DNA from: an uncultured Bacteroidales bacterium
Lineage (GTDB): Bacteria; Bacteroidota; Bacteroidia; Bacteroidales; Paludibacteraceae
Reading direction: 5' to 3'
NCBI GenBank assembly: GCA_902798385.1
Contig: CADBWK010000005.1
Location: 50,775-114,774 of the forward strand
Length of the DNA stretch: 64,000 nt
The translations under genes were made by a program, and so were the position numbers. The notes under the pieces are model-generated. The model did not search any database, was not told the origin of the DNA, and saw only the letters and a program-made list of their open reading frames with translations. The stretch's first letter is position 1. Each line of letters opens with the position of its first letter. This document shows, in pieces, positions 1 to 64,000 of this stretch.

Positions 1-200
1 TCTTTCCAAACAACAGGCACGCTGTTGGCACCGATGATGCGCAGGAAAGACTGATCCTCATCGCCCCAAGGCTTCGGGATGACGAAGGTGATCTCCATGT
101 CAGGTTGCTCGGCCATGCCACGTGTCAAACCGTAACTGGCGGTACCCAAACCACCTAAGATATGGGGAGGAAACTCCCAACCAAACATTAACGCTTTCAT
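1..200 (-). CDS. Glycosyltransferase, glycogen/starch synthase-like (N-terminal fragment)
   Basis: The first 66 codons of a gene that runs off the left edge. It begins MKALMFGWEFPPHILGGLG, the N-terminal nucleotide-sugar binding segment of GT4/GT5-type glycogen synthase-like enzymes; FPPHxxGGLG holds the glycine-rich loop expected there. The ATG at 200 overlaps the stop of the upstream debranching enzyme by 4 bp (ATGA), so translational coupling is likely. Next to a debranching enzyme, a role in glycogen or alpha-glucan synthesis is the simplest reading; the exact donor (ADP- or UDP-glucose) cannot be told from this fragment. Confidence 0.8.
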   Translation of the reverse strand, partial: MKALMFGWEFPPHILGGLGTASYGLTRGMAEQPDMEITFVIPKPWGDEDQSFLRIIGANSVPVVWK

Positions 201-2173
201 TGTTGTGCCTCCTTTTCTTGAGCCTCTTGCTGCTCTTTCTCGTATTTACGTAAGGTATCTATCAGACTGATGACAGCCGCTACACTCGGTGCGCTACTCA
301 TTCCGCCGTGTCCTTTGTACGGCGGGTTACCGTCATAGCACTCGTTGAGCGTACCGATCGTCAATTGATCCATCTCGGCCTCGAAGCCCACCAGCAGACG
401 CTCCATGAAGCTGGTGCCGCTGTATCTGTAGATGTTCATATAGGCGCGCGAGTAAGCGGTGATGGTCGATGGCCATACCACGCCGTTATGCAGACTGCGG
501 TCGCGCTCGATAGCGCCGCCGTAGCACGTCGGACGATAACCGCCGCTCTTCGGACTCAAGCTACGGAGTCCCTTCGGCGTCAGCAGTTCCTTCGTACAGA
601 TATCAACGACGGCTTTCTGCTGCTTGCGATCCAGCGGACTGTACGGCAGACCGACTGCCCAGATCATATTCGGACGAACCTCGCGATTCTCGTAGCCGTC
701 AAGCACGTAGTCATTGAGGTAGAGTCCGTTCCAGAAGGTCTTGACGAACGCATCTTTCGAGATCTCTGCCTGATACTCCATTAGGTCGGCACTGGTCTCT
801 TTACCCATCTCGCGCAGCATCTCGGCCGTGAAACGCATCGCGTTGTACCAGAGGGCGTTCAGCTCTACGATATAACCCGTACGCGGGGTGATCGGCCAAC
901 CGTTCTCGGTGGCGTTCATCCACGTCGCGGGACGTTGTGTGCCATCTGCCCAGAGCAAACCGTTCTGATGCAACTTAGCACGCGGGTGGTTCTGTTTGCG
1001 ATACCAGTTGATGATATCCAGACAGAGCTGACCGTATAACTCAGCCGCCTCTTTAACCGTATATTTATGCGCATATTTCTGACAAGCGCGGATGAACCAC
1101 AGCAGCACGTCGGGTTCGTCCATACCGGTCATCTTGATCTCATTGCCGCGACCGTTCATGAACTTGAGGATCTCGTCAATAGCGGTCTTGTTCACAATCG
1201 CATCCCAGTACTCCGGACGGTCAATGTCGAGGGTGCAACTTGCAACCGAGAAGAAGGTCGAACGGGCATCCGCCTTGAACCACGGGAAACCGGCTAACAG
1301 ATAACACTTGTCACCCTCTCTCTTGTAGAACTGGCTCGCGCTGTTCTTCAGCGTCGAGAACATGTCCTCGCGGTGGTTACGACGCTCGATCTCTTTCTTC
1401 CAGGTAGCCTTCAGCGTCGAGGTCTTGCACTCGGTCACACCGGCTGCGAAGATCACGCTCTCGCCTTTCTTCATCGGCAACTCGAAGTAACCCGGAACGA
1501 GCAGATCCTCCTTATACGCATACCCGCGCTCGCGCTCTTTGCGGTACTCGATGTCCTTGTACCACTGCGGATCGTGGTGATACTCCACTTCCTTGGTGAA
1601 CTGCATGTACAGATTCGGGAAGCCCGGGTACATGCGGTTGAAACGACCGTTCTCGCAGTCGTTCATGTCCGGATTAGCCAGCGGGTTCTCGTGCGTGAGC
1701 TCGTTCACATTACGGAATGCTAAGAACGGACGGAAACGCATCAGCGTCGGACTACCGCTCTCCAGCAGTGTGTAACGAATCAGCACACGCGGCTCAAAGC
1801 TCACCAGCAGACGCTCTTTCTGCAATACCACCGCTCCGACACGATAGGTCGTACGCGAAATAACCTCGCAATCAAACTCGCGAATGTACTTGTGTCCGTT
1901 CGGACTGAAATGGTTCTCGCTGTACTCGTGCAGGCCTAAGTTGAACTCTGCGCCGTGTTGGATCACCGTCTCATCCAGTGAACTGAGCAGCACGAAATTG
2001 TCGTCGCCCAACTCGGGAATCGGCATCACCAACTGGCCGTGGTACTTACGTGTGTTACAATCAACGAGGGTCGTCGAGTTGTACACACCGGCACGGTTCG
2101 TCCGAATCATCTCTTTCTGAAGCGAGCGCTCCAGATTAACAAGCACTGTCTTGTCAAAATTCAGATAACTCAT
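197..2173 (-). CDS. Glycogen debranching enzyme, archaeal/bacterial type (amylo-alpha-1,6-glucosidase)
   Basis: 658 residues, cytoplasmic, no signal peptide. The N-terminal half matches the bacterial/archaeal GDE N-terminal domain (TNRAGVYNSTTLVDCNTRKY near residue 25, the usual TNRxGxYxSTTxxxxNTRKYHG signature). The C-terminal half is an alpha/alpha-barrel amylo-alpha-1,6-glucosidase domain (LLWADGTQRPATWMNA, then NALWYNAM). It would remove alpha-1,6 branches from glycogen. The gene lies 14 bp after manC and overlaps the following glycosyltransferase by 4 bp, so the three form one minus-strand operon. The family is recognised with confidence; catalytic residues were not assigned. Confidence 0.9.
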   Translation of the reverse strand: MSYLNFDKTVLVNLERSLQKEMIRTNRAGVYNSTTLVDCNTRKYHGQLVMPIPELGDDNFVLLSSLDETVIQHGAEFNLGLHEYSENHFSPNGHKYIREFDCEVISRTTYRVGAVVLQKERLLVSFEPRVLIRYTLLESGSPTLMRFRPFLAFRNVNELTHENPLANPDMNDCENGRFNRMYPGFPNLYMQFTKEVEYHHDPQWYKDIEYRKERERGYAYKEDLLVPGYFELPMKKGESVIFAAGVTECKTSTLKATWKKEIERRNHREDMFSTLKNSASQFYKREGDKCYLLAGFPWFKADARSTFFSVASCTLDIDRPEYWDAIVNKTAIDEILKFMNGRGNEIKMTGMDEPDVLLWFIRACQKYAHKYTVKEAAELYGQLCLDIINWYRKQNHPRAKLHQNGLLWADGTQRPATWMNATENGWPITPRTGYIVELNALWYNAMRFTAEMLREMGKETSADLMEYQAEISKDAFVKTFWNGLYLNDYVLDGYENREVRPNMIWAVGLPYSPLDRKQQKAVVDICTKELLTPKGLRSLSPKSGGYRPTCYGGAIERDRSLHNGVVWPSTITAYSRAYMNIYRYSGTSFMERLLVGFEAEMDQLTIGTLNECYDGNPPYKGHGGMSSAPSVAAVISLIDTLRKYEKEQQEAQEKEAQQ

Positions 2174-2187
2174 GATGTGATTTAATA

Positions 2188-3300
2188 TTAAGTAAGATTA
2201 ATTGTAAATTCTTTGATACGTTGCTCCTCGGATTTCTTGCAAACCAGCAGGGCGCCTCTCTCCTCCACAATAATCATATCGTTCACGCCTTGCACAATCG
2301 CTACTTTTCCCGGCTCGAGCACCACAATGTTGCCTTCTGCCTCATGGTAATGGGTCTCGCTGTGCAGACTGACATTGCCATGCTCGTCTTTCTCGCTCAA
2401 CTCATACAACGAACCCCATGTACCGAGATCGCTCCAACCGAAACTGCTCGGCAGCACATATACATTGTCCGCTTTCTCCATGATACCGTAGTCGATGGAG
2501 ATATTCGGGCATTTGGGGAACATCACCTCGATGAAATCCTCCTCTTTGTCCGTACCCATCAGCAACTCGCCCTCTCTAAATCGGTCGGCTACCTCGGGTA
2601 GCAGATAACGGAAAGCCTCACTGATCGTCTGTAGGTTCCAAACGAAGATACCGCTGTTCCAGAGGAAATCACCGCTCTCCAAGAACACTTTCGCCATCTC
2701 CAGCTCCGGCTTCTCCGTAAAGGTCTTCACCGGATAGATGCCGTCTTCAAACATGTCCGGCTGACGTTGAATATAGCCGTATCCCGTCTCCGGTCGGGTA
2801 GGCTGCATACCCAGCGTCAAGATGGCTTTGTTGCGACTCACAAAATCAAACGCCTTCAGAATCGTTTGGCGGAATTTCTCCTCTTCGAGGATCAGGTGGT
2901 CACTCGCAGCGACCACAATATTCACCTGCATCTCCGGTCGACTCCAGTCCTGGTTAGCCGCTGTCAGACCGGCTTTGCGCAGACAGATAGCACGGATATG
3001 CGAGGTGGCGTACGCAATACACGGCGCCGTGTTACGACGCGCCGGCTCACAAAGAATCTGCCCCTCGTCCAAATCGGGAACCTGCTCCAAGATCGTCTGC
3101 TTATACATCACGTTCGTCACGATGAACATATTCTCGATCGGAACGATCGGGCGAAAACGATCCACCGTCATCTGCAATAAACTGCGACCCGTACCGAAGA
3201 AATCCAAGAACTGTTTCGGCTTATCTGCCCTGCTGTACGGCCAAAAACGGCTACCAACGCCGCCCGCCATGATCACGCAATAATTGTTGTTTTTAGCCAT
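2188..3300 (-). CDS. manC: Mannose-1-phosphate guanylyltransferase
   Basis: 370 residues, the length of a stand-alone GDP-mannose pyrophosphorylase without the isomerase domain found in longer ManC proteins. It opens with the nucleotidyltransferase signature GGVGSRFWPYSRADKPKQF (residues about 13-31) and has FTEKPELEMAKVFLESGDF and WNSGIFVW, the sugar-phosphate binding segments. It makes GDP-mannose from mannose-1-phosphate and GTP in the cytoplasm, for glycan and nucleotide-sugar synthesis. It is the first gene of a minus-strand operon with the debranching enzyme; a Bacteroidetes promoter lies just upstream. Confidence 0.93.
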   Translation of the reverse strand: MAKNNNYCVIMAGGVGSRFWPYSRADKPKQFLDFFGTGRSLLQMTVDRFRPIVPIENMFIVTNVMYKQTILEQVPDLDEGQILCEPARRNTAPCIAYATSHIRAICLRKAGLTAANQDWSRPEMQVNIVVAASDHLILEEEKFRQTILKAFDFVSRNKAILTLGMQPTRPETGYGYIQRQPDMFEDGIYPVKTFTEKPELEMAKVFLESGDFLWNSGIFVWNLQTISEAFRYLLPEVADRFREGELLMGTDKEEDFIEVMFPKCPNISIDYGIMEKADNVYVLPSSFGWSDLGTWGSLYELSEKDEHGNVSLHSETHYHEAEGNIVVLEPGKVAIVQGVNDMIIVEERGALLVCKKSEEQRIKEFTINLT

Positions 3301-3319
3301 GCTTTTGAATATTTGGCTG

Positions 3320-3350
3320 CAAAGATACGAATAATTTTTTATATATGCAA
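3320..3350 (-). promoter_or_regulatory. Bacteroidetes-type promoter for manC operon
   Basis: On the minus strand TTG, 20 nt, TATCTTTG; the -7 element ends about 20 bp before the manC ATG. It faces away from the gldD promoter, forming a divergent pair. Confidence 0.75.
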
Positions 3351-3408
3351 GCGCGCGCGCATTTTATTTAGGAAAAAGTATCTTTTTGTTCAAAAAGTAC
3401 GAAAATAG

Positions 3409-3439
3409 TTGTGTATGTCATTTCTTTTGACTACTTTTG
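3409..3439 (+). promoter_or_regulatory. Bacteroidetes-type promoter for gldD
   Basis: TTG at 3409-3411, 20 nt, TACTTTTG at 3432-3439. The expected transcript start is near 3446, which rules out the upstream TTG/ATG codons as the gldD start and favours 3457. Confidence 0.75.
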
Positions 3440-3456
3440 TGACCAAAATGGGGAGA

Positions 3457-4029
3457 ATGCGAAAAATATTGCTTATCATAGGAGTAGGGTTGGCTTGGAT
3501 GTCCTGCGGTCGGGTCTCGACCCCACGTCCGTACGGATACTATCGGATCACCACGCCGGACACGGCCTACGTGCCTTTCTCGGCGCAATATGCGCACTAT
3601 CCGTATAATTTTGCCCTGTCGCAAAATGCCGTGGTCAAACCCCGTACGGATGTCTCTGAACCCTATTGGATCAATATCTTTTACCCCGCGCTGGATGCTA
3701 CGATTCACTGCTCTTACAAGCCGGTGAACCACAACCTGCGCGAACTAACCGACGATGCACTCGAGTTCGTGTATCGGAACGCCTCGTTCGCTTCGGCGAT
3801 ACCCGAGAGTGACTACACCCATCCCGAAGCCCGCGTCTATGGCGTACTCTTCGATCTGGAGGGAAATACCGCTTCGTCCTGTCAGTTCTTTGTAACCGAT
3901 TCCACGCACCATTTCTTCCGTGCCTCGGTGTATTGCAACTGCCCGCCGAATGCCGATTCCTTGGCGCCCGTTTACGAATACCTCCGCAAAGATGTCATCA
4001 AAATGGTAGAAACGTTTGAATGGAGATAA
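3457..4029 (+). CDS. gldD: Gliding motility / type IX secretion-associated lipoprotein GldD
   Basis: 190 residues from ATG 3457 (MRKILLIIGVG); ATG 3448 is an alternative. A lipoprotein signal ends at the SCG lipobox (Cys 17). The body shows the GldD pattern: RPYGYYRITTPDTAY, YPALDATIHCSYKPVNHNL, VYGVLFDLEGNTASSCQFFV and PNADSLAPVYEYL. GldD is needed for gliding and type IX secretion in Flavobacterium and is an envelope lipoprotein; here it supports the presence of a T9SS, in line with the C-terminal tails found elsewhere in the window. The 3' end overlaps the next gene by 10 bp. Confidence 0.9.
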   Translation: MRKILLIIGVGLAWMSCGRVSTPRPYGYYRITTPDTAYVPFSAQYAHYPYNFALSQNAVVKPRTDVSEPYWINIFYPALDATIHCSYKPVNHNLRELTDDALEFVYRNASFASAIPESDYTHPEARVYGVLFDLEGNTASSCQFFVTDSTHHFFRASVYCNCPPNADSLAPVYEYLRKDVIKMVETFEWR

Positions 4030-5165
4030 ACAAGAAACATAGTTTGGCATTGTTGTTGGATCCGGAGAAAGCGAATCTGGACGCTCTTCCGATCTCGGAG
4101 TCCTGCCATCCCGACTATCTCTTTGTCGGCGGTTCCACCGGCGGTGACACAACGGACTTTGTGCGCCATCTAAAATCGCTAATCGCTAATCGAAAATCGA
4201 GAATCCCCATCATTCTCTTCCCTGGAAATTCGTCACAATTTACCTCGGAGGCGGATGGCATCTTGTTCCTCTCGTTGCTTTCAGGAAAGAACCCGGAATA
4301 CCTTGTGAATCAGCAGATTAAGTCAGCGCGGGCGATCCATGATTCGCAACTGGATTTCGTCCCAACGGCGTACATCCTCATCGACGGCGGCGTAGAGACC
4401 TCCACCATGCGCGTCACGGGTACACAACCCCTCGATCCTCACGACATCGACACGATCGTGGATACCTGTATCGCGGCAGAACTGATGGGAAAGAAAGCGA
4501 TCTATTTGGAGGCAGGGTCGGGAGCCATTCATCCTGTCTCGCCGGAGATCATCCAAGCCGTGCGCTCCCATACCTCCGTTACCCTCATTGTGGGTGGCGG
4601 AATCCGTACACCCGAGGCGATGAATGCCGCCTACAAGGCCGGCGCTGACATCGTGGTCATCGGCAATCATTTCGAAGAGCATCCCGAAGACTTGGAAAAA
4701 TTTACTACTGCTCCTAGTGTTCCTGGTTCTTCTCCCGATGACGAGAAATACATGTCTCTTGCCCTCGCCGAAGCCCGCAAAGCGCTCGCTGCCAACGAGA
4801 TCCCCATCGGTTGTGTCATCGTCTCGCAAAACCAAGTCATCGGGCGCGGGCATAACCTGACCGAGATGCTCGAAGACGTCACCGCTCACGCGGAGATGCA
4901 GGCTATCACGGCCGCCACCCAAACGCTCGGCGGTAAGTACCTGCCCGATGCCACGCTCTACGTCACGGTCGAACCCTGCCCGATGTGTGCGGGAGCTATC
5001 GGTTGGGCGCAGATCAACCGCATCGTCTATGGTACACCCGATCCTAAACGCGGTTACACCACCTACGCCCCGCGGGTCTTCCATCCCAAAGCAACCGTCA
5101 CGGCAGGTGTCCTCGAAGACGAATGCCGCGCCCTCATACAAGAATTTTTTAAATCCAAGCGATAA
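4020..5165 (+). CDS. GGGP synthase family protein fused to tRNA adenosine deaminase TadA
   Basis: 381 residues in two units. Residues 1 to about 232 are a geranylgeranylglyceryl phosphate synthase/PcrB-like TIM barrel (LLLDPEKAN, LFVGGSTGG, ILFPGNSSQF, GILFLSLLSGKNPEYLVNQQ, YLEAGSGA, VGGGIRTPE), an enzyme joining a polyprenyl group to glycerol-1-phosphate. Residues about 238-381 are TadA (zinc ligands H290, C320 and C323; catalytic E292; PCPMCAGA), which makes inosine at tRNA position 34. The junction is the low-complexity linker APSVPGSSPDDE written by a 9-bp repeat, and a 7-bp repeat inserts SLIANRKSR in the first domain. One open frame with no stop between the halves. TadA probably began near Met 245 as a separate gene. 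Confidence 0.88.
   Translation: MEINKKHSLALLLDPEKANLDALPISESCHPDYLFVGGSTGGDTTDFVRHLKSLIANRKSRIPIILFPGNSSQFTSEADGILFLSLLSGKNPEYLVNQQIKSARAIHDSQLDFVPTAYILIDGGVETSTMRVTGTQPLDPHDIDTIVDTCIAAELMGKKAIYLEAGSGAIHPVSPEIIQAVRSHTSVTLIVGGGIRTPEAMNAAYKAGADIVVIGNHFEEHPEDLEKFTTAPSVPGSSPDDEKYMSLALAEARKALAANEIPIGCVIVSQNQVIGRGHNLTEMLEDVTAHAEMQAITAATQTLGGKYLPDATLYVTVEPCPMCAGAIGWAQINRIVYGTPDPKRGYTTYAPRVFHPKATVTAGVLEDECRALIQEFFKSKR
4173..4207 (+). repeat. 7-bp short tandem repeat inside GGGP synthase domain
   Basis: Five units of 7 bp (AAATCGC, TAATCGC, TAATCGA, AAATCGA, GAATCCC) read in frame as part of LKSLIANRKSRIP, between a helix and the strand IILFPGN. This looks like an insertion into a surface loop. Confidence 0.8.
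4713..4735 (+). repeat. 9-bp short tandem repeat at the GGGPS-TadA junction
   Basis: CCTAGTGTT, CCTGGTTCT and a partial third unit, encoding PSVPGSSP exactly between the two fused domains. It resembles the 9-bp repeat in the dihydrouridine synthase at 7998-8033. Confidence 0.6.
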
Positions 5166-7064
5166 ATGCAAATCTCAAATCTTAAATCACTCATCACCAA
5201 TTACAAATACACCCCGGCGGTGCTCCGTTTGAGCTGCTTTGCCATCCTGGCTGCCGTCCTCGTGCTTATGTTCCCGCGTTACAACAACGCCTTCCGCTAT
5301 CATTACGAGATTGGTAAGCCCTGGGGCTATAACACCTTGACCGCCGATTTTGACTTCCCGATCTACAAGACGGAGGATCAGTTGGCAACGGAGCAGGCCC
5401 AACTGCTTTCCACCTTCGCACCTATCTTTAATTATATCCCGCGCGTGCAACGCGAGGTGAAGGTGGTGTCGCTGGAGACGATGGATTGGTTGCAGGCCGA
5501 GGGCTATACGCGTATCACCCTTCAGCAGAAAAAATACCCGCTTTCGGAGATATACACGCCTAAGTCCGCTTATGCCAAATACGGCTATGAGATCACGACG
5601 AACCTCGTCCTGGACACCGTACGAACGATGGACATGCGTGCCAAACTGCTGGCAACCCTCTCGCCCACACAAGGACTCGTCCAGAAAGGCGAGAAGATCA
5701 TCGAGAAGGGTGAGGTGGTGACTGAGCGCAATTATCAGGTCCTGCAGTCCCTCCGCCGCGCGTACGACGATGAGTCGCTGGGGAACAAACAGCGTACGCT
5801 CTCCATCCTCGGCGAGGCGATGTTGGTGACGCTTTTCCTCTGCCTGTTTGTGGTCTATCTATATGTCTTCCGCCGCTCTTACCTGCGCTCAACCTCCACG
5901 GTGTTGTTCTTCTGCCTGCAGATGTTTATCGTTATCGCCTTGGCTTGTCTGGCGCTGCGTTTCGGGCTATCAGTCTACCTCATCCCCTTCGCTTGGGTGC
6001 CTATCCTGACGCGTGTCTTCTTTGACTCCCGCACCGCCCTCTTCCTGCATTTCACAACCATCCTCATCACGTCGATTGTTGTGCCGGCGCCGGTAGAGTT
6101 CTTCTTCATCCAGATCGTGGTCGGCATGGTGGCTATCTCCTCGCTGGGTGACATGACGCGCCGCGCCCAACTCGTACAGACCGCCGCGTGGATACTCTTC
6201 GCGCAGGTCATCGCTTATACCGCGATCACTTTCGCCCAGACCGGCGCGTGGTCGTCTATCGATCCGTGGATGTACCTGTATTTCGCGATATGCGCACTGC
6301 TGACAATCGGATGCTACGGTCTGATCTATGGTTTCGAGAAACTCTTCCGTTTCATCTCGTCCATCACGCTGGTCGAACTCACAGATATCAACTCCGAACT
6401 GCTCCATACTCTTGCCGAACGTGCTCCGGGTACGTTCCAGCACTCGATGCAGGTGTCTAACCTCGCGGCGGAGGCTGCCAAGGCCATCGGTGCCAACGCC
6501 CTGCTCGTGCGAACGGGGGCGCTCTACCACGATATCGGTAAGATCACCGATCCGCTCTACTATGTAGAGAATCAGACTGGCGTGGAGAACCCGCTCCTCA
6601 AGATGGATCCGCGGGATGCCGCACAGGTGGTGATGGCGCATGTGACGGAAGGAGAGAAGATTGCCCGTCGCAATCACTTGCCCGAAGTGATCATCAATTT
6701 CATCACGACCCACCACGGCACGTCCCTCGTGCGTTATTTCTACAACACCTACTGCAACGCCCATCCGAAGGAGCAAGTCGATGAGTCGCTCTTCCGTTAT
6801 CCGGGTACGAAACCCAGCACGAAAGAGGGAGCTATCCTCATGATGGCCGATGCCATCGAGGCACGTTCGCGCAGCCTCGATAGCTTCACCGAAGAATCGA
6901 TTGCCAAGGCGGTTAATCAGATGATTGATGCCCAGATAGCCGACGGCCAGTACGCCGAGACACCGCTGAGTTTTAAGGATGTCGAGGACATCCGCCGCGT
7001 CTTCACCGCTCGCCTCATCGCCATGAACCATCATCGCATATCCTATCCATCGTTGAATCAATAA
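5166..7064 (+). CDS. PgpH-like 7TM-HD domain phosphodiesterase
   Basis: 632 residues. After a first transmembrane segment (LSCFAILAAVLVLMFP, about 22-37) comes an extracytoplasmic 7TMR-HDED domain (about 45-205), then six to seven transmembrane helices (about 215-405), then an HD domain with HSMQVSNLAAEAA, ALYHDIGK (H454/D455 region) and FITTHHGTSL. This is the architecture of PgpH, a membrane phosphodiesterase that hydrolyses cyclic di-AMP; the substrate here is inferred from the family. The ATG abuts the stop of the previous gene, and the first 15 codons are made of a 7-bp repeat. Confidence 0.85.
   Translation: MQISNLKSLITNYKYTPAVLRLSCFAILAAVLVLMFPRYNNAFRYHYEIGKPWGYNTLTADFDFPIYKTEDQLATEQAQLLSTFAPIFNYIPRVQREVKVVSLETMDWLQAEGYTRITLQQKKYPLSEIYTPKSAYAKYGYEITTNLVLDTVRTMDMRAKLLATLSPTQGLVQKGEKIIEKGEVVTERNYQVLQSLRRAYDDESLGNKQRTLSILGEAMLVTLFLCLFVVYLYVFRRSYLRSTSTVLFFCLQMFIVIALACLALRFGLSVYLIPFAWVPILTRVFFDSRTALFLHFTTILITSIVVPAPVEFFFIQIVVGMVAISSLGDMTRRAQLVQTAAWILFAQVIAYTAITFAQTGAWSSIDPWMYLYFAICALLTIGCYGLIYGFEKLFRFISSITLVELTDINSELLHTLAERAPGTFQHSMQVSNLAAEAAKAIGANALLVRTGALYHDIGKITDPLYYVENQTGVENPLLKMDPRDAAQVVMAHVTEGEKIARRNHLPEVIINFITTHHGTSLVRYFYNTYCNAHPKEQVDESLFRYPGTKPSTKEGAILMMADAIEARSRSLDSFTEESIAKAVNQMIDAQIADGQYAETPLSFKDVEDIRRVFTARLIAMNHHRISYPSLNQ
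5169..5210 (+). repeat. 7-bp short tandem repeat forming the N-terminus of the HD phosphodiesterase
   Basis: Six units: CAAATCT, CAAATCT, TAAATCA, CTCATCA, CCAATTA, CAAATAC. It immediately follows the start codon and encodes QISNLKSLITNYKY. The native N-terminus may have been replaced or extended by the repeat. Confidence 0.8.
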
Positions 7065-7084
7065 ATATAAAGTATTTTATAAAG

Positions 7085-7223
7085 TATTTTTGGTATTTTT
7101 GGATGATTGATTTTAATTCGATAGAATAGGAAGATTGTTTTGGTAATGTTCATTGCAAATTTATTTGTGAATGAATGTTAGCAAAATAAGATTCGTAGGT
7201 ACGTAGTACTAAAATCAATCATC
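7085..7223 (+). promoter_or_regulatory. Structured intergenic element, copy 1 (candidate cis-regulatory RNA upstream of dus)
   Basis: A repeated element, also at 8277-8450, ending 33 nt before the dus ATG. Visible stems: an outer perfect 14-bp closing stem (GATGATTGATTTTA 7102-7115 with 7210-7223); a small hairpin ATTC-GATA-GAAT (7116-7127); a long imperfect hairpin with several G-T wobbles (7130-7194) capped by TTTA; a GTAC-GTA-GTAC hairpin (7199-7209). Together they form a closed multi-branch shape. TATTTTTG, a possible -7 box, ends just before the closing stem, but no -33 box is seen. Comparison with copy 2 shows compensatory changes, which favours a folded RNA, though a miniature mobile repeat is possible. 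Confidence 0.6.
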
Positions 7224-7256
7224 TATTTTTATTATAATTTTTCTTTTTTTCTTTTA

Positions 7257-8270
7257 ATGAATAATAAATACCCATTATATTTAGCGCCGATGGAGGATGT
7301 CACCGATCCAGCCTTCCGCATGCTCTGCAAGCGTTATGGCGCGGATCGTGTCTATACGGAGTTCGTGAACGCCGACGCTCTTGTGCGCGACATCGCTTCC
7401 ACGACCCGTAAGCTCACCATCCATGACGAGGAACGACCGGTGGCGATACAGATCTACGGTCGTGAACCCGAGTCGATGGCAGAGGCCGCCCGCATCGTCG
7501 AGACTGCCAAACCTGACTTCATCGACATCAATTTCGGTTGTCCGGTCAAGAAAGTAGCAGGCAAAGGCGCCGGGGCAGGACTGCTTCGCGATGTGCCCAA
7601 GATGCTCGAGATCACCAAAGCCGTCGTCAACGCCGTGCAAACACCGGTTACCTGCAAAACCCGCCTCGGATGGGATGAGAACTCGCTCTACCTCGAGGAT
7701 GGAACGCCCTTCATCGTCGATCTGGCGGAGCGGCTCCAGGACTGCGGCATCCGGGAACTCGCCATTCACGGTCGAACCCGCTCGCAGATGTACCGCGGCG
7801 AAGCCGATTGGACGCTTATCGGCGAGGTGAAGAACAATCCGCGTATACACATACCCATTATAGGAAACGGAGATGTGTGCACTCCCGAGCGCGCGAAGGA
7901 GTGTTTCGATCGTTACGGCGTCGATGCGATCATGGTCGGCCGTGCCACCTTCGGTGCACCCTGGCTCTTCGCCGAGATGCGCGAACTCCTCGACGATCCT
8001 AGTTCTCCTAGTGCTCCTAGGATTCCTAGGCCGACTAGCTTCGAGGAAAAGGTCGCTGTCCTCAAAGAGCATGTCCTCGCCTCGATCGCTTGGTGCGGCA
8101 ACGACGAACGCAAAGGTATCGTCCATTCGCGGCGTCATTTTGCGGCTTCGCCGGTCTTCAAAGGTCTCGATAACTTCAAGCAAACCCGCATCGCCCTCCT
8201 CCGCGCCGACACCCTCGATGAAGTCTTCCGTATAATGGATGAAATAGTAGCCAAATGGTCAAACGAATAA
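7257..8270 (+). CDS. dusB: tRNA-dihydrouridine synthase (DusB-like)
   Basis: 337 residues, FMN-dependent TIM barrel of the Dus family, which reduces uridines in the tRNA D-loop. Seen: LAPMEDVTDPAFR (FMN-binding start), INFGCPVKKVAGKGAGAGLL with the catalytic Cys in GCP, CKTRLGWDE, ELAIHGRTRSQMYRGEADW, IIGNGDVCTPERA and VGRATFGAPW. A 9-bp repeat adds the linker SSPSAPRIPRP near residues 249-258, between the barrel and the C-terminal helical domain. It is preceded by copy 1 of the structured element and followed by copy 2. The symbol follows closest resemblance; the exact target uridine is not known. Confidence 0.92.
   Translation: MNNKYPLYLAPMEDVTDPAFRMLCKRYGADRVYTEFVNADALVRDIASTTRKLTIHDEERPVAIQIYGREPESMAEAARIVETAKPDFIDINFGCPVKKVAGKGAGAGLLRDVPKMLEITKAVVNAVQTPVTCKTRLGWDENSLYLEDGTPFIVDLAERLQDCGIRELAIHGRTRSQMYRGEADWTLIGEVKNNPRIHIPIIGNGDVCTPERAKECFDRYGVDAIMVGRATFGAPWLFAEMRELLDDPSSPSAPRIPRPTSFEEKVAVLKEHVLASIAWCGNDERKGIVHSRRHFAASPVFKGLDNFKQTRIALLRADTLDEVFRIMDEIVAKWSNE
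7998..8033 (+). repeat. 9-bp short tandem repeat in dus
   Basis: Four units: CCTAGTTCT, CCTAGTGCT, CCTAGGATT, CCTAGGCCG, in frame, giving a Pro/Ser-rich linker between the catalytic and helical domains. Confidence 0.75.
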
Positions 8271-8276
8271 AAAAGT

Positions 8277-8450
8277 ATTTTTGATATTTTTGGATGATTG
8301 ATTTAAATTTTATCTATGTTTATCTCTGATTATTGATTGTAATCTCGGTAGAGATGAAGATTGTTTTGGAAATGTTCATTGCAAATTTATTTGTGAATGA
8401 ATGTTTACAAAATAAGATTCAGGGGTACGTAGTACTAAATCAATAATCAG
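8277..8450 (+). promoter_or_regulatory. Structured intergenic element, copy 2 (upstream of BASS transporter)
   Basis: Paralogue of 7085-7223, ending 26 nt before the transporter ATG. Stems: a closing stem CTGATTATTGATT (8326-8338) with 8438-8450, perfect over 13 bp; a small hairpin ATCTC-GGTA-GAGAT (8342-8355); a long hairpin 8356-8420; GTACGTAGTAC (8425-8435). The closing and small stems differ in sequence from copy 1 but still pair. In the long hairpin a T-A pair of copy 1 (7144/7180) is an A-T pair here (8370/8406). An insertion of about 35 bp gives a second possible left arm (8297-8305). Confidence 0.6.
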
Positions 8451-8476
8451 TATTTATCTAATTTTATTTACTTATA

Positions 8477-9466
8477 ATGAGAAAATTCTTCGATTCCAAC
8501 GCGTTATGGTTGAGCATGCTCATCGGAGCGGTCTTTTACCCCTGGCTTCTCCCGTTAAAGCCCATCCTCCCTTGGCTCATTTTCTTCATGCTCTTCTTCA
8601 CCTTCTGCAAGGTCAACCCCCTCGATCTGCGTTTGCATAAATGGCATGGAGTCGTACTCGCCGCACAACTCATTTTCAGTCTCGCCACCTACCTCCTGAC
8701 CCTCTATCTCTCGGGCGATCCGGTCCTCGCGCAAGGCCTGCTGATGTGCTTCATCATGCCGACCGCCACCGCCGCACCGATCATCGCCGGTAAGATGGGT
8801 GGTTCGATACAAAACCTGACGACATTCACGCTCCTCTCTAACTTCGCCACGGCCATCATCGTACCCGCTACTTTCCCGCTCATCAACCCCGCCGCTGACA
8901 TGACTTTCTGGCCGGCCTTCCTGCTCATCCTATCCCGCATCGCTCCCCTTTTACTTGGTCCTTTTTTCAGCGCGTGGTTAGTCCGCATTATCTATAAATG
9001 GCGTACGAAAAATGAGTTCGTTTTGCCGGTCAAAATAGCGGTAGTCCCCTTCTATCTCTGGGTTGCCTCGATCACCGTGCTCTCTGCTACAGTCACACAA
9101 ACAGTTATTACCAATTACCAATCACAGATGACCAATATGCTAATTTTATTAGCATGCTCCTTCTTTGTCTGCCTGCTGCAGTTCGGTTTGGGTAAATGGA
9201 TTGGATATAAACTGCCGGCTCCGAGCAAAGGACGCGACTATCAGGACGTACTCATCAACCCCGCGGCGGCACCGAAAAACATGAACGAGGTCTCGTCCAT
9301 TACCGCCGGTCAGGCGTTCGGCCAAAAAAACACCTCCCTCGGTGTCTGGATGGCGCATACCTACCTCGATCCCCTCTCCGCCCTTGGGGCCGCGGCATAT
9401 ATCATCTGGCAGAACCTCTTCAACTCTGCCCAACTTTTCTTCGTCGCACATAAAAAACCAAAATAA
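8477..9466 (+). CDS. BASS-family (bile acid:sodium symporter-like) membrane transporter
   Basis: 329 residues, about nine or ten hydrophobic segments, no signal peptide. The pattern fits the bile acid/arsenite/riboflavin transporter-like superfamily: MLIGAVFYPWLLPLKPILPW, CFIMPTATAAPIIAGKMGG (the discontinuous-helix region) and the C-terminal SITAGQAFGQKNTSLGVWMA. Substrate unknown; in gut Bacteroidota such genes are usually annotated only as transporters. A 7-bp repeat falls in the loop near residues 211-222 (VITNYQSQMTNM). The gene is monocistronic as far as can be seen and is preceded by the structured element. Confidence 0.75.
   Translation: MRKFFDSNALWLSMLIGAVFYPWLLPLKPILPWLIFFMLFFTFCKVNPLDLRLHKWHGVVLAAQLIFSLATYLLTLYLSGDPVLAQGLLMCFIMPTATAAPIIAGKMGGSIQNLTTFTLLSNFATAIIVPATFPLINPAADMTFWPAFLLILSRIAPLLLGPFFSAWLVRIIYKWRTKNEFVLPVKIAVVPFYLWVASITVLSATVTQTVITNYQSQMTNMLILLACSFFVCLLQFGLGKWIGYKLPAPSKGRDYQDVLINPAAAPKNMNEVSSITAGQAFGQKNTSLGVWMAHTYLDPLSALGAAAYIIWQNLFNSAQLFFVAHKKPK
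9107..9141 (+). repeat. 7-bp short tandem repeat in the BASS transporter
   Basis: Units ATTACCA, ATTACCA, ATCACAG, ATGACCA, ATATGCT, in frame (TNYQSQMTNM), in a loop between two membrane segments. Confidence 0.75.
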
Positions 9467-9477
9467 TTGCAAATTTA

Positions 9478-9509
9478 TTTGCACAGGTCAAAAAAATGTT
9501 GTACCTTTG
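9478..9509 (+). promoter_or_regulatory. Bacteroidetes-type promoter
   Basis: TTTG 9478-9481, 20 nt, TACCTTTG 9502-9509. The -33 box sits in GCAAATTTATTTGC, a perfect small palindrome sharing its core with the long hairpin of the structured elements. Drives the 9607 gene. Confidence 0.75.
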
Positions 9510-9606
9510 TGCCGGATTTGAAAAAACAATGCATCGACCACCTTTGGTCGATCAAACAATAACAAACCAATTAACTTTTTTGTTTAACTAAATTTTTAAA
9601 ACTATC

Positions 9607-11262
9607 ATGAGAAAATTATTCTCTTTAATCGCTGCCGTGCTCTTCGCAGGTAGCATGTTCGCCGCTGTAGGTAATGTGTTCTACACATTGGAGTTTAAGA
9701 ATACAAGCGGTAAATCCGGTTATGCGAATGCTTATGATTATACATGGGCAGACATGAACTGGAGTGTACCCGGTAACATGACTCAGGGTGATTTTGACCG
9801 TATTGGTGGAAACAAGTTAACCAAACAGCCGCGTAATATCGTTGCAGCTTCGCCTATGGGTAGTGCAATCGCTAAAATTGTGATTAATCACAATGGCGGT
9901 AACCGTAAGGAAGTTATTCTTGATTCGATTACTGTAACTGTTGCAAGCGATGCTGATTTTACTCAGGATGTTGTAGTTGAGAAATATGGCCAGCATCTTG
10001 GTACGGGTGATGCGAAGATTGCAGCCGGTACTATTGAACTGTTGCCGACCGCTGACAGCTGGGCTACTAATAGCTACTACAAAATCACGTTATTTGTAAC
10101 GAACAGCAGCTCGAGCAACGGTGGCTTGGATGTTGCTACGATCGCTTTCTATGCTTATCAGGACGCTTCGGCTCCGGCTATCAATGCTGCTAATATCGAG
10201 TTGGGTACTTGCCCCACCAAGACGGACGCTTTCTCCAAAACGGTTGAGCTGGCAGTCGTAGGTGCAAACCTGAGCGCTCCTATTGCAGTTGTTAATGGTA
10301 TTTATACCACCGCAACCGGCGAGTTGACCGCTGAGGGTGGTACACTGGCTGTTACCTTTGCTGTTGAGGCTGAGGGCGAATATAATGACGCACTCACCCT
10401 TACTTCCGGTGAAACCTCTATTCAGGTAACTGTTAGGGCAAATGTTGTTAAAACGGTAGGTATTGGTACACAGGATGATCCTTTCACCGTAAGTGATGTT
10501 GTGAAACTGAACAGCAGCACAGGTGTGGATAATAAGTTCTGGGTTATCGGTTATATCGTAGGTTGTGCAGGTAATGGTGGTGCTACCGGTGATGTGGTTG
10601 CAACGAACCTTGCTATCGGCGAAACAGATGACCAGACTGAAGGTGTTCTTCCGGTTGAGTTGCCTTCTGGTGACATTCGTACAGCGCTGAATCTCGTGGA
10701 CAATCCTAGCTACTTGGGCAAGCAAGTGAAACTTCACGGTGCGTTGATTACTTATTTCAACTTCAAGGGAGTTAAATCTGTTGATGCTTATGAGTTCGTT
10801 GAGGAGCCGGTTGCTGGCTGCGATTGGGATAATATCGAGTTCTTCAATGTAGGTATTGCTCCTGAGGACGAGAACTACAACCAGTTTAAGATTTGCAAAG
10901 CAGGTGAGAATCCTAATATCGTAAATATTCAGGTTGCTCCTTGGGCAGATAATAACAAAGGTATCTATATTAACTTCCCAAGTGCTGAATTTACTACCAT
11001 CTCTTTGCCGGAAAGTCAATATACGGCACAGGGTGCAGGTATCCTGCTCTATCTCTCTGCTTTCACGGCTCAAGAGACTGAAGTTACCATTAATTATCAG
11101 GGAGCAGATTGCGTCTTCACAGTTTACAATGCTAAGGCTGGTGCTACCGCTATCTCCAACACCGCTGCTGAGGCTAAGGCTGTTAAGTTCTTCGAGAATG
11201 GTCAACTGATCATTATGATGAACAACGTGAAGTACAACGCTCAGGGTCAGATTGTAAAGTAA
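9607..11262 (+). CDS. Secreted protein with DUF6359-like domain and C-terminal sorting-type tail
   Basis: 551 residues. Signal peptide MRKLFSLIAAVLFAGSMFA, no lipobox. An unrecognised beta-rich region (about 25-180), an immunoglobulin-like segment (about 190-280), then a DUF6359-type OB-fold-like domain starting GIGTQDDPFTVSDVVKLN and containing FWVIGYIVGCAGNG (about 285-400), another beta domain, and the tail KFFENGQLIIMMNNVKYNAQ ending GQIVK. The tail is shared with eight other secreted proteins here and is probably an export or surface-attachment signal of the type IX kind. No catalytic domain was recognised; function unknown. It has its own promoter and terminator. Confidence 0.75.
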   Translation: MRKLFSLIAAVLFAGSMFAAVGNVFYTLEFKNTSGKSGYANAYDYTWADMNWSVPGNMTQGDFDRIGGNKLTKQPRNIVAASPMGSAIAKIVINHNGGNRKEVILDSITVTVASDADFTQDVVVEKYGQHLGTGDAKIAAGTIELLPTADSWATNSYYKITLFVTNSSSSNGGLDVATIAFYAYQDASAPAINAANIELGTCPTKTDAFSKTVELAVVGANLSAPIAVVNGIYTTATGELTAEGGTLAVTFAVEAEGEYNDALTLTSGETSIQVTVRANVVKTVGIGTQDDPFTVSDVVKLNSSTGVDNKFWVIGYIVGCAGNGGATGDVVATNLAIGETDDQTEGVLPVELPSGDIRTALNLVDNPSYLGKQVKLHGALITYFNFKGVKSVDAYEFVEEPVAGCDWDNIEFFNVGIAPEDENYNQFKICKAGENPNIVNIQVAPWADNNKGIYINFPSAEFTTISLPESQYTAQGAGILLYLSAFTAQETEVTINYQGADCVFTVYNAKAGATAISNTAAEAKAVKFFENGQLIIMMNNVKYNAQGQIVK

Positions 11263-11280
11263 TTACAAACAAATCCATAC

Positions 11281-11317
11281 AAAAAATGACATGCGCACTT
11301 GCGTGTGTCATTTTTTT
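11281..11317 (+). terminator. Rho-independent terminator
   Basis: Hairpin AAAATGACATGCGCA / TGCGTGTGTCATTTT with a short loop and T-run, 18 bp after the stop of the 9607 gene. A near-copy lies at 11478-11516. Confidence 0.85.
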
Positions 11318-11477
11318 GTTTCTTTAACATTAACAGTTGCGCTCTTCTGCGCAGGGATCTGTAGTAGGATATTAGTAGGTGATTAGTAGGTGATTAGTAG
11401 GTGATTAGTAGGTTATAAATGGATGCGGAAACACACCAGAAACACCACGCAAACACAAAATTTGACAAAAAATTTAC
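11318..11477. repeat. Intergenic stretch with 11-bp tandem repeat
   Basis: No gene seen. It holds three exact copies of GTGATTAGTAG (11379-11411), flanked on each side by a degenerate copy. The repeat is too short and lacks spacers, so it is not CRISPR. Confidence 0.8.
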
Positions 11478-11516
11478 AAAAAATGACATGCGCGCTTGCG
11501 TGCGTCATTTTTTTTT
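11478..11516 (+). terminator. Second terminator-like hairpin, overlapping the next promoter
   Basis: AAAAAATGACATGCGCG / TGCGTGCGTCATTTTTT, nearly the same as 11281-11317. The -33 box of the following promoter (TTG 11496-11498) lies in it. Confidence 0.75.
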
Positions 11517-11526
11517 CGTAACTTTG
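11496..11526 (+). promoter_or_regulatory. Bacteroidetes-type promoter
   Basis: TTG 11496-11498, 20 nt, TAACTTTG 11519-11526, followed by a leader of about 85 nt to the 11617 gene. Partly buried in the terminator hairpin. Confidence 0.7.
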
Positions 11527-11616
11527 CGGCGTATTTTGAGTAATAGGGTCTTTTAGACGCTACTATACGTAAAAATTATTAATTAACTTTATTGTTTAAC
11601 CAAAAATCAAATTATC

Positions 11617-14600
11617 ATGAGAAAAATTCTTTCTTTATTGACTGCAATTCTCTTTGCAGGCTCCATGATGGCTACTGATTACCAAAAGGTGACTTCTACC
11701 GCTGATTTGGTGGCAGGCGCTAAGTATGTAATCGGTACTGATGCTGGTAGATTTATTTCTACCGAAAGCTATGGCAACAACCGTAAAATTACAACGGCTA
11801 CGGTTACTGATGGTGTAGTTACCGCAACAGAAGCCATGATGGTATTCACTCTCGGCGGCCAAGCAGATGCTTGGACGTTTGCTACAGACAACTATCTCGG
11901 TACTGCCGGCTATCTGAATGCTACCAATGCTACGGGTAGTAACTACCTGAAAGTGGTAGCTGACTTGGATGACTATGCCTATTTCACAATCGCTATTGCG
12001 GATGGTGTAACGACTGTTACTTGCAACGGTAAGGCTTCTCGGAACATCCTCTATTTGAATGGTACGACTTGTTTTGCTTGTTACAATACTCAGAGTACTT
12101 CGCAGTATTCAAAACCGAACCTCTACAAAGAGGTATCTGTCGCTCCTTTGACTACCGTCAAGACTGTGTACTGCAAGAATGTACAAAGTTGGTGGTATGA
12201 AGACGGCGCAGCTGTTGGTGTTTACGCTTTTGCTGATGGCGAAGTGAAGAACGCTGCTTGGCCCGGCGTGCGCATGGAAGCTGTAACAGGTGAAGAAGGC
12301 CTCTGGAAAGCGGACATTGACACCGCGAGGTATGCGCAGATCATCTTCACCCGCGTAAACGCAACGGGCGACATCGCCGACTGGGGCGCTAAAACAGCGA
12401 ACTTGACTATTCCGGCTGACAAAGACCTCTACACCATCACTTCTACTACTCCTGTCTGGGGCGACCCGGGTGTTACAGGAGAGTGGTCTGTATATGGCGA
12501 AGAACCGCCGGTTGAGAATCATACCTACACTGTAGCAGGTAGCAATGCGGACCTCTTTGGTACAGCTTGGGATCCTGCTCTTGAGGCTAACGACATGGTT
12601 CTCCAAGAGGATGGAACATACAAGTGGGAGAAGGCTGACGTAACCCTTTCGGCGGGCAACATTGAACTCAAAGTGGTGAAAGATCACGCTTGGGGCGAAG
12701 ATGGCGTTAATGCTTATCCGTTAGGTCCTAACTACATCCTGAATATTGCAGAGGATGGCGTTTACACCGTGACCATCATCTTCAACCCGGCTGCTGAAGA
12801 GAATAAGATTTCTGCAGAAGCTGTTAAGACCGGCGGTGCTGAAATTGAGCACACCTACACGGTAGCAGGTGAGCCGGCAACTCTCTTTGGCTCCAACTGG
12901 GATGCGACTGACACGAACAACGACATGGTTCTCCAAGAGGACGGAACCTATAAGTGGGAGAAGACTGAGGTCACCCTTCCTATTAGCACGATTGCTTTCA
13001 AGGTTGTGAAGGATCATTCTTGGGACGTTGCTTATCCGGCACAAAACTACATCCTGAATATCGCAGAGAATGGCGTTTACACCGTGACCATCATCTTCAA
13101 CCCGGCTGCTGAAGAGAATAAGATTTCTGCAGAAGCTGTTAAGACCGGCAGTGCTGAAATTGATCCGACCGCTGTACTTGGTTTCGGTGTGTGGGGCGGC
13201 GACGAACAAGACTGGAGTCAAGCAGACATGGTTCTTTCCGGTGATAAATCGTACGCTACTATCACGAAGACTCTCACCGCTGGTGACTACCGCTTTAAAA
13301 CGGTCATCAACGGAGGTTGGCGTTCGAATGCATATGTTTACCATCGTGGCTTCCCTGCTGCTGCTGGTATCTCCGGAAACGAAGACCCCAACATGAAGCT
13401 CCAAGCTGACGTGGATGGTGACTACATCTTCAACTGGTTCTTCGCGAACGACTCACTGGAGATCACCTTCCCGGCTGCAGTAGCTCCGACGGCTGCTCCT
13501 GCAGCTCCGACTTATGAGGGCTATCAGGTGCAAGCTGTTTACTCCGCTACGTACAACGCTGACTGCAATTTCGGAGAGTGGAATTCCGGTACGCAATATG
13601 CGCAAGAAGATTATGGTAAGAAATTCATCACCAACGCATCGGGTTATTTCGGACTCGAGTTCACTGGCAAAGATTGCTCTGAAATGGAAGCGCTCCACCT
13701 CGATGTATGGGCTGCTTCGGATATCGCATTCCGCGTTGTTCCTATCCATGGTGGTGCCGAAGTAGGTGTTACAGTTAACATCGAAGGCCAGAAGTGGAAT
13801 AGCATCAATATCCCGCTCTCTGAGTTCACAGGCGTTACAAACTGGAGCAATGTTTACCAGATCAAGATTGATAACGCATCCAATCTGACTTTCTGGCTCA
13901 ACAACGTTTATTTCTACACTACCCAAACCAAGACCGTTGACCTCACGGATGGTTATTACCTTATGGGTAGTATGAACAGCTGGGACATCCACAACTTTAC
14001 GGCAGACCATCTGTTCATTCCGAATAACGATGTAGAATTAAAACTCCACTACACCCTTGCTGAGGGCGATGAGTTCAAAGTGGTATCTGTCGCTAACAAC
14101 GCGCTTGTCGCTTGGTATCCTGAAGGAGAAAACAACAACTATGTAGTTGATTTTGCTCACGCAGGTGAGAAAGACATCTATTTCCGTCCGGATTATCAGG
14201 GTGGTGAAGATTGGCATGCAGGCTGCATCTACGTAGCTGCAGATGAGAACGCTAATCCTTGGGAGACCTGGTTCGCTACTGGCGACACTTGGAATGCCGA
14301 GACTGAGTCCTATCTCGACTGGGATGCTGAGAACGGAAAAGCTACCGTTCATATCAACGTAGATAAGTACGGTCAATGGCGTGCTCAGGTTAAGTATCAC
14401 GGTCCGGTTGCAGAGGAAGGCAAGTGCTACCGCGTAGCGCTGAAGATGAAATCGAACAACGCAATCAGCAACGTAACCATTAAGTACCAAGACAACGTTG
14501 AGATGGTTTACGTAAATAATATTGCTCTGGCAGCAAACACGGAGTACGCATTCGACCAAACAGCTGCTGGTCTTCCGAACGGTAACGGTATTATGGTTCT

Positions 14601-15105
14601 TGACTTTGGTTTCGCTCACGCTGGTGACATCATCGAGATCTACGACGTAGTAATCGAAGAGGCAGAATGCCCGCAACCGGAAGCACCGAAATATTACCTC
14701 ATTGGCTCGATGACCAACTGGAGTGTAATCGCTCAAGACGCTTACTTGTTCGCTGTTAACCCGGATAACGACGCTGAGTATAAACTCACCTACACCCTCG
14801 CTGCTGGCGATGAGTTTAAGGTAGTGAAGGTAGAAGGCGAGACCACAACTTGGTATCCTGAAGGCGAAAATAACAACTACGTAGTGGATGCTGCTCACGC
14901 AGGTGAGAAAGACATCTATTTCCGTCCGGACGGACAAGGTGGAGAAGGCTGGCACTACGGTGTTATCTACGTTGCACCGAATAGCAGCACCGCTATCAGC
15001 AACACTGCTGTTGATGCAAAGGCAGAGAAGATCCTGCGCAACGGTATGATCCTCATCATCAAGGGCGACAAGACCTACAACGTAATGGGTCAAATCGTTA
15101 AATAA
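11617..15105 (+). CDS. Secreted multi-module carbohydrate-binding protein with C-terminal sorting-type tail
   Basis: 1162 residues. Signal peptide MRKILSLLTAILFAGSMMA, no lipobox. Order: beta domain (about 20-165); a starch-binding CBM26-like module (about 185-295, with AAWPGVRME); two near-identical units (about 305-410 and 412-515; FGxxWD, NDMVLQEDGTYKWEK, NYILNIAE); a related unit (515-625); the shared module with AVYSATYNADCNF (about 628-770); two YLxGSMxxW modules (about 785-885 and 1025-1130) around a CBM4/9-like module (about 890-1022); and the tail KILRNGMILIIKGDKTYNVM. No catalytic domain is visible. A surface glycan binder or scaffold is the likely role; ligand unproven. Confidence 0.75.
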   Translation: MRKILSLLTAILFAGSMMATDYQKVTSTADLVAGAKYVIGTDAGRFISTESYGNNRKITTATVTDGVVTATEAMMVFTLGGQADAWTFATDNYLGTAGYLNATNATGSNYLKVVADLDDYAYFTIAIADGVTTVTCNGKASRNILYLNGTTCFACYNTQSTSQYSKPNLYKEVSVAPLTTVKTVYCKNVQSWWYEDGAAVGVYAFADGEVKNAAWPGVRMEAVTGEEGLWKADIDTARYAQIIFTRVNATGDIADWGAKTANLTIPADKDLYTITSTTPVWGDPGVTGEWSVYGEEPPVENHTYTVAGSNADLFGTAWDPALEANDMVLQEDGTYKWEKADVTLSAGNIELKVVKDHAWGEDGVNAYPLGPNYILNIAEDGVYTVTIIFNPAAEENKISAEAVKTGGAEIEHTYTVAGEPATLFGSNWDATDTNNDMVLQEDGTYKWEKTEVTLPISTIAFKVVKDHSWDVAYPAQNYILNIAENGVYTVTIIFNPAAEENKISAEAVKTGSAEIDPTAVLGFGVWGGDEQDWSQADMVLSGDKSYATITKTLTAGDYRFKTVINGGWRSNAYVYHRGFPAAAGISGNEDPNMKLQADVDGDYIFNWFFANDSLEITFPAAVAPTAAPAAPTYEGYQVQAVYSATYNADCNFGEWNSGTQYAQEDYGKKFITNASGYFGLEFTGKDCSEMEALHLDVWAASDIAFRVVPIHGGAEVGVTVNIEGQKWNSINIPLSEFTGVTNWSNVYQIKIDNASNLTFWLNNVYFYTTQTKTVDLTDGYYLMGSMNSWDIHNFTADHLFIPNNDVELKLHYTLAEGDEFKVVSVANNALVAWYPEGENNNYVVDFAHAGEKDIYFRPDYQGGEDWHAGCIYVAADENANPWETWFATGDTWNAETESYLDWDAENGKATVHINVDKYGQWRAQVKYHGPVAEEGKCYRVALKMKSNNAISNVTIKYQDNVEMVYVNNIALAANTEYAFDQTAAGLPNGNGIMVLDFGFAHAGDIIEIYDVVIEEAECPQPEAPKYYLIGSMTNWSVIAQDAYLFAVNPDNDAEYKLTYTLAAGDEFKVVKVEGETTTWYPEGENNNYVVDAAHAGEKDIYFRPDGQGGEGWHYGVIYVAPNSSTAISNTAVDAKAEKILRNGMILIIKGDKTYNVMGQIVK
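12523..13159 (+). repeat. Intragenic tandem duplication
   Basis: Two units of about 310-330 bp (starting near 12523 and 12850) encode the paired modules. A stretch of about 100 bp near 12735-12835 is almost unchanged at 13050-13150, so the duplication is recent or kept uniform by gene conversion. Confidence 0.85.
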
Positions 15106-15121
15106 TCCCACAAGGGATAAC

Positions 15122-15158
15122 AAAAATACGGCTCGCAACTGCGAGTCGTATTTTTTTT
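15122..15158 (+). terminator. Rho-independent terminator
   Basis: AATACGGCTCGCA / TGCGAGTCGTATT with a short loop and eight T; ends the 11617 gene. It lies between convergent genes and may also serve secG. Confidence 0.85.
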
Positions 15159-15173
15159 GTGCTTAGCGTTGAA

Positions 15174-15482
15174 TTACTCAGCGCTCTCTGCCGGCAACTC
15201 AGCTGCCGGAGCAGTCTGCTCAACTTGGATAGCCGACTGATCCTCTGCTACCTCTTGCTGACCCTTGCTGAAGCCAACGGCTGCAATCGAGAATACTACG
15301 ATCAGGGCTACTAACGTCCAAGTCGCTTTCTCCAGGAAGTCAGCCGTTCTCGGTGCACCCATCACTTGGTTACCACTGGCAAAACCGGCTGCCAATCCTC
15401 CGCCTTTACTATTCTGCACCAACACCAACAGCGTCAACAGAATAGCGGCGATAACGATTAAAATAGTTAAAAATATGTACAT
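15174..15482 (-). CDS. secG: Preprotein translocase subunit SecG
   Basis: 102 residues. Two transmembrane helices (MYIFLTILIVIAAILLTLLV and WTLVALIVVFSIAAVGF) flank the conserved cytoplasmic loop VQNSKGGGLAAGFASG. SecG is the small accessory subunit of SecYEG in the inner membrane. The C-terminal 30 residues are acidic and Ala/Glu/Gln-rich, common in Bacteroidota SecG. Monocistronic, with its own promoter upstream. Confidence 0.93.
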   Translation of the reverse strand: MYIFLTILIVIAAILLTLLVLVQNSKGGGLAAGFASGNQVMGAPRTADFLEKATWTLVALIVVFSIAAVGFSKGQQEVAEDQSAIQVEQTAPAAELPAESAE

Positions 15483-15533
15483 AATTTTATGAATTTAGTT
15501 TCATAACTTACCCCGCCGGGTACAAATCGGCTG

Positions 15534-15565
15534 CAAAATTACAACAAAAATTGCATATATGCAAA
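15534..15565 (-). promoter_or_regulatory. Bacteroidetes-type promoter for secG
   Basis: Minus strand: TTTG (15562-15565), 20 nt, TAATTTTG (15534-15541). A GCATATATGC palindrome lies next to the -33 box. Confidence 0.75.
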
Positions 15566-15599
15566 TTTTACTTGATTTTTTTTGGCTTTTTTGGGCTAA

Positions 15600-17135
15600 T
15601 TACCTGCCGATTTGCTGAACGCGTTGCTCAAATGTATCGCGATCACCCACCGCCGCATTCTTCATCTTCACGCGATAGTTACTGATCGTATTCGGGCTGT
15701 AGCACAACAACTCCGCGATCTTTGCACTACTCGTGATACCTAACAATATCAACGCAAAGATTCGCATCTCAACCGTCATCCGCTCACCCGGCTTCGGCGT
15801 GATACGCGCTTCCGGCTTCAGTAATTCATTGAAATCCGTGACAAACGTACCATACAGCGAGAGGAACGTATCGTCAAACGAGCGGTAGAAATTCTCCATC
15901 TCCCGATCCATGAACGCCTGCGGATCTTTCTCGCCCGCCTTACGTGCCATCGTCGTCAACCGACGGATATAATCGCTATACACCTCCAAATACCGGCAAA
16001 TATACTGCTCTTTGACTTTATCCGCTTCCTTTAACTGGTGGTTGATCGAGCGCAACTGCGCGTTCATAGCCTGCATCTCTTTGTTCAGCGCGTGCAAACG
16101 CCTGTTCTGCCGCCAAGCGAACATTACGCCCACTACCATCACTACCAGCGCGATCGCCAAAGCTACCAGCGCAATGATCAAGCGTATATAGTAGTTATGC
16201 AGCCGGTGTTCGTACGTTCCGCTGATTTCGTGCCCCAGCGCATAAGTCTGGATGAAGCGTGTCGGGGCATTGAAGAACGATGCGTTTGTCAGCGAGTAGT
16301 CGCTGTAATGGTATGCGCGCTCCAGGTCTCCGGCTTCGTAGCACTCTTTGGCTACCATCCAGGACGAACCGTTATCTGTGATACCGCAACGTACGTCGGC
16401 GATCGCGGAGCGAACCAACCATACCAAACACTCGCGTTCTTCGCCTAAACGCTCATAGAGCGTATAACGGCTGTAGGCCTCGATGGCATATGGATGACTC
16501 CATTCCGTCGTACGACTGAGGATCGTGTCGTTCACCTTCAGCGCCCGCGCGATATCATCCGCGTCACTCGCCTGCAGAAACTCATAGCGCAGCCGAATAG
16601 CGGTGTCGTACGATGCTTGACGAGCCATCTCATGGAGCAAGGAGTCGTAGTAAATCTGTGCTTGAGATTGCAGATAATCGGCGAAAGAAGGCATTCGGCA
16701 GGCAGCGTACGCTTCGTTATGTAGACGCCAAACGGCCTCCAACCAATCCACGCTCAGTGAATCCGGGGTGGAAGTGACGTCTTGGATGATGGCGAACCCC
16801 TCTCCGTATTTGCCGATGGACGAAGACAGTTGCACCAGACCCGTATAGGCCTGCGTGCGGTAAGGCTCCGGCGCGTCAATCAGTTTCAAGAACCACGCGC
16901 GCGCGCTATCACTTTGATAATATTGATACTCGCGCGCGATACGGATCTGAATAGCCTTGCTCATCGGACGGATATTACGCAGCGAGTCAATACGCTGCTG
17001 ATGAGCTTCGCGGTATTGCGCCGAACGCGCTACTTCGTTGTCATAGATGGTCAATAACGAGTCTAAGGTGGACATAGCGCTCATACTGATGCTGAGCACC
17101 AATAAGCAACCACTCAAAAAAATGTGTCTTTTCAT
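15600..17135 (-). CDS. DUF6377-type membrane-bound regulator with C-terminal HTH
   Basis: 511 residues. Signal peptide (MKRHIFLSGCLLVLSISMSA), a periplasmic helical region resembling TPR repeats (about 25-315), one transmembrane helix (about 324-346, LIIALVALAIALVVMVVGVM), a coiled coil (about 348-385, LNKEMQAMNAQLRSINHQL), and a cytoplasmic C-terminal part ending in a LuxR-like helix-turn-helix (GITSSAKIAELLCYSPNTIS). This is the DUF6377 layout in Bacteroidota, thought to sense envelope signals and act on transcription directly. It starts 1 bp after the CotH stop, so the two are one operon. Target genes unknown; the nearby glucan locus is one possibility. Confidence 0.8.
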   Translation of the reverse strand: MKRHIFLSGCLLVLSISMSAMSTLDSLLTIYDNEVARSAQYREAHQQRIDSLRNIRPMSKAIQIRIAREYQYYQSDSARAWFLKLIDAPEPYRTQAYTGLVQLSSSIGKYGEGFAIIQDVTSTPDSLSVDWLEAVWRLHNEAYAACRMPSFADYLQSQAQIYYDSLLHEMARQASYDTAIRLRYEFLQASDADDIARALKVNDTILSRTTEWSHPYAIEAYSRYTLYERLGEERECLVWLVRSAIADVRCGITDNGSSWMVAKECYEAGDLERAYHYSDYSLTNASFFNAPTRFIQTYALGHEISGTYEHRLHNYYIRLIIALVALAIALVVMVVGVMFAWRQNRRLHALNKEMQAMNAQLRSINHQLKEADKVKEQYICRYLEVYSDYIRRLTTMARKAGEKDPQAFMDREMENFYRSFDDTFLSLYGTFVTDFNELLKPEARITPKPGERMTVEMRIFALILLGITSSAKIAELLCYSPNTISNYRVKMKNAAVGDRDTFEQRVQQIGR

Positions 17136-17136
17136 C

Positions 17137-18846
17137 TTATTTCGCTATTAGTTGTCCTTCCGGAGAATAAACGGCTCCGTTGCGGCGGATCTGTAATTGT
17201 CCGTTGATGAGTATCTTCTCTGCTTTCGGTTGTTCCTTGACGGCTTCTATATCGAGTGCCGTGGTGTCAAATCCTAATTTGTTATCCATCCATGGGATGC
17301 GGTTCCGCATATAGGTACGTACGACATCCACTTCCGCCTGATAGCTTCCTCTGGCGCTCGGGTTTTGGTGTACGCGTTGGGAGAGAATCTTCCACCGGAT
17401 GAAGTTCAGCCGCTGTGATTCGTTCAGCAACTGTGCCTGTTCGTCGATATAGTCCAGCATCGACTCTTCGGTAAATCCCGATTGGCGTATATTCGCCCAT
17501 AGTGATGCTAACTGCTGTTTGGCACCGGCATCATACACCACGATCTTATCCACTAAACTCTGCATGTAACCGGCACAGCTGCCGCCGGACCGGTAGATAT
17601 AATCCGTCTTGTTATTCACGGGGTACGTACGCTGGTCGTTGTCGAACGCCAGGTCAAAATCCCAGCACGGACCCACATACATCGTATCGTTCGAGCGGTG
17701 TTTATACATATACACGCTCCAGTAGGTATCGGTATTGCCGGACACTTCGCCGACGAGGAAATGTCGCAGGAAGGTATTGAGATTGAGTTTTTGTTTCCAT
17801 CCGTTACCGTTTTCCATCTGGTTGTATTGGCTGCTGATATAGTTCTTTTGCTGGGTGGTGATACTGTCCTCATCCGGCGATTTGATGGAGACAGGCGTCC
17901 CGTTGCCGGAATAGAACACGCCGTTCTGGTTCGGTTCGTCTCCGGCGTACGCATCCACCTCAAACAGATAACCTCCCGTGAGTGCTTCGCCGCTGTTGTC
18001 CTGCGGCGTCATTTCGGTGATATCCACACGTTTCTTACGCACCTCTATCTGGTCGCAAAGCTGGTACGTACCTTTATAGTCTCCGTTCAGCACCACATCC
18101 ACGTACGTGCAGAACGGGGTATAGGGCATCCCGAATCGGCGGCTGAGTTCGAATGCTAACTGATTGCGCATCAGCGTCTTGTCTCCGTAGTTGTTGATCA
18201 GTGTCCATTTCTTCGCTTTCGCCGGAGAACCCAAAACCTGTTGCTTGTGGGCAAACTTGATTCGATACGGTTTCTTGGGAAAAGTACGCGACGCATTGCC
18301 GCGTTCGCGGATAGTAGCGGTGTCGGCTAAGAGTTTCGTGCCGTTATTGGAGATGATGGAGATGTAGCAATCTATCTCATGCTCTTTGTCGTACGGCGCC
18401 TGGTTGTTGACCGTATGAATGACAACGGTCGGCAGGTTCGTCAGTTGCGGCAGATGGCTGTCATCGCCGGCTCCGGCGGTACCGCGGAACTCCAACGCCT
18501 GAATCTTATATTCCCCTTTGAGCTCCGACTTGAGGTAACGCACGTACCGGAACCCGCGCGAGCATTGCACGGTCGCATAGTTCATCTGGTTGGCTACTGA
18601 CGTACCGTCGTGCATATACAGAGGAATAGCATCCAGAAAATCCGGACTATTGGCTCCCTCGAAGATTCCTAACTCTGCCGTCGTTGTACTCAAGGGGTTC
18701 CATCCTACGGATGTGATCATGTGCGGAGTCCCTAAATCCAATCCCCGCCATCCGTCGCCGCTCAGCGACGTGCCGGTGAGAACGTCATCTGCATACCCTG
18801 CTTGCAGAAGCATGCAAGAAAATAAAAATACTGCTATTCGTTTCAT
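17137..18846 (-). CDS. Secreted CotH kinase-like protein with C-terminal sorting-type tail
   Basis: 569 residues from ATG 18846 (MKRIAVFLFSCMLLQAGYA, signal peptide); the open frame extends further upstream but passes through the promoter. After a beta domain comes a CotH domain: IRERGNASRTFPKKPYRIKF, KKWTLINNYGDKTLMRNQL, LFEVDAYAGDEPN and GPCWDFDLAFDNDQRTY, holding the Asp residues of the atypical kinase site. CotH proteins phosphorylate secreted or spore-coat proteins in Bacillus; targets here are unknown. The tail KILINGQLQIRRNGAVYSPE ends GQLIAK. First gene of an operon with the DUF6377 regulator. Confidence 0.85.
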   Translation of the reverse strand: MKRIAVFLFSCMLLQAGYADDVLTGTSLSGDGWRGLDLGTPHMITSVGWNPLSTTTAELGIFEGANSPDFLDAIPLYMHDGTSVANQMNYATVQCSRGFRYVRYLKSELKGEYKIQALEFRGTAGAGDDSHLPQLTNLPTVVIHTVNNQAPYDKEHEIDCYISIISNNGTKLLADTATIRERGNASRTFPKKPYRIKFAHKQQVLGSPAKAKKWTLINNYGDKTLMRNQLAFELSRRFGMPYTPFCTYVDVVLNGDYKGTYQLCDQIEVRKKRVDITEMTPQDNSGEALTGGYLFEVDAYAGDEPNQNGVFYSGNGTPVSIKSPDEDSITTQQKNYISSQYNQMENGNGWKQKLNLNTFLRHFLVGEVSGNTDTYWSVYMYKHRSNDTMYVGPCWDFDLAFDNDQRTYPVNNKTDYIYRSGGSCAGYMQSLVDKIVVYDAGAKQQLASLWANIRQSGFTEESMLDYIDEQAQLLNESQRLNFIRWKILSQRVHQNPSARGSYQAEVDVVRTYMRNRIPWMDNKLGFDTTALDIEAVKEQPKAEKILINGQLQIRRNGAVYSPEGQLIAK

Positions 18847-18854
18847 ATCGACGA

Positions 18855-18886
18855 CAAAGGTAGTAATTTTTTTTCGAATATCCAAA
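18855..18886 (-). promoter_or_regulatory. Bacteroidetes-type promoter for cotH-regulator operon
   Basis: Minus strand: TTTG (18883-18886), 20 nt, TACCTTTG (18855-18862), 8 bp before the ATG at 18846. It fixes the cotH start. Confidence 0.75.
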
Positions 18887-18923
18887 TATTGCAGATATAA
18901 ATCCACGAATTGAGGCTGTTTTT

Positions 18924-19012
18924 TACGTACTTTTTTTTGCCTTCCAAAAATCATAAATCGTTGAAAATACGCAATATAGCATTTAAATACACGTACTTTT
19001 ATGTTATACAAC
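18924..19012 (+). promoter_or_regulatory. Candidate operator pair upstream of the aldo/keto reductase promoter
   Basis: Motif 1 TACGTACTTTTTTTTGCCT (18924-18942) and motif 2 TACTTTTATGTTATACAACA (18994-19013). Both recur upstream of the glucan-locus promoter at 25118-25135 and 25187-25206, with the same 51-nt gap between them and the same 54-nt distance from motif 2 to the -7 box. Confidence 0.55.
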
Positions 19013-19023
19013 ATGTTTGCATG

Positions 19024-19055
19024 TTTGCACATATGCGGGAAAAACACTAACTTTG
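19024..19055 (+). promoter_or_regulatory. Bacteroidetes-type promoter
   Basis: TTTG 19024-19027, 20 nt, TAACTTTG 19048-19055, 28 bp before the aldo/keto reductase ATG. Confidence 0.75.
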
Positions 19056-19083
19056 CGTCCGATTTCGATAATCATAACACACC

Positions 19084-20043
19084 ATGGCAAACGAATTTCC
19101 TTACAAAGCATCCTCGGACCGGTACGCACAAATGCCGGCGATTTATAGTCGTTGTGGCAAGAGTGGAGTCTTGCTGCCGAAAGTCAGTTTGGGCTTCTGG
19201 CATAATTTTGGTGACGATGCGCCTTTTGAACGCAGTCGGGCAATCACCCGTTTTGCTTTCGATCATGGTATTACTCATTTCGATTTTGCCAATAACTACG
19301 GTGTACCTGCCGGTAGCGCCGAACTAACCATGGGACGTCTCATGGACGAAGACTTCCGTCCCTATCGCGATGAACTGTTCATCTCCACCAAAGCCGGTTA
19401 CGGCATGTGGGATGGCCCTTACGGAGACTGGGGTAGTCGTAAGTATCTCATCTCCAGCCTCGATCAATCGCTTCAGCGAATGCATCTTGAGTATGTGGAT
19501 CTGTTCTACTCTCATCGTTATGACCCCAACACGCCGATCGAAGAGACGCTTCAAGCCCTCGTGGACATCGTCCGCTCAGGCAAAGCTCTTTATGTCGGCA
19601 TCTCCAACTGGCCGTTGGAGCCGCTGAAGGCCGCTACGCAATACCTGCGCGAACGTGACGTGCCGCTCCTTATTTATCAAGGACGACTCAATATGCTGAA
19701 TCGCGAACCCATCGAACAAGGTATTCTTGATTTCTGTCGCGAAGAAGGCATAGGCTTTATCGCTTATTCGCCGCTGGCGCAAGGTCTGCTCACCGATCGT
19801 TACCTCGACGGCATCCCCGCGGACAGCCGCATGGCCAAGGAACATTTCCTCAAGTCCGATCGCCGTACGCCGGAGCTCTTGGAGTACCTCCATCAGCTCG
19901 AAGCGAAGGCGCAAGCCTCCAACCGCTCTATTGCACAAGAGGCATTGAACTGGGTGCTTGATCAACCCGGCGTCACTTCCGTCCTCGTCGGCGCCAGCAG
20001 CGTAGAACAATTGAAGAATAACATAAATACAATTATATCATGA
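19084..20043 (+). CDS. Aldo/keto reductase (YghZ / glyceraldehyde-3-phosphate reductase-like)
   Basis: 319 residues, cytoplasmic TIM barrel using NADPH. The catalytic tetrad is visible: Asp and Tyr in HFDFANNYG, Lys in STKAGYGMWDGPYGDWGSRK, His in YSHRYDPNTP. The long loop after the Lys and the GFWHNFGDD start resemble the YghZ (L-glyceraldehyde-3-phosphate reductase) and KvBeta-like subfamily. YSPLAQGLLTDRYLDGIP and LVGASSVEQLKNN are standard C-terminal landmarks. Its stop overlaps the start of the next gene by 4 bp, oddly coupling a cytoplasmic reductase to a large secreted binding protein. True substrate unknown. Confidence 0.88.
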   Translation: MANEFPYKASSDRYAQMPAIYSRCGKSGVLLPKVSLGFWHNFGDDAPFERSRAITRFAFDHGITHFDFANNYGVPAGSAELTMGRLMDEDFRPYRDELFISTKAGYGMWDGPYGDWGSRKYLISSLDQSLQRMHLEYVDLFYSHRYDPNTPIEETLQALVDIVRSGKALYVGISNWPLEPLKAATQYLRERDVPLLIYQGRLNMLNREPIEQGILDFCREEGIGFIAYSPLAQGLLTDRYLDGIPADSRMAKEHFLKSDRRTPELLEYLHQLEAKAQASNRSIAQEALNWVLDQPGVTSVLVGASSVEQLKNNINTIIS

Positions 20044-23000
20044 GAAAAAAATTAACTTTACTCTTCGCGCTTTTGTGCGTGAGTATGATGAGTTGGGCAA
20101 CGAATTATTGCGATGCGACCGTTTCTACCAATCATGAAAACATGACAGTTACGGTGAAGAAAACGGGTGCCCTTGAGACCACATTTATTTTTGAGCATGA
20201 AAAGATTGCCAATAATCAAAATTGGCAGGGGTATAACCCAATTAATTTAGGAGGAGGAACCTTAAGTGGAGCAGACCTTTCGGCCTCAACCACCAAGACC
20301 TATACTTCGGGTAAGTTAACGTGTGTTACTACGTGGAGTAGTTATCCCACATCAAATATGACTATCTTTTTCTCGATTTATCGAGATAATTCCGATTCGC
20401 AGGGAGACATATTTACATTCACATTATCCGATATTAATCCGGAGGCAGAATGCTCAGATACTCGTGCTAATTCTGATTTAACGCGGACATCATCCGGCAG
20501 CGTAACATTGGATGTCGCTGCAACTTCTACCATTACTTATACTACATCAAGTACCGGCGCTGTTACGTATTCTTCTTCTAATCCATCCGTTGCTACAGTT
20601 AACTCCTCCGGTGAGATTACTGCTGTTCGCTATGGAGAGGCGACAATCACAGTCTCGCAAGAGGCGGATGCCTCCTATAAAGCGGGTAGTTTTACCGTTG
20701 ATGTGACAGTTAATATGAATAAAAAAACTGCAACGAAGAATTATGGTTCTTTACAACTCCTTAATGCCGATTTGTACAATCGTGTAGGAGGAGGTCTAGC
20801 GGGAGACGATGCTTGTGGTAAAGTGGATTTATATGTGCTTACGTGGGGAAATAAACTTATATACAAGGCAATAATCAAAGAAGACAAGGCGTTCACAGAT
20901 GGAACAACAGGCTGGAGATGTCGGCTACTAACTTGTAAACCTGATATGTCTTCAGTGGAAGAACAATGGGCGATTACGTCTCCTAATGTGGATAATAAAA
21001 CGCGTATTCTGTTGCCATCACAGGAAACGAATGCCCCGGGGTTGTCAAAATATGGAGAAGACTTCAAATTCTACTCATACATGACAATTACTTGTTCTCC
21101 TGATGAACGCACTATTCAAACGGTTTCATATACACGTAATAAAGTTCATAATTACGATTCTTCGGACGAGACCGCTCCGGTGCTTGGCGCCGCAACTGTC
21201 ACACCCGGGGAAGATGATATTACGGTTTCTTTTGATGCAGTAACTTCAGAAGAGGTATTCTATATGATTGAGGATGCCGAGCATAATCAACAATTCTTAT
21301 CGATGGAGCCGACGTTTGTACTCCCGAAAGATGGTAGTGGTATAACATATAACTTTTCTTGCTATGCTATAGATTATAATGGTAATGTGTCTGCTGCACA
21401 AACAGCAGTTGTGGAAATGCCATTTGTCGCATCTACCAATTTGGCTTTGAATAAATCGGTTGTTGCAGGATACATTCCTGGGAATGCGGATGAAATTCCG
21501 TTAAAAGCAAACGACGGTAAGGATAATACTGCATGGGTTACATATGGCAATGATAATGTAGCAAACGATTGGTGGTATGTAGACCTGAATGCCGCTTATA
21601 ACATTACAAATATTAAAGCATTGTGGGGCGATGTATATTCCACTAATTATATTCTTCAGGTGCGTGTTTTAGCACCGGGGGAAGAGGATAAAGCTAATGA
21701 TGGCGCGTGGAAAACTATCGCTTCTGTTACGGATGCTACTGGTAGCGCAGAGAAATCCACGGACGTGACAGCCGTTGGTCGATATGTGCGTATTCATTCT
21801 CTCGCACGTACAGGCGGCTTCTTCCGTTTGCGTGAATTTAAAGTATATGGCTCCAACTTAGCCGATGTGGATACTCAAAAACCCAATATGATATCTGCAA
21901 GTTTTGTTAGTAGCACCGATACACGTATTGTAATTGCAGTGGAGGCAGAAGACGATAAGGGTGTCGATACATACCATGTCGTAGATGCAGGCAATAGTAT
22001 AGATGAATTGCTTGTGGCGGAAGCAGGGCAAATTACTGTTTCTGGTTTAACGGCTGGAACAGATTATAATTTCACTATCACTGCTAAAGATTTGTTTGGT
22101 AATGAATCTGCTAATAGTAAAACTGTTGCTGCATCAACCAGTTCGCATCTTACGGCTCCCAATGCAGCCGCTACTGCTCCGACATGGCCGGCAGATCAAA
22201 TAAAGGCTATCTATAGTCCTACCTATAGCGCTGATTGTAATTTTGCAAACTGGGTCGGCTGCGTTGAGTATACTAACGATACGTACGGTAAAAAATACGC
22301 AATGGGCGCAGAATGTTGGGGATTTGGTTTAGATGGTTATACGCTCAACTGTCTTACAATGGAAAAGTTACATGCGGATATTTGGATAGCTGATGACGCC
22401 TCTTTGCGCCTTGTACCAATATACGGAGGGGCGGGACTCACAACAGACGATTCGCATGGCAAATTTGTGAATCTAACAGGTCAACAATGGAATAGTATTG
22501 ATCTTACTCTTTCGAGCGATTTTGCTGGGTTGGATTTATCAAGTATCTTCCAATTCAAAGTTGATAATGCTAATGGCCTTACAATATGGATAGATAATTT
22601 ATATTTCTATCGTGAATCGGCTATCGTCGACGGACAGGCCCCAACGAATGTGTCGGCAAGTGTGGCTGCAAGAGGCTTCAATTCCGTAAAGATTATTGCT
22701 CAGGCAGAGGATAACAGTGGGGCTGTAAGCTTTAAGGTGTTGAACGGTGAGAGCATCTTAGCGACAGGATCTGCAGCTACTGGTGTCTCAACCACGATTA
22801 CGGTTAGCAGCTTGACACCGGGTACGAACTATAATTTGAATGTCATTGCGTATGACGAGGCTGGCAACGAAGCTTCACCTGTGGCAGTAGCTATAAGTAC
22901 TAAAGCATTACCGTCTCCTGCTCCGACTCCGGTATTTGCCAATAACGTAATTATTCCATTCTTTACTGATGAGATAGCTGGTGGAAAAACTGGAGCACAA

Positions 23001-24002
23001 ATACATTCCGGAGGTTGGGGAGAGAGTACTGTGGCTGAATGGATAAATATTGTTCCTGGGGATGAGGTGTTCTATGCGCAAAACTTTAATTTTGCGGGAT
23101 GGCATAGTTGGGGAAGTGAAATCGATGCTACAAATATGGCGTTCATTCATATCGACATTTATTCATTGGGAATGACGCAAATAAGTTTTACTCCGATTAG
23201 TCCGGCATCTCCGACTAATCACGAGGGTGTATTTAATATCACTTTAACTCCGGATGCGTGGACTAGTATAGATATCCCCCTTAGCGAGTATGCATCTTAT
23301 AACATTGATTTTGCACATATTTTCCAATTCAAGTTAATGAATGCTGTCGGTGGCAATGAATTTATGGCAGATAATGTTTACTTCTGGCAACCGGCCGTAA
23401 AGACTACTCCGGAGATAGGCGGTGATGAGGATACTGGAGGTTGGGCTACATTCTCTTGTGAAGAAAATGTAGCTGTCCCGAGCGGCGTAAAGGCTTACAA
23501 GGCCGAATACCAGAAGACGGCAACAGAAGAATTGCTTGAACTGACTGATATCGGAGATGTGATCCCGGCAAACGAGGGTGTGCTCCTCAGGGGTACGGCT
23601 AACACCGTATATACATTTGCTCCAACGGCGTCAGCAGCCCCGGTTATTTCTGACAATGCCCTTGTCGGCTGTCCGGCACGCACGGATATTTCATCTGTTG
23701 CTACATCGAATGACATCTTCTGCTTGCGTTATTCGGAACTCTATAGCCTGACAGGATTCTTCCTCTATACCGGTCAATATATCCCGGCAGGGAAAGCCTA
23801 TCTTCCGATACCGAAAGATCCGGGTGGAGCAGGTCTCCCGCAACGTAAGATTCGCTTCGTCTTCCATAACGAACAGACCACAACCGGCATAGAAAATGCC
23901 GATGCTGAGGCTCTTCAAACAACGAAGTTTATGGAGAACGGACAACTTTTTATCCGCCGCGGTGATGCCGTTTATACCATCCAAGGCGCGCGTGTTCAAT
24001 AA
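20040..24002 (+). CDS. Large secreted multi-CBM protein with C-terminal sorting-type tail
   Basis: 1320 residues. Signal peptide MRKKLTLLFALLCVSMMSWA. Order: two beta domains, a Big2-like Ig domain (about 165-225), a domain of unknown type (235-375), a short Ig-like domain, an F5/8C/CBM32-like discoidin domain (about 465-610, NLALNKSVVAGY), FnIII-like units (615-700 and 865-950), the shared module with AIYSPTYSADCNF (about 715-860), a second related module (about 955-1120), a C-terminal beta domain and the tail KFMENGQLFIRRGDAVYTIQ. No catalytic domain recognised. The first 3.3 kb is visibly more AT-rich than its neighbours, suggesting a different origin. Probably a glycan-binding surface protein. 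Confidence 0.75.
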   Translation: MRKKLTLLFALLCVSMMSWATNYCDATVSTNHENMTVTVKKTGALETTFIFEHEKIANNQNWQGYNPINLGGGTLSGADLSASTTKTYTSGKLTCVTTWSSYPTSNMTIFFSIYRDNSDSQGDIFTFTLSDINPEAECSDTRANSDLTRTSSGSVTLDVAATSTITYTTSSTGAVTYSSSNPSVATVNSSGEITAVRYGEATITVSQEADASYKAGSFTVDVTVNMNKKTATKNYGSLQLLNADLYNRVGGGLAGDDACGKVDLYVLTWGNKLIYKAIIKEDKAFTDGTTGWRCRLLTCKPDMSSVEEQWAITSPNVDNKTRILLPSQETNAPGLSKYGEDFKFYSYMTITCSPDERTIQTVSYTRNKVHNYDSSDETAPVLGAATVTPGEDDITVSFDAVTSEEVFYMIEDAEHNQQFLSMEPTFVLPKDGSGITYNFSCYAIDYNGNVSAAQTAVVEMPFVASTNLALNKSVVAGYIPGNADEIPLKANDGKDNTAWVTYGNDNVANDWWYVDLNAAYNITNIKALWGDVYSTNYILQVRVLAPGEEDKANDGAWKTIASVTDATGSAEKSTDVTAVGRYVRIHSLARTGGFFRLREFKVYGSNLADVDTQKPNMISASFVSSTDTRIVIAVEAEDDKGVDTYHVVDAGNSIDELLVAEAGQITVSGLTAGTDYNFTITAKDLFGNESANSKTVAASTSSHLTAPNAAATAPTWPADQIKAIYSPTYSADCNFANWVGCVEYTNDTYGKKYAMGAECWGFGLDGYTLNCLTMEKLHADIWIADDASLRLVPIYGGAGLTTDDSHGKFVNLTGQQWNSIDLTLSSDFAGLDLSSIFQFKVDNANGLTIWIDNLYFYRESAIVDGQAPTNVSASVAARGFNSVKIIAQAEDNSGAVSFKVLNGESILATGSAATGVSTTITVSSLTPGTNYNLNVIAYDEAGNEASPVAVAISTKALPSPAPTPVFANNVIIPFFTDEIAGGKTGAQIHSGGWGESTVAEWINIVPGDEVFYAQNFNFAGWHSWGSEIDATNMAFIHIDIYSLGMTQISFTPISPASPTNHEGVFNITLTPDAWTSIDIPLSEYASYNIDFAHIFQFKLMNAVGGNEFMADNVYFWQPAVKTTPEIGGDEDTGGWATFSCEENVAVPSGVKAYKAEYQKTATEELLELTDIGDVIPANEGVLLRGTANTVYTFAPTASAAPVISDNALVGCPARTDISSVATSNDIFCLRYSELYSLTGFFLYTGQYIPAGKAYLPIPKDPGGAGLPQRKIRFVFHNEQTTTGIENADAEALQTTKFMENGQLFIRRGDAVYTIQGARVQ

Positions 24003-24019
24003 TATTGTGTAACCTTCAA

Positions 24020-24172
24020 ATGACAACAACTATGCAAAAGACTTATATAGCTCCTCAAACAGAGGTTATGCAGTATGGTAGTGATCTGATGCAGGATCCG
24101 GGAATCGGAATTATCCGTGGCTCAGGTGCGGGAGAAAGCAAAAACTTCACCGATCCTACAGACATTTGGTAA
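24020..24172 (+). CDS. Small peptide of the Bacteroidales YIxPxxEV type
   Basis: 50 residues from ATG 24020 (MTTTMQKTYIAPQTEVMQYG...); ATG 24032 (MQKTYIAP) is an equally good start. The pattern Lys-x-Tyr-Ile-x-Pro-x-x-Glu-Val near the N-terminus, then a Gly/Ser-rich stretch (IIRGSGAGES), is seen in many short Bacteroidales proteins of unknown function, often next to secreted-protein or surface-polysaccharide genes. No signal peptide or membrane segment. It begins 17 bp after the 1320-residue protein and is probably co-transcribed with it. Function unknown. Confidence 0.6.
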   Translation: MTTTMQKTYIAPQTEVMQYGSDLMQDPGIGIIRGSGAGESKNFTDPTDIW

Positions 24173-24214
24173 CCCAATTGTTATCCTGTTCCTTCGGTTA
24201 GACTGTACTAATAG

Positions 24215-24247
24215 TTCGTATATCATTCGTATATCGTTCGTATTTGA
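24215..24247. repeat. 11-bp tandem repeat
   Basis: TTCGTATATCA, TTCGTATATCG, TTCGTATTTGA between the small peptide gene and the esterase gene. Same unit length as the 11379-11411 repeat but a different sequence. Confidence 0.75.
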
Positions 24248-24280
24248 TACGGTACAAGTAGCAGAAAACAGGAGACATTT

Positions 24281-25093
24281 ATGCTTGTGAAAAAGATTCT
24301 GATTATAGCTCTGGCTTTGATGGCTTTGGTGGCATGTACACCGAAAAAGGAGCAAGCTTCAGCAAAGCCGCAAGTAGGTACGGTGGTTCTGGACACAATC
24401 AATAATGTGCCGTGCCGCGTGTACCTGCCGAATGGATATGAGGAAAGTGTAAAGTGTAAAGCGGAAAGTGTAAAGTATCCCGTCCTCTATCTGCATCATG
24501 GCATGTGGGGCAATGAGCACGACTGGACAGAGCAGGGACATCTGCTGCATTGGATGGACTCCCTGCTCCAGTTAGGTCAGGTACGCGAAATGGTGATCAT
24601 CATGCCGGATAACTGTCCGCATCGTGAGACGAGTGAGGAAGAGCGCGCCAATGCGATGTCGGGCGAATGGATCCGCCAGTTCCCGCAGTTTATGGCTGAG
24701 ACTGAACAGAAGTACAATGTCAGCTCCGATCCTTCGCTCCGCGCGATTGCCGGTCTCTCCATGGGAGGCTTCCATTCAATGCATGTGTCCCATTACCTCC
24801 ACGGACAATTTGCCTATGTGGGCTTGTTCTCTCCCGCTATCCGTCACCCGCAATCGGATCCGGCGTACGATAACTGGGAAGAGGAAGTACGACTGCAGAT
24901 GAAAGAGGCGCCGCTCTACTGGATCGCCATCGGCAACGAGGACTTCTTGTACGAACATGTGCAGGAGTACCGCCGTTGGTTGGAAGCCAACCATCTCGAG
25001 TACACCTATTATGAGAGTGCCGGCGGGCATGTGTGGCCGAATTGGGAGGATTATCTCTGCCGCTTCCTCAAACTACTCTTTAAGCGTCCTTAA
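24281..25093 (+). CDS. Lipoprotein esterase, alpha/beta hydrolase (esterase D / XynZ-type)
   Basis: 270 residues. Lipoprotein signal MLVKKILIIALALMALVACT with the lipobox Cys at 20. Alpha/beta hydrolase of the putative-esterase family: YPVLYLHHGMWGNEHDW (oxyanion-hole region), IMPDN, GLSMGGFHSM (nucleophile Ser), and GGHVWPNWEDYL (catalytic His). Relatives include feruloyl and acetyl esterases acting on plant glycans; the substrate cannot be read from sequence. A 7-bp repeat encodes EESVKCKAESVKYP between the first beta strands. It may belong with the preceding CBM protein operon. Confidence 0.82.
   Translation: MLVKKILIIALALMALVACTPKKEQASAKPQVGTVVLDTINNVPCRVYLPNGYEESVKCKAESVKYPVLYLHHGMWGNEHDWTEQGHLLHWMDSLLQLGQVREMVIIMPDNCPHRETSEEERANAMSGEWIRQFPQFMAETEQKYNVSSDPSLRAIAGLSMGGFHSMHVSHYLHGQFAYVGLFSPAIRHPQSDPAYDNWEEEVRLQMKEAPLYWIAIGNEDFLYEHVQEYRRWLEANHLEYTYYESAGGHVWPNWEDYLCRFLKLLFKRP
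24444..24478 (+). repeat. 7-bp short tandem repeat in the esterase
   Basis: AAAGTGT, AAAGTGT, AAAGCGG, AAAGTGT, AAAGTAT; in frame as SVKCKAESVKY, in a loop before the strand YPVLYLHHG. Confidence 0.8.
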
Positions 25094-25106
25094 GGGCGCT
25101 TTTTTG
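25082..25106 (+). terminator. Rho-independent terminator of the esterase gene
   Basis: AAGCGTCC-TTAA-GGGCGCTT followed by T-run; the esterase stop codon lies at the loop and start of the right arm. Confidence 0.8.
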
Positions 25107-25117
25107 TTGGTACTAAA

Positions 25118-25206
25118 TACGTACTTTTTTTGCCTGTGTTGGAATGCTAATATGCTGATATTTCGACAAATAGCAGATACTTTATATACTTTTATGCTGC
25201 ATAACA
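25118..25206 (+). promoter_or_regulatory. Candidate operator pair upstream of the glucan-locus promoter
   Basis: Motif 1 TACGTACTTTTTTTGCCT (25118-25135) and motif 2 TACTTTTATGCTGCATAACA (25187-25206), separated by 51 nt; motif 2 starts 54 nt before the -7 box. Same arrangement as upstream of the aldo/keto reductase operon at 18924-19013, while the intervening bases differ. Confidence 0.55.
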
Positions 25207-25217
25207 CATAAGAATGC

Positions 25218-25248
25218 TTGCGTATTTCGCAAAAAAGCAGTACCTTTG
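25218..25248 (+). promoter_or_regulatory. Bacteroidetes-type promoter of the glucan utilisation operon
   Basis: TTG 25218-25220, 20 nt, TACCTTTG 25241-25248, followed by a leader of about 60 nt to ATG 25313. No further promoter of this type was seen until 48179. Confidence 0.75.
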
Positions 25249-25312
25249 CGTCGGTTTTAACAAAGTTAATTCATTAATTCACATATTGTTTAACAAACTA
25301 AAATTTAGTATC

Positions 25313-28120
25313 ATGAGAAAGATTTTCTTCTTAGTCGCTTTCTTAAGCGCAAGTATCATGAGTTTTGCGGACAAGGTGTATGACGTGAACTTCGCCTTGG
25401 CTTCTCAAGGATCGAGTGCAACAGCTTCCTCCGGTACGGCAGCTAATGCCATTGATGGCGATGAAGGCACCCGTTGGGAGAGTGCGCAGACCAATGACGA
25501 GACGTGGACCCTGGATATGGGTCAGGCTCGTACGTTCAGCCGTATCAAAATCCTTTGGGAAGGTGCTTATGCGAAAGAGTTCACGCTGAGTGTCTCCAAT
25601 GACGGTGAGAATTGGAGCAGCCTCTATGTAGAGACCAACCTGACGCAAGCCGGCTGGCAGACGATCGATGTAGCAGAGACAACGGCTCAGTACATCCAGT
25701 ACCACGGAACCCTCCGTGCTACCCAGTGGGGTCAGAGTTTCTATGAGTTTCAGGTATTGCTGCCGGGTGTGAGCGTGCTGACGAAGATCGAGTTGAGCGC
25801 ACCGGCTGTAGCTAAAGTGGCAGAGGGCGTTAATCTTGTTGCCCGCGCGCTGGATCAGAACAATGCCGAGATGTCGGTGGCTCTCTCCTATGAGATTACT
25901 CCGGCGGACGCAGGTGCCGTAGTAGATGGCAAGTATGTTCCCGCAAAGGTGGGTAACGCTTCTATCGTAGCCAAGAGCGGTACGGTTAGCTCTCCGGCTA
26001 TTGAGATCTTCGGTTATGAAGGTGATAACTTAGCGCTGAGTACGAATATCGTAACGGACAATAAGATTGTGGCGCAGGTTGCAGAGAATCCGGACGGAAG
26101 CGCCAATGACGCTTTCTTTGCCGTAGATGGCAACGACGGTAGTGTATGGCAAGGCAGTTTGACCAACGGTACCGCCGGTGACGAGGAGAGCCGTACTTTC
26201 GACGCTTGGTTCGTTGTAGATCTGGGCGCAAACTACAGCATTGACCTTATTACTATTCATTTTGAAGGCGCGTGCGCGCAAGATTATCACGTAGATTTCT
26301 CGGAGAACAATACCGATTGGGTACTGGGTTACGACTATGTCGGCACTGCCGGTATCAAAGAGCGTACGGATATGTTGAGCACTCAGTTGGATAACAACAG
26401 CAAAGTACGTTACGTCCGTTTCTGGAGCACGAAAGCCGGCACGGAGTGGGGTATGAAGATCTTTGAGTTCCAAGTCTTCGGTCGCGAATATACGGCATCG
26501 GGTGACACCGAGGCTCCTGTGATGGTCAGCGCTTCGCTGGTCAGCAAGACCGGTACGTCTGCTGTGATTGCTGTAGAGGCTACGGATAACGACGAGGTAG
26601 CTAAATACCGTGTGGTTGAGACGAACCACGGCATCGATGCCAAGTATGTGGCTAATGAAGGTCAGATCACGATCACGGGTCTGCAGGGCGCCACGTCATA
26701 TGCATTTGTGATTACCGCTTTTGATGCAGCGCAGAACGAGTCGGAGAACTCGATGGTGGTGAATGTGACTACGGACGCTCATTATGACGCTCCTCAGGCA
26801 GCTGCAGCAGCTCCGACATGGCCGGCAGCACAGGTACAGGCTATCTACAGCCCGACCTATAACGCAGACTGCAACTTCCAAGACTGGGGTAGCGGTACGG
26901 TTTATACGAGCACCGATTATGGAAAGAAATTCGCGTTTGCCAACGGTGGTTACCTCGGTATGGACGGCTTTACGCTGAACTGCCTCTTGATGGAGAAACT
27001 GCATGCCGATATCTGGATTGCTGACGACGCAACGCTTCGTTTGGTACCGATCTACGGTGGTCCCGAATTGGTAACCGATGATAAGAAGGGTAAGTTTGTG
27101 AGCCTGACCGGCGGTCAATGGAACAGCATTGATCTGGATCTGGCTACGGATTATGCAGGTCTGAACCTGGCAAGTATCTTCCAGTTCAAGATCGATAATG
27201 CCGCAAACCTGACGATTTGGCTGGGTAACCTCTATTTCTATCGCGCAGAGCCGATTGATGACGACGAGGCTCCGACAAACGTACAGGCTTCGGCAGCAGG
27301 TTCCGGTTATTTCTCGGCAACCCTGGCTGTTTCGGCAGAGGATAACAGCGGAGTAGTTAACTTCCGCGTGCTGAACGGCGAGCTCGAAGTAGCTACCGGC
27401 GGTGGTGCATCGGGACAGACGGTTCATATCACCGTTCCGAACCTGAAAGCTAACACCGAATATACCTTCTCGGTAGTAGCTTATGACGCGAATAATAACT
27501 TGGCAGCACCGGTATCTGTACAGGTTACCACGTTGGCCGCTCCGGCTCCTGCAGCTCTGCCGACGTATGATGCAGAGAAAGTGAAGGGTGTCTATACGGA
27601 TAACTACACGAATGTAGCGATGGGTATTCAAGGCTGGTACGCAGAGCCGGCTATCTCTGGCGGACTGCTGGCAGAAAACCGCCAGGCGCTTTGTATCACG
27701 CCGAACACCACTCCGAGCAGCTGCTTCGGTCTGGCATTCCCGGCAATGGATATCACCCCTTATGACGCATTGGAGTTGGATATCTATCCGATGGCAGAGA
27801 GCGCTATACTGGATATCCAGGTGATCGGCGTAGGTGCTGCTTCTACGACTTTCAACCTCACGGCTAACGAGTGGAACCATATCTCTCTCGATATCGACGG
27901 CAACACGAAGACCAACTGCGAGCAGATTGGTTTCTATAACTGCCAGAACCTGCAGGGTGTATGCTTCGTTCAGAACGTACTCTTCGTTCAGAACGGCGAC
28001 ACCAAGGCTATCGAGAATACCGAGGTAGGTCTGAAAGCAATCAAGATGATCGAGAATGGTCAGTTGATCATTGTTCGTGGCGAAAAACGCTACACCATCA
28101 CGGGCGCACGCGTAAAATAA
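25313..28120 (+). CDS. Secreted multi-CBM protein (CBM32-like and shared module) with sorting-type tail
   Basis: 935 residues from ATG 25313 (MRKIFFLVAFLSASIMSFA, signal peptide); the longer frame from 25214 runs through the promoter. Order: F5/8C/CBM32-like discoidin (about 20-145), Big2-like Ig (about 150-228), second discoidin (about 230-395), FnIII-like unit, the shared module with AIYSPTYNADCNF (about 495-645), FnIII-like unit, a second related module (about 745-895), tail KMIENGQLIIVRGEKRYTIT. No catalytic domain. It resembles the 20040 protein from the second discoidin onward. As first gene of the glucan operon it is probably a surface glucan binder. Confidence 0.8.
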   Translation: MRKIFFLVAFLSASIMSFADKVYDVNFALASQGSSATASSGTAANAIDGDEGTRWESAQTNDETWTLDMGQARTFSRIKILWEGAYAKEFTLSVSNDGENWSSLYVETNLTQAGWQTIDVAETTAQYIQYHGTLRATQWGQSFYEFQVLLPGVSVLTKIELSAPAVAKVAEGVNLVARALDQNNAEMSVALSYEITPADAGAVVDGKYVPAKVGNASIVAKSGTVSSPAIEIFGYEGDNLALSTNIVTDNKIVAQVAENPDGSANDAFFAVDGNDGSVWQGSLTNGTAGDEESRTFDAWFVVDLGANYSIDLITIHFEGACAQDYHVDFSENNTDWVLGYDYVGTAGIKERTDMLSTQLDNNSKVRYVRFWSTKAGTEWGMKIFEFQVFGREYTASGDTEAPVMVSASLVSKTGTSAVIAVEATDNDEVAKYRVVETNHGIDAKYVANEGQITITGLQGATSYAFVITAFDAAQNESENSMVVNVTTDAHYDAPQAAAAAPTWPAAQVQAIYSPTYNADCNFQDWGSGTVYTSTDYGKKFAFANGGYLGMDGFTLNCLLMEKLHADIWIADDATLRLVPIYGGPELVTDDKKGKFVSLTGGQWNSIDLDLATDYAGLNLASIFQFKIDNAANLTIWLGNLYFYRAEPIDDDEAPTNVQASAAGSGYFSATLAVSAEDNSGVVNFRVLNGELEVATGGGASGQTVHITVPNLKANTEYTFSVVAYDANNNLAAPVSVQVTTLAAPAPAALPTYDAEKVKGVYTDNYTNVAMGIQGWYAEPAISGGLLAENRQALCITPNTTPSSCFGLAFPAMDITPYDALELDIYPMAESAILDIQVIGVGAASTTFNLTANEWNHISLDIDGNTKTNCEQIGFYNCQNLQGVCFVQNVLFVQNGDTKAIENTEVGLKAIKMIENGQLIIVRGEKRYTITGARVK

Positions 28121-28140
28121 GGTGCAAAAAAGATTTCCGG

Positions 28141-28166
28141 GTATGAGCCGTTGGGTCGGCTCATGC
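28141..28166 (+). promoter_or_regulatory. Hairpin between CBM protein and susC
   Basis: ATGAGCCG (28143-28150) pairs with CGGCTCAT (28157-28164), extendable by two pairs. There is no T-run, so it is not a classic terminator; it may stabilise mRNA or cut partial read-through into susC. A weak period-7 repeat (AACTAGG, GTACTAG, AGTAACT; 28174-28194) follows. Confidence 0.5.
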
Positions 28167-28214
28167 CTTCAAGAACTAGGGTACTAGAGTAACTAAAAAC
28201 AAACAAATCTAATA

Positions 28215-31200
28215 ATGAAACGAATTTTGACAATCTCCGTAATGGTTATGGTAGCGCTGGGCATGTGGGCGCAGAGCATGACTGTGACGGGTGTAGTGAT
28301 GGCTCAGGATGAGCCGGATCCTGTGATTGGCGCCAATGTGATGGTGAAGGGTTCGACCAACGGAACGATTACCGATTTCGACGGTAACTTCTCTATCAAC
28401 GCCAAGGCAGGCGATGTGCTCCAGGTATCGTTCATGGGATACAAGAGCCAGGAGATCAAAGTGACGAACGCCGGTCCTGTGCGTATCACGCTGGTGCCGG
28501 ACAATGTGCAGCTGCAGGAGGTCGTAGCGATCGGTTACGGTACGATGAAGAAGAGTGACTTGACGGGTGCTGTGACGAGCGTGAGCGCAGATCAGTTGCT
28601 CAAAGCTCCGGTAGCCGGTCTTGACCAGGCGCTGCAAGGTCGTGCCGCAGGTGTGACGGTTACAACAGGTTCCGGTCAGCCGGGAGAAGCCGCTACCATC
28701 CGTATTCGCGGTATCGGTTCGGCTCTTGGTGGCAATGACCCGCTGTATGTAGTAGACGGAGTCATCACGAGTGACATCAAGTTCCTCGCGCCGAGTGACA
28801 TCCAGTCCATGGAAATTCTGAAAGACGCTTCGGCCACCGCTATCTACGGTAGCCGTGGTGCGAACGGTGTCATCCTTATTACCACCAAGTCAGGTAGTGA
28901 AGGTAAGGTTAATATCAACTTTGATGCATACTGGGGCTTCCAGAATCGCTGGAAGAAACTGGACGTGATGGGTTCGCGTGACCATGCTGAGACGGAGATC
29001 CGAATCAACGCAATGCGTGACGGTGCTTCGCAAATATCCGATTACTACACGACCGGATTTGCACAATGGCTCAAAGACTATAAGATTGGTGCTTCAACCT
29101 TCTATCCGACGAACTTCGACTACGCAAGCCAGGAGACCGATTGGCAAGACGAGGTGTTCAAGGCCAATGCATTTATGCATAACTACACGCTGTCGTTTGA
29201 TGGAGGTGGCGAGAAAGGCCACTATGCGCTGTCGACTTCTTATTTCGGTCAGCAAGGAACAATCATCGGTAGTGACTACCAGCGTTTCACACTTCGTCTG
29301 AACACGGACTATAAAGTACGTAATTGGTTGAAGATCGGTGAGCACTTCTCGTTGATGGCCAGCAGCGGACGTAATGCAATGAATAACAGTTCGTCGGCCG
29401 GAGCATCGGTAATCTCAGCAGCATTAGCCATGGCTCCGTGGGATCCGGTGTATTATCCAGAAGGTTCGGTGAATAAAGAAGGCAAAGATATTGGCGGTAA
29501 CTACTCTGCGGGTTCCAACTTTAAGAACGTGACTAACCCGTATCAGATGGTCTTTAACTACGAGCCGAGCAAGAAAACGGAGCGTATGTTAGGCGATGTA
29601 TTCTTCGAAATCAACCCGGTAGAGGGTTTGACCATCAAGGCTTCGATGGCGGCGGATTATTCGCTGATTCGTGATCGTAACTTCGGTTACCCGAATACGT
29701 ATACCAGTTATAATTTCTCGGAGAAAAATAACATCTCATCACAAATGGAGCGCCACTTGTCGTTAATCGAAGAGGCAACCATCACGTATGCGCGCCAAAT
29801 CGGCAAGCATAACTTCAGCGTGATGGTCGGTCAGACTTGGCAGGAGTACAACAAATACGGCATCGGTGGTTCAGGCGCATCTATTCTGAATCCAATAGAG
29901 AGCAATTGGTATTTGATGAACGCTACGACGGACCAGAACCCGGCAGGCGATTGGGTAGAGCGCGTACGTCGTCTCTCGTTCCTCGGTCGTGCATTCTATA
30001 ATTACGATAGTCGTTATATGATTACTGCCAACTTCCGCGCCGATGCTTCGTCGCGTTTTCGCAAAAACCCGTGGGGATTCTTCCCGTCGGTGGCATTGGC
30101 ATGGCGTTTAAGCGAAGAGCATTTCATCAAAGATCGTGACGTGGACTGGTTGGACAACCTGAAGATCCGTGCCGGTTTCGGTCAGGTTGGTAACGATGGT
30201 GTGGCTTCGAACGCATTTGTGGCTTCGATGTCTTCGAGTAACTCGCTTAATACCGGTTATCCGTTTGGTAACAACAATGCGGAGGCTACTTCCGGTTCGG
30301 CAGTACTGAGTCAGGTTAACACTTCCGGTAAATGGGAGACCAACCAGCAATGGGATGCCGGTATCGACTTCAGTTTCTGGAATGGTAAATTGAGCGGTGC
30401 TATCGATTATTTCCGTCGTGATACAAAGGACGCACTCCTTAATGTTGTTGCGCCTGCGCAGGTGGGGAACCGTATGACGATTGTGAAGAACGTAGGTAAC
30501 ATCCGCAATGAGGGTGTCGAGATTACGCTCGGTCACGATAACAAAGTAGGCCCTGTGCATTATAATATCGGTGTGAATATGACCTATCTGCACAATGAAC
30601 TGACGGCTCTGAATGAAGGTTCGCGTCTGCCGGAACCTAATGGCGTTCAGATGACAGACGAAGGAATGCCGCTGAAATCATTTTGGGGCTACACCTACGA
30701 AGGTGTGTATAAGTCGGATGAAGAGGCCTTGGCGCACTTGACGGCCTATGACGCTACAACGATCCCGGTACACGCTGGTGATGCACGTTATACCGACCTT
30801 AACGGCGATGGTAAAATTGATGACAATGACCAGCATTATATCGGTAACTCGTTCCCGAAATTCTCATACGGAATCAACCTGGGCGCGGATTTTTACGGCG
30901 TAGATATCCAGTTGTTCTTTCAGGGTGTAGCCGGTGTAGATATCTACAATGCTGCTCGTATGCGTTTGGAAGGAGACGGTTCGTCCGACGCGTTGGCAAC
31001 CTATATGAAAGATGAAGTATGGATTGGTTACAGCACGGGAGTGCAGAATGCGATGATTGCCAAGGGGCTCAACCCGTTTGAGTTGGAGAACCGCGACGGA
31101 ACGATTCCTAACCCGCTGGGTTCTGCATCTAATGCCGCCGTTTCCACCCGTTTCATCGAGGACGGTAGTTATCTGCGTTTGAAGAACCTGCAGATTGGTT

Positions 31201-31385
31201 ATACTTTCCCGCTCAAGTGGACTCAGAAGTTCCGCTGCTCGCGTCTGCGTCTATACGCAACAGCCAGCAACTTGTTCACCGTCACCAAGTACAAAGGTTA
31301 CGATCCGGAAGTGGGAGGCGGTGTGGATTATGGAAACTATCCGCAAAGCCGTACATTTACGTTTGGTTTGAATGTAACATTCTAA
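28215..31385 (+). CDS. SusC-like TonB-dependent outer membrane glycan transporter
   Basis: 1056 residues. Signal peptide (MKRILTISVMVMVALGMWAQ), carboxypeptidase-D regulatory-like domain (about 22-105; TVTGVV, GANVMVKGSTNGTITDFDG), plug domain (about 115-225; GYGTMKKSDLTGAVTSV, RIRGIGSALGGNDPLYVVDG, YGSRGANGVILITTK) and a 22-strand barrel ending in FGLNVTF. It imports oligosaccharides across the outer membrane using TonB energy, with the SusD lid encoded next. The surrounding enzymes point to beta-1,3-glucan oligosaccharides. Confidence 0.95.
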   Translation: MKRILTISVMVMVALGMWAQSMTVTGVVMAQDEPDPVIGANVMVKGSTNGTITDFDGNFSINAKAGDVLQVSFMGYKSQEIKVTNAGPVRITLVPDNVQLQEVVAIGYGTMKKSDLTGAVTSVSADQLLKAPVAGLDQALQGRAAGVTVTTGSGQPGEAATIRIRGIGSALGGNDPLYVVDGVITSDIKFLAPSDIQSMEILKDASATAIYGSRGANGVILITTKSGSEGKVNINFDAYWGFQNRWKKLDVMGSRDHAETEIRINAMRDGASQISDYYTTGFAQWLKDYKIGASTFYPTNFDYASQETDWQDEVFKANAFMHNYTLSFDGGGEKGHYALSTSYFGQQGTIIGSDYQRFTLRLNTDYKVRNWLKIGEHFSLMASSGRNAMNNSSSAGASVISAALAMAPWDPVYYPEGSVNKEGKDIGGNYSAGSNFKNVTNPYQMVFNYEPSKKTERMLGDVFFEINPVEGLTIKASMAADYSLIRDRNFGYPNTYTSYNFSEKNNISSQMERHLSLIEEATITYARQIGKHNFSVMVGQTWQEYNKYGIGGSGASILNPIESNWYLMNATTDQNPAGDWVERVRRLSFLGRAFYNYDSRYMITANFRADASSRFRKNPWGFFPSVALAWRLSEEHFIKDRDVDWLDNLKIRAGFGQVGNDGVASNAFVASMSSSNSLNTGYPFGNNNAEATSGSAVLSQVNTSGKWETNQQWDAGIDFSFWNGKLSGAIDYFRRDTKDALLNVVAPAQVGNRMTIVKNVGNIRNEGVEITLGHDNKVGPVHYNIGVNMTYLHNELTALNEGSRLPEPNGVQMTDEGMPLKSFWGYTYEGVYKSDEEALAHLTAYDATTIPVHAGDARYTDLNGDGKIDDNDQHYIGNSFPKFSYGINLGADFYGVDIQLFFQGVAGVDIYNAARMRLEGDGSSDALATYMKDEVWIGYSTGVQNAMIAKGLNPFELENRDGTIPNPLGSASNAAVSTRFIEDGSYLRLKNLQIGYTFPLKWTQKFRCSRLRLYATASNLFTVTKYKGYDPEVGGGVDYGNYPQSRTFTFGLNVTF

Positions 31386-31404
31386 AGAGAAAGGAGAATG
31401 AGTT

Positions 31405-33042
31405 ATGAAAAAGAAAATAGTAAAAAAAATAGCCATTTGTACATTGTCCCTTGTTACTTTGTCTTTTGGCATGACCGGATGTAAAGATTATCTGACTGAG
31501 ATAGAACCGGGTACAACCTTGTTGGACGATTATTATTCATCTACGGCTGCCGCGCAGGAGAATATTGTAGGATGTTATGTTCCGCTGATGTGGGAATATA
31601 ACACGACTTACTGCTCGGAGTGGTTCATCGGTGATATAGCCAGTGATGATGCGCTCAAGGGTGGTGGTTCGACGTCCGACATGTCGAATGCGTATGATTT
31701 CGAGAACTGGCGTACCGAGTCGAACAATGCCTTGCTGCATGATTTCTATATCGCGCAGTTCCAGGGTATTGGTCGTTGTAACGTAGCGCTCAAGTATATC
31801 AGCCAGATGGAAATCGGTATCGATGATAAGTTCACGGAGTCGATGAAGAACCGTCTGTTAGGCGAAGCCTATTATCTGCGTGCGTACTATTACTTCCGCC
31901 TGTTGCGTGTGTTCGGTGGTGTGCCGATGGTGGATCATGTGATTGACAATACCGACGAGTGGAAGATGAAACGCGCATCGGTCAAGGAGATTTTCGATTT
32001 TATGTTGTCCGATTTGGAGAAGGCCAATGCATACTTGTGGGTGAAGAGCAAATATCTGCCGGAAGAGGCAGGTCACGCCACCAAGGGTGCCGCACAGGCC
32101 ATGCTGATGAAGGTTAATCTCTATATGGGTTCGCCGTATTGGCAGAGTTACAACCCCAGCAAACTGGCTGCGCAGTGTTTTGCTGATGCCAAAGCATGGG
32201 GCGACTCAATCATCGCCAGTGGTGAGTATGACCTTTGTCCTAACTATGAGGATAACTTCAGGATTGAAGGCGAGAATGGCATTGAGTCTGTTTTCGAGAT
32301 TCAGTATGCTGAGGTAACATGGGGAGACTACACCTGGGATTACGACTACAAAGGATTTGGTCGTACGGCAGGCAGCTTCACGCAGATTCTTATTCGTAGC
32401 CGCTCCTCAAAGATTGGCGGAGGTTGGGGATTTGATCACCCGACGCAGAACCTTTACGATGAGTTTGAGGCCGGTGACCCGCGTCGCGATGTAGCCATCC
32501 TCGTTCCAGAAGATTCGCTCATCGAGACTCCGGCGGTTGAGTACTATCTGGGCAACAAACTGCTCAACAATAAATATGCGATGTATCGTGATAGCACGTA
32601 TACCGGTGCCGGTTTCGGCCAGTGGGGTATTCACGCAAGCCGTGGACCGCTCAACAACCGCCAGATTCGTTATGCCGACGTACTGCTGATGTATGCGGAG
32701 GCTTGTATAGGTGCAGGCGATCCGGGAACGGCTAAAACCTATATAGATAAAGTCCGCGAACGTGTGGGCCTGGCTCCTTGTGCAGTAGCTGATGAAGCAA
32801 CCCTGCGTCACGAGCGTCGTTGCGAGTTAGCAATGGAGGGGCACCGCTGGTTCGACCTCGTACGCTGGAAAGGTGTAGCAGGAACCGGTCTGAAGGCCCA
32901 TATGGATGCATATAAGGCTACTGAGACGACTGATGCACAATCGCATATGCGTGAGTTTATCGCCGGTAAGCATGAACTATTCCCGATTCCTTACGAGGAG
33001 ATTATTTTAAATCCTGAATTGGAGCAAAATCCAAAATACTAA
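31405..33042 (+). CDS. SusD-like surface glycan-binding lipoprotein (RagB/SusD family)
   Basis: 545 residues. Lipoprotein signal ending MTGCKDYL (Cys 26). Typical SusD features: DYLTEIEPGTTLLDDYYSS start, helical TPR-like scaffold (RLLGEAYYLRAYYYFRLLRV), YADVLLMYAEACIGAG, RRCELAMEGHRWFDLVRWKG, and a C-terminal LFPIPYEEIILNPELEQNP. It caps the SusC barrel and binds the incoming glycan. It begins 19 bp after susC. Confidence 0.95.
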   Translation: MKKKIVKKIAICTLSLVTLSFGMTGCKDYLTEIEPGTTLLDDYYSSTAAAQENIVGCYVPLMWEYNTTYCSEWFIGDIASDDALKGGGSTSDMSNAYDFENWRTESNNALLHDFYIAQFQGIGRCNVALKYISQMEIGIDDKFTESMKNRLLGEAYYLRAYYYFRLLRVFGGVPMVDHVIDNTDEWKMKRASVKEIFDFMLSDLEKANAYLWVKSKYLPEEAGHATKGAAQAMLMKVNLYMGSPYWQSYNPSKLAAQCFADAKAWGDSIIASGEYDLCPNYEDNFRIEGENGIESVFEIQYAEVTWGDYTWDYDYKGFGRTAGSFTQILIRSRSSKIGGGWGFDHPTQNLYDEFEAGDPRRDVAILVPEDSLIETPAVEYYLGNKLLNNKYAMYRDSTYTGAGFGQWGIHASRGPLNNRQIRYADVLLMYAEACIGAGDPGTAKTYIDKVRERVGLAPCAVADEATLRHERRCELAMEGHRWFDLVRWKGVAGTGLKAHMDAYKATETTDAQSHMREFIAGKHELFPIPYEEIILNPELEQNPKY

Positions 33043-33078
33043 CCCCTTTTTATTAACTTTTTTTAAAATCAAATTCTT

Positions 33079-34059
33079 ATGAAAGCAAACAAATTTTTTG
33101 CTATCGCGTTTGCAGCGTTGACCCTGGTAGGTCTAAATGCATGTAAAAAAGACAACGGTGGTGGAAACGATCCGGCTCCGGAGCAGGAGACCACTCTGAC
33201 GCTCAATCCGACGGCTCTCACACTGAACGTTGGTGAAGAGGCTACTATCGCAGCTACCGTTGAGGCAACCTGGACGATTACCGATGAGACCGTAGCAACT
33301 GTTACTCCGGCTAACGATGGTGGTAAGTCCGCTAAAGTGAAGGCGTTGAAGGCTGGTAACGCTATCATTACCGCAACCACCAAAGGTGGTCAGACCAAGA
33401 CTTGTGTTGTTGCTGTTAACGCCGGTGGCGGTGGCGGCGGTGGCGAGAAGGCCATCGACGCAAAGCGTATTTGGCCGGTTATTCTGGATGGCGTAACGTC
33501 GGAGAAGTATGCAAGCCTCATCGCAGGTGACTTCCGTCCGAATGATGTAGACAACAACCTCTACATCTGGGCAGCAGGTGAGACCTACAATGCAGGTGAA
33601 GGTACCGGCAAGAACTTCTTTGGCAATACCGAAGGTTATATGGCATTGACCGTTGCTGCTCCGCAAGGTTGGTCGGGCGCTGGTTTCAACGTAGCTAATG
33701 CAGAGTCTGTAGCTGCTGCAAAAGCATTGCAAGCTGCTATCGCTGCTAATCCGGACAAGTTCTTCCTCCACATCGGTATTAAGGCAACGAATGCCGGCAA
33801 CCACCAGTTCTATGTATTCAACGGAGCAGAGGGTCGTTCGTTCGCGATCGGTACGGCTACCATTGAGGCTGGTGCTGTAATCGGCGACTTCCCGCGTGAC
33901 GGTGAGTGGCATGAGTTTGATGTTCCGATGGCTCAGTTCGCTACTGCTATTGCAGGCGAGACCATTGGTAACGATCTTAACATCCTTTGCTTCCTCTCCG
34001 GTGCACAAGTTGGTGCTCAGCTGAATCTGGATGCTGTTTACTTCTACGAGAAGAAGTAA
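33079..34059 (+). CDS. Surface glycan-binding lipoprotein (SusE-position protein)
   Basis: 326 residues. Lipoprotein signal MKANKFFAIAFAALTLVGLNAC (Cys 22). A Big2-type Ig domain (about 35-112; LTLNPTALTLNVGEEATIAA), a Gly-rich hinge (about 115-122), then a C-terminal beta-sandwich (about 125-326) ending LNLDAVYFYEKK, like the ends of the shared CBM-like modules. Its place right after susD and its layout fit a surface glycan-binding protein that helps capture glucan. No catalytic motif; no sequence-specific family was recognised for the C-terminal domain. Confidence 0.8.
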   Translation: MKANKFFAIAFAALTLVGLNACKKDNGGGNDPAPEQETTLTLNPTALTLNVGEEATIAATVEATWTITDETVATVTPANDGGKSAKVKALKAGNAIITATTKGGQTKTCVVAVNAGGGGGGGEKAIDAKRIWPVILDGVTSEKYASLIAGDFRPNDVDNNLYIWAAGETYNAGEGTGKNFFGNTEGYMALTVAAPQGWSGAGFNVANAESVAAAKALQAAIAANPDKFFLHIGIKATNAGNHQFYVFNGAEGRSFAIGTATIEAGAVIGDFPRDGEWHEFDVPMAQFATAIAGETIGNDLNILCFLSGAQVGAQLNLDAVYFYEKK

Positions 34060-34076
34060 TTTTAACTTATTGCTTT

Positions 34077-34128
34077 GGGGGAATTGGTTTTCCCCCATTG
34101 CCCTATTAAAGTATAAAGTTTAGAGTTT
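34077..34128 (+). other. Intergenic hairpin and weak 7-bp repeat before GH16
   Basis: GGGGGAA / TTTTCCCCC (34077-34095) forms a small hairpin without a long T-run. After it, AAAGTAT, AAAGTTT, AGAGTTT (34108-34128) is a degenerate period-7 repeat ending 6 bp before the GH16 start. Confidence 0.5.
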
Positions 34129-34134
34129 TAAGAG

Positions 34135-35412
34135 ATGCGTAAACTATCTTATTTTCTGATTTTTGCGAGTGCTATCCTACTGATGGCTTGTGAGAAACCG
34201 CAGGAGCCTACTACGGCGACACTGACTTTATCACCGGTAACCGTGCAGATGAAGGTGGGCGAGATGATCACAATTGACGCTACCGGAACGGCGAAGAATA
34301 TCGAGTGGACCTCGTCCGATGAAACAGTAGCCACCGTCTATTACGGTGTGGTCACGGCTAAAGCGATTGGTATGACGGTTGTCACCGCCCGTTCGGGCGA
34401 GGTGTCGGCCGAGTGCCAAGTGTTTGTGTCTGGTTCGGACGGTTCGACGCTTCGTATCACGCCAGCTGTCGTACCCCTCAAGAAAGGAGAGACCTTCCAA
34501 TTCTCGTACGGCAATACCTTTGGTCTGGACCTCACGTGGTCCAGTAGTGATGAGAGTATCGCTACTGTCTCGCAGACAGGTCTCGTGACGGCCAAAAAAG
34601 GCGGCAATGCGACAATCACCTTGGCAACCACTGTAGGTTCGGTAACGGCCTTGGTAGCCGTAGAACACACTTGGGGCGAGTACCAACTGGTTTGGTCCGA
34701 TGAGTTTAATGGCACTTCGTTGGACGAGTCTAACTGGTCCATCCAAACCGGTGGTGGAGGATGGGGTAACCAAGAAGCGCAGCATTATACCAACCGCTCG
34801 GAGAACCTGCGCGTAGAAGGCGGAAATCTGATCATCGAAGGGCGCAAAGAGAGTTACGGTGGCAATGAGTATACGTCTGCCCGAATTATGTCCAAAGGTA
34901 AACGTGAGTTCTGCTATGGTAAGATGGAAGCGCGTATCAGTCTGCCGGCCGGCCAAGGTACATGGCCTGCATTCTGGACACTCGGTAACCGCGGCAGCTG
35001 GCCGAACTGCGGTGAGATAGATATCATGGAGCACACCGGTAGTGTGCCTAACCGTATTTTCGGCACGCTGCATACAGCGAAGGACCGTAGCGGCAGTCGC
35101 AGTAGTCGGGCTTATACGGGTATTCAGAATATTGAGAATAACTTCCACATATACGGCATCGAGTGGACGCAGGAAGAGAAAAGCGGTAAGGATGTGATTC
35201 GCTTCTACGTGGACGACATCGTTTATTCGGAACAAATAGAGGAAGTGATAGACGACGATGAGTACTGGCCGTTCAACCGTCCGAATTATTTTATTATTAA
35301 CTTGGCCTTGGGTGGTACATTAGGTGGCAATATCAACGATGCTATATTCGACAATCCGCTACTGATGTACGTCGATTGGGTACGAGTTTATCAACGCAAT
35401 GAAGTGGAATAA
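34135..35412 (+). CDS. GH16 endo-beta-1,3-glucanase lipoprotein with two Ig-like domains
   Basis: 425 residues. Lipoprotein signal MRKLSYFLIFASAILLMAC (Cys 19). Two Big2-type domains (about 28-100 and 105-178), then a GH16 domain (about 182-425) starting YQLVWSDEFNGTSLDESNW. The catalytic motif GEIDIMEH gives nucleophile E294, D296 and acid/base E299. FCYGKMEARISLPAGQGTWPAFWTL is characteristic of laminarinase-type GH16 enzymes. Probably an outer-surface enzyme cutting beta-1,3- or mixed-linkage glucan. The next gene overlaps its end by 14 bp. Confidence 0.92.
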   Translation: MRKLSYFLIFASAILLMACEKPQEPTTATLTLSPVTVQMKVGEMITIDATGTAKNIEWTSSDETVATVYYGVVTAKAIGMTVVTARSGEVSAECQVFVSGSDGSTLRITPAVVPLKKGETFQFSYGNTFGLDLTWSSSDESIATVSQTGLVTAKKGGNATITLATTVGSVTALVAVEHTWGEYQLVWSDEFNGTSLDESNWSIQTGGGGWGNQEAQHYTNRSENLRVEGGNLIIEGRKESYGGNEYTSARIMSKGKREFCYGKMEARISLPAGQGTWPAFWTLGNRGSWPNCGEIDIMEHTGSVPNRIFGTLHTAKDRSGSRSSRAYTGIQNIENNFHIYGIEWTQEEKSGKDVIRFYVDDIVYSEQIEEVIDDDEYWPFNRPNYFIINLALGGTLGGNINDAIFDNPLLMYVDWVRVYQRNEVE

Positions 35413-36703
35413 CGTCTTTTTGATAGCCCTGTTGGGTTTGGTTGTTGCCTGTAATCCCGTTGAGCCGGTAACGCCAACAGACGAGACAAACGTAGTGTCT
35501 GTAATGCCCAAATCCGCTAAACGCGGTGTGGCATTCTCGTTCGCGCAGGTTACCGATCTGCCGCTGCTATCGCCGTATATCAGTTGGGATTATAACTGGG
35601 GTAATACTCCCTCAGAGGATGTGGCGATGTGGTTTGATGCCAATGAGATGGATTATTGCCCGATGTGCTGGAACGGCAATTACAGTGCGGATCGAATCCG
35701 TGCGTTTGTAGCGGCGCATCCCAAGACGCAATATCTCTTAGGATTCAACGAGCCGAACCTGACCGATCAGGCACGTATGACCCCAGCAGAGGCTGCGGCT
35801 ATCTGGCCTCCGGTAGTGGCATTAGCTAAGGAACTGAATCTCAAACTGGTCTCTCCGGCAATGAACTACGGTACGCTGCCCGGTTATAGCGACCCCATTA
35901 AATGGCTCGATGAGTTCTTTGCGCAACCGAATGTGTCGATAGACGATATCGATGCTATTGCCATACACTGCTATATGTCTTCGCCTTCGGCTGTGAAGGG
36001 TTTCGTAGAGCGGTTTGAGAAATACAATAAACCTATCTGGATGACGGAGTTCTGCGCCTGGGATCCGGCACCAAGCGGTTATCCTACGCAGATGGATTAT
36101 ATGTGCTCCGTGCTCAATTATATGGAGAGTGCTCCTTCTATCCAGCGCTACGCATGGTTCATGCCGCGTATGAGCGGCAAAGTGGAGTCGGTACCGTATA
36201 ACCAACTGCTGACCCATGATTATCCGGCTGACCTGACGGATTTAGGGAAGATGTATTGCTATTTCTCACCGATGGATAAGACAGTCTGGCTGCGGGCAAA
36301 TCGTCTGATCCTGGCTTCGGAGTATATGGCATTGGCGAATAACAATATGCCCCTTCGTCCTTCTACCGATGAGACAGCACTGCAGGCCGCAGGTCATCCG
36401 GGACTGATGATCACGAATTTCGCGACAGGACAGGAGTTGACGTACCAAGTGTACTGTCCGTCTGAAGGAGAGAGGAAAAACATCACTTTGCGGTATTGCG
36501 GGTATAGCAATTCGATATGCGAGGTGCTGGTGGACGGCGAGTCGCAGAACTTTATAGACATGCCCCGGAACGGCAGCAGTACCGAATGGGTAGAGGCTTC
36601 TACGGAAATCAAGATGCCCAAAGGCAAACATAGCCTGACGCTGAAGATGATTTCCGGATCCTGCTACTTCTCCGGATTCACGATTAAAGGAACAAGCAAT
36701 TAA
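35399..36703 (+). CDS. GH128 beta-1,3-glucanase lipoprotein with C-terminal CBM-like domain
   Basis: 434 residues. Lipoprotein signal MKWNNVFLIALLGLVVAC (Cys 18). GH128/glycosyl-hydrolase catalytic core (about 40-290): RGVAFSFAQVTDLPLLSP, WDYNW, YLLGFNEPNLTDQARMTPAEA (acid/base E118), AIHCYMSS and PIWMTEFCAWDPAP (nucleophile E217). The C-terminal 95 residues (VLVDGESQNFIDMP, ISGSCYFSGFTI) look like a CBM6-type beta-sandwich. GH128 enzymes act on beta-1,3-glucans, consistent with the locus. Fourth enzyme-type specificity on the same backbone here. Confidence 0.9.
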   Translation: MKWNNVFLIALLGLVVACNPVEPVTPTDETNVVSVMPKSAKRGVAFSFAQVTDLPLLSPYISWDYNWGNTPSEDVAMWFDANEMDYCPMCWNGNYSADRIRAFVAAHPKTQYLLGFNEPNLTDQARMTPAEAAAIWPPVVALAKELNLKLVSPAMNYGTLPGYSDPIKWLDEFFAQPNVSIDDIDAIAIHCYMSSPSAVKGFVERFEKYNKPIWMTEFCAWDPAPSGYPTQMDYMCSVLNYMESAPSIQRYAWFMPRMSGKVESVPYNQLLTHDYPADLTDLGKMYCYFSPMDKTVWLRANRLILASEYMALANNNMPLRPSTDETALQAAGHPGLMITNFATGQELTYQVYCPSEGERKNITLRYCGYSNSICEVLVDGESQNFIDMPRNGSSTEWVEASTEIKMPKGKHSLTLKMISGSCYFSGFTIKGTSN

Positions 36704-36708
36704 GCGAT

Positions 36709-37722
36709 ATGAAAAAACTATTCATCATACTTTGTGCGCTGTGTGCGACGACGGTAAAAGCGCAGGAATACAGCCTGGTCTGGAATGAAGACTTCACGGA
36801 CGGGGCGCTGGATACTCAGGTGTGGAATGTAGAAGTGAATGCCAGTGGCGGCGGCAATAATGAATTGCAGTATTACTGCGAGAATGGAGTGTCGTTGGGC
36901 ATTGAACCGACGACCGGTAAGAAATGTCTTATCCTGACAGCCAAGAAGCAATCGGCCGGTGGAAAAGACTGCACCTCCGGACGCGTGAATACGAAAGGCA
37001 AGATGTACTACACCTTCGGTCGTATTGAAGCGCGTATTAAGTTTCCGAACACCGCCAACGGTCTATGGCCTGCATTCTGGCAGATGGGTAATAACTATGA
37101 CCAAGTAGGTTGGCCGAGATGCGGTGAAACGGATATCATCGAGTTGGGGCATCAGAATGCGTTCAACAGTGGTACACAAGACCGCTATTTCAACGGAGCA
37201 ATGCATGTGGGACGCAGATGGGATCAGGTGTGGAGTGAAGCGAACTCGGTGACGTGGGATTATTCGGTGGTGGATACCTTCCACATCATGACTATGATCT
37301 GGACGCCGACCTCTATCGATATGTATATGGACAAAGTGCCGACTCCTTATTTCCACGCTGACCTGGAACCGAATGAGGATGATGATTATAACCGCCAGCT
37401 TGTGTTCGGTAAACCGAACTTCATCATTGCCAACCTTGCTGTAGGCGGTAACTTCCCCGGTATCTATTCCGTCAATCAGGTCTCTGCCTTGGCGGATGGT
37501 CCGCGCTCGATGTACATCGATTGGATCCGTATCTATCAACGCGGCGATGCAAACGAGTCCTTCGTGTGCCCGACACCTTCCGATGAGATCGAACCGGAAG
37601 ACTGGCAAGGTGTTGAAACGGTTACGGGCGAAACGCTTAAGGGGCAGAAGATCTTGCGTGACGGTCAGCTTATTATTCGTCGGAATGGCGAAGAATATAA
37701 CGTAATGGGAATCAAGCTATGA
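36709..37722 (+). CDS. GH16 beta-glucanase with C-terminal sorting-type tail
   Basis: 337 residues. Plain signal peptide MKKLFIILCALCATTVKA without lipobox. GH16 domain from about 21 to 285: YSLVWNEDFTDGALDTQVW, TFGRIEARIKFPNTANGLWP, catalytic CGETDIIELGH (nucleophile E140, D142, acid/base E145). The 50-residue extension ends with the tail KILRDGQLIIRRNGEEYNVM, slightly truncated (ends GIKL). It is closely similar to the next GH16, which is a lipoprotein without the tail, so the pair differ mainly in how they are anchored or released. Confidence 0.92.
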   Translation: MKKLFIILCALCATTVKAQEYSLVWNEDFTDGALDTQVWNVEVNASGGGNNELQYYCENGVSLGIEPTTGKKCLILTAKKQSAGGKDCTSGRVNTKGKMYYTFGRIEARIKFPNTANGLWPAFWQMGNNYDQVGWPRCGETDIIELGHQNAFNSGTQDRYFNGAMHVGRRWDQVWSEANSVTWDYSVVDTFHIMTMIWTPTSIDMYMDKVPTPYFHADLEPNEDDDYNRQLVFGKPNFIIANLAVGGNFPGIYSVNQVSALADGPRSMYIDWIRIYQRGDANESFVCPTPSDEIEPEDWQGVETVTGETLKGQKILRDGQLIIRRNGEEYNVMGIKL

Positions 37723-38690
37723 AACAATCTCTAATCTGTGCTCTGTCTGCGATAGCAGTTTGTCTTTTGACATCCTGTTCAAAACCCGAGTGGAAGCTCG
37801 TTTGGAGCGATGAGTTTGAAGCGGATACGCTGAATACCAACTATTGGAACACCGAGGATAATGCCCGCGGAGGCGGTAATGCCGAGTTACAATACTACAC
37901 GCCGAAGAATATCACGTTTGAACGTCATCCCGAGACAGGAGACAAGTGTCTTGTTCTCAATGCGCAACGGGAGGACTACAAGAACCGCCCCTGTACCTCT
38001 GCGCGGCTGAACACCCACGACAAAGTGACTGTGGAGTACGGTAAAGTGGAAGCGCGCATTGCTTTTCCTCATACGGCGGATGGTCTGTGGCCGGCGTTCT
38101 GGATGTTAGGAAATAATCTGGCAACCAACCTCGGTAATAACGACGACGTGGATAAACGTGTGGCGCAGTTAGCAGCCGAAGGTCGGGTCGTTTGGCCAAA
38201 ATGCGGCGAGATCGATATCTGCGAGATGGGTCATCATACGGGAATAGAGAACGGTACGCAGGATCGATTCTTCAACGGCGCGTGCCATTGGGGCGAGAGT
38301 TTTAATAACGGTGCGTACCCTAATTTCGGTCAGTTCAAGACGGCGGATTATCCGGTGCAGGGAGATTTTCACCTCTTCACGCTGATATGGACGGAAGACT
38401 CGATTGCCATGTATCTCGATCAGGATAAGTACCCGGAAGTGGAGCCGTATTTCCAACTCTCCTTGCGCGGTAAGGAGATCAACGAACCGGGACATTATTT
38501 CAACCACCCCTTTTATCTGGTGCTCAACCTGTCGGTAGGCGGTTTCTTCCCCAATATGCCGGCGGCGGAGAAATATCCGGAACTGATCACGGCGGATGAT
38601 CCTTCGTTCCAAAAAGTAACGGCACTGCCCGCAGACGGCACACCCGTGAAGATGTATGTAGATTATATTCGCGTTTATAAGCATAATTGA
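37719..38690 (+). CDS. GH16 beta-glucanase lipoprotein
   Basis: 323 residues. Lipoprotein signal ending LLTSCSKP (Cys 20). GH16 domain over the rest: WKLVWSDEFEADTLNTNYW, EYGKVEARIAFPHTADGLWP and CGEIDICEMGHH with nucleophile E164, D166 and acid/base E169. Probably a surface endo-beta-1,3-glucanase. Overlaps the preceding GH16 by 4 bp (ATGA). Confidence 0.92.
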   Translation: MKQSLICALSAIAVCLLTSCSKPEWKLVWSDEFEADTLNTNYWNTEDNARGGGNAELQYYTPKNITFERHPETGDKCLVLNAQREDYKNRPCTSARLNTHDKVTVEYGKVEARIAFPHTADGLWPAFWMLGNNLATNLGNNDDVDKRVAQLAAEGRVVWPKCGEIDICEMGHHTGIENGTQDRFFNGACHWGESFNNGAYPNFGQFKTADYPVQGDFHLFTLIWTEDSIAMYLDQDKYPEVEPYFQLSLRGKEINEPGHYFNHPFYLVLNLSVGGFFPNMPAAEKYPELITADDPSFQKVTALPADGTPVKMYVDYIRVYKHN

Positions 38691-38691
38691 T

Positions 38692-40041
38692 ATGAAACTA
38701 TCTATTCGAGAGAAATTCGGTTACAGCCTTGGTGATACCGCCTCCCATTTCGTGTGGGACTTGGTGGGCTTTTGGCTGCTTATCTTCTACACTGACATCT
38801 ATGGTCTGAGTCCGGCATTGGCAGGTGTGATCATGTTCGTGGGCTCGATCTGGGATGCCATCATGGATCCGATCGTCGGTATCATCTCCGACCGTACCAA
38901 CAGTCGTTGGGGTAAGTTCCGTCCGTACCTGTTGTTCGGTTCGGTGCCCTATGCGATCCTGGCGGTCTTGGCGTTCACAACGCCGGAGTTCGGGCTGAAC
39001 GGTAAGTTTGCCTATGCCCTCATCACCTGTCTGCTGCTGCGTACGGCATACGCGTTCGTCAACCTGCCTTATAGCTCGTTGAGTGCGGTGATGACGGATG
39101 ACAGCAACGAACGTGCAGGGCTCAATACCTACCGTTTCATCGCCGCCTATATCGGTCAGTTCATTGTGACCGGAGCCGCGCTGTACCTCGTCAAATGGCT
39201 CGGCGCGATCGGTAACGACGGCATCGTCAATCAGGCGCAGGGCTACCAATACACGGTGGGACTCTTCGGCATCCTGAGTATCGCCTTCTTCCTCATCGCT
39301 TTTGCTACAACCAGAGAACGTGTGCCGCAACCGGAGAAGCAGGATAACAACGTGCTCAAGGACTTCAAGTACCTGTTCATGAACAAAGCCTGGATCGTGT
39401 TGACCTGCGTGGGTATTGTATCGTTCATTATGTTCGCCATGCAGAACGCGGCGATTGCGTACTACTTCAAGTACTATATCCATGACGCAGAGAACGTGCA
39501 GCTCTTCAATGTGCTCGGTACGATTGCGTTGATCGTAGCCTTACCGGCATCCAAACCGCTGGCAAAACGATTCGGCAATAAGATGGTCTATATTATGTCG
39601 TCCATCGTGTCGGGTATCTTCTTCGCCCTCATTTTTGTAGCGGGCGACAACCTGCCGCTCGTCTATACCTTCAATATCCTCGCGAAGATGGCCTACGCGC
39701 CGGCAGTACCGTTGCTATGGACAATGTTAGCCGACGTGGCGGACTATGGCGAGTGGAAGTTTAACCGCCGTACCACCGGTCTCTGTTTCTCGGCCTCTGT
39801 GCTGGCGCAAAAACTCGGATGGGCCATCGGTGCTGCGGCTGCGGGTTGGATATTATCCGTGACGCATTTTATTGCGAACGCAGAGTTCCAATCCGATACA
39901 GCAATGATGGGTATTCGTCTGTTAGTGAGCGTCATACCGGGTGTACTCTATGCTTCGTGCGCGATCGTCATGGCGTTCTATAACCTCGATAACGCAACTA
40001 TGGCGCAGATGAAAAACGAGTTGGATGAAAGGAGAAAATGA
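38692..40041 (+). CDS. GPH-family sugar:cation symporter (MFS)
   Basis: 449 residues, about 12 transmembrane helices, inner membrane. MelB-like glycoside-pentoside-hexuronide symporter: KFGYSLGDTASHFVWDLVGF, the cation-site loop SIWDAIMDPIVGIISDRTNSRWGKFRPYL, and VNLPYSSLSAVMTDDSNERAGLNTYR. It would bring oligosaccharides or glucose from the periplasm into the cytoplasm. Directly coupled (4-bp overlap) to a cytoplasmic phosphorylase-like enzyme, so its cargo is likely a beta-glucan oligosaccharide. Confidence 0.9.
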   Translation: MKLSIREKFGYSLGDTASHFVWDLVGFWLLIFYTDIYGLSPALAGVIMFVGSIWDAIMDPIVGIISDRTNSRWGKFRPYLLFGSVPYAILAVLAFTTPEFGLNGKFAYALITCLLLRTAYAFVNLPYSSLSAVMTDDSNERAGLNTYRFIAAYIGQFIVTGAALYLVKWLGAIGNDGIVNQAQGYQYTVGLFGILSIAFFLIAFATTRERVPQPEKQDNNVLKDFKYLFMNKAWIVLTCVGIVSFIMFAMQNAAIAYYFKYYIHDAENVQLFNVLGTIALIVALPASKPLAKRFGNKMVYIMSSIVSGIFFALIFVAGDNLPLVYTFNILAKMAYAPAVPLLWTMLADVADYGEWKFNRRTTGLCFSASVLAQKLGWAIGAAAAGWILSVTHFIANAEFQSDTAMMGIRLLVSVIPGVLYASCAIVMAFYNLDNATMAQMKNELDERRK

Positions 40042-42926
40042 TGAAAGAAGTAAAAGGACAGTTTATTACAATCAACGGAGAGCGGTTCTACGAGATCGCC
40101 AACTATAACGAGATGCAGCCTTTCTTCATCTCGCTGGCTTCAGATACGGACTTATGGATGTACCTCTCATCCACAGGCGGCTTGACCTGTGGGCGTCGTT
40201 CGCCGGGCGAGGCGTTGTTCCCCTACTATACGGACGATAAGATCACGGAGGGTTATGAGTTTACCGGCCCGCGAACGATCATCAACGACTGGATTCCTTT
40301 CTCCGACAAACAACAACCGGTATATGACATCTCGCGTAAGATTGCCAAGTCCTTGGTGGGCAACCAAATCGTTTTCTGCGAAGAGAACCACACGCTCGGT
40401 TTGCGTTTCTCCTATCTCTGGGCACCGGCAGGTAAGCACGGATGGGTGCGCCGCGCGACCTTGGAGAACCTCACGAACCAACCCGTGGATATAGACCTTA
40501 CCGACAGTCTGCGCAATATACTGCCGGCTGGTGTGGATCGCAAAACCCAGAATGAGTTCTCGACACTCGTGGATGGCTATAAGCGCACGGAGATAGTCGG
40601 CAACCTGGGGCTCTTCCGCATGGAGGCTATCTTAGTGGATCGGGCTGAACCCTCCGAGTCGCTCACATGCAATACGGTCTGTTGCTTGGGCTTGCCGAAC
40701 GCCGACTATTCCAAGACGGAGTCCAAGGGTGTACGCGGCGCCTTCATCGCGCATTCACTCATTCACTCATTCACTCATTCACTCACTTGGTACAACGTCC
40801 TGGACGTCAGCCAAGATGCGGTGGCGGTACATGCCTTGTTGCATTTTGCCCAACAACCCGATGCAATCGAGCAGATAGAAGCCGCCATGACGCAGTCCAC
40901 CGAGACCCTGCGGCGTATCGTGGCGCAGAACGACGGCGTACAGCAGACAGGCGACGAAGCCAATGATGCACGGCATTTCGCCAACGTGCTGTTCAATACG
41001 ATGCGCGGCGGATATTATCTGAATTATCCTCCTAAATCGGATACCGAAGACCTGCCGTTGACCTTTGGTCGTCGGCATGGTGACCCCTCGCGCCCATGGA
41101 ACTTATTCTCCATTCGCGTGCAGGATGAGAACGGCAAACCGGTGGTGGCGTACCAAGGCAACTGGCGGGATATCTTCCAGAACTGGGAAGCACTGTCCTA
41201 TTCCTATCCGCTCTATATCAATCATATCATTGCGAAATTCCTCAATGCCACCACGGCCGACGGCTATAACCCTTACCGGATCTCCAATGAGGGCATCGAT
41301 TATGAGGTGATTGAACCCGAGAACCCGTGGTCGAATATCGGCTATTGGGGCGACCACCAGATCATCTATCTGCTCAAGCTCCTCGAGATCAGTTACAAGC
41401 ACAACCCCGAGAAATTACGCAGTTTGTTGCAAGCACGTCAGTACGCTTTTGCCAATGTGCCGTATCGGTTGAAGACCTATGCGGAGATTGTAGCCGATCC
41501 GAAGAACAGTATCCGTTTTGATGACGAGGAACATAAGCGTATTCAGGCCGGTCATCCGACTCCGCAACCGCTGACAACGATGGCGGATAAACTGCTCATC
41601 ACGCTGCTGACCAAACTGTCGAACTTCATACCGAATGCCGGCATATGGATGAACACCCTTCGTCCGGAGTGGAACGACGCGAACAATGCGCTCGTAGGCT
41701 ACGGAGCCTCGATGGTCACGCTATGCTACATGCGCCGCTATGTGGCGTTCTTGCAGATGCTCGTCCAGACCGATGTGCAGATCGCTACGGAGACCCTGGA
41801 TTTCCTGCGCGCTATCCGTCATGCCTACTCGAATGGTAACATCAAGCAGTTCACCGACATCGTCGGTACGGCAGGCGAAAACTATCGTGCAAAGGTCTAT
41901 GGCGGTCTTAGCGGCGAGAGGCAGACGCTGGAACTAGAGGAGCTGCAGGACTTCTGTACCGCCACGCTGCATAAGATCGACGAGTCCATCCGCGCCAACA
42001 AACGCGAAGACGGACTCTATGAGGCGTATAACCTGATCCGATTCACGGACCATACCATCGAGATCTCTCATCTCTATCCGATGTTAGAGGGTCAAGTGGC
42101 AGTCCTGAGTTCCGGTTTGTTGAGCGGTGAAGAGTCTGCAGACCTGCTCGATACGATGCGTGCTTCCGAACTCTATCGCGAAGACCAACGCTCCTATATG
42201 CTCTATCCCAACCGGCGCAGAGCGGCGTTCCTCGAGATGAACAACCTGCCCGAAGAGGCAAAGCAACTGCCGGTGGTGCAGAAATACCTGGGTTCTATCC
42301 TCAAGCAGGACTGCGACGGAGGTATCCATTTCGATGCCAAGTACCGCAATGCCAACGAACTGCCCGATGAACTCAAAGACCTCTATGAGTCCATTTTCCA
42401 TCACCATGCCTTCACCGGCCGAAGCGGCACGTTCTATAAATACGAGGGACTCGGTTGTATCTACTGGCATATGGTTTCCAAACTGCTGCTGGCGGTGGGA
42501 GAGACGATCGAACGCGACGGCAATGAGCGCTTGCGCGAGCAATATTTCGCCATCCGCGAAGGTATCGGTGCGCACAAATCGCCTGCCGAATACGGTGCCT
42601 TCCCCTTCGATGCCTATTCGCATACACCGACCATGGCCGGTGCACAACAACCCGGTATGACCGGACAGGTCAAGGAAGATATCATCAGCCGCTGGTTTGA
42701 ACTCGGCGTGTCGGTACGCGACGGACAGATCACCTTCCATCCGACCATGCTCCGCGATGCGGACTTCGTGAACGGCGAGTTGCGTTTCCACTACTGCGGA
42801 ACGGAGATCATCTATCGCAAATCTCCAATCACTAATCACCAATCTCCAATGACACTGTCCCGCGAGGACAGCATGCATCTCTTTGCCCGAGACGGCGTCA
42901 TCAAACAGTTAATTATTGAAGTATGA
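40038..42926 (+). CDS. Clan GH-L phosphorylase-like enzyme, probable beta-1,3-glucan (oligosaccharide) phosphorylase
   Basis: 962 residues, no signal peptide, so cytoplasmic. The N-terminal beta-sandwich opens like GH94-related enzymes (NYNEMQPFFISLASDTDLWM, STGGLTCGRRSPGEALFPYY), followed by an alpha/alpha-barrel with VAYQGNWRDIFQNWEALSYS, where the RD of the RDxxQ motif corresponds to the general acid Asp of GH94, and NPWSNIGYWGDHQIIYLLKL. GH94, GH149 and GH161 share this plan; the exact family is uncertain, and GH149 or GH161 (beta-1,3-glucan phosphorylases) would suit the locus. Two tandem repeats insert AHSLIHSFTHSLTWYN and KSPITNHQSPMT. Coupled to the symporter and GH30. Confidence 0.65.
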   Translation: MMKEVKGQFITINGERFYEIANYNEMQPFFISLASDTDLWMYLSSTGGLTCGRRSPGEALFPYYTDDKITEGYEFTGPRTIINDWIPFSDKQQPVYDISRKIAKSLVGNQIVFCEENHTLGLRFSYLWAPAGKHGWVRRATLENLTNQPVDIDLTDSLRNILPAGVDRKTQNEFSTLVDGYKRTEIVGNLGLFRMEAILVDRAEPSESLTCNTVCCLGLPNADYSKTESKGVRGAFIAHSLIHSFTHSLTWYNVLDVSQDAVAVHALLHFAQQPDAIEQIEAAMTQSTETLRRIVAQNDGVQQTGDEANDARHFANVLFNTMRGGYYLNYPPKSDTEDLPLTFGRRHGDPSRPWNLFSIRVQDENGKPVVAYQGNWRDIFQNWEALSYSYPLYINHIIAKFLNATTADGYNPYRISNEGIDYEVIEPENPWSNIGYWGDHQIIYLLKLLEISYKHNPEKLRSLLQARQYAFANVPYRLKTYAEIVADPKNSIRFDDEEHKRIQAGHPTPQPLTTMADKLLITLLTKLSNFIPNAGIWMNTLRPEWNDANNALVGYGASMVTLCYMRRYVAFLQMLVQTDVQIATETLDFLRAIRHAYSNGNIKQFTDIVGTAGENYRAKVYGGLSGERQTLELEELQDFCTATLHKIDESIRANKREDGLYEAYNLIRFTDHTIEISHLYPMLEGQVAVLSSGLLSGEESADLLDTMRASELYREDQRSYMLYPNRRRAAFLEMNNLPEEAKQLPVVQKYLGSILKQDCDGGIHFDAKYRNANELPDELKDLYESIFHHHAFTGRSGTFYKYEGLGCIYWHMVSKLLLAVGETIERDGNERLREQYFAIREGIGAHKSPAEYGAFPFDAYSHTPTMAGAQQPGMTGQVKEDIISRWFELGVSVRDGQITFHPTMLRDADFVNGELRFHYCGTEIIYRKSPITNHQSPMTLSREDSMHLFARDGVIKQLIIEV
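40753..40784 (+). repeat. 8-bp short tandem repeat in the phosphorylase-like gene
   Basis: Four exact copies of ATTCACTC, in frame (HSLIHSFTHSLT), within the N-terminal beta-sandwich. Confidence 0.85.
42819..42853 (+). repeat. 7-bp short tandem repeat near the 3' end of the phosphorylase-like gene
   Basis: AAATCTC, CAATCAC, TAATCAC, CAATCTC, CAATGAC, in frame as KSPITNHQSPMT, between C-terminal beta strands. Confidence 0.8.
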
Positions 42927-44533
42927 GAAATAAGTTCTTTTTGTTCGCGCTCTGTGCGCTGACTGCCTGTACAACCAAAATCCCGTCGAGTCATGTATGG
43001 CTTACCTCCGAAGCCGGAGATCAATGTGCCGAGCAATCCGCCGTTGTTTTCCATAAAGGTACTGCTGCCGATGCGATCGTAGTGAACCCTGACGAACAGC
43101 GTCAGACCATTGACGGCTTTGGCGGTTCGCTGACCGAGTCCTCCGCCTTCGTGCTGGCATGTCTGCCAAAGGAGCAACGTCAGGCCATCCTCGAAGAACT
43201 GTATGGCGAGAACGGAGCGAACTTCACCGTAACCCGTACCCAGATCGGAGCGTCGGACTTCTCGGTGGAGGGTAAGTACTCGCTGGCTGAAGAAGAGGGC
43301 GATACGGCTTTGAACTCTTTCTCGCTTGACCGCGATAAAGAGGGTTTTGCCAAAGACAAATATCCGCAAGTGTTGGATGAACACTATGACCTCTATCATC
43401 TGATGCTCGATGTATGGAATATCAAGCAGGCGCAGGAAGACAAGACCTATCGCATCATGGCGAACACCTGGACCGCGCCGGCGTGGATGAAGGAGAACAA
43501 GAAATACTACGAGCGCGAGAACGGTTTCCATCGCGGCGGAGCCTTGTTGCCTGAGTACTATCAGACCTATGCCGACTACCTCGCCAAATACGTCGAAGCA
43601 TGGCGTGCCGAAGGCGTGGATATATGGGCGGTGACGCCGGTCAATGAACCGATGGGTAATGACGGCGGATGGGAGAGTATGGATTTCTGGCCGGCTGTCG
43701 AAGCGCAGTTCATCGGTCAGTACCTCGGTCCGACCTTCGAGAAACGCGGTTTAGGCGATGTGGCAATCTATGGCTTTGACCAAAATATCTTCGAGATGGA
43801 GCCTTATACGCAAGCTATTTATGGCGACGAGGCGGCGAAACGCTACACGACAGGTATGGCAGTGCATTGGTATGGCAGTACGATCGACTGTTTCCCCGAG
43901 ACACTGGATCGTGTCCATGCGGCAAATCCGGACAAGACTATCTTCCATTCGGAGGGATGTATCGATAACCTTGGATGTGACCCGTGGGACGGTGTGACCG
44001 ATCCGGAGGGATTCAAAGAGTGCTGCTGGTTCAATAACGATGCGTTCTGGTGGAATGAAGTAGCCACCGACTGGGCATACTCGACACGTTGGGCAGGAGA
44101 GACGCATCCGAAATATGCGGGTGTACATCGCTACGCGCGCTATATCATCGAGGGCATGAACCACTGGCTGACGGGTTTCTGCGATTGGAACATCGTGTTG
44201 GATTCTATCGGAGGACCGAATCACGTGAATAACTTCGCTGCGGCTCCGGTGATGGTGGACTACGCGAATGATATCATCTATTATACGCCGTATTACTACG
44301 TGCTCAAGCAGTTCAGCCGCTCCATGCGCCCGGGCGATCAGGTGATCAGCTGTCAGCCGTCAGCGATCAGCGATCAGATTTTTGTCTGCGCGACGAAGAA
44401 TGCGGAGGGACAGATTGCGGTGAATATCCTCAATACAGGCGAAGCGACCTCTTTCCCGTTGCAGATTGGCGAATACTGCGCGAACGTGGACATGCCTGCG
44501 AATAGTGTCAAAACAATCATCGTGAAACTATGA
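42923..44533 (+). CDS. GH30 glycoside hydrolase lipoprotein (probable beta-1,6-glucanase or beta-glucosidase)
   Basis: 536 residues. Lipoprotein signal MRNKFFLFALCALTACT (Cys 16). GH30 TIM barrel plus C-terminal side beta-sandwich: QTIDGFGGSLTESSAFVL, NFTVTRTQIGASDFS, WTAPAWMKENKKYYERE, AVTPVNEPMGND (acid/base E242), TIFHSEGCID (nucleophile E344). Subfamilies GH30_1/3 contain beta-1,6-glucanases and glucosylceramidases; a beta-1,6-glucanase would clear side chains of laminarin or fungal glucan. A 7-bp repeat encodes ISCQPSAISDQ in the C-terminal beta domain. 4-bp overlaps on both sides. Confidence 0.9.
   Translation: MRNKFFLFALCALTACTTKIPSSHVWLTSEAGDQCAEQSAVVFHKGTAADAIVVNPDEQRQTIDGFGGSLTESSAFVLACLPKEQRQAILEELYGENGANFTVTRTQIGASDFSVEGKYSLAEEEGDTALNSFSLDRDKEGFAKDKYPQVLDEHYDLYHLMLDVWNIKQAQEDKTYRIMANTWTAPAWMKENKKYYERENGFHRGGALLPEYYQTYADYLAKYVEAWRAEGVDIWAVTPVNEPMGNDGGWESMDFWPAVEAQFIGQYLGPTFEKRGLGDVAIYGFDQNIFEMEPYTQAIYGDEAAKRYTTGMAVHWYGSTIDCFPETLDRVHAANPDKTIFHSEGCIDNLGCDPWDGVTDPEGFKECCWFNNDAFWWNEVATDWAYSTRWAGETHPKYAGVHRYARYIIEGMNHWLTGFCDWNIVLDSIGGPNHVNNFAAAPVMVDYANDIIYYTPYYYVLKQFSRSMRPGDQVISCQPSAISDQIFVCATKNAEGQIAVNILNTGEATSFPLQIGEYCANVDMPANSVKTIIVKL
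44344..44378 (+). repeat. 7-bp short tandem repeat in GH30
   Basis: GATCAGC, TGTCAGC, CGTCAGC, GATCAGC, GATCAGA, in frame as ISCQPSAISDQI, in a loop of the side beta-domain. Confidence 0.8.
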
Positions 44534-47500
44534 AGCGCTTCTGGACGATTTCAGTTTGTATGCTGTGTGTCGTACTCAGTACGCTTCAAGCGCAGACTCC
44601 TGTGCGTCTGGGCTCCGGTTCCTACGCTTCCTATGTGCCCTTAGCCAAGAGTCAGACATCGGAACACAACGGATGTCAGGCTTATCAGATGGAGCACCGT
44701 ACCTTGTACCTGCCGGACTCGCTCCTGGCGCGTCTCGGTTCTCCGGATGGTTCGCGTCAGGGTACATTGGCGTTACCCTCCAACGACTGGTGGACCTACG
44801 CCTTGGTAAACGAATGGACGGGTAAGATATGGACCTACCCGGGATGGGTAGAGGCTACAGCGGACGGCATCGATATCGGATACCCCTATTATTGGGAACC
44901 CACCGGCTGCGAAGTCAAATGGGACACGCCCCTGCATATCAACCTGACGGCAACGCATAGCGACAAACCGAATCCGAAGATGGAGTGTCTCGTGGACGGT
45001 TGGTCGGACTTCATGATGTCGTTCATCGTGCGTCATGACGAGGATTGGATTCGCGTGACGTGTATGCATGGTTCACCGATCGTGTGGCTCGAGTCGAACG
45101 GTATGCAGATGACCGTCACCAATCCGGATGCCACCAAATATGCGGTGTTCGAGCAATCCGGTCAACTGAGCGTGGCGTTACTGACGGATGGTCTGGATGC
45201 CTCCGCAGTAGCACCCTACGCCTTCCGTATTCCGCGCAAGACCACCATGACCTACGCCTACGATGCGAATAGTTCATCGCTCACCACCACTTTTCATGTG
45301 GACCAACCCGTGCTCATGGGCTTCTTGCCGCATCATTACTATACCACTAACCATTCTCCGCTAACCAATTTCCAGTACCTTACCCCTCGCGGAACTATGA
45401 AGTTAGCGCAAGGCAATGACTTCGCCTTCACCTATCCCGTACACTCTTTCCTGCCGTATTTCCCGATGCCGATGGAGTGGCAGGACGATTTCTCGGCTAC
45501 GCGCATGGCGGAACTCAATGCGGACTATGCCAAGCGTGGTTCGTTCGGAGGTGACACCTATTGGGGAGGCAAAGGCCTCACGCAGATGGCGCATTATATG
45601 ACTTTTGCGCTGCAGATGGGCGATACGGCGACCTTCCGCATGGCGAAACAGCGCCTCAAAGAGGTGCTCATCGATTGGTACACCTGGACGCCCGGCGAGG
45701 AACGCTATTATTTCGCACGTTATCCGCGTTGGGGTGCGCTCGTGGGCATGGATCCGTCCTACGACTCCGATACCTTCAATGATCATCATTTTCACTACGG
45801 CTATTTCATCTACTCGTCGGCGCTGCTCTGTATGCTCGATGACGATTTCCGTCAGCAGTACGGTGCGATGGCACGGGAGGTGGCGCGGGACTATGCGAAC
45901 TGGGAACGCTCGACCGATGAACCGTGGTTCAGGACGCTCGATCCTTACTGCGGACACTCGTTTGCCGGCGGTATGGGGAACGGCGGCAACGGTAACGGTC
46001 AGGAGTCCTCATCCGAAGCGATACAAGGATGGGGTGGTGTACTGTTGTTAGGTGCGGCGCTCCAAGACCAGGACATGCTTGAGGCCGGTATCATGGGTTA
46101 TACGCTTGAGACGCGTGCTACGGCGGAGTATTGGTTCGACAAACAAAGACGAAACATCGACTATACCAAATACCAGCATCCCTATTGCTGCAACCTCACG
46201 ATGCAGGGCGTTGGTTGGTGGACATGGTTCAGCGGTGACCCCGTCTGGATGCATTCGATCCAATGGCTGCCTATCTCGCCGATCCTGACCAACTGCTTCA
46301 GCGAAGACCTGCCGTTTGCCCGTTGGGACTATACGCAGATGTACGCTACCAAAGAAGTAGGTAACTACGAAGCCCCGCAGAACGGTCTGGGCGATGAGTC
46401 GGGGCTGGGTAATGTGTGCCTGTCCTACCTTTCGCTCTTCGATGCCGACTCGGCTGCCCGTGTATGGAACCGCATGGATGCGATGGGCAAAGCACTGGCC
46501 AAGAACCCCGACACGGGTGGAATCACTTATTGGTTGGCGCATTCGCATAAAGCGCTCGGAGAGAAACGCTACGACATCTTCGCGAACCATCCGCTGGCAT
46601 GTGCCTATACGGATACGATCACCGGACGCACCACGTACGCCGTGTATAATGTAGGGAATACCCATCTGAGCGTCCGCTTCTTCGGCGCGGTGGATACCAC
46701 CGTCTCTGTGCCGCACGGACTGACGCTCATCAGCGGTGCGCAGAACAGAACAACCACAACTATCGAGGACGAGAACGAAGAGATAGTGCCTGATCCGCTC
46801 GCATGGGATCTGCCGTACCCGAACTTAGCGCTGCATAAACCCGTCACGGTCTCGTCCGAAGAGAATGCGGGCTGCTTGGCTGTCAATCTAACGGACGGTC
46901 AGACTAATACCCGTTGGGGCTCGGCGCATCGTGATAACGAGTATGCGATCGTGGATCTGCAGCAGGTTTGTTATATCGATCATATCATCCTGCGTTGGGA
47001 GACTGCCTATGCCTCCGAATATGAGTTGGCGTTCTCGGATGATCAGACCAACTGGACAACCTTTACCCATAGTTCTGCCGGTGGCGTAGAGAAACAGATG
47101 ACACGTATCCGCGCCCGCTATATCCGTTTGACGGGACTGCAACGTGCTACGCAATACGGCACCTCGCTGTACGAACTCGAGGCCTACGGCCGTCCGCTGA
47201 CAGGCGATCCGACACAGGTGTTCGCGATCGCACTCTCTGCCTCCGATACCGTTCTCTACCAAGGACAAACGACCATACTGACTACGACAGCATATAACTA
47301 CAACGGCGGCATCCTCTCCACGAACAGCGAGAGTCTCACGTACCCTGACTATGGTCTCTTTACCGAGACGCGTACGGTAGGAGACTGCTCGGCTTCGCTG
47401 ACCATCGTGGTGCTCGAGCGGGAGCAGACCACAGCCATTGAGGTTTATCCGTCCGAAGTGACCATGCCCATCGGCGACACGCAGCAGTTCATCATCTGTC

Positions 47501-48159
47501 CGATCAACCAGTTCGGTACGGCGGTGGATACCTGCCGCGAGACTTTCCGCGCTACGCAGTTAGGCGATCAGACGCTTACTTTCGACTGCTTCGAGATGAC
47601 CGCCACCGCCCTGGCGCATGTGCTGCCGTATTCGGCGGTGAACTTAGCCCTTGGCAAACCCACCACGGCTTCCGGTACCGAGTACGAAGCGTCCATGGGA
47701 GCAGCTTTTGCTACGGATGGTAAGATGGATACCCGTTGGGGCAGCCGTCATCAGGATGGCGAATGGATCGAGGTGGATCTGCAGCAGTGCTATCTGTTGG
47801 ATTCGATTCGTCTCTATTGGGAAGCGGCGTACGCCACGAGTTATGAGATCCGCGTGAGTGACGATGCCGTCACGTACGAGCAGGTATATAGTACGACCAC
47901 GGGAAAAGGTGGCAACGTGTCCATTCCGGTAGCGACTTCCGGTCGGTATGTGCAAGTGCTTTGCCATGCGCGTAATACAGGCTACGGTGTGTCACTATGG
48001 GAGATAGAGATATATGGTTCCGGGCGTTGTGATGATCCCGTAACAGCAACAGAGACGGTACCGGCACAGCTATCGGTATTCAAATTCATCAAGGAGGGAA
48101 AGATATACATTTTGCGCAACGGTGCTATCTATTCAGTCGATGGCCGTGTGCTGAAATAG
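44530..48159 (+). CDS. GH81 endo-beta-1,3-glucanase with two CBM32-like domains and sorting-type tail
   Basis: 1209 residues. Signal peptide (MKRFWTISVCMLCVVLSTLQAQ), no lipobox. GH81 catalytic region (about 25-740): LALPSNDWWTYALVNEW, GKIWTYPGWVEA, and HSFAGGMGNGGNGNGQESSS with the conserved acidic residues E492 and E496. Then an F5/8C/CBM32-like discoidin domain (about 755-895), an Ig-like stretch, a second discoidin (about 1035-1165) and the tail KFIKEGKIYILRNGAIYSVD ending GRVLK. GH81 cuts long beta-1,3-glucan chains. Last gene of the operon. A 7-bp repeat inserts TTNHSPLTNF near residue 275. Confidence 0.92.
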   Translation: MKRFWTISVCMLCVVLSTLQAQTPVRLGSGSYASYVPLAKSQTSEHNGCQAYQMEHRTLYLPDSLLARLGSPDGSRQGTLALPSNDWWTYALVNEWTGKIWTYPGWVEATADGIDIGYPYYWEPTGCEVKWDTPLHINLTATHSDKPNPKMECLVDGWSDFMMSFIVRHDEDWIRVTCMHGSPIVWLESNGMQMTVTNPDATKYAVFEQSGQLSVALLTDGLDASAVAPYAFRIPRKTTMTYAYDANSSSLTTTFHVDQPVLMGFLPHHYYTTNHSPLTNFQYLTPRGTMKLAQGNDFAFTYPVHSFLPYFPMPMEWQDDFSATRMAELNADYAKRGSFGGDTYWGGKGLTQMAHYMTFALQMGDTATFRMAKQRLKEVLIDWYTWTPGEERYYFARYPRWGALVGMDPSYDSDTFNDHHFHYGYFIYSSALLCMLDDDFRQQYGAMAREVARDYANWERSTDEPWFRTLDPYCGHSFAGGMGNGGNGNGQESSSEAIQGWGGVLLLGAALQDQDMLEAGIMGYTLETRATAEYWFDKQRRNIDYTKYQHPYCCNLTMQGVGWWTWFSGDPVWMHSIQWLPISPILTNCFSEDLPFARWDYTQMYATKEVGNYEAPQNGLGDESGLGNVCLSYLSLFDADSAARVWNRMDAMGKALAKNPDTGGITYWLAHSHKALGEKRYDIFANHPLACAYTDTITGRTTYAVYNVGNTHLSVRFFGAVDTTVSVPHGLTLISGAQNRTTTTIEDENEEIVPDPLAWDLPYPNLALHKPVTVSSEENAGCLAVNLTDGQTNTRWGSAHRDNEYAIVDLQQVCYIDHIILRWETAYASEYELAFSDDQTNWTTFTHSSAGGVEKQMTRIRARYIRLTGLQRATQYGTSLYELEAYGRPLTGDPTQVFAIALSASDTVLYQGQTTILTTTAYNYNGGILSTNSESLTYPDYGLFTETRTVGDCSASLTIVVLEREQTTAIEVYPSEVTMPIGDTQQFIICPINQFGTAVDTCRETFRATQLGDQTLTFDCFEMTATALAHVLPYSAVNLALGKPTTASGTEYEASMGAAFATDGKMDTRWGSRHQDGEWIEVDLQQCYLLDSIRLYWEAAYATSYEIRVSDDAVTYEQVYSTTTGKGGNVSIPVATSGRYVQVLCHARNTGYGVSLWEIEIYGSGRCDDPVTATETVPAQLSVFKFIKEGKIYILRNGAIYSVDGRVLK
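45345..45372 (+). repeat. 7-bp short tandem repeat in GH81
   Basis: CACTAAC, CATTCTC, CGCTAAC, CAATTTC, in frame as TNHSPLTNF, in the catalytic domain between two beta strands. Confidence 0.7.
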
Positions 48160-48178
48160 CAAAAAAAATCAAATAAAT

Positions 48179-48209
48179 TTGCATAATTCAAAAAAAAGCA
48201 GTAATTTTG
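48179..48209 (+). promoter_or_regulatory. Bacteroidetes-type promoter for tmRNA
   Basis: TTG 48179-48181, 20 nt, TAATTTTG 48202-48209; about 22 bp before the mature tmRNA 5' end. It may also serve the tRNA-Ala/GNAT/Fur/tRNA-Arg group. Confidence 0.75.
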
Positions 48210-48231
48210 CACGCTTTTTTGCTTAAGCGAT

Positions 48232-48583
48232 GGGGCTATCTGGTTTTGACAGCAGGTAGAATGGTTGTGTAAGCACGCAGAGCAATGAGGCAACGCTCTT
48301 TAATCTCGCTTCAAAATATAACTGGCAACTATGAGTATGCTCTCGCTGCCTAATCGAAGTATAGTAGATTAGCTTTTTTCGGATGCAAGGCGTCTGAACG
48401 AGACATCGCTCCAAGCCGAGTCTGTGGGCTCAATGGATATAGCGGTGCGGAAATTCACAGAGCAGATAAGCCGGTAGTTGGTGGCTCGGGTCTTGCTGCC
48501 GGACGAAAATCAAGGCCGGGATAAGCGTGTAGAAAGCGCAGGTGTTCCTTGTTTGGACGCGGGTTCGACTCCCGCTAGCTCCA
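48232..48583 (+). ncRNA. ssrA: tmRNA (transfer-messenger RNA)
   Basis: About 352 nt. The tRNA-like ends GGGGCTA (5') and TAGCTCC-A (3') pair, with TGGTTTTGACAGC after the 5' end and a T-arm GCGGGTTCGACTCCCGC near the 3' end. The tag frame at 48324-48353 encodes GNYEYALAA then TAA, the GxxxYALAA form known in Bacteroidetes. It rescues stalled ribosomes and marks the unfinished peptide for proteolysis. CCA is not encoded. Confidence 0.95.
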
Positions 48584-48608
48584 CACAAAATGGCGCGACT
48601 GCGTCGCG

Positions 48609-48681
48609 GGGGTATTAGCTCAGTTGGTAGAGCGCAACGTTCGCAATGTTGAGGTCAGGGGTTCGACTCCCCTATGCTCCA
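48609..48681 (+). tRNA. tRNA-Ala(CGC)
   Basis: 73 nt; acceptor GGGGTAT / ATGCTCC, D-arm TAGCTCAGTTGGTAGAGC, anticodon loop TTCGCAA (anticodon CGC), T-arm AGGGGTTCGACTCCCCT. CCA not encoded. Only 4 nt separate its end from the ATG of the next gene. Confidence 0.9.
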
Positions 48682-48685
48682 CTTT

Positions 48686-49816
48686 ATGGCAGTAGAAATA
48701 CGAGAAATACACACCAAACGTGAACTGAGACGATTCATTCAGTTCGCTAACGATCTGTATAAGGGTTGTCCGTATTATTGTCCCCCTTTGTTCTTCGACG
48801 AGATGAACTGCTTCAATGTGGAGACCAATCCTGCATTGGAGGTCTGCGAGTATCAGCTCTGGATGGCGTACCGCGACGGCAAACCCGTCGGACGTATTGC
48901 CGGCATCATCAACCGTCGTGCCAACGAGACTTGGAACTACAAGCACGTGCGCTTCGGATGGTTCGATTTCATCGATGACCTCGAGGTCAGCAAAGCCCTC
49001 CTCGATACCGTAGCGGCATGGGGCAAAGAGCGTGGCATGGACGCACTCAACGGACCGGTCGGTTTCACGGATTTCGACCACGAGGGACTGCTTTTGGAAG
49101 GCTATGAATATCCGGCAGTGATGTCGAGTCTGTACAATTATCCGTATTACGTCCAGCACATGGACGCGTATGGCTTGAGCAAAGATGCGGACTGGATAGA
49201 GATTCAGGTTTATCCGCCGCAGGGTTGCCCGGAGCGACTGAACCGCATCGCCGAGATTGTCAAGCAGCGTTCACACGTGCGCGTGGATAAAGTGAAGAAC
49301 TCCCGCGAACTCGTGCGTAAGTACGGCATCCAGTATATGGACGTGATCGACGAGGCATACCAGAAGCTCTATAACTTCCAGCCCATGACCGACGCCCAGA
49401 AGAACTACTACAAGAACATGTATTTCCCGTTGCTGAATTTCGATTTCGTGACCTTGGTAGTGAACGAGAAGGATGAGATTGTAGGCGTCGGACTCGGTAT
49501 GCCGGACATCTCCAATGCTCTCCGTAAGTGCGGCGGTAAACTGTTCCCCTTCGGTTGGTATCATATCCTCAAAGCACTCAAGTCCAAGCATATTGAGGTC
49601 TTCAACCTCCTGCTTATCGCCGTGCGCCCGGACTATCAGGGAACAGGCGTGAACGCTATCTTCTTCCAGGATCAGATCCCGCGCATGAACAAATACGGCA
49701 TGAAGATTCTGGAGACGACCAATATCCTGGAGACGAACACCAAGAATATCGCCAACTTCACGCAGTTCGACCATAAGATACACAAGCATCACCGCGCATA
49801 TATCAAGTCGATCTGA
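48686..49816 (+). CDS. GNAT-like acyltransferase family protein
   Basis: 376 residues from ATG 48686 (MAVEIREIHTKRELRRFIQF); an earlier in-frame ATG lies within the tRNA and is rejected. The protein has features of the large two-domain GNAT-like family common in Bacteroidota: PYYCPPLFFDEMNCFN, GRIAGIINRRANE, GFTDFDHEGLLLEGYE and a C-terminal AVRPDYQGTGVNAIFF that resembles the acetyl-CoA binding R-x-x-G-x-G/A loop. Substrate unknown. It is immediately downstream of tRNA-Ala and overlaps the Fur-family gene by 1 bp. Confidence 0.75.
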   Translation: MAVEIREIHTKRELRRFIQFANDLYKGCPYYCPPLFFDEMNCFNVETNPALEVCEYQLWMAYRDGKPVGRIAGIINRRANETWNYKHVRFGWFDFIDDLEVSKALLDTVAAWGKERGMDALNGPVGFTDFDHEGLLLEGYEYPAVMSSLYNYPYYVQHMDAYGLSKDADWIEIQVYPPQGCPERLNRIAEIVKQRSHVRVDKVKNSRELVRKYGIQYMDVIDEAYQKLYNFQPMTDAQKNYYKNMYFPLLNFDFVTLVVNEKDEIVGVGLGMPDISNALRKCGGKLFPFGWYHILKALKSKHIEVFNLLLIAVRPDYQGTGVNAIFFQDQIPRMNKYGMKILETTNILETNTKNIANFTQFDHKIHKHHRAYIKSI

Positions 49817-50283
49817 TGGCAAAAAGCGTTCGTTCATATAGCAGTGCCTTGACCCAGCTACGTCGGTATCTCCTCGACAACGATAAACGGCCGACGAAAG
49901 TGAGGGAGATGGTTCTGGAGCAAGTGTGCAACCTGCCGCAACCCTTCACGGCGGACCAGTTAGTCAAGGCGTGTGAGGCGGAACGTATCTCCACCGGTAC
50001 TGTCTATAACACCCTCAATTTGTTGATCGATGCGCAGGTCATCCATGCCACCAAGAGACAGCGAGGCAAAGCGGCTACCGAGTTCGAGGTTATCACCGGT
50101 TCTGCGAACCGAATGCAACTGGTCTGTGCCAAATGCGGACGGACGGCTGACTTTACCGACCCGGCCATCGCACGACTGATCAAAACACGTAAGTATTATA
50201 ACTTTATACTACGTAGCTACTCCTTGATCGCCTACGGCGAATGCAAGGTGTGCCGCAAGAAAACAATCAAAAAACTGACCTAA
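49816..50283 (+). CDS. Fur-family transcriptional regulator
   Basis: 155 residues. Winged helix DNA-binding part (PTKVREMVLEQVCNLPQPFT, ISTGTVYNTLNLLIDAQVI) and a dimerisation part with CAKCG and a second CKVC motif that may hold structural zinc; the His-rich metal sensor site of classic Fur (HHDH) is not evident. Family members repress metal-uptake or peroxide genes. The metal or signal cannot be decided. Co-transcribed with the GNAT-like gene and followed by tRNA-Arg. Confidence 0.85.
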   Translation: MAKSVRSYSSALTQLRRYLLDNDKRPTKVREMVLEQVCNLPQPFTADQLVKACEAERISTGTVYNTLNLLIDAQVIHATKRQRGKAATEFEVITGSANRMQLVCAKCGRTADFTDPAIARLIKTRKYYNFILRSYSLIAYGECKVCRKKTIKKLT

Positions 50284-50284
50284 C

Positions 50285-50358
50285 GGTCCCGTAGCTCAAT
50301 TGAATAGAGTGTCAGATTCCGGTTCTGAAGGTTCTGGGTTTGAGCCCCAGCGGGATCA
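50285..50358 (+). tRNA. tRNA-Arg(CCG)
   Basis: 74 nt; acceptor GGTCCCG / CGGGATC, anticodon stem TCAGA / TCTGA around loop TTCCGGT (anticodon CCG), T-arm CTGGGTTTGAGCCCCAG. CCA not encoded. It starts 1 bp after the Fur-family stop codon. Confidence 0.9.
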
Positions 50359-50385
50359 CAAAAGCCGCCAATTCGGCGGCTTTTG
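50358..50385 (+). terminator. Rho-independent terminator after tRNA-Arg
   Basis: CAAAAGCCGCC / GGCGGCTTTTG around ATTC. It is symmetrical enough to serve the convergent endonuclease gene too. Confidence 0.85.
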
Positions 50386-50413
50386 TAATCTATAATCTAT
50401 AATCTATAATCTA
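50386..50413. repeat. 7-bp tandem repeat overlapping the endonuclease stop codon
   Basis: Four exact copies of TAATCTA; the TAG stop of the minus-strand endonuclease gene (50411-50413) lies in the last one. Confidence 0.9.
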
Positions 50414-51685
50414 TCGTAGATTAATATCTACGATAATCGGCTCATGATCGGCATACCGATGCATCGTCTTGTCCTTCATCTTATACGCCCCGTGCTGGTA
50501 GTACCAATCGGCATTGACGTGCCACGGTCGTACGCGCACGATCTGCGTCGCCATCGTCGGGTTCGCAAAACAGCGATCCAGATACCCCGCTTCACCCTTG
50601 AACACGTACGAATAGTCGTTCTCTCCGCCTAGCGGTAGCATATCCGCATACCCGGCACGAACGATCTTCTGGATCGGTCCTTCCTGCGTATAGCAGTTAT
50701 AATCTCCCAAGAGCAACACATCCTCATCCCCAAAGACCTCCACCGCCTTCGGCAGCATCGCCAACAGCGAATCGGTGTTGTCCATTCGTTTCAGATGCGT
50801 GTCGTAGTTACCGCGACCTGCCCGTTTGGACTTCAGGTGATTGACGCCGATGATCAGTTTCTCTCCGCTCGCTATCTCTTCAAAACCCACAGCGAACATG
50901 CGTCCGTAGTAATGACTCGTTGTGTCCTGATAAGCGGACAGCGGTTGCGCATACACGCGCACGCGTTCCGTATTGTAAATAAAACATCCGCCGATACGGT
51001 CCATGTTTTGCAGGGGCATCGCCACGTACGCATATTTCTTGCCGCTCTTATTCAGCGCCTTAATCAGCATCGTCGGCGCTTTGTCGCCCACCTGCATCTC
51101 GCAGCACGCGATGATATCCGCCTTCATCGCCCGCAAGGCCTTGACTAACTTGTCGGTCTTGAGTGCCTGCTGCTCAGGTGTCGTACGCTTGGTGGCGTAC
51201 CCGCCTAAGTCCGCGAAGTAATTCTCTATGTTTGCTCCTACGATGCGCAGTTCACCTTTCTTCGGTCCTTTCAATCGGTCGCACGGCATATGCTTCGTCG
51301 CGATCGGTTGACCCGTCAACAAGTGCCGCTCACTCGTCACGCGTGCCTGGAACACTTTCACGATATCCCCGCAACGTACCTTGTAATAACTGTTCCGGCA
51401 ATGCACCACGATACTCGCCGCGCGGTTGGCTGCTGCCCAAGCATAGTACGCCGTGCTGTCGCCGTCCGCCAGACCTACCGCCCGCTCTTCCGGACAGAAC
51501 AAGCGCTGAGGCGCCAAGACCAAGGAGTCATAGAAACTGCCGCATACCACGAGAGGGGTAGTGACCTGAACAACGTGATTCGTGTAAGCCGACCAATCGG
51601 CTTGAAGCGCATCTAACGAAACACGCTCCACCGCCGAAACGGAGAGCGTGTAAAGCGCTATGAGTAACAAAAAATTTTTTCTCAT
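50411..51685 (-). CDS. Secreted endonuclease/exonuclease/phosphatase family protein
   Basis: 424 residues from ATG 51685 (MRKNFLLLIALYTLSVSA, signal peptide, no lipobox). An N-terminal OB-like part (about 25-140) and an EEP catalytic domain (about 150-424): RIVGANIENYF, ADIIACCEMQVG (metal-binding Glu), GVNHLKSKR, LLLGDYNCYTQEGP and a final YADHEPIIVDI with the His/Asp pair. Similar two-part proteins are secreted nucleases or phosphodiesterases. No sorting tail. Located directly downstream of tRNA-fMet and likely co-transcribed with it. Confidence 0.85.
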   Translation of the reverse strand: MRKNFLLLIALYTLSVSAVERVSLDALQADWSAYTNHVVQVTTPLVVCGSFYDSLVLAPQRLFCPEERAVGLADGDSTAYYAWAAANRAASIVVHCRNSYYKVRCGDIVKVFQARVTSERHLLTGQPIATKHMPCDRLKGPKKGELRIVGANIENYFADLGGYATKRTTPEQQALKTDKLVKALRAMKADIIACCEMQVGDKAPTMLIKALNKSGKKYAYVAMPLQNMDRIGGCFIYNTERVRVYAQPLSAYQDTTSHYYGRMFAVGFEEIASGEKLIIGVNHLKSKRAGRGNYDTHLKRMDNTDSLLAMLPKAVEVFGDEDVLLLGDYNCYTQEGPIQKIVRAGYADMLPLGGENDYSYVFKGEAGYLDRCFANPTMATQIVRVRPWHVNADWYYQHGAYKMKDKTMHRYADHEPIIVDINLR

Positions 51686-51691
51686 ACCTTG

Positions 51692-51763
<72 letters not shown>

Positions 51764-51793
51764 ATGCAACCCGTTATTTTTCAAACGGGACTG

Positions 51794-51825
51794 CAAAAGT
51801 ACTGCTTTTTTTTGAATTGTGCAAA
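51794..51825 (-). promoter_or_regulatory. Bacteroidetes-type promoter for tRNA-fMet
   Basis: Minus strand: TTTG (51822-51825), 20 nt, TACTTTTG (51794-51801). Confidence 0.75.
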
Positions 51826-51840
51826 TATTTTAGCATTTTT

Positions 51841-51872
51841 TTTGCATATTTCATTTATTTTTTGTAATTTTG
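51841..51872 (+). promoter_or_regulatory. Bacteroidetes-type promoter for the nucleosidase operon
   Basis: TTTG 51841-51844, 20 nt, TAATTTTG 51865-51872, 20 bp before the ATG. Divergent from the tRNA-fMet promoter. Confidence 0.75.
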
Positions 51873-51891
51873 CGGCATAATTTGGAAGAAT

Positions 51892-52383
51892 ATGGCAAGA
51901 TTTATCGTAATGGCAGAAGAAGGTGAACGCGTTTTGCTGGATAAGGCCAAGGAAACTTTAGGGCTCGATCTGAGGGATGCACAGCTCATCTTCACGGGGG
52001 TAGGGGCGATCAATATCATCCGCTCCCTGCAGCATCTCGACCGCGACGCCGAACTTATCAATATCGGCTATGCCGGCAGTGCGAACTTCGACTTGGGTAC
52101 CTGGGTGGAGGTCACGGAGGTGCGCCTCAATCATCCCAACGTCACCTATCCCGAACCGGAACTGAAACTCTCGACTCTTGACTCTCGACTCTCGACTCTC
52201 AAGCAGGCTCCCTGCTACACCAACTGCGATTTCGTCCTCGCGTCCGACTACAAGGACTGCGTTTTTGATATGGAGTTGGCGTTCATCGCCGCGCTCGGTT
52301 TCAAGAACCTGCACAGCTTCAAATACGTGAGCGACAATCTCTCGCTCCATGCCTATCACGATCTAACTCACGGCGTAGAATGA
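51892..52383 (+). CDS. Nucleoside phosphorylase / MTA-SAH nucleosidase-like protein (short form)
   Basis: 163 residues, shorter than the roughly 230 of full MTA/SAH nucleosidases. Recognisable pieces: IFTGVGAINI, ELINIGYAGSANFDLGTWVE (the GxAG(S) phosphate/ribose loop) and FDMELAFIAALGFKNLHSFKYVSD, where DMEx(A) is the substrate-binding Met-Glu segment and VSD the conserved Ser-Asp. A 7-bp repeat writes STLDSRLSTLKQ in the middle. Might act on purine nucleosides; the reduced size leaves activity uncertain. Overlaps the methyltransferase gene by 4 bp. Confidence 0.7.
   Translation: MARFIVMAEEGERVLLDKAKETLGLDLRDAQLIFTGVGAINIIRSLQHLDRDAELINIGYAGSANFDLGTWVEVTEVRLNHPNVTYPEPELKLSTLDSRLSTLKQAPCYTNCDFVLASDYKDCVFDMELAFIAALGFKNLHSFKYVSDNLSLHAYHDLTHGVE
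52167..52201 (+). repeat. 7-bp short tandem repeat in the nucleosidase-like gene
   Basis: ACTCTCG, ACTCTTG, ACTCTCG, ACTCTCG, ACTCTCA, in frame as LSTLDSRLSTL, between conserved segments. Confidence 0.85.
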
Positions 52384-53636
52384 CCACGATCTATCTCAAA
52401 CCGCATAAGGAGGATTCCCTTCGTCGTTTCCATCCCTGGGTCTTCTCGGGCGCGATCGCCCGCGTGCTGCTTGATGCCGGTCATCCGGGCAATGCACCTG
52501 CCGAAGGCGAACTCGTCTCGGTCTATTCATCGATGGGGGAGGTCCTCGGTGTAGGGCATTGGCAGATAGGTTCTATCGCCGTGCGTATCTTGGCTTTTGG
52601 TGTCGAAACCCTGCCCGCGGATTTCTGGAACGAGCGCATCCGGGCGGCGTACCAAGTGCGCGAAGCGCTTGGTCTAACCCCAAATCACCAATCACCAATC
52701 ACCAATCACCAATATAATGATACCTTCCGGCTCATTCATGGCGAGGGCGATTTCCTGCCCGGACTCATCGTCGATGTCTATGCCGACACCGCGGTCGTTC
52801 AGGCGCACTCCATCGGTATGCACCTTTGCCGCAAAGAGATCGCCAAAGCCCTCATGGACGAGATACCGCAAGTGCAGAACGTCTATTATAAATCTGACGA
52901 CACCCTGCCTTTCAAAGCTAAGATTGACGGCGATAAGATCGGTTACTTGGCGATGACCGATTGTGAGAAGGCGGACGAGTTCTGGTCTACGGAAAACGGT
53001 CTGCAGTTCCGTATCGATTGGTTGCGGGGGCAGAAGACAGGTTTCTTTATCGACCAACGCGAGAACCGTGCCCTCGTAGAGCGCTATGCGGCCAACAAAG
53101 ATGTGCTCAATATGTTCTGCTATACCGGCGGGTTCTCCCTCTATGCCCTGCGTGGCGGAGCGAAGAGTGTCGATTCGGTCGATGTCAGTCAGAAAGCCAT
53201 CGATCTTGTCAATATCAACGTGGCGCGTAACTTCCCCAACGACCCGCGCCATCACGCCTATGCGGCCGACGCGTTCGATTTTCTGAGCGACAAAATCACC
53301 AATCACAAATCGCAAATCACAAATTATGATCTCATCATCCTCGATCCGCCGGCTTTTGCCAAACACCGCGATGCGGTAAAGAACGCCCTGCGCGGCTACC
53401 AGCGCATCAACGCCAAGGCCATCGAGATGATTCGTCCGGGAGGAATCCTGTTCACGTTCTCTTGTTCGCAGGCGGTAGATAAAGAGGCCTTCCGATTGGC
53501 AGTTTTCAGCGCCGCCGCACAGGTGGGACGTAAGGTGCGTATCCTGCACCAACTCCATCAACCCCAAGACCATCCGATCAATATTTACCACCCCGAAGGC
53601 GAATACCTCAAGGGATTAGTGCTATACGTAGAATGA
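52380..53636 (+). CDS. Class I SAM-dependent rRNA methyltransferase (RlmI-like)
   Basis: 418 residues. PUA-like N-terminus (LKPHKEDSLRRFHPWVFSGAI), the middle motif FRLIHGEGDFLPGLIVDVY, then a Rossmann methyltransferase: GFFIDQRENR, NMFCYTGGFSLYALRGGAKS (SAM site), VDVSQKAIDLVNIN, YDLIILDPPAFAKHRD (the DPPAF catalytic motif) and FTFSCSQAVD with a conserved Cys. This is the RlmI/RlmK-type 23S rRNA cytosine-C5 methyltransferase family. Two separate 7-bp repeats encode NHQSPITNHQ and ITNHKSQITN in loops. Coupled by 4-bp overlaps to the genes on both sides. Confidence 0.9.
   Translation: MTTIYLKPHKEDSLRRFHPWVFSGAIARVLLDAGHPGNAPAEGELVSVYSSMGEVLGVGHWQIGSIAVRILAFGVETLPADFWNERIRAAYQVREALGLTPNHQSPITNHQYNDTFRLIHGEGDFLPGLIVDVYADTAVVQAHSIGMHLCRKEIAKALMDEIPQVQNVYYKSDDTLPFKAKIDGDKIGYLAMTDCEKADEFWSTENGLQFRIDWLRGQKTGFFIDQRENRALVERYAANKDVLNMFCYTGGFSLYALRGGAKSVDSVDVSQKAIDLVNINVARNFPNDPRHHAYAADAFDFLSDKITNHKSQITNYDLIILDPPAFAKHRDAVKNALRGYQRINAKAIEMIRPGGILFTFSCSQAVDKEAFRLAVFSAAAQVGRKVRILHQLHQPQDHPINIYHPEGEYLKGLVLYVE
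52681..52715 (+). repeat. 7-bp short tandem repeat in rlmI-like gene (site 1)
   Basis: CAAATCA, CCAATCA, CCAATCA, CCAATCA, CCAATAT, in frame as NHQSPITNHQ just before the FRLIHGEGD motif. Confidence 0.9.
53293..53327 (+). repeat. 7-bp short tandem repeat in rlmI-like gene (site 2)
   Basis: AAATCAC, CAATCAC, AAATCGC, AAATCAC, AAATTAT, in frame as ITNHKSQITNY, just before the DLIILDPPAF strand. Confidence 0.85.
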
Positions 53637-54508
53637 TTTTAGTTTGTTTTGATACCGAGACCACCGGTCTCGACGTGCAGAAAGAGCATATCATCCAACT
53701 CTCGTTGGTGAAGTTCGACACCGACACATGGTCCATCCTCGACCAGCGCGATTGGTATATCCTCCCCAAAGGGGAGTTCACCATCCCTGCCGAGGCAGAG
53801 GCGGTGCATCATATCAGCAAAGAGTTTTTGTCGGAGCACGGCGTGAGTTTGCGGAGTATCTACGATGAGTTTGTGTCCTTCGTGGGTACGCACAATATGC
53901 TCTCCTACAACGGCAACGGCTATGACGCGCCGATCCTGCATTATAACTTGAAACGTTTGGGGCTGGATTTTGATTTCGAACATCGTACATGGTTCGATGC
54001 TTTACTGCTCGAGCGTATCCATACCGCCGGTCAACTCGATGAGAACGGAGAGAAACTGCATAACAACTTAACTTCTGCGTACACGCGTTATTACGGTCAT
54101 CCGTTCGAAGGAGCACACAACTCCTTGGATGATGTAATGGCGACTATTGAGGTATTCAAAGCCCAGATCGCCGCGCATGGTTGGGAATGGGCCAATCGCG
54201 ATGAGTTCGGATTTATCTGCTTCGATCGATGGTTGCAGAAGAAGGGCGAGTATTATTACCTGACGCAAGGTGCGCACAAAGGCGAATCGATTGAGTCGAT
54301 GGTGCGTATTGACCAGAGTTACTTGGAATGGATCGTAGATAAATGCCAATGGACGGACGACCAGACACGCGCGATCATCAATCCGTATATCGGTCGCTAT
54401 ACATCTCCCTTCGCTCCCGTAACCTGTAACCCCTCACCCCTAACCCCTTCGCGTGGTAAAAAACGCCCGAAAGGAACCATCACGGACGCCGATTTGTGCC
54501 TTTTTTAA
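53633..54508 (+). CDS. DnaQ-like DEDDh 3'-5' exonuclease
   Basis: 291 residues. Exo I motif FDTETTGLD (D7, E9), Exo II region SYNGNGYDAPILHYNL, Exo III with AHNSLDDVMATIEV (His and Asp of DEDDh). The C-terminal part (FDRWLQKKGEYYYLTQGAHK, YLEWIVDKCQWTDD) matches the extension of Bacteroidota DNA polymerase III epsilon-like exonucleases. Probably acts in DNA repair or RNA processing. A period-7 repeat (PSPLTPSRGK region) lies near the C-terminus. Last gene of its operon. Confidence 0.85.
   Translation: MILVCFDTETTGLDVQKEHIIQLSLVKFDTDTWSILDQRDWYILPKGEFTIPAEAEAVHHISKEFLSEHGVSLRSIYDEFVSFVGTHNMLSYNGNGYDAPILHYNLKRLGLDFDFEHRTWFDALLLERIHTAGQLDENGEKLHNNLTSAYTRYYGHPFEGAHNSLDDVMATIEVFKAQIAAHGWEWANRDEFGFICFDRWLQKKGEYYYLTQGAHKGESIESMVRIDQSYLEWIVDKCQWTDDQTRAIINPYIGRYTSPFAPVTCNPSPLTPSRGKKRPKGTITDADLCLF
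54427..54447 (+). repeat. 7-bp short tandem repeat near the exonuclease C-terminus
   Basis: TAACCCC, TCACCCC, TAACCCC, in frame as CNPSPLTP, in a disordered-looking C-terminal linker. Confidence 0.75.
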
Positions 54509-54536
54509 CAAAAAAGTGCAAAAAAACACGCAAATA

Positions 54537-54568
54537 TTTGCGTATATCAAAAAAAAGCAGTACTTTTG
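54537..54568 (+). promoter_or_regulatory. Bacteroidetes-type promoter for tRNA-Cys and sufB
   Basis: TTTG 54537-54540, 20 nt, TACTTTTG 54561-54568. No further promoter box is seen between the tRNA and sufB. Confidence 0.75.
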
Positions 54569-54609
54569 CACCCGCTTTGTAAAAAACAAGCGTCGCGCTT
54601 ACGCGCTCC

Positions 54610-54684
54610 GGCCGGTTGGATGAGCGACTTAGTCAGCGGTCTGCAAAACCGTATAGAGCGGTTTGACTCCGCTACCGGCCTCCA
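54610..54684 (+). tRNA. tRNA-Cys(GCA)
   Basis: 75 nt with encoded CCA. Acceptor GGCCGGT / ACCGGCC, anticodon stem GCGGT / ACCGT around loop CTGCAAA (anticodon GCA), T-arm AGCGGTTTGACTCCGCT. The D-arm (GATG/AGTC) is weak, with one mismatch and an unusual loop. The other tRNAs in the window have no encoded CCA. Confidence 0.85.
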
Positions 54685-54687
54685 AGC

Positions 54688-54713
54688 CGCCCGAAAAAGG
54701 GGCGGCTATTTTT
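54688..54713 (+). terminator. Terminator-like hairpin between tRNA-Cys and sufB
   Basis: GCCGCCC-GAAAAAG-GGGCGGC followed by TATTTTT, ending directly at the sufB ATG (54714). It could end tRNA transcription and limit sufB to read-through. Confidence 0.8.
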
Positions 54714-56147
54714 ATGGAAGAGATCATCAAGGACATAACCTCTCAGGAGTATAAATACGGCTTCACCACCGACGTGGAGACCGATATCGTGCCGGCTGGA
54801 CTGAACGAGGACATCGTTCGGCTCATCTCCGCCAAGAAGCACGAACCCGAATGGCTCCTGGACTTCCGTCTCAAGGCCTTCCGCAAATGGCAGACCATGT
54901 CCGTTCCCACCTGGGCGCACCTTGACATCCCCAAGATCGACTTCCAGGCTATCTCCTACTACGCAGCTCCCAAATCGAAAATCGAAAATCGAGAATCGGA
55001 AATCGATCCCGAGATCATGAAGACCTTTGACAAACTTGGTATCCCCTTGGAGGAGCGTGCCGCGTTGGCAGGTAACATGGCGGTCGATGCCGTGATGGAC
55101 TCCGTCTCCGTCAAGACCACCTTCCGCGAGACCCTCGCCGAGAAAGGAATCATCTTCTGCTCTATCTCCGAAGCCGTGCGGGAGCACCCGGACTTGGTGC
55201 GCAAGTACCTCGGTTCGGTCGTGCCCTCTTCCGATAATTTCTATGCGGCGCTTAACTCTGCCGTCTTCTCCGACGGTTCGTTCGTCTATGTGCCGAAAGG
55301 AGTTCGTTGCCCGATGGAACTGAGTACCTATTTCCGCATCAACGCCGGTAACACCGGTCAGTTCGAGCGCACGCTGCTCATTGCCGACGAGGGCGCTTAC
55401 CTCTCTTATCTCGAGGGCTGCACCGCTCCCATGCGCGATGAGAACCAGCTGCATGCAGCGATCGTGGAGATCGTCGTGCACAAGGACGCGGAGGTCAAGT
55501 ACTCCACCGTTCAGAACTGGTACCCGGGCGATAAAGACGGTAAGGGCGGTATCTTCAATTTCGTCACCAAACGCGGCATTACTTACGAGAACGCACGCCT
55601 CTCTTGGACGCAGGTCGAGACCGGCTCTGCCATCACATGGAAATACCCGTCCTGTATCCTGCGCGGCGATAACTCCTCCGCCGAGTTCTACTCCGTTGCT
55701 GTTACCAACAACCATCAGCAGGCGGATACCGGAACGAAGATGATTCATATCGGCCGTAACACGCGCTCGCGTATTATATCTAAAGGTATATCCGCCGGAT
55801 ACAGCCAGAATGCCTACCGCGGACTCGTCAAGATGGGTGTCCATGCAGAGAACGCACGAAACTACAGCCAGTGCGACAGCCTCCTCTTGGGCGATAAGTG
55901 CGGTGCCCATACCTTCCCCGACATGATCATCGCCAACCCTACGGCGACCGTCGAGCATGAGGCAACCACCTCCAAGATCAACGAGGACCAGTTGTTCTAT
56001 TGCCGTCAGCGCGGTATAGGCGTAGAAGACGCGGTGGGACTGATTGTGAACGGCTATGCCAAAGAGGTCATGGACAAACTCCCGATGGAGTTTGCCGTTG
56101 AAGCACAAAAACTCCTCCAAGTCTCCTTGGAGGGTTCTGTGGGATAA
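54714..56147 (+). CDS. sufB: Fe-S cluster assembly scaffold SufB
   Basis: 477 residues from ATG 54714 ([17 protein letters not shown]); a longer frame would run back through the tRNA and is rejected. SufB landmarks: [77 protein letters not shown], and [19 protein letters not shown]. It is the scaffold subunit of SufBCD for iron-sulfur cluster assembly. The 7-bp repeat at 54972-55006 replaces the usual linker before [15 protein letters not shown]. No sufC or sufD follows; they must lie elsewhere. Directly behind tRNA-Cys. Confidence 0.95.
54972..55006 (+). repeat. 7-bp short tandem repeat in sufB
   Basis: AAATCGA, AAATCGA, AAATCGA, GAATCGG, AAATCGA, in frame as [11 protein letters not shown] in the linker between AISYYAAP and DPEIMKTF. 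Confidence 0.9.
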
Positions 56148-56165
56148 AATCACCAATTCTCATAG

Positions 56166-56200
56166 AAAATGGCACTTTTATTTGCAAGTGTCATTTTTTT
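56166..56200 (+). terminator. Terminator after sufB, overlapping the next promoter
   Basis: AAAATGGCACTT / AAGTGTCATTTT with T-run. The loop holds the TTTG (56181-56184) of the following promoter. Confidence 0.8.
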
Positions 56201-56212
56201 TGTGTAATTTTG
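56181..56212 (+). promoter_or_regulatory. Bacteroidetes-type promoter
   Basis: TTTG 56181-56184, 20 nt, TAATTTTG 56205-56212. Same terminator-over-promoter arrangement as at 11478-11526. Confidence 0.7.
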
Positions 56213-56240
56213 CAACGCAAAATGATTAACACAAACAATT

Positions 56241-56273
56241 ATGCCGGAAATCAGTCGTTTTTATGGAATATGA
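56241..56273 (+). pseudogene. DUF4160 gene remnant (first 10 codons)
   Basis: ATG 56241 reads MPEISRFYGI then stop. MPEISRFYG is the usual start of DUF4160 proteins, which normally sit directly before DUF2442. The remnant overlaps the DUF2442 start region, so almost the whole DUF4160 gene appears to be lost by deletion. Confidence 0.7.
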
Positions 56274-56515
56274 ATCTGATTTGGATAAATAGCGCCAAGT
56301 ATTTAGGCGATTATCGTTTGTCTCTGTCATTTTCTAATGGCGAGCAACGAGTGTTTGACGCGAAAGAGTTTATCGCGTCTCACCCTTTGTTTGCGTCACT
56401 TAAAGACAAACAATTATTCAGCCAATTCCAGTTGGACGGATGGACAGTTTCTTGGCAAGATGGTCGCTTAGATATAGCTCCGGAGTATTTATATGAGATA
56501 GGCACTCCGGCATAA
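56270..56515 (+). CDS. DUF2442 domain protein (possibly a relic)
   Basis: 81 residues from ATG 56270 (MNLIWINSAKYLGDYRLSLS); an in-frame ATG at 56222 would add 16 residues that overlap the DUF4160 remnant. Matches DUF2442: SFSNGEQRVFDAKEFI, LFSQFQLDGWTVSWQDGRLD, IAPEYLYE. DUF4160/DUF2442 pairs are suspected toxin-antitoxin-like modules. Here the partner is reduced to ten codons, so this protein may no longer have its original role. Driven by the promoter at 56181-56212. Confidence 0.75.
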   Translation: MNLIWINSAKYLGDYRLSLSFSNGEQRVFDAKEFIASHPLFASLKDKQLFSQFQLDGWTVSWQDGRLDIAPEYLYEIGTPA

Positions 56516-56589
56516 AGAGTATAGTCCCTTTCCGGAGTAAAATGGAGAAATACAAGCGCGAAGCGTCGCGCAAATAATAGCGTTATAAG

Positions 56590-56968
56590 CCAAAACTCTC
56601 ACCACTGTTGAGAGAAATTGCTCCTTCAGCAGAACAAGTATTCCGCGACCAATATGTGATGGAGTTTATCTTTACTTTTCTTCCACCGCGAGTTGCAATG
56701 CCTCGTAGCCTTTGAACTGAAGATGGGTTCGTTCAAACCGGAACATTTGGGACAATTGAATTTCTATTTGGAGGCATTGGATAGGGATGTAAAGAAACCT
56801 CATGAAAACCCGAGTATAGGTATTCTTCTCTGTAAAGATAAAGATAACGAAGTCGTTGAGTATGCACTCAGTCGCTCGTTATCGCCCACTATGGTGGCAG
56901 AATATAAGCTTTGCCTGCCGGACAAAAAACTCTTACAGCAAAAAATGCGTGAGATAGAAGCGGAATAA
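56590..56968 (+). pseudogene. Decayed PDDEXK nuclease (YhcG/DUF1016 family)
   Basis: Two pieces in different frames. The first, around 56596-56675, reads LLREIAPSAEQVFRDQYVMEF. The second, from about 56679, reads FFHRELQCLVAFELKMGSFK, then GQLNFYLEALDRDVKKPHEN, PSIGILLCKDKDNEVVEYAL and LPDKKLLQQKMREIEAE to the stop at 56968. Both are C-terminal DUF1016 landmarks; roughly 50 residues of the core between YVMEF and FHRELQC are missing and the frame is broken. The N-terminal half of the gene is absent. Nothing gene-like is seen in 56516-56589. Confidence 0.8.
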
Positions 56969-57114
56969 TCATCGTCACTCACTGACGTTAAACAGAACCA
57001 GGTATGACCTCACCGACAGCGTTAAAAAGCGGTGATATAGTAACAATTCGCGTTGGCGATTTATTTGGTAAGTTAGAAATGTAAAAAAAGAAACACCCCG
57101 AAATATCAATTATT

Positions 57115-60100
57115 ATGAAGCACAAAGTCCTTCTTTTAGTGGCAATGTTAGCAGCCGCAGCAGGAATGTTCGCACAAAGCGCGAACAACGAAGACGAGGT
57201 CGTTAAGATCGACCGTATGAACCAAAACGCCTATCGCGAGGGCGAGATCTTGGTCAAGTTCAAAGCCGATGGTGCCGTACAGATGCGTGCTCCGAGAAAG
57301 GCTAAGTTTCAAACCTCTCATGTCAATGCCGTAGATGCCCTATTTGAAGAATTGGGTGTGGATTCTATAGAACAACTTATGCCGATGACCGGACACAAGA
57401 ACGTCGGTCGCCGCGTCAAAGCCTATAATGGTAAAGAGATTAAGGTACAGGACTTGTCCAAACTCTACCGCCTGACGCTCAAAGCAGAGAAAGCCCAGAC
57501 GATGCACGAAGCCATCGACCGTCTCAAGGCGATGGACGAAGTGGAGTTCGCCGAGCCGAACTATATCGTTTATACCATGTCGCTGCCGTACCAAGAGGAA
57601 GATATTCCGACGGCAGACCAGCAGACCTATACCGCCGAGCCACTCTATAGCCAGCAGTGGGGCTTGCAGGCAATTAATCTTCCTGCGCTCTGGGACAAAC
57701 CCAAGAAAAGCAGTAAACGTCCGGTGATTGCCATTCTGGATACGGGTGTGGATATTGAGCACCCTGATTTGGCAGCCAATATCTGGACGAACGCCGCCGA
57801 AGCAGCCGGTATCAGCGGACAAGACGATGATGCAAACGGTTTCAAGGACGATATCCACGGCTGGGATTTTATCAATAACCATAGTGTCACCAACGACTTC
57901 AATGGTCATGGAACCCACTGCGCCGGTATTGCAGCCGCAGTAGGCAACAACGGTATAGGTATCACGGGCGCGAACCCTGACGCACTCATTATGCCGGTAA
58001 CAGTCATGCAGAGCAACGGAACGGGCGATGTTGCAACCATTGTCAAAGGTATCGATTACGCCGCAGCCAACGGCGCAGATGTTATCTCCATGTCTATCGG
58101 CGGTTATAACTATTCTATGGCTGAGGAGCAAGCCCTTGGACGTGCCTATGCAGATGCAGTACTGGTGGCTGCTGCAGGTAATGACGGTCATGCCATGGTT
58201 CCCCCTGTCCATTGCTTTTTTGATGCCCCGATGTTCCCTGCTGCCTTTACATTTGTATTAGGTGTAGAAGCATCTGCCAATGCGCAAGGAACATTAGCAG
58301 GTTTCAGTAACTTTGATGAGACAGGACCTATTTATTCCCCGTTTGGAGAAAACGAACTCTATAATTACGAACTCCGCGCACCGGGTGTGCAGATTCTGAG
58401 CACTTTCCCCGGTGGACGTTATAAGAACCTGAATGGTACTTCAATGGCTTGCCCGTTAGCAGCCGGTGCTATCTCTCGTTTGTTGCAAACGAAAGAGAAG
58501 CTCAGTTGGGAACTGCTCTTTGGCGACTTAATTCATACCCGCAACGGCAATATAGATATTCTTTCTGCGTATAACATCACCGATGCAGACCGTCACCCGG
58601 AATTGGCATTAGTGACTGCGAACTTAACGGACACGACCAGCGGCGATGGAGACAATCGTGCTGATGCAGGAGAAACGATTGAGTTCTATCCTATCTTCAA
58701 GAATGCATGGGGGCAAGCAGAGAACGTACGTTTTTGGATTAAAGCCGGTTATTATAACCAAGGCGACTGGGTATGGGATGATACTACCCTTATTCACTCG
58801 CTCCAAGATACCGCATATTTCGGAAAGCCATTAAGTAGCTATGCAAAAGCGACGTCACTCAATCCCTATCGTATGACCATTAGCCCCGATTGCGCCGATG
58901 GTCGTAAAATCAATATGACCTTCTTTGCTCTATGTGATAATGCCGCAGATACCTTGCGCCAAACAATAACATTAGATGTGGAGAATGGCGTAGAAATTGG
59001 AGGTATGATTTCTGAAGATATGACACTCTATCCCAATGTGCATTATATAGTCACCAATAATTTAGCGGTACCGGATGGTGTTACGTTGACTATTAAGCCG
59101 GGAACAGTACTAAAGTTCAAAGATGGAGCTGGTATTTCAGCATCTTCCTATGGAACAATTACTGCAATAGGCACACCAGATAGTATGATTGTTTTTACTA
59201 TGGCAGATGGGGCATCTGGCAACATTACTAGCATTATATTAAATAATACATCTTCCAGCTCAAATAGTAAACTTGAGTATGCTCTAATTACAAACTTAAA
59301 AACAAATCGTAGTATTTTAGAATCAACGTCATCTAAACATTGTGTTTTGAAAAATATCAAATCGGGAGATTGGACATTCGGACGTAGTGCTAAAGAAGAG
59401 AATGTTAACATTTACGATAGTCACCTTAGTTTTAGTCCTTTTTATCCAAACGGGATAGCTATTAATTGCAATATAGCAAATGTGATTAATCCATCAGCTA
59501 CCAAAACTAATTCATATAGAAGTGTTATTACAGATCTCCTGTGGAGCAGCATTCAAAAATGTAATGTTTTCCCAATTTTATACAATGATGGAATGGGTGT
59601 CGCAGTTTTCAATGAAACAAATCCGAGGATATATCACACAGATAATCCATGCTATTTTGGCTCGGCAAGAGAAGATATAGTTCGACAATACGTATTAGAT
59701 GTCGAAAGCGGATGGCAGTTTGGGAAATATGACCTATCCAATATGCTTACTCGGCCGTCAGCCGAAGCCCATGGAATTGTGTGGAAAATTTTGGTAGATG
59801 GTATAGATGCACAAGATGAGTTTGAGCAGTTGCCGCCTATAGGTGTGGGTACGCACGAATGTAAAGTCTATTTCAACCGTCCGATGGATATTAGTATTGC
59901 GCCTTCCATTTCATTCGGAGTGCGTCAGCCTTACACTCAACATCAAGTAGCAGAGAATGGTTCTTGGTCTGCGGATAGTACGATTTATACAGCGTACTTC
60001 ACCATTGACGGTAAATCCGTGACCGATGGTCTCAACACCTTCAAGGTATATGGAGCAGAGGATGACGAGCACTTTGAGATACCGGAAGAGAACTACCGGT

Positions 60101-61107
60101 TCCATATGGAAGTAGCAGCTGCCGGTTCGATGAGTACAGGTCTGATGGCAGAAGCCGGTCTCGGTAAAGTAACACTTACATGGGAAACAGACGAAGAAGA
60201 CTTCGCGGACCTGCTCGGTTATAATATCTATCGCTGGACAACAGATACGATTAAGTGGAACCGTTATTGGGACTCACAAAAACAGCAGTATATTGAGGCA
60301 GGCTGGCGTTTCGATACCATCTGCGTTAACACCTCTCTCCTTGATGCGCAAGATACAGAGTTTGTGGATTATAACGTAGTACCCGGTAAGGATTATTACT
60401 ATGTTATCCGTCAAGTTACCACTTCTCTCAATTCTTATGATTTGAGCAACGCCGTTGTGGCTCGTCCGTTAACGGCTATCAAGGGCGACGCGAATGGTTC
60501 GATGACAGTCGATGTAGCGGATGTGATTACCGAAGTGAACTATATCACGCGTCAAAATCCGCAACCGTTTATCTTCGAGGCTGCCGATGTAAACTCTGAT
60601 GATCAGGTGAACATCATCGACGTAGTGGCTACAGTTGATCTCATTCTTCATCCGCAGTCGCAGACGAATGCCATCAACGATGCTACTGCTTTCTACTATA
60701 TCGAAAACGGAATCCTTTATGTGGAGAGCGATGCAGTACTCGGTGGCGTACAATGTACGTTTGAGGCAGAGCAAGGACATACCTTCACGGCTCTGAGTGC
60801 TTTAAATGAGTTTGAAAAAGTCGGCACATGGCAGAACGAAGAGCAGTATATGTTCATGGCTTATTCGATGTCCGGCAAGACACTCAGTGTCGGCAAGACA
60901 GCTCTGCTCCAGATCGGCGAAGCGGAACTGACGAACATCATTCTCAGCGATGCACAAGGACATAATGTCGCAGCCGCTCCGCGTATCTCGCAGGCTTTAG
61001 ATGGTACGACCTTTGTTCCTGCCGCAAGCAAGTATCTGCAAGAAGGAGCATTGTACATCAAACACGGCAAGCATATCTACAATGTAATGGGTACTTTAAT
61101 CAAGTAA
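57115..61107 (+). CDS. Secreted subtilisin-like (S8) protease with dockerin and sorting-type tail
   Basis: 1330 residues. Signal peptide MKHKVLLLVAMLAAAAGMFAQ. A propeptide-like region (about 22-165; YREGEILVKFK), an S8 domain (about 180-475) with the full triad D209 (AILDTGVDIEHPDL), H265 (FNGHGTHCAGIAAA) and S443 (LNGTSMACPLAAGA). Then beta domains, an AT-rich beta-helix-like region (about 620-900), an FnIII-like domain (about 1005-1115), a type I dockerin (about 1122-1182; KGDANGSMTVDVADVITEV and AADVNSDDQVNIIDVV, two calcium-binding loops), and the tail KYLQEGALYIKHGKHIYNVM. The next gene encodes cohesin-like domains, a natural partner for the dockerin. Confidence 0.9.
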   Translation: MKHKVLLLVAMLAAAAGMFAQSANNEDEVVKIDRMNQNAYREGEILVKFKADGAVQMRAPRKAKFQTSHVNAVDALFEELGVDSIEQLMPMTGHKNVGRRVKAYNGKEIKVQDLSKLYRLTLKAEKAQTMHEAIDRLKAMDEVEFAEPNYIVYTMSLPYQEEDIPTADQQTYTAEPLYSQQWGLQAINLPALWDKPKKSSKRPVIAILDTGVDIEHPDLAANIWTNAAEAAGISGQDDDANGFKDDIHGWDFINNHSVTNDFNGHGTHCAGIAAAVGNNGIGITGANPDALIMPVTVMQSNGTGDVATIVKGIDYAAANGADVISMSIGGYNYSMAEEQALGRAYADAVLVAAAGNDGHAMVPPVHCFFDAPMFPAAFTFVLGVEASANAQGTLAGFSNFDETGPIYSPFGENELYNYELRAPGVQILSTFPGGRYKNLNGTSMACPLAAGAISRLLQTKEKLSWELLFGDLIHTRNGNIDILSAYNITDADRHPELALVTANLTDTTSGDGDNRADAGETIEFYPIFKNAWGQAENVRFWIKAGYYNQGDWVWDDTTLIHSLQDTAYFGKPLSSYAKATSLNPYRMTISPDCADGRKINMTFFALCDNAADTLRQTITLDVENGVEIGGMISEDMTLYPNVHYIVTNNLAVPDGVTLTIKPGTVLKFKDGAGISASSYGTITAIGTPDSMIVFTMADGASGNITSIILNNTSSSSNSKLEYALITNLKTNRSILESTSSKHCVLKNIKSGDWTFGRSAKEENVNIYDSHLSFSPFYPNGIAINCNIANVINPSATKTNSYRSVITDLLWSSIQKCNVFPILYNDGMGVAVFNETNPRIYHTDNPCYFGSAREDIVRQYVLDVESGWQFGKYDLSNMLTRPSAEAHGIVWKILVDGIDAQDEFEQLPPIGVGTHECKVYFNRPMDISIAPSISFGVRQPYTQHQVAENGSWSADSTIYTAYFTIDGKSVTDGLNTFKVYGAEDDEHFEIPEENYRFHMEVAAAGSMSTGLMAEAGLGKVTLTWETDEEDFADLLGYNIYRWTTDTIKWNRYWDSQKQQYIEAGWRFDTICVNTSLLDAQDTEFVDYNVVPGKDYYYVIRQVTTSLNSYDLSNAVVARPLTAIKGDANGSMTVDVADVITEVNYITRQNPQPFIFEAADVNSDDQVNIIDVVATVDLILHPQSQTNAINDATAFYYIENGILYVESDAVLGGVQCTFEAEQGHTFTALSALNEFEKVGTWQNEEQYMFMAYSMSGKTLSVGKTALLQIGEAELTNIILSDAQGHNVAAAPRISQALDGTTFVPAASKYLQEGALYIKHGKHIYNVMGTLIK

Positions 61108-61111
61108 AGCC

Positions 61112-63112
61112 ATGCGACGCTTCATCATCTTTTTATTAAGTGCTTTGCCGCTTCTTGCGTCGGCGACTAACACCCTCTCGCTGTCCAGCGTCTCCGGTCA
61201 CCCTAGAGAGACGCTGACGGTGAGTGTGTCGCTGGCGAACGACGATGCGATAACAGCATTGCAGGCGGCGATTCCGTTAGGCGAACACTTGCAATATGTC
61301 ACCAACTCCGCTTTGCTGAATAGCACACGCGCCAACGGACATAGTTTGGTAGCTTCCGCTACCGATGATACGCTCCGTGTAGCCGTTTTCTCGCTGACAC
61401 AAGCAGCGCTAAACGGCAACGAAGGCGAGTTGTTTACCTTCCAAGTGAAGCTTGGTAATGAGCCTGCCACGTATCCGCTGAAAGCGGAAACTGTAATGAC
61501 CGGAACAAACGGTCAGGCATTGGAGAGCAATACGGCGAATGGTTCACTGACCTTACTGTCCCCGAAGATTGAAGTAGTGACCAAATCGTTAGACTACGGA
61601 CATATTCCTATCCGCGCGAACTACACCAAGACGCTGCAAGTACGCAATGCCGGCAACGAACCGCTGCATATCAGTAATGTAATCTTTTCCGCTTCGGAGT
61701 TCTCTGTCACCGAAACGGCTTATACTATTGCTGCCGGCGAGACGCAGAACATCGTCATCACCTTTGCCCCGACCGTACATGGCGCGATTAGCGAAACCGT
61801 CCGTCTGCGCTCCGACGCCATCAATGATCCCGATGTATATGGCGCGAATATAGCGGCACTCATCGCCGATCCGTTCTCCGTAAACGAGTTACGTGTTCAG
61901 TCCGCTTCGGGTATCTCGGATGACACGGTAACAGTCCGGCTACGCATGAATAATATGGAGTCGATCGTCGGCGCACAAGTGTCCTTCAAGATGCCGAAAC
62001 AATTGGTATTTATACCCGGTAGTGCAGTTCCTTTGTCGCGTGCAGAAGGACATAGTGTACTCAGCACAATGTCCAATGACACGCTGACGTTACTGCTCTA
62101 TTCTCCGACGAATACTCCTGTTGCGGAAGAAGATGGCGACCTGCTTTCTTTCCGTGTGCGCTTGGACGGAGCAAGCGGTAGTTATCAATTGGCACCGAAA
62201 AACACCATGCTCATCAATGCATCGCATCAGAACATGGTATCGGCTGTTTATAATGCATACGTGTCTATCCAAAGTCCTACCATCTCCGGCAATTCGTCCT
62301 TGGATTTCGGTCATATACGGATAGACCAGCCACACACGGAAACTTATTCTATTCGTAACAACGGACAAGTACCACTGACCGTAGAGCGCGTCACATTCCT
62401 CAGCGAGGGATTGCGGGTACTCACCCCATTACCGATAGAAATAGCGCGCTACACCTCGCAGAACATTGAGGTCGAGATCACGCCCGAGAAAGAAGGTGCA
62501 TTTGCCACCACCATGCAGGTTTATTCCAATGATCCCACTGCTCGCATGAAATCCGTCTCTTTAACGGCAGATGTCTATGAGCCGAACAGCCTCTCTTTTA
62601 GAGAAGAAACAAAGGGCACGGAATACCATTTGTACGTGGATTTGGATAATTATTCCGAAATAGCCGGAGTGCAGTTTGATGTTACGGGCTTAACGCCATG
62701 GACGTCATATGCGCTTACTTCCCGTGCTAACGGACATCAAATAGTGGCACAACCCATTGACGAAAACACCTATCGTGTTATCCTCTTCGCGTTCAGCAAT
62801 ACCACACTATCCGGTCACGAAGGAGCTGTCGTTGAATGGATTTGGGATGCAGGATCTGCAAATGCCATGAACGGACAATTGATCCGGATGGAAAACGTCG
62901 TGTTGGTTCATCCATCCAAAGGCAACCGCAAGGCGGAATCTGCAGATCCGTTTACAGCCTCCTATACTCCTTCCGATCCTACTTCCATCGACAATACCCC
63001 CTTCCCTTCCGGAAATAGTTCAGAAGAGGCATCCAAGATTCTTCGCGATGGTAAAATCTTCATTCTCCGTGGGGACAAAACCTATACTCTCCAAGGACAG
63101 GAGGTCAGGTGA
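61112..63112 (+). CDS. Secreted protein with three cohesin-like domains and sorting-type tail (scaffoldin-like)
   Basis: 666 residues. Signal peptide MRRFIIFLLSALPLLASA. Three repeated cohesin-like beta-sandwiches: about 20-145 (HPRETLTVSVSLANDDAITA, EGELFTFQVKLG), 250-390 (DTVTVRLRMNNMESIVGAQV, DGDLLSFRVRL) and 490-610 (YHLYVDLDNYSEIAGVQFDV, HEGAVVEW). They alternate with two HYDIN/ASPM-type Ig domains (about 150-248, 392-488; LDYGHIPI and LDFGHIRI). Tail KILRDGKIFILRGDKTYTLQ ends GQEVR. It starts 4 bp after the dockerin protease. Cohesins bind dockerins in cellulosomes; the match here is by pattern, not proven. Confidence 0.75.
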   Translation: MRRFIIFLLSALPLLASATNTLSLSSVSGHPRETLTVSVSLANDDAITALQAAIPLGEHLQYVTNSALLNSTRANGHSLVASATDDTLRVAVFSLTQAALNGNEGELFTFQVKLGNEPATYPLKAETVMTGTNGQALESNTANGSLTLLSPKIEVVTKSLDYGHIPIRANYTKTLQVRNAGNEPLHISNVIFSASEFSVTETAYTIAAGETQNIVITFAPTVHGAISETVRLRSDAINDPDVYGANIAALIADPFSVNELRVQSASGISDDTVTVRLRMNNMESIVGAQVSFKMPKQLVFIPGSAVPLSRAEGHSVLSTMSNDTLTLLLYSPTNTPVAEEDGDLLSFRVRLDGASGSYQLAPKNTMLINASHQNMVSAVYNAYVSIQSPTISGNSSLDFGHIRIDQPHTETYSIRNNGQVPLTVERVTFLSEGLRVLTPLPIEIARYTSQNIEVEITPEKEGAFATTMQVYSNDPTARMKSVSLTADVYEPNSLSFREETKGTEYHLYVDLDNYSEIAGVQFDVTGLTPWTSYALTSRANGHQIVAQPIDENTYRVILFAFSNTTLSGHEGAVVEWIWDAGSANAMNGQLIRMENVVLVHPSKGNRKAESADPFTASYTPSDPTSIDNTPFPSGNSSEEASKILRDGKIFILRGDKTYTLQGQEVR

Positions 63113-63122
63113 AACTGAATTT

Positions 63123-63157
63123 CACATTTGAGATCTGAGATTTAAAATTTGTGATTT
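63123..63157. repeat. 7-bp tandem repeat downstream of the cohesin gene
   Basis: CACATTT, GAGATCT, GAGATTT, AAAATTT, GTGATTT; degenerate period-7 repeat in intergenic DNA. Confidence 0.65.
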
Positions 63158-63161
63158 AATA

Positions 63162-63191
63162 ACACGGGCGGCTCAATGAGTCGCCCGTGTG
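63162..63191 (+). terminator. Terminator-type hairpin after the cohesin gene
   Basis: ACACGGGCGGCTC / GAGTCGCCCGTGT around a short loop; strong stem, weak T-run. It may serve both the cohesin gene and the convergent ATPase gene. Confidence 0.7.
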
Positions 63192-63242
63192 TATTATGAT
63201 TGTAAGCCTTATTTCACAACAAAAGCGCTACAAATCATTGAA

Positions 63243-64000
63243 TTACGTAAATAATTCTTTTAAGTCTGATTTCAAGAAAGTCTCAATAGGAATGCCTTCT
63301 TCGCCCACCAGAACAGATTATCTTTAACCAGCACAAAATCCACTTCGTCTTTGCCGTCTCGCCAATAATAAACATTAAACCGTCCGGTATAAGCGCAATT
63401 CATGATATGTGCTCCGACAGCGGATTCAAACAACCGCCCCCATAATTTATGATCCGCCCTTGCCGCTTCAAAATCATGCTCGCAATAGAGACTCATCAAT
63501 GCATTGTTATAGACCTGATACTTTGGAATAGAGTTACGGCGGCGTGCTTTATCAACGGCATACTTGCTAAGCCCACAAACCATGCCGCTCTGGTTGAGAA
63601 GATCTAAATAATGAGCGAGCGTAGTGGTGTTTCCTGCATCTTGCAACTGTCCGATCATCTTGGTCAGCGACACTTCTTGTCCGGAATAAGCACTGCTTAA
63701 CTCAAAAGTCTGACGTAACAATGCCGGTTTGGCGATAGGAGTGTCCATCAAAATGTCGTTGTTTATCGTTGCGTCCACAATGGAACTGCTGATATACTCC
63801 TGCCATCTATCCAAGTCATGACGCAAATCAGCGGCTCCCGGATAAGCACCGAAATAGATATATTCGTCGATGGTCATCCCAAAGCCTTCTTGCATTTCTG
63901 AAAGAGACCAGTTAGGCATTTTAATGGTCTCAAAACGTCCTTTAAGGCTTTCGCTTAGTCCTTTTTCCAAACGTACGCGGGACGAACCTAACAGCACTAC
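63243..64000 (-). pseudogene. AAA/DUF4143 ATPase gene, 3' part, with deletion and frameshift
   Basis: The C-terminal two thirds of an AAA_14/DUF4143 ATP-binding protein running off the right edge. Reading from 63997: VRLEKGLSESLKGRFETIKM (end of ATPase domain), EYIYFGAYPGAADL, then the DUF4143 part (LAHYLDLLNQSGMVCGLSKY, LWGRLFESAVGAHIMN, WRDGKDEVDFVLVKDN). After DFVLVKDN the frame goes to LFWWAKKAFLLRLS and stops at 63272, but another frame continues VLVGEEGIPIETFLKSDLKE to a stop at 63243, which is the expected C-terminus. A segment of roughly 25 codons (usually including an EVK motif) is missing. Function in this family is unclear. Confidence 0.75.

What the first reader, a model, noticed from the sequence alone, without database searches (positions are those of the whole stretch)
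4173..63157. A family of about twenty short tandem repeats, mostly period 7, inserted in frame in conserved genes and between genes
Period-7 repeats of 3-6 units occur at 4173, 5169, 9107, 24444, 42819, 44344, 45345, 50386, 52167, 52681, 53293, 54427, 54972 and 63123, with weaker ones at 28174 and 34108. Period 8 (40753), 9 (4713, 7998) and 11 (11379, 24215) variants also exist. Unit sequences differ (CCAATCA, AAATCGA, ACTCTCG, AAAGTGT, GATCAGC, TAATCTA), so this is not one repeat spreading by copying; the unit length is what is conserved. Inside genes the insertions keep frame and write peptides such as NHQSPITNHQ in apparent surface loops. Heptanucleotide STRR repeats are known from filamentous cyanobacteria; this looks like an independent counterpart in Bacteroidota. 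What makes a 7-bp register is unknown.
Basis: partly seen in the sequence, partly recalled or inferred. Interest (0 to 1): 0.85.

Follow-up and report, generated by a model that had tools for sequence, protein, structure and literature searches.

The report
Swappable seven-base repeats inside bacterial genes
A group of gut-type bacteria carries many tiny seven-base repeat runs, often inside ordinary genes, and related species can have different runs at the same spots while the reading frame is kept; the repeat class is known, but this in-gene turnover is unusual and its cause is unproven.

Summary
The window has 13 period-7 arrays at score 9 or more (20 shuffles: mean 0.5, max 2). In 460 kb of its genome period 7 stands at 187 per Mb, against 3.3 per Mb in 62 loci of other taxa. 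Two listed sites (45345, 28174) fail and 63123 is weak.

"Only the unit length is conserved" is too strong. Many units share an AAT(C) core every 7 bp: AATC-type is 34% of this genome's arrays against 5.6% of random heptamers.

Orthologous sites turn over fast: 44 of 87 mapped array segments fall below 60% identity between relatives, against 14 of 485 control segments. Some sites hold different units at unchanged length. All 47 mapped in-gene comparisons differ by a multiple of three, zero included.

Best reading: recurrent slippage or template switching, anchored on short AAT matches seven bases apart and filtered in genes for reading frame. Copying between arrays is not shown. Reverse transcriptases do not track with the arrays.

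It is a new variant of a known kind: heptanucleotide repeats are published, but my seven literature searches listed nothing on this in-gene, unit-swapping form.

The parts
4174..4205 (+). AATCGCT/AATCGAA array in ORF 4020-5165; the G129 orthologue has AATCAAA/AATCACA units at the same length
5169..5188 (+). short CAAATCT array (2.9 units) at the start of ORF 5166-7064
9107..9122 (+). short ATTACCA array (2.3 units) in ORF 8477-9466
24444..24476 (+). AAAGTGT array in ORF 24281-25093
34107..34128 (+). weak AAAGTNT array just upstream of ORF 34135-35412
40752..40785 (+). perfect period-8 CATTCACT array in the GH149 gene
42820..42850 (+). 31-nt AATCTCC/AATCACC array near the end of the GH149 phosphorylase gene; L033 and L035 carry CCCGTAA units and L034 TCAGCAT units at the same length; modelled as coil
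44346..44377 (+). TCAGCGA/GATCAGC array in ORF 42923-44533
50386..50414 (+). AATCTAT array at the 3' end of the minus-strand ORF 50411-51715; G129 has AATTACC-type units at the site
52167..52200 (+). ACTCTCG array in ORF 51892-52383; same site and length but other units in G129 (AATCAAC), G176 (AATCAAA) and G175 (AATCTCC)
52683..52713 (+). 31-nt AATCACC array, an in-frame insertion of about 30 nt in an RlmI-like methyltransferase gene; shared with G129, absent in G176, G078, G175
53294..53324 (+). 31-nt AATCACC/AATCACA array in the same gene; found only in this genome and G129 among 20 aligned sequences
54419..54448 (+). GTAACCC/CCCCTAA array at the end of a DnaQ-like exonuclease gene
54972..55005 (+). 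AAATCGA array in sufB; G129 has no array at the site, G176 and G078 have AATCAAA-type units
11362..11413 (+). period-11 array TAGTAGGTGAT, between ORFs
24215..24243 (+). period-11 array TTCGTATATCA, between ORFs
7997..8030 (+). period-9 TCCTAGTGC array in ORF 7257-8270

Best explanation
These are fast-evolving heptad arrays produced over and over by misaligned DNA synthesis. A growing strand re-anneals on a short A/T-rich match, most often AAT or AATC, seven bases away, either in the neighbouring unit (slippage) or in another array of the same register (template switch). It then copies one or more units and realigns. Slippage adds or removes whole units; register-keeping misalignment rewrites units without changing length. 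In genes, selection keeps only frame-preserving, stop-free outcomes, so coding arrays cluster near 31 nt (a 10-nt seed plus three units would give 31). Shown: the periodicity, the enriched AAT core, the high turnover at orthologous sites, and the frame filter. Partly shown: array ends falling on AAT. Inferred: the polymerase step, AAT as re-annealing anchor, and template switching between loci. I propose no benefit at the individual sites; they look like tolerated by-products that diversify protein loops.
For: Period 7 dominates: 86 arrays in 460 kb, against 2, 2 and 0 at periods 5, 6 and 10. AAT forms 84 seven-bp runs of four or more cores in 824 kb of G000, none in a Markov shuffle, and none at spacings 5, 6, 10, 12 and 13. 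In mismatch-free arrays with no further in-register AAT beyond, 12 of 19 end on AAT and 11 of 18 begin with it in G000 and G129 (p=0.002 and 0.004). Whole-unit differences occur in close pairs: 7 and 14 nt in L119/L135 (95.7% identical), 7 nt in L268/L273, 24 nt for a period-8 array in L040/L041. One +21 expansion over a 10-nt GGTTACAGGT seed was found (L215:1976). Adjacent spacers within AATC arrays are identical in 34% (G000) and 60% (G129), against 7% and 16% between arrays, so units arise partly by local copying. Frame filter: length difference a multiple of 3 in 47 of 47 coding comparisons, 15 of 27 gene-edge, 3 of 8 intergenic. AATC-type share is 42% in coding (51 of 122), 42% in intergenic (10 of 24) and 33% in gene-edge arrays (24 of 73), so the vocabulary is not set by the protein. 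Coding comparisons with a different unit keep length in 10 of 12; these are 7 distinct sites, 6 of unchanged length, one of the 6 being only another mix of the same two units.
Against: Where G000 and G129 differ by presence or absence, the unit is intact in the empty site in only 4 of 34 cases (10 more match 6 of 7 bases); against random units the match is better in one direction (5.85 against 5.25, above all 200 draws) and not in the other (5.00 against 5.26). Local slippage alone predicts more seeds. Of 21 nonzero coding length differences only two are multiples of 7, both 21, though successive events could explain that. Template switching between loci is not proven: shared heterogeneous stretches of 20 nt or more are no commoner than after shuffling unit order (within-genome 49 against mean 38.8, max 56; between 41 against 31.6, max 54); only at 17 nt is there a small excess (within 88 against 68, max 90; between 83 against 59.5, max 81). 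The swapped-in unit is not clearly commoner in its own genome (10 against 10 exact; 18 against 8 at one mismatch, p=0.076). Why AAT rather than another A/T-rich triplet leads is unexplained. In an independent set the clean end test is not significant (ends 5 of 9, p=0.08; starts 3 of 8, p=0.41); the larger counts (24 of 44 ends, p=0.0003; at 21 nt or more 10 of 22, p=0.07) may include breaks inside imperfect arrays.
Confidence: 0.42

Rival explanations
1. Ordinary local slippage microsatellites only: chance seeds expand by 7-nt steps, mutate and decay; frame selection in genes does the rest. No exchange between loci and no special core.
For: Whole-unit length differences in close pairs. Units within an array far more alike than between arrays. 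Long shared stretches no commoner than after unit-order shuffling at 20 nt or more. A slippage proposal for heptanucleotide repeats is in print.
Against: Units are not random genomic heptamers: class collision 0.018 against 0.001, AATC-type 34% against 5.6%. No intact unit at 30 of 34 empty sites. Unit type differs at one site with unchanged length at about 5 clear distinct coding sites.
Confidence: 0.28
2. A dispersed mobile repeat family: whole arrays of about 31 nt are copied to new sites and into old arrays as cassettes by recombination or by a dedicated enzyme.
For: TAACC-type arrays share one outline: in 23 of 23 rows of G000 and G129 (orthologue pairs not removed) a T lies three bases beyond the last TAACC core. 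Long shared variant strings occur at unlinked loci, e.g. 27-28 nt of the 52167 array also in L158 and L213. Most empty sites lack the unit.
Against: Unit-order shuffling reproduces the number of long shared strings at 20 nt or more. No clear donor bias towards the own genome. No reverse-transcriptase link: RVT_1 in 5 of 18 array-rich and 7 of 21 array-poor genomes, none found in G000 or G129. Target-site duplications were not tested.
Confidence: 0.18
3. The arrays are binding sites for a protein that contacts AAT every 7 bp, and are selected for.
For: In AATC arrays the AAT positions deviate from the array's own consensus in 1-5% of cells, the other four in 8-13% (choosing AATC arrays may favour this).
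Against: Arrays sit mostly in or across genes (195 of 219, crude calls), are often not conserved in unit or presence between relatives, and 16 of the 178 genus genomes have no match to the AATC or CTAA pattern (my count).
Confidence: 0.06
4. Phase-variation loci: unit gains and losses switch genes on and off.
For: Seven is not a multiple of three, so a one-unit change would shift the frame; unit-number differences exist between species.
Against: All 47 mapped in-gene comparisons keep the frame, though between species only. Host genes named in the window include sufB, an RlmI-like methyltransferase and a GH149 phosphorylase.
Confidence: 0.04

Closest known systems
Heptanucleotide long simple sequence repeats (Mrazek et al. 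2007; not held, known here through PMC4679880 section 3 and passages of PMC4692102)
   Same: Seven is described as the most abundant unit length in most genomes of the 5-11 nt class; patchy species distribution; polymerase slippage proposed.
   Different: There, unit lengths that are multiples of three are described as the most likely to lie in coding regions; here the 7-nt class is mostly in or across genes, with an enriched AAT core and replacement at orthologous sites.
GGGNATC / GGGGA(C/T)T repeats of Xanthomonas and Nostoc (Rehm et al. 2015, PMC4692102: abstract, passages and section 14 seen)
   Same: Heptamer with variable positions, dispersed genome-wide, preference for four units; by rotation GGGAATC is also an AATCNNN unit (my own reading).
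   Different: [quoted passage not shown] here arrays are 32% GC, mostly in or across genes, and about half of the mapped segments are strongly changed.
TAACTGA repeats of marine Beggiatoaceae, Cyanobacteria and five Bacteroidetes (MacGregor 2015, PMC4679880: abstract, passages, sections 3 and 12 seen)
   Same: Heptamer arrays in many copies, reported also in Bacteroidetes including Paludibacter propionicigenes (two sets).
   Different: One heptamer, in the main genome studied mostly just upstream of start codons; here a vocabulary of related heptamers, mostly in or across genes.
STRR repeats of filamentous cyanobacteria (recalled; named only in search listings)
   Same: Heptanucleotide tandem repeats in several sequence classes.
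   Different: Recalled as mainly intergenic and cyanobacterial.
Rickettsia palindromic elements (recalled; search listing only)
   Same: Repeats that sit in frame inside protein-coding genes.
   Different: Longer, palindromic, alignable families.

Membership tests
Heptanucleotide simple sequence repeats (5-11 nt class) | Tandem units of 5-11 nt longer than chance predicts | tested here: met
Heptanucleotide simple sequence repeats (5-11 nt class) | Seven is the most abundant unit length | tested here: met
   460 kb of G000, 395 kb of G129; 8 further genomes, 62-100 kb each, periods 5-11
Heptanucleotide simple sequence repeats (5-11 nt class) | In-gene repeats favour unit lengths that are multiples of three | tested here: not met
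   periods 7, 8, 9, 11 only: coding against intergenic 139:33 at period 7, 28:11 at period 9
Quadruplex heptamers (GGGNATC type) | G-rich strand able to form quadruplexes | tested here: not met
   by composition only: arrays 32% GC, mean min(G,C) 0.34 per unit
Quadruplex heptamers (GGGNATC type) | Same repeat kept at most orthologous sites | tested here: not met
   44 of 87 mapped array segments below 60% identity
TAACTGA repeats | A single heptamer, near variants rarely repeated | tested here: not met
   many related units per genome
STRR of cyanobacteria | Heptanucleotide arrays, mainly intergenic (recalled) | tested here: not met
   24 of 219 arrays intergenic, 122 inside ORFs, 73 overlapping or near an ORF end (crude ORF calls)
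Rickettsia palindromic elements | In-frame location in ORFs (recalled) | tested here: met
Rickettsia palindromic elements | Palindromic element of 100 nt or more (recalled) | tested here: not met
   by length only: period-7 arrays have a median of 30 nt in G000 and G129; folding was not tested
Phase-variable contingency repeats | Unit-number changes that shift the reading frame | tested here: not met
   0 of 47 coding comparisons, between species only
Reverse-transcriptase-written repeats (DGR-like) | A reverse transcriptase in the genome | tested here: inconclusive
   RVT_1 in 5 of 18 array-rich and 7 of 21 array-poor genomes; none found in G000 or G129, which are 74-75% complete

The most novel reading that the evidence does not exclude
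Many Bacteroidales carry an as yet unknown, register-keeping array-writing process that repeatedly overwrites short tolerant stretches of genes with AAT-anchored heptads in a species-biased vocabulary. It would keep length and frame, and so act as a genome-wide loop-diversifying system distinct from slippage, diversity-generating retroelements and mobile elements.
Probability: 0.15. Interest if true: 0.85.

Novelty: new variant of a known kind. Interest (0 to 1): 0.55.

Why it matters
Heptanucleotide repeats are an old loose end: common, patchy and barely explained. Here one genus with 178 held genomes offers a natural experiment. The arrays are dense enough to count, many sit inside alignable genes, and they differ between relatives whose flanks are 85-98% identical. 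They show an enriched AAT core that a theory of the 7-bp register would have to explain. They also suggest that ordinary housekeeping proteins in these bacteria gain and exchange loop sequence much faster than the DNA around it changes, which matters for reading protein alignments and for assembling metagenomes across such sites.

Tried and rejected
Rejected or left open. (1) Array-level copying in order: the unit-order shuffle is not exceeded at 20 nt or more; at 17 nt a small excess remains. (2) Own-genome donors for swapped units: not significant. (3) Reverse transcriptase link: no association. (4) Mismatch-repair loss: a mutS1 match above the cut-off in 35 of 39 genomes; the four without are two array-rich and two array-poor. 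(5) A first impression that the string AACCCCTCACCC proved copying: I had searched for that very string, so I redid it without that condition (the first attempt had a wrong pattern). (6) G-quadruplexes as cause of the unit number: units are G-poor. (7) The 31-nt mode as a defined insert: it is seen in coding arrays (31 of 139) and not in intergenic ones (1 of 33), so frame selection is the simpler reading. (8) Strain-level polymorphism could not be tested: one genome per species is held.

Caveats. ORF calls are crude (ATG starts, 100 aa or more, greedy; 92% called coding), so coding, edge and intergenic labels are approximate. Mapping G000 to G129 and back counts many two-sided sites twice. 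Only arrays with both flanks alignable were mapped: 43 of 130 and 39 of 89; 87 of 276 asked, per ordered pair, so arrays of L033-L035 and L038 recur. In one search identity is taken over the longer segment, so a length difference lowers it, and in three of five sets the flanks of mapped arrays were 2-5 points less identical than those of controls. The within-against-between unit test did not exclude neighbouring or orthologous arrays. The 39 genomes were picked by me (18 rich, 21 with no match). One search failed in the script and was redone.
Full report
What was checked. A lag-autocorrelation scan and Tandem Repeats Finder were run on the window. Thirteen period-7 arrays reach score 9; 20 Markov-3 shuffles give a mean of 0.5 and a maximum of 2. 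Thirteen of the sixteen listed period-7 positions are these arrays; 63123 is weak, 45345 and 28174 are not there. The window lies in a 1.92-Mb, 44-contig, 74%-complete genome, G000. In 460 kb of it (the window plus 20 stretches) period 7 occurs at 187 per Mb, with 4 per Mb at periods 5 and 6, none at 10, and smaller peaks at 8, 9 and 11; one Markov shuffle of the same sequence gives none at periods 5 to 11. 62 loci of other taxa, fetched by homology to the GH149 gene, give 3.3 per Mb at period 7.

Where it comes from. The eight nearest GH149 relatives (67-80% identity over the best segment) are MAGs titled Bacteroidales or Paludibacteraceae, several with red deer, reindeer or goat in their names. 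In each, period 7 is the leading class of periods 5 to 11, at 50 to 273 per Mb (62 to 824 kb each).

The unit is not arbitrary. The pattern (AATCNNN)3AATC gives 81 overlapping matches in G000 and 2 for the same pattern read backwards. In the family 202 of 358 genomes have a match, with strong differences between species: G068 141 against 5 for the control, G079 none against 47, G357 12 against 997. In an even draw from the order 159 of 393 genomes have one, for example G652 354 against 1, while G696 has none against 222. So at least two vocabularies, AATC and CTAA, recur in a patchy way. Among G000 arrays AATC-type units are 34%, against a mean of 5.6% (maximum 11.5%) for random genomic heptamers, and the chance that two arrays share a unit class is 0.018 against 0.001. 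Over the ten genomes, units of one genome are more alike than units of different genomes (share of pairs with at most one difference 0.120 against 0.091; excess 0.029, permutations at most 0.020 in 200). Among the 60 trinucleotides that are not homopolymers, AAT/ATT ranks first as a 7-bp-spaced core with three different spacers in G000, G129 and seven further species, with 84, 62 and 47 runs of four or more in all and none in the shuffles (only the first 12 cores were printed). In AATC arrays the AAT positions deviate from the array's own consensus in 1-5% of cells, the other four positions in 8-13%; choosing AATC arrays may favour this.

Ends and length. Scored AATC arrays start at or one base before AATC in 57 of 88 and end at AAT or AATC in 60 of 88, but spacer variation can create such ends. 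With mismatch-free arrays that have no further in-register AAT beyond, ends fall on AAT in 12 of 19 (p=0.002) and starts in 11 of 18 (p=0.004) for G000 and G129; in an independent set 5 of 9 (p=0.08) and 3 of 8 (p=0.41). So defined ends are likely here and not established elsewhere. Coding arrays have a mode of 31 nt (31 of 139), intergenic ones do not (1 of 33); 99 arrays at gene edges are left out of this comparison. Three extra units (21 nt) is the smallest frame-keeping whole-unit gain, and a 10-nt seed plus 21 gives 31; this is my inference. Period-8 and period-11 arrays are mostly intergenic (intergenic to coding 18:4 and 33:7), period 7 and 9 mostly coding (33:139 and 11:28). Why period 7, but not 8 or 11, enters genes is unexplained.

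Turnover at orthologous sites. At window 52167, 19 relatives aligned over the same stretch show ACTCTCG (this genome and G078), AATCAAC (G129), AATCAAA (G176), AATCTCC (G175), TCAGTAT (G188), other or degenerate repeats, or no clear array; G129, G176 and G175 have exactly the length seen here. At the GH149 site 42820, L033 and L035 have CCCGTAA units and L034 has TCAGCAT units at the same length, L036 has the same length without an array, L037 and L038 are longer. At 52683 the array is an insertion of about 30 nt shared with G129 and absent from G176, G078 and G175; some other species have other inserts there. 53294 is confined to this genome and G129 among 20 sequences. In close pairs (L034/L035, L268/L273, L033/L034, L117/L123) some segments differ wholly at equal length with flanks of 85-98%, while other arrays are identical or differ by whole units. 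With controls: 44 of 87 mapped array segments (50.6%) fall below 60% identity, against 14 of 485 random segments of the same lengths (2.9%). Between G000 and G129, of 82 mapped comparisons (43 and 39) 48 have arrays in both genomes, many of these sites counted from both sides, and 34 do not. Coding comparisons with a different unit keep length in 10 of 12, which are 7 distinct sites; 6 of these keep length, and one of the six is only another mix of the same two units. Coding comparisons facing no array differ in length in 16 of 19. The length difference is a multiple of three in 47 of 47 coding, 15 of 27 gene-edge and 3 of 8 intergenic comparisons.

Proteins. ORF 52380-53636 matches E. coli YccW (3c0k, E=4e-62). 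Residues 102-112, written by array 52683, fall in an insertion absent from 3c0k and 2as0; the second array lies in a variable stretch just before the conserved DPP motif, four residues longer than in 3c0k. In the GH149 model (mean pLDDT 73, 18 sequences) the array residues 928-938 lie between strand 922-927 and helix 942-950, in coil apart from 938, with a local confidence dip (72 between 85 and 91). Solvent exposure was not computed.

Mechanism. Local copying is real: neighbouring spacers in AATC arrays are identical in 34% (G000) and 60% (G129) of cases against 7% and 16% between arrays, and whole-unit differences are seen in close pairs. But plain slippage does not predict the shared core, the unit types that differ at unchanged length, or the lack of an intact unit at 30 of 34 empty sites, 10 of which do match 6 of 7 bases. 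Exchange between arrays would explain these, yet the two tests for it were not significant apart from a small excess at 17 nt. I therefore commit to misaligned synthesis anchored on AAT matches seven bases apart, mainly within an array and possibly between arrays, with frame selection in genes, at 0.42. No reverse transcriptase link and no mismatch-repair link was found.

Known work. Heptanucleotide repeats as the commonest 5-11 nt class, with a slippage proposal, are described for Mrazek 2007 in PMC4679880 (section 3) and in passages of PMC4692102; the original is not held. [quoted passage not shown] PMC4679880 describes TAACTGA repeats, also in five Bacteroidetes. Searches listed no paper on in-gene heptad arrays in Bacteroidales; beyond the two papers named I saw listings only, and most subscription journals are missing from that library. 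STRR and Rickettsia palindromic elements are compared from memory.

Verdict. A real and strong feature of this genus and patchily of its order; a new variant of a known repeat class. The surprising part is in-gene turnover of heptad units with length and frame kept and an enriched AAT core. The mechanism remains open.

Noticed in passing
L129 and L124 at the site of window 52167; L035 and L268 opposite arrays of L034 and L273: A palindromic, C/G-rich element (CTCCCTTCCCTT..AAGGGAGGG type, partial in L124) occupies some of the sites that hold heptad or other arrays in relatives.
   Followed up: no
G000 and G129 stretches; window 11362-11413, 24215-24243: Period-8 and period-11 arrays are mostly intergenic, whereas period-7 and period-9 arrays are mostly coding; period 10 is practically absent.
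   Followed up: partly
G226 stretches L288-L292; G357, G209: Some related genera have much longer or more numerous heptad arrays (G226 up to 279 nt; G357 997 matches to the reversed pattern).
   Followed up: no
TAACC-type arrays in G000 and G129 stretches: A T lies three bases after the last TAACC core in 23 of 23 rows (orthologue pairs not removed), as if the right end were specific.
   Followed up: partly
window 48232-48584: tmRNA gene with tag peptide GNYEYALAA, closely followed by a tRNA-Ala gene at 48609-48682.
   Followed up: no
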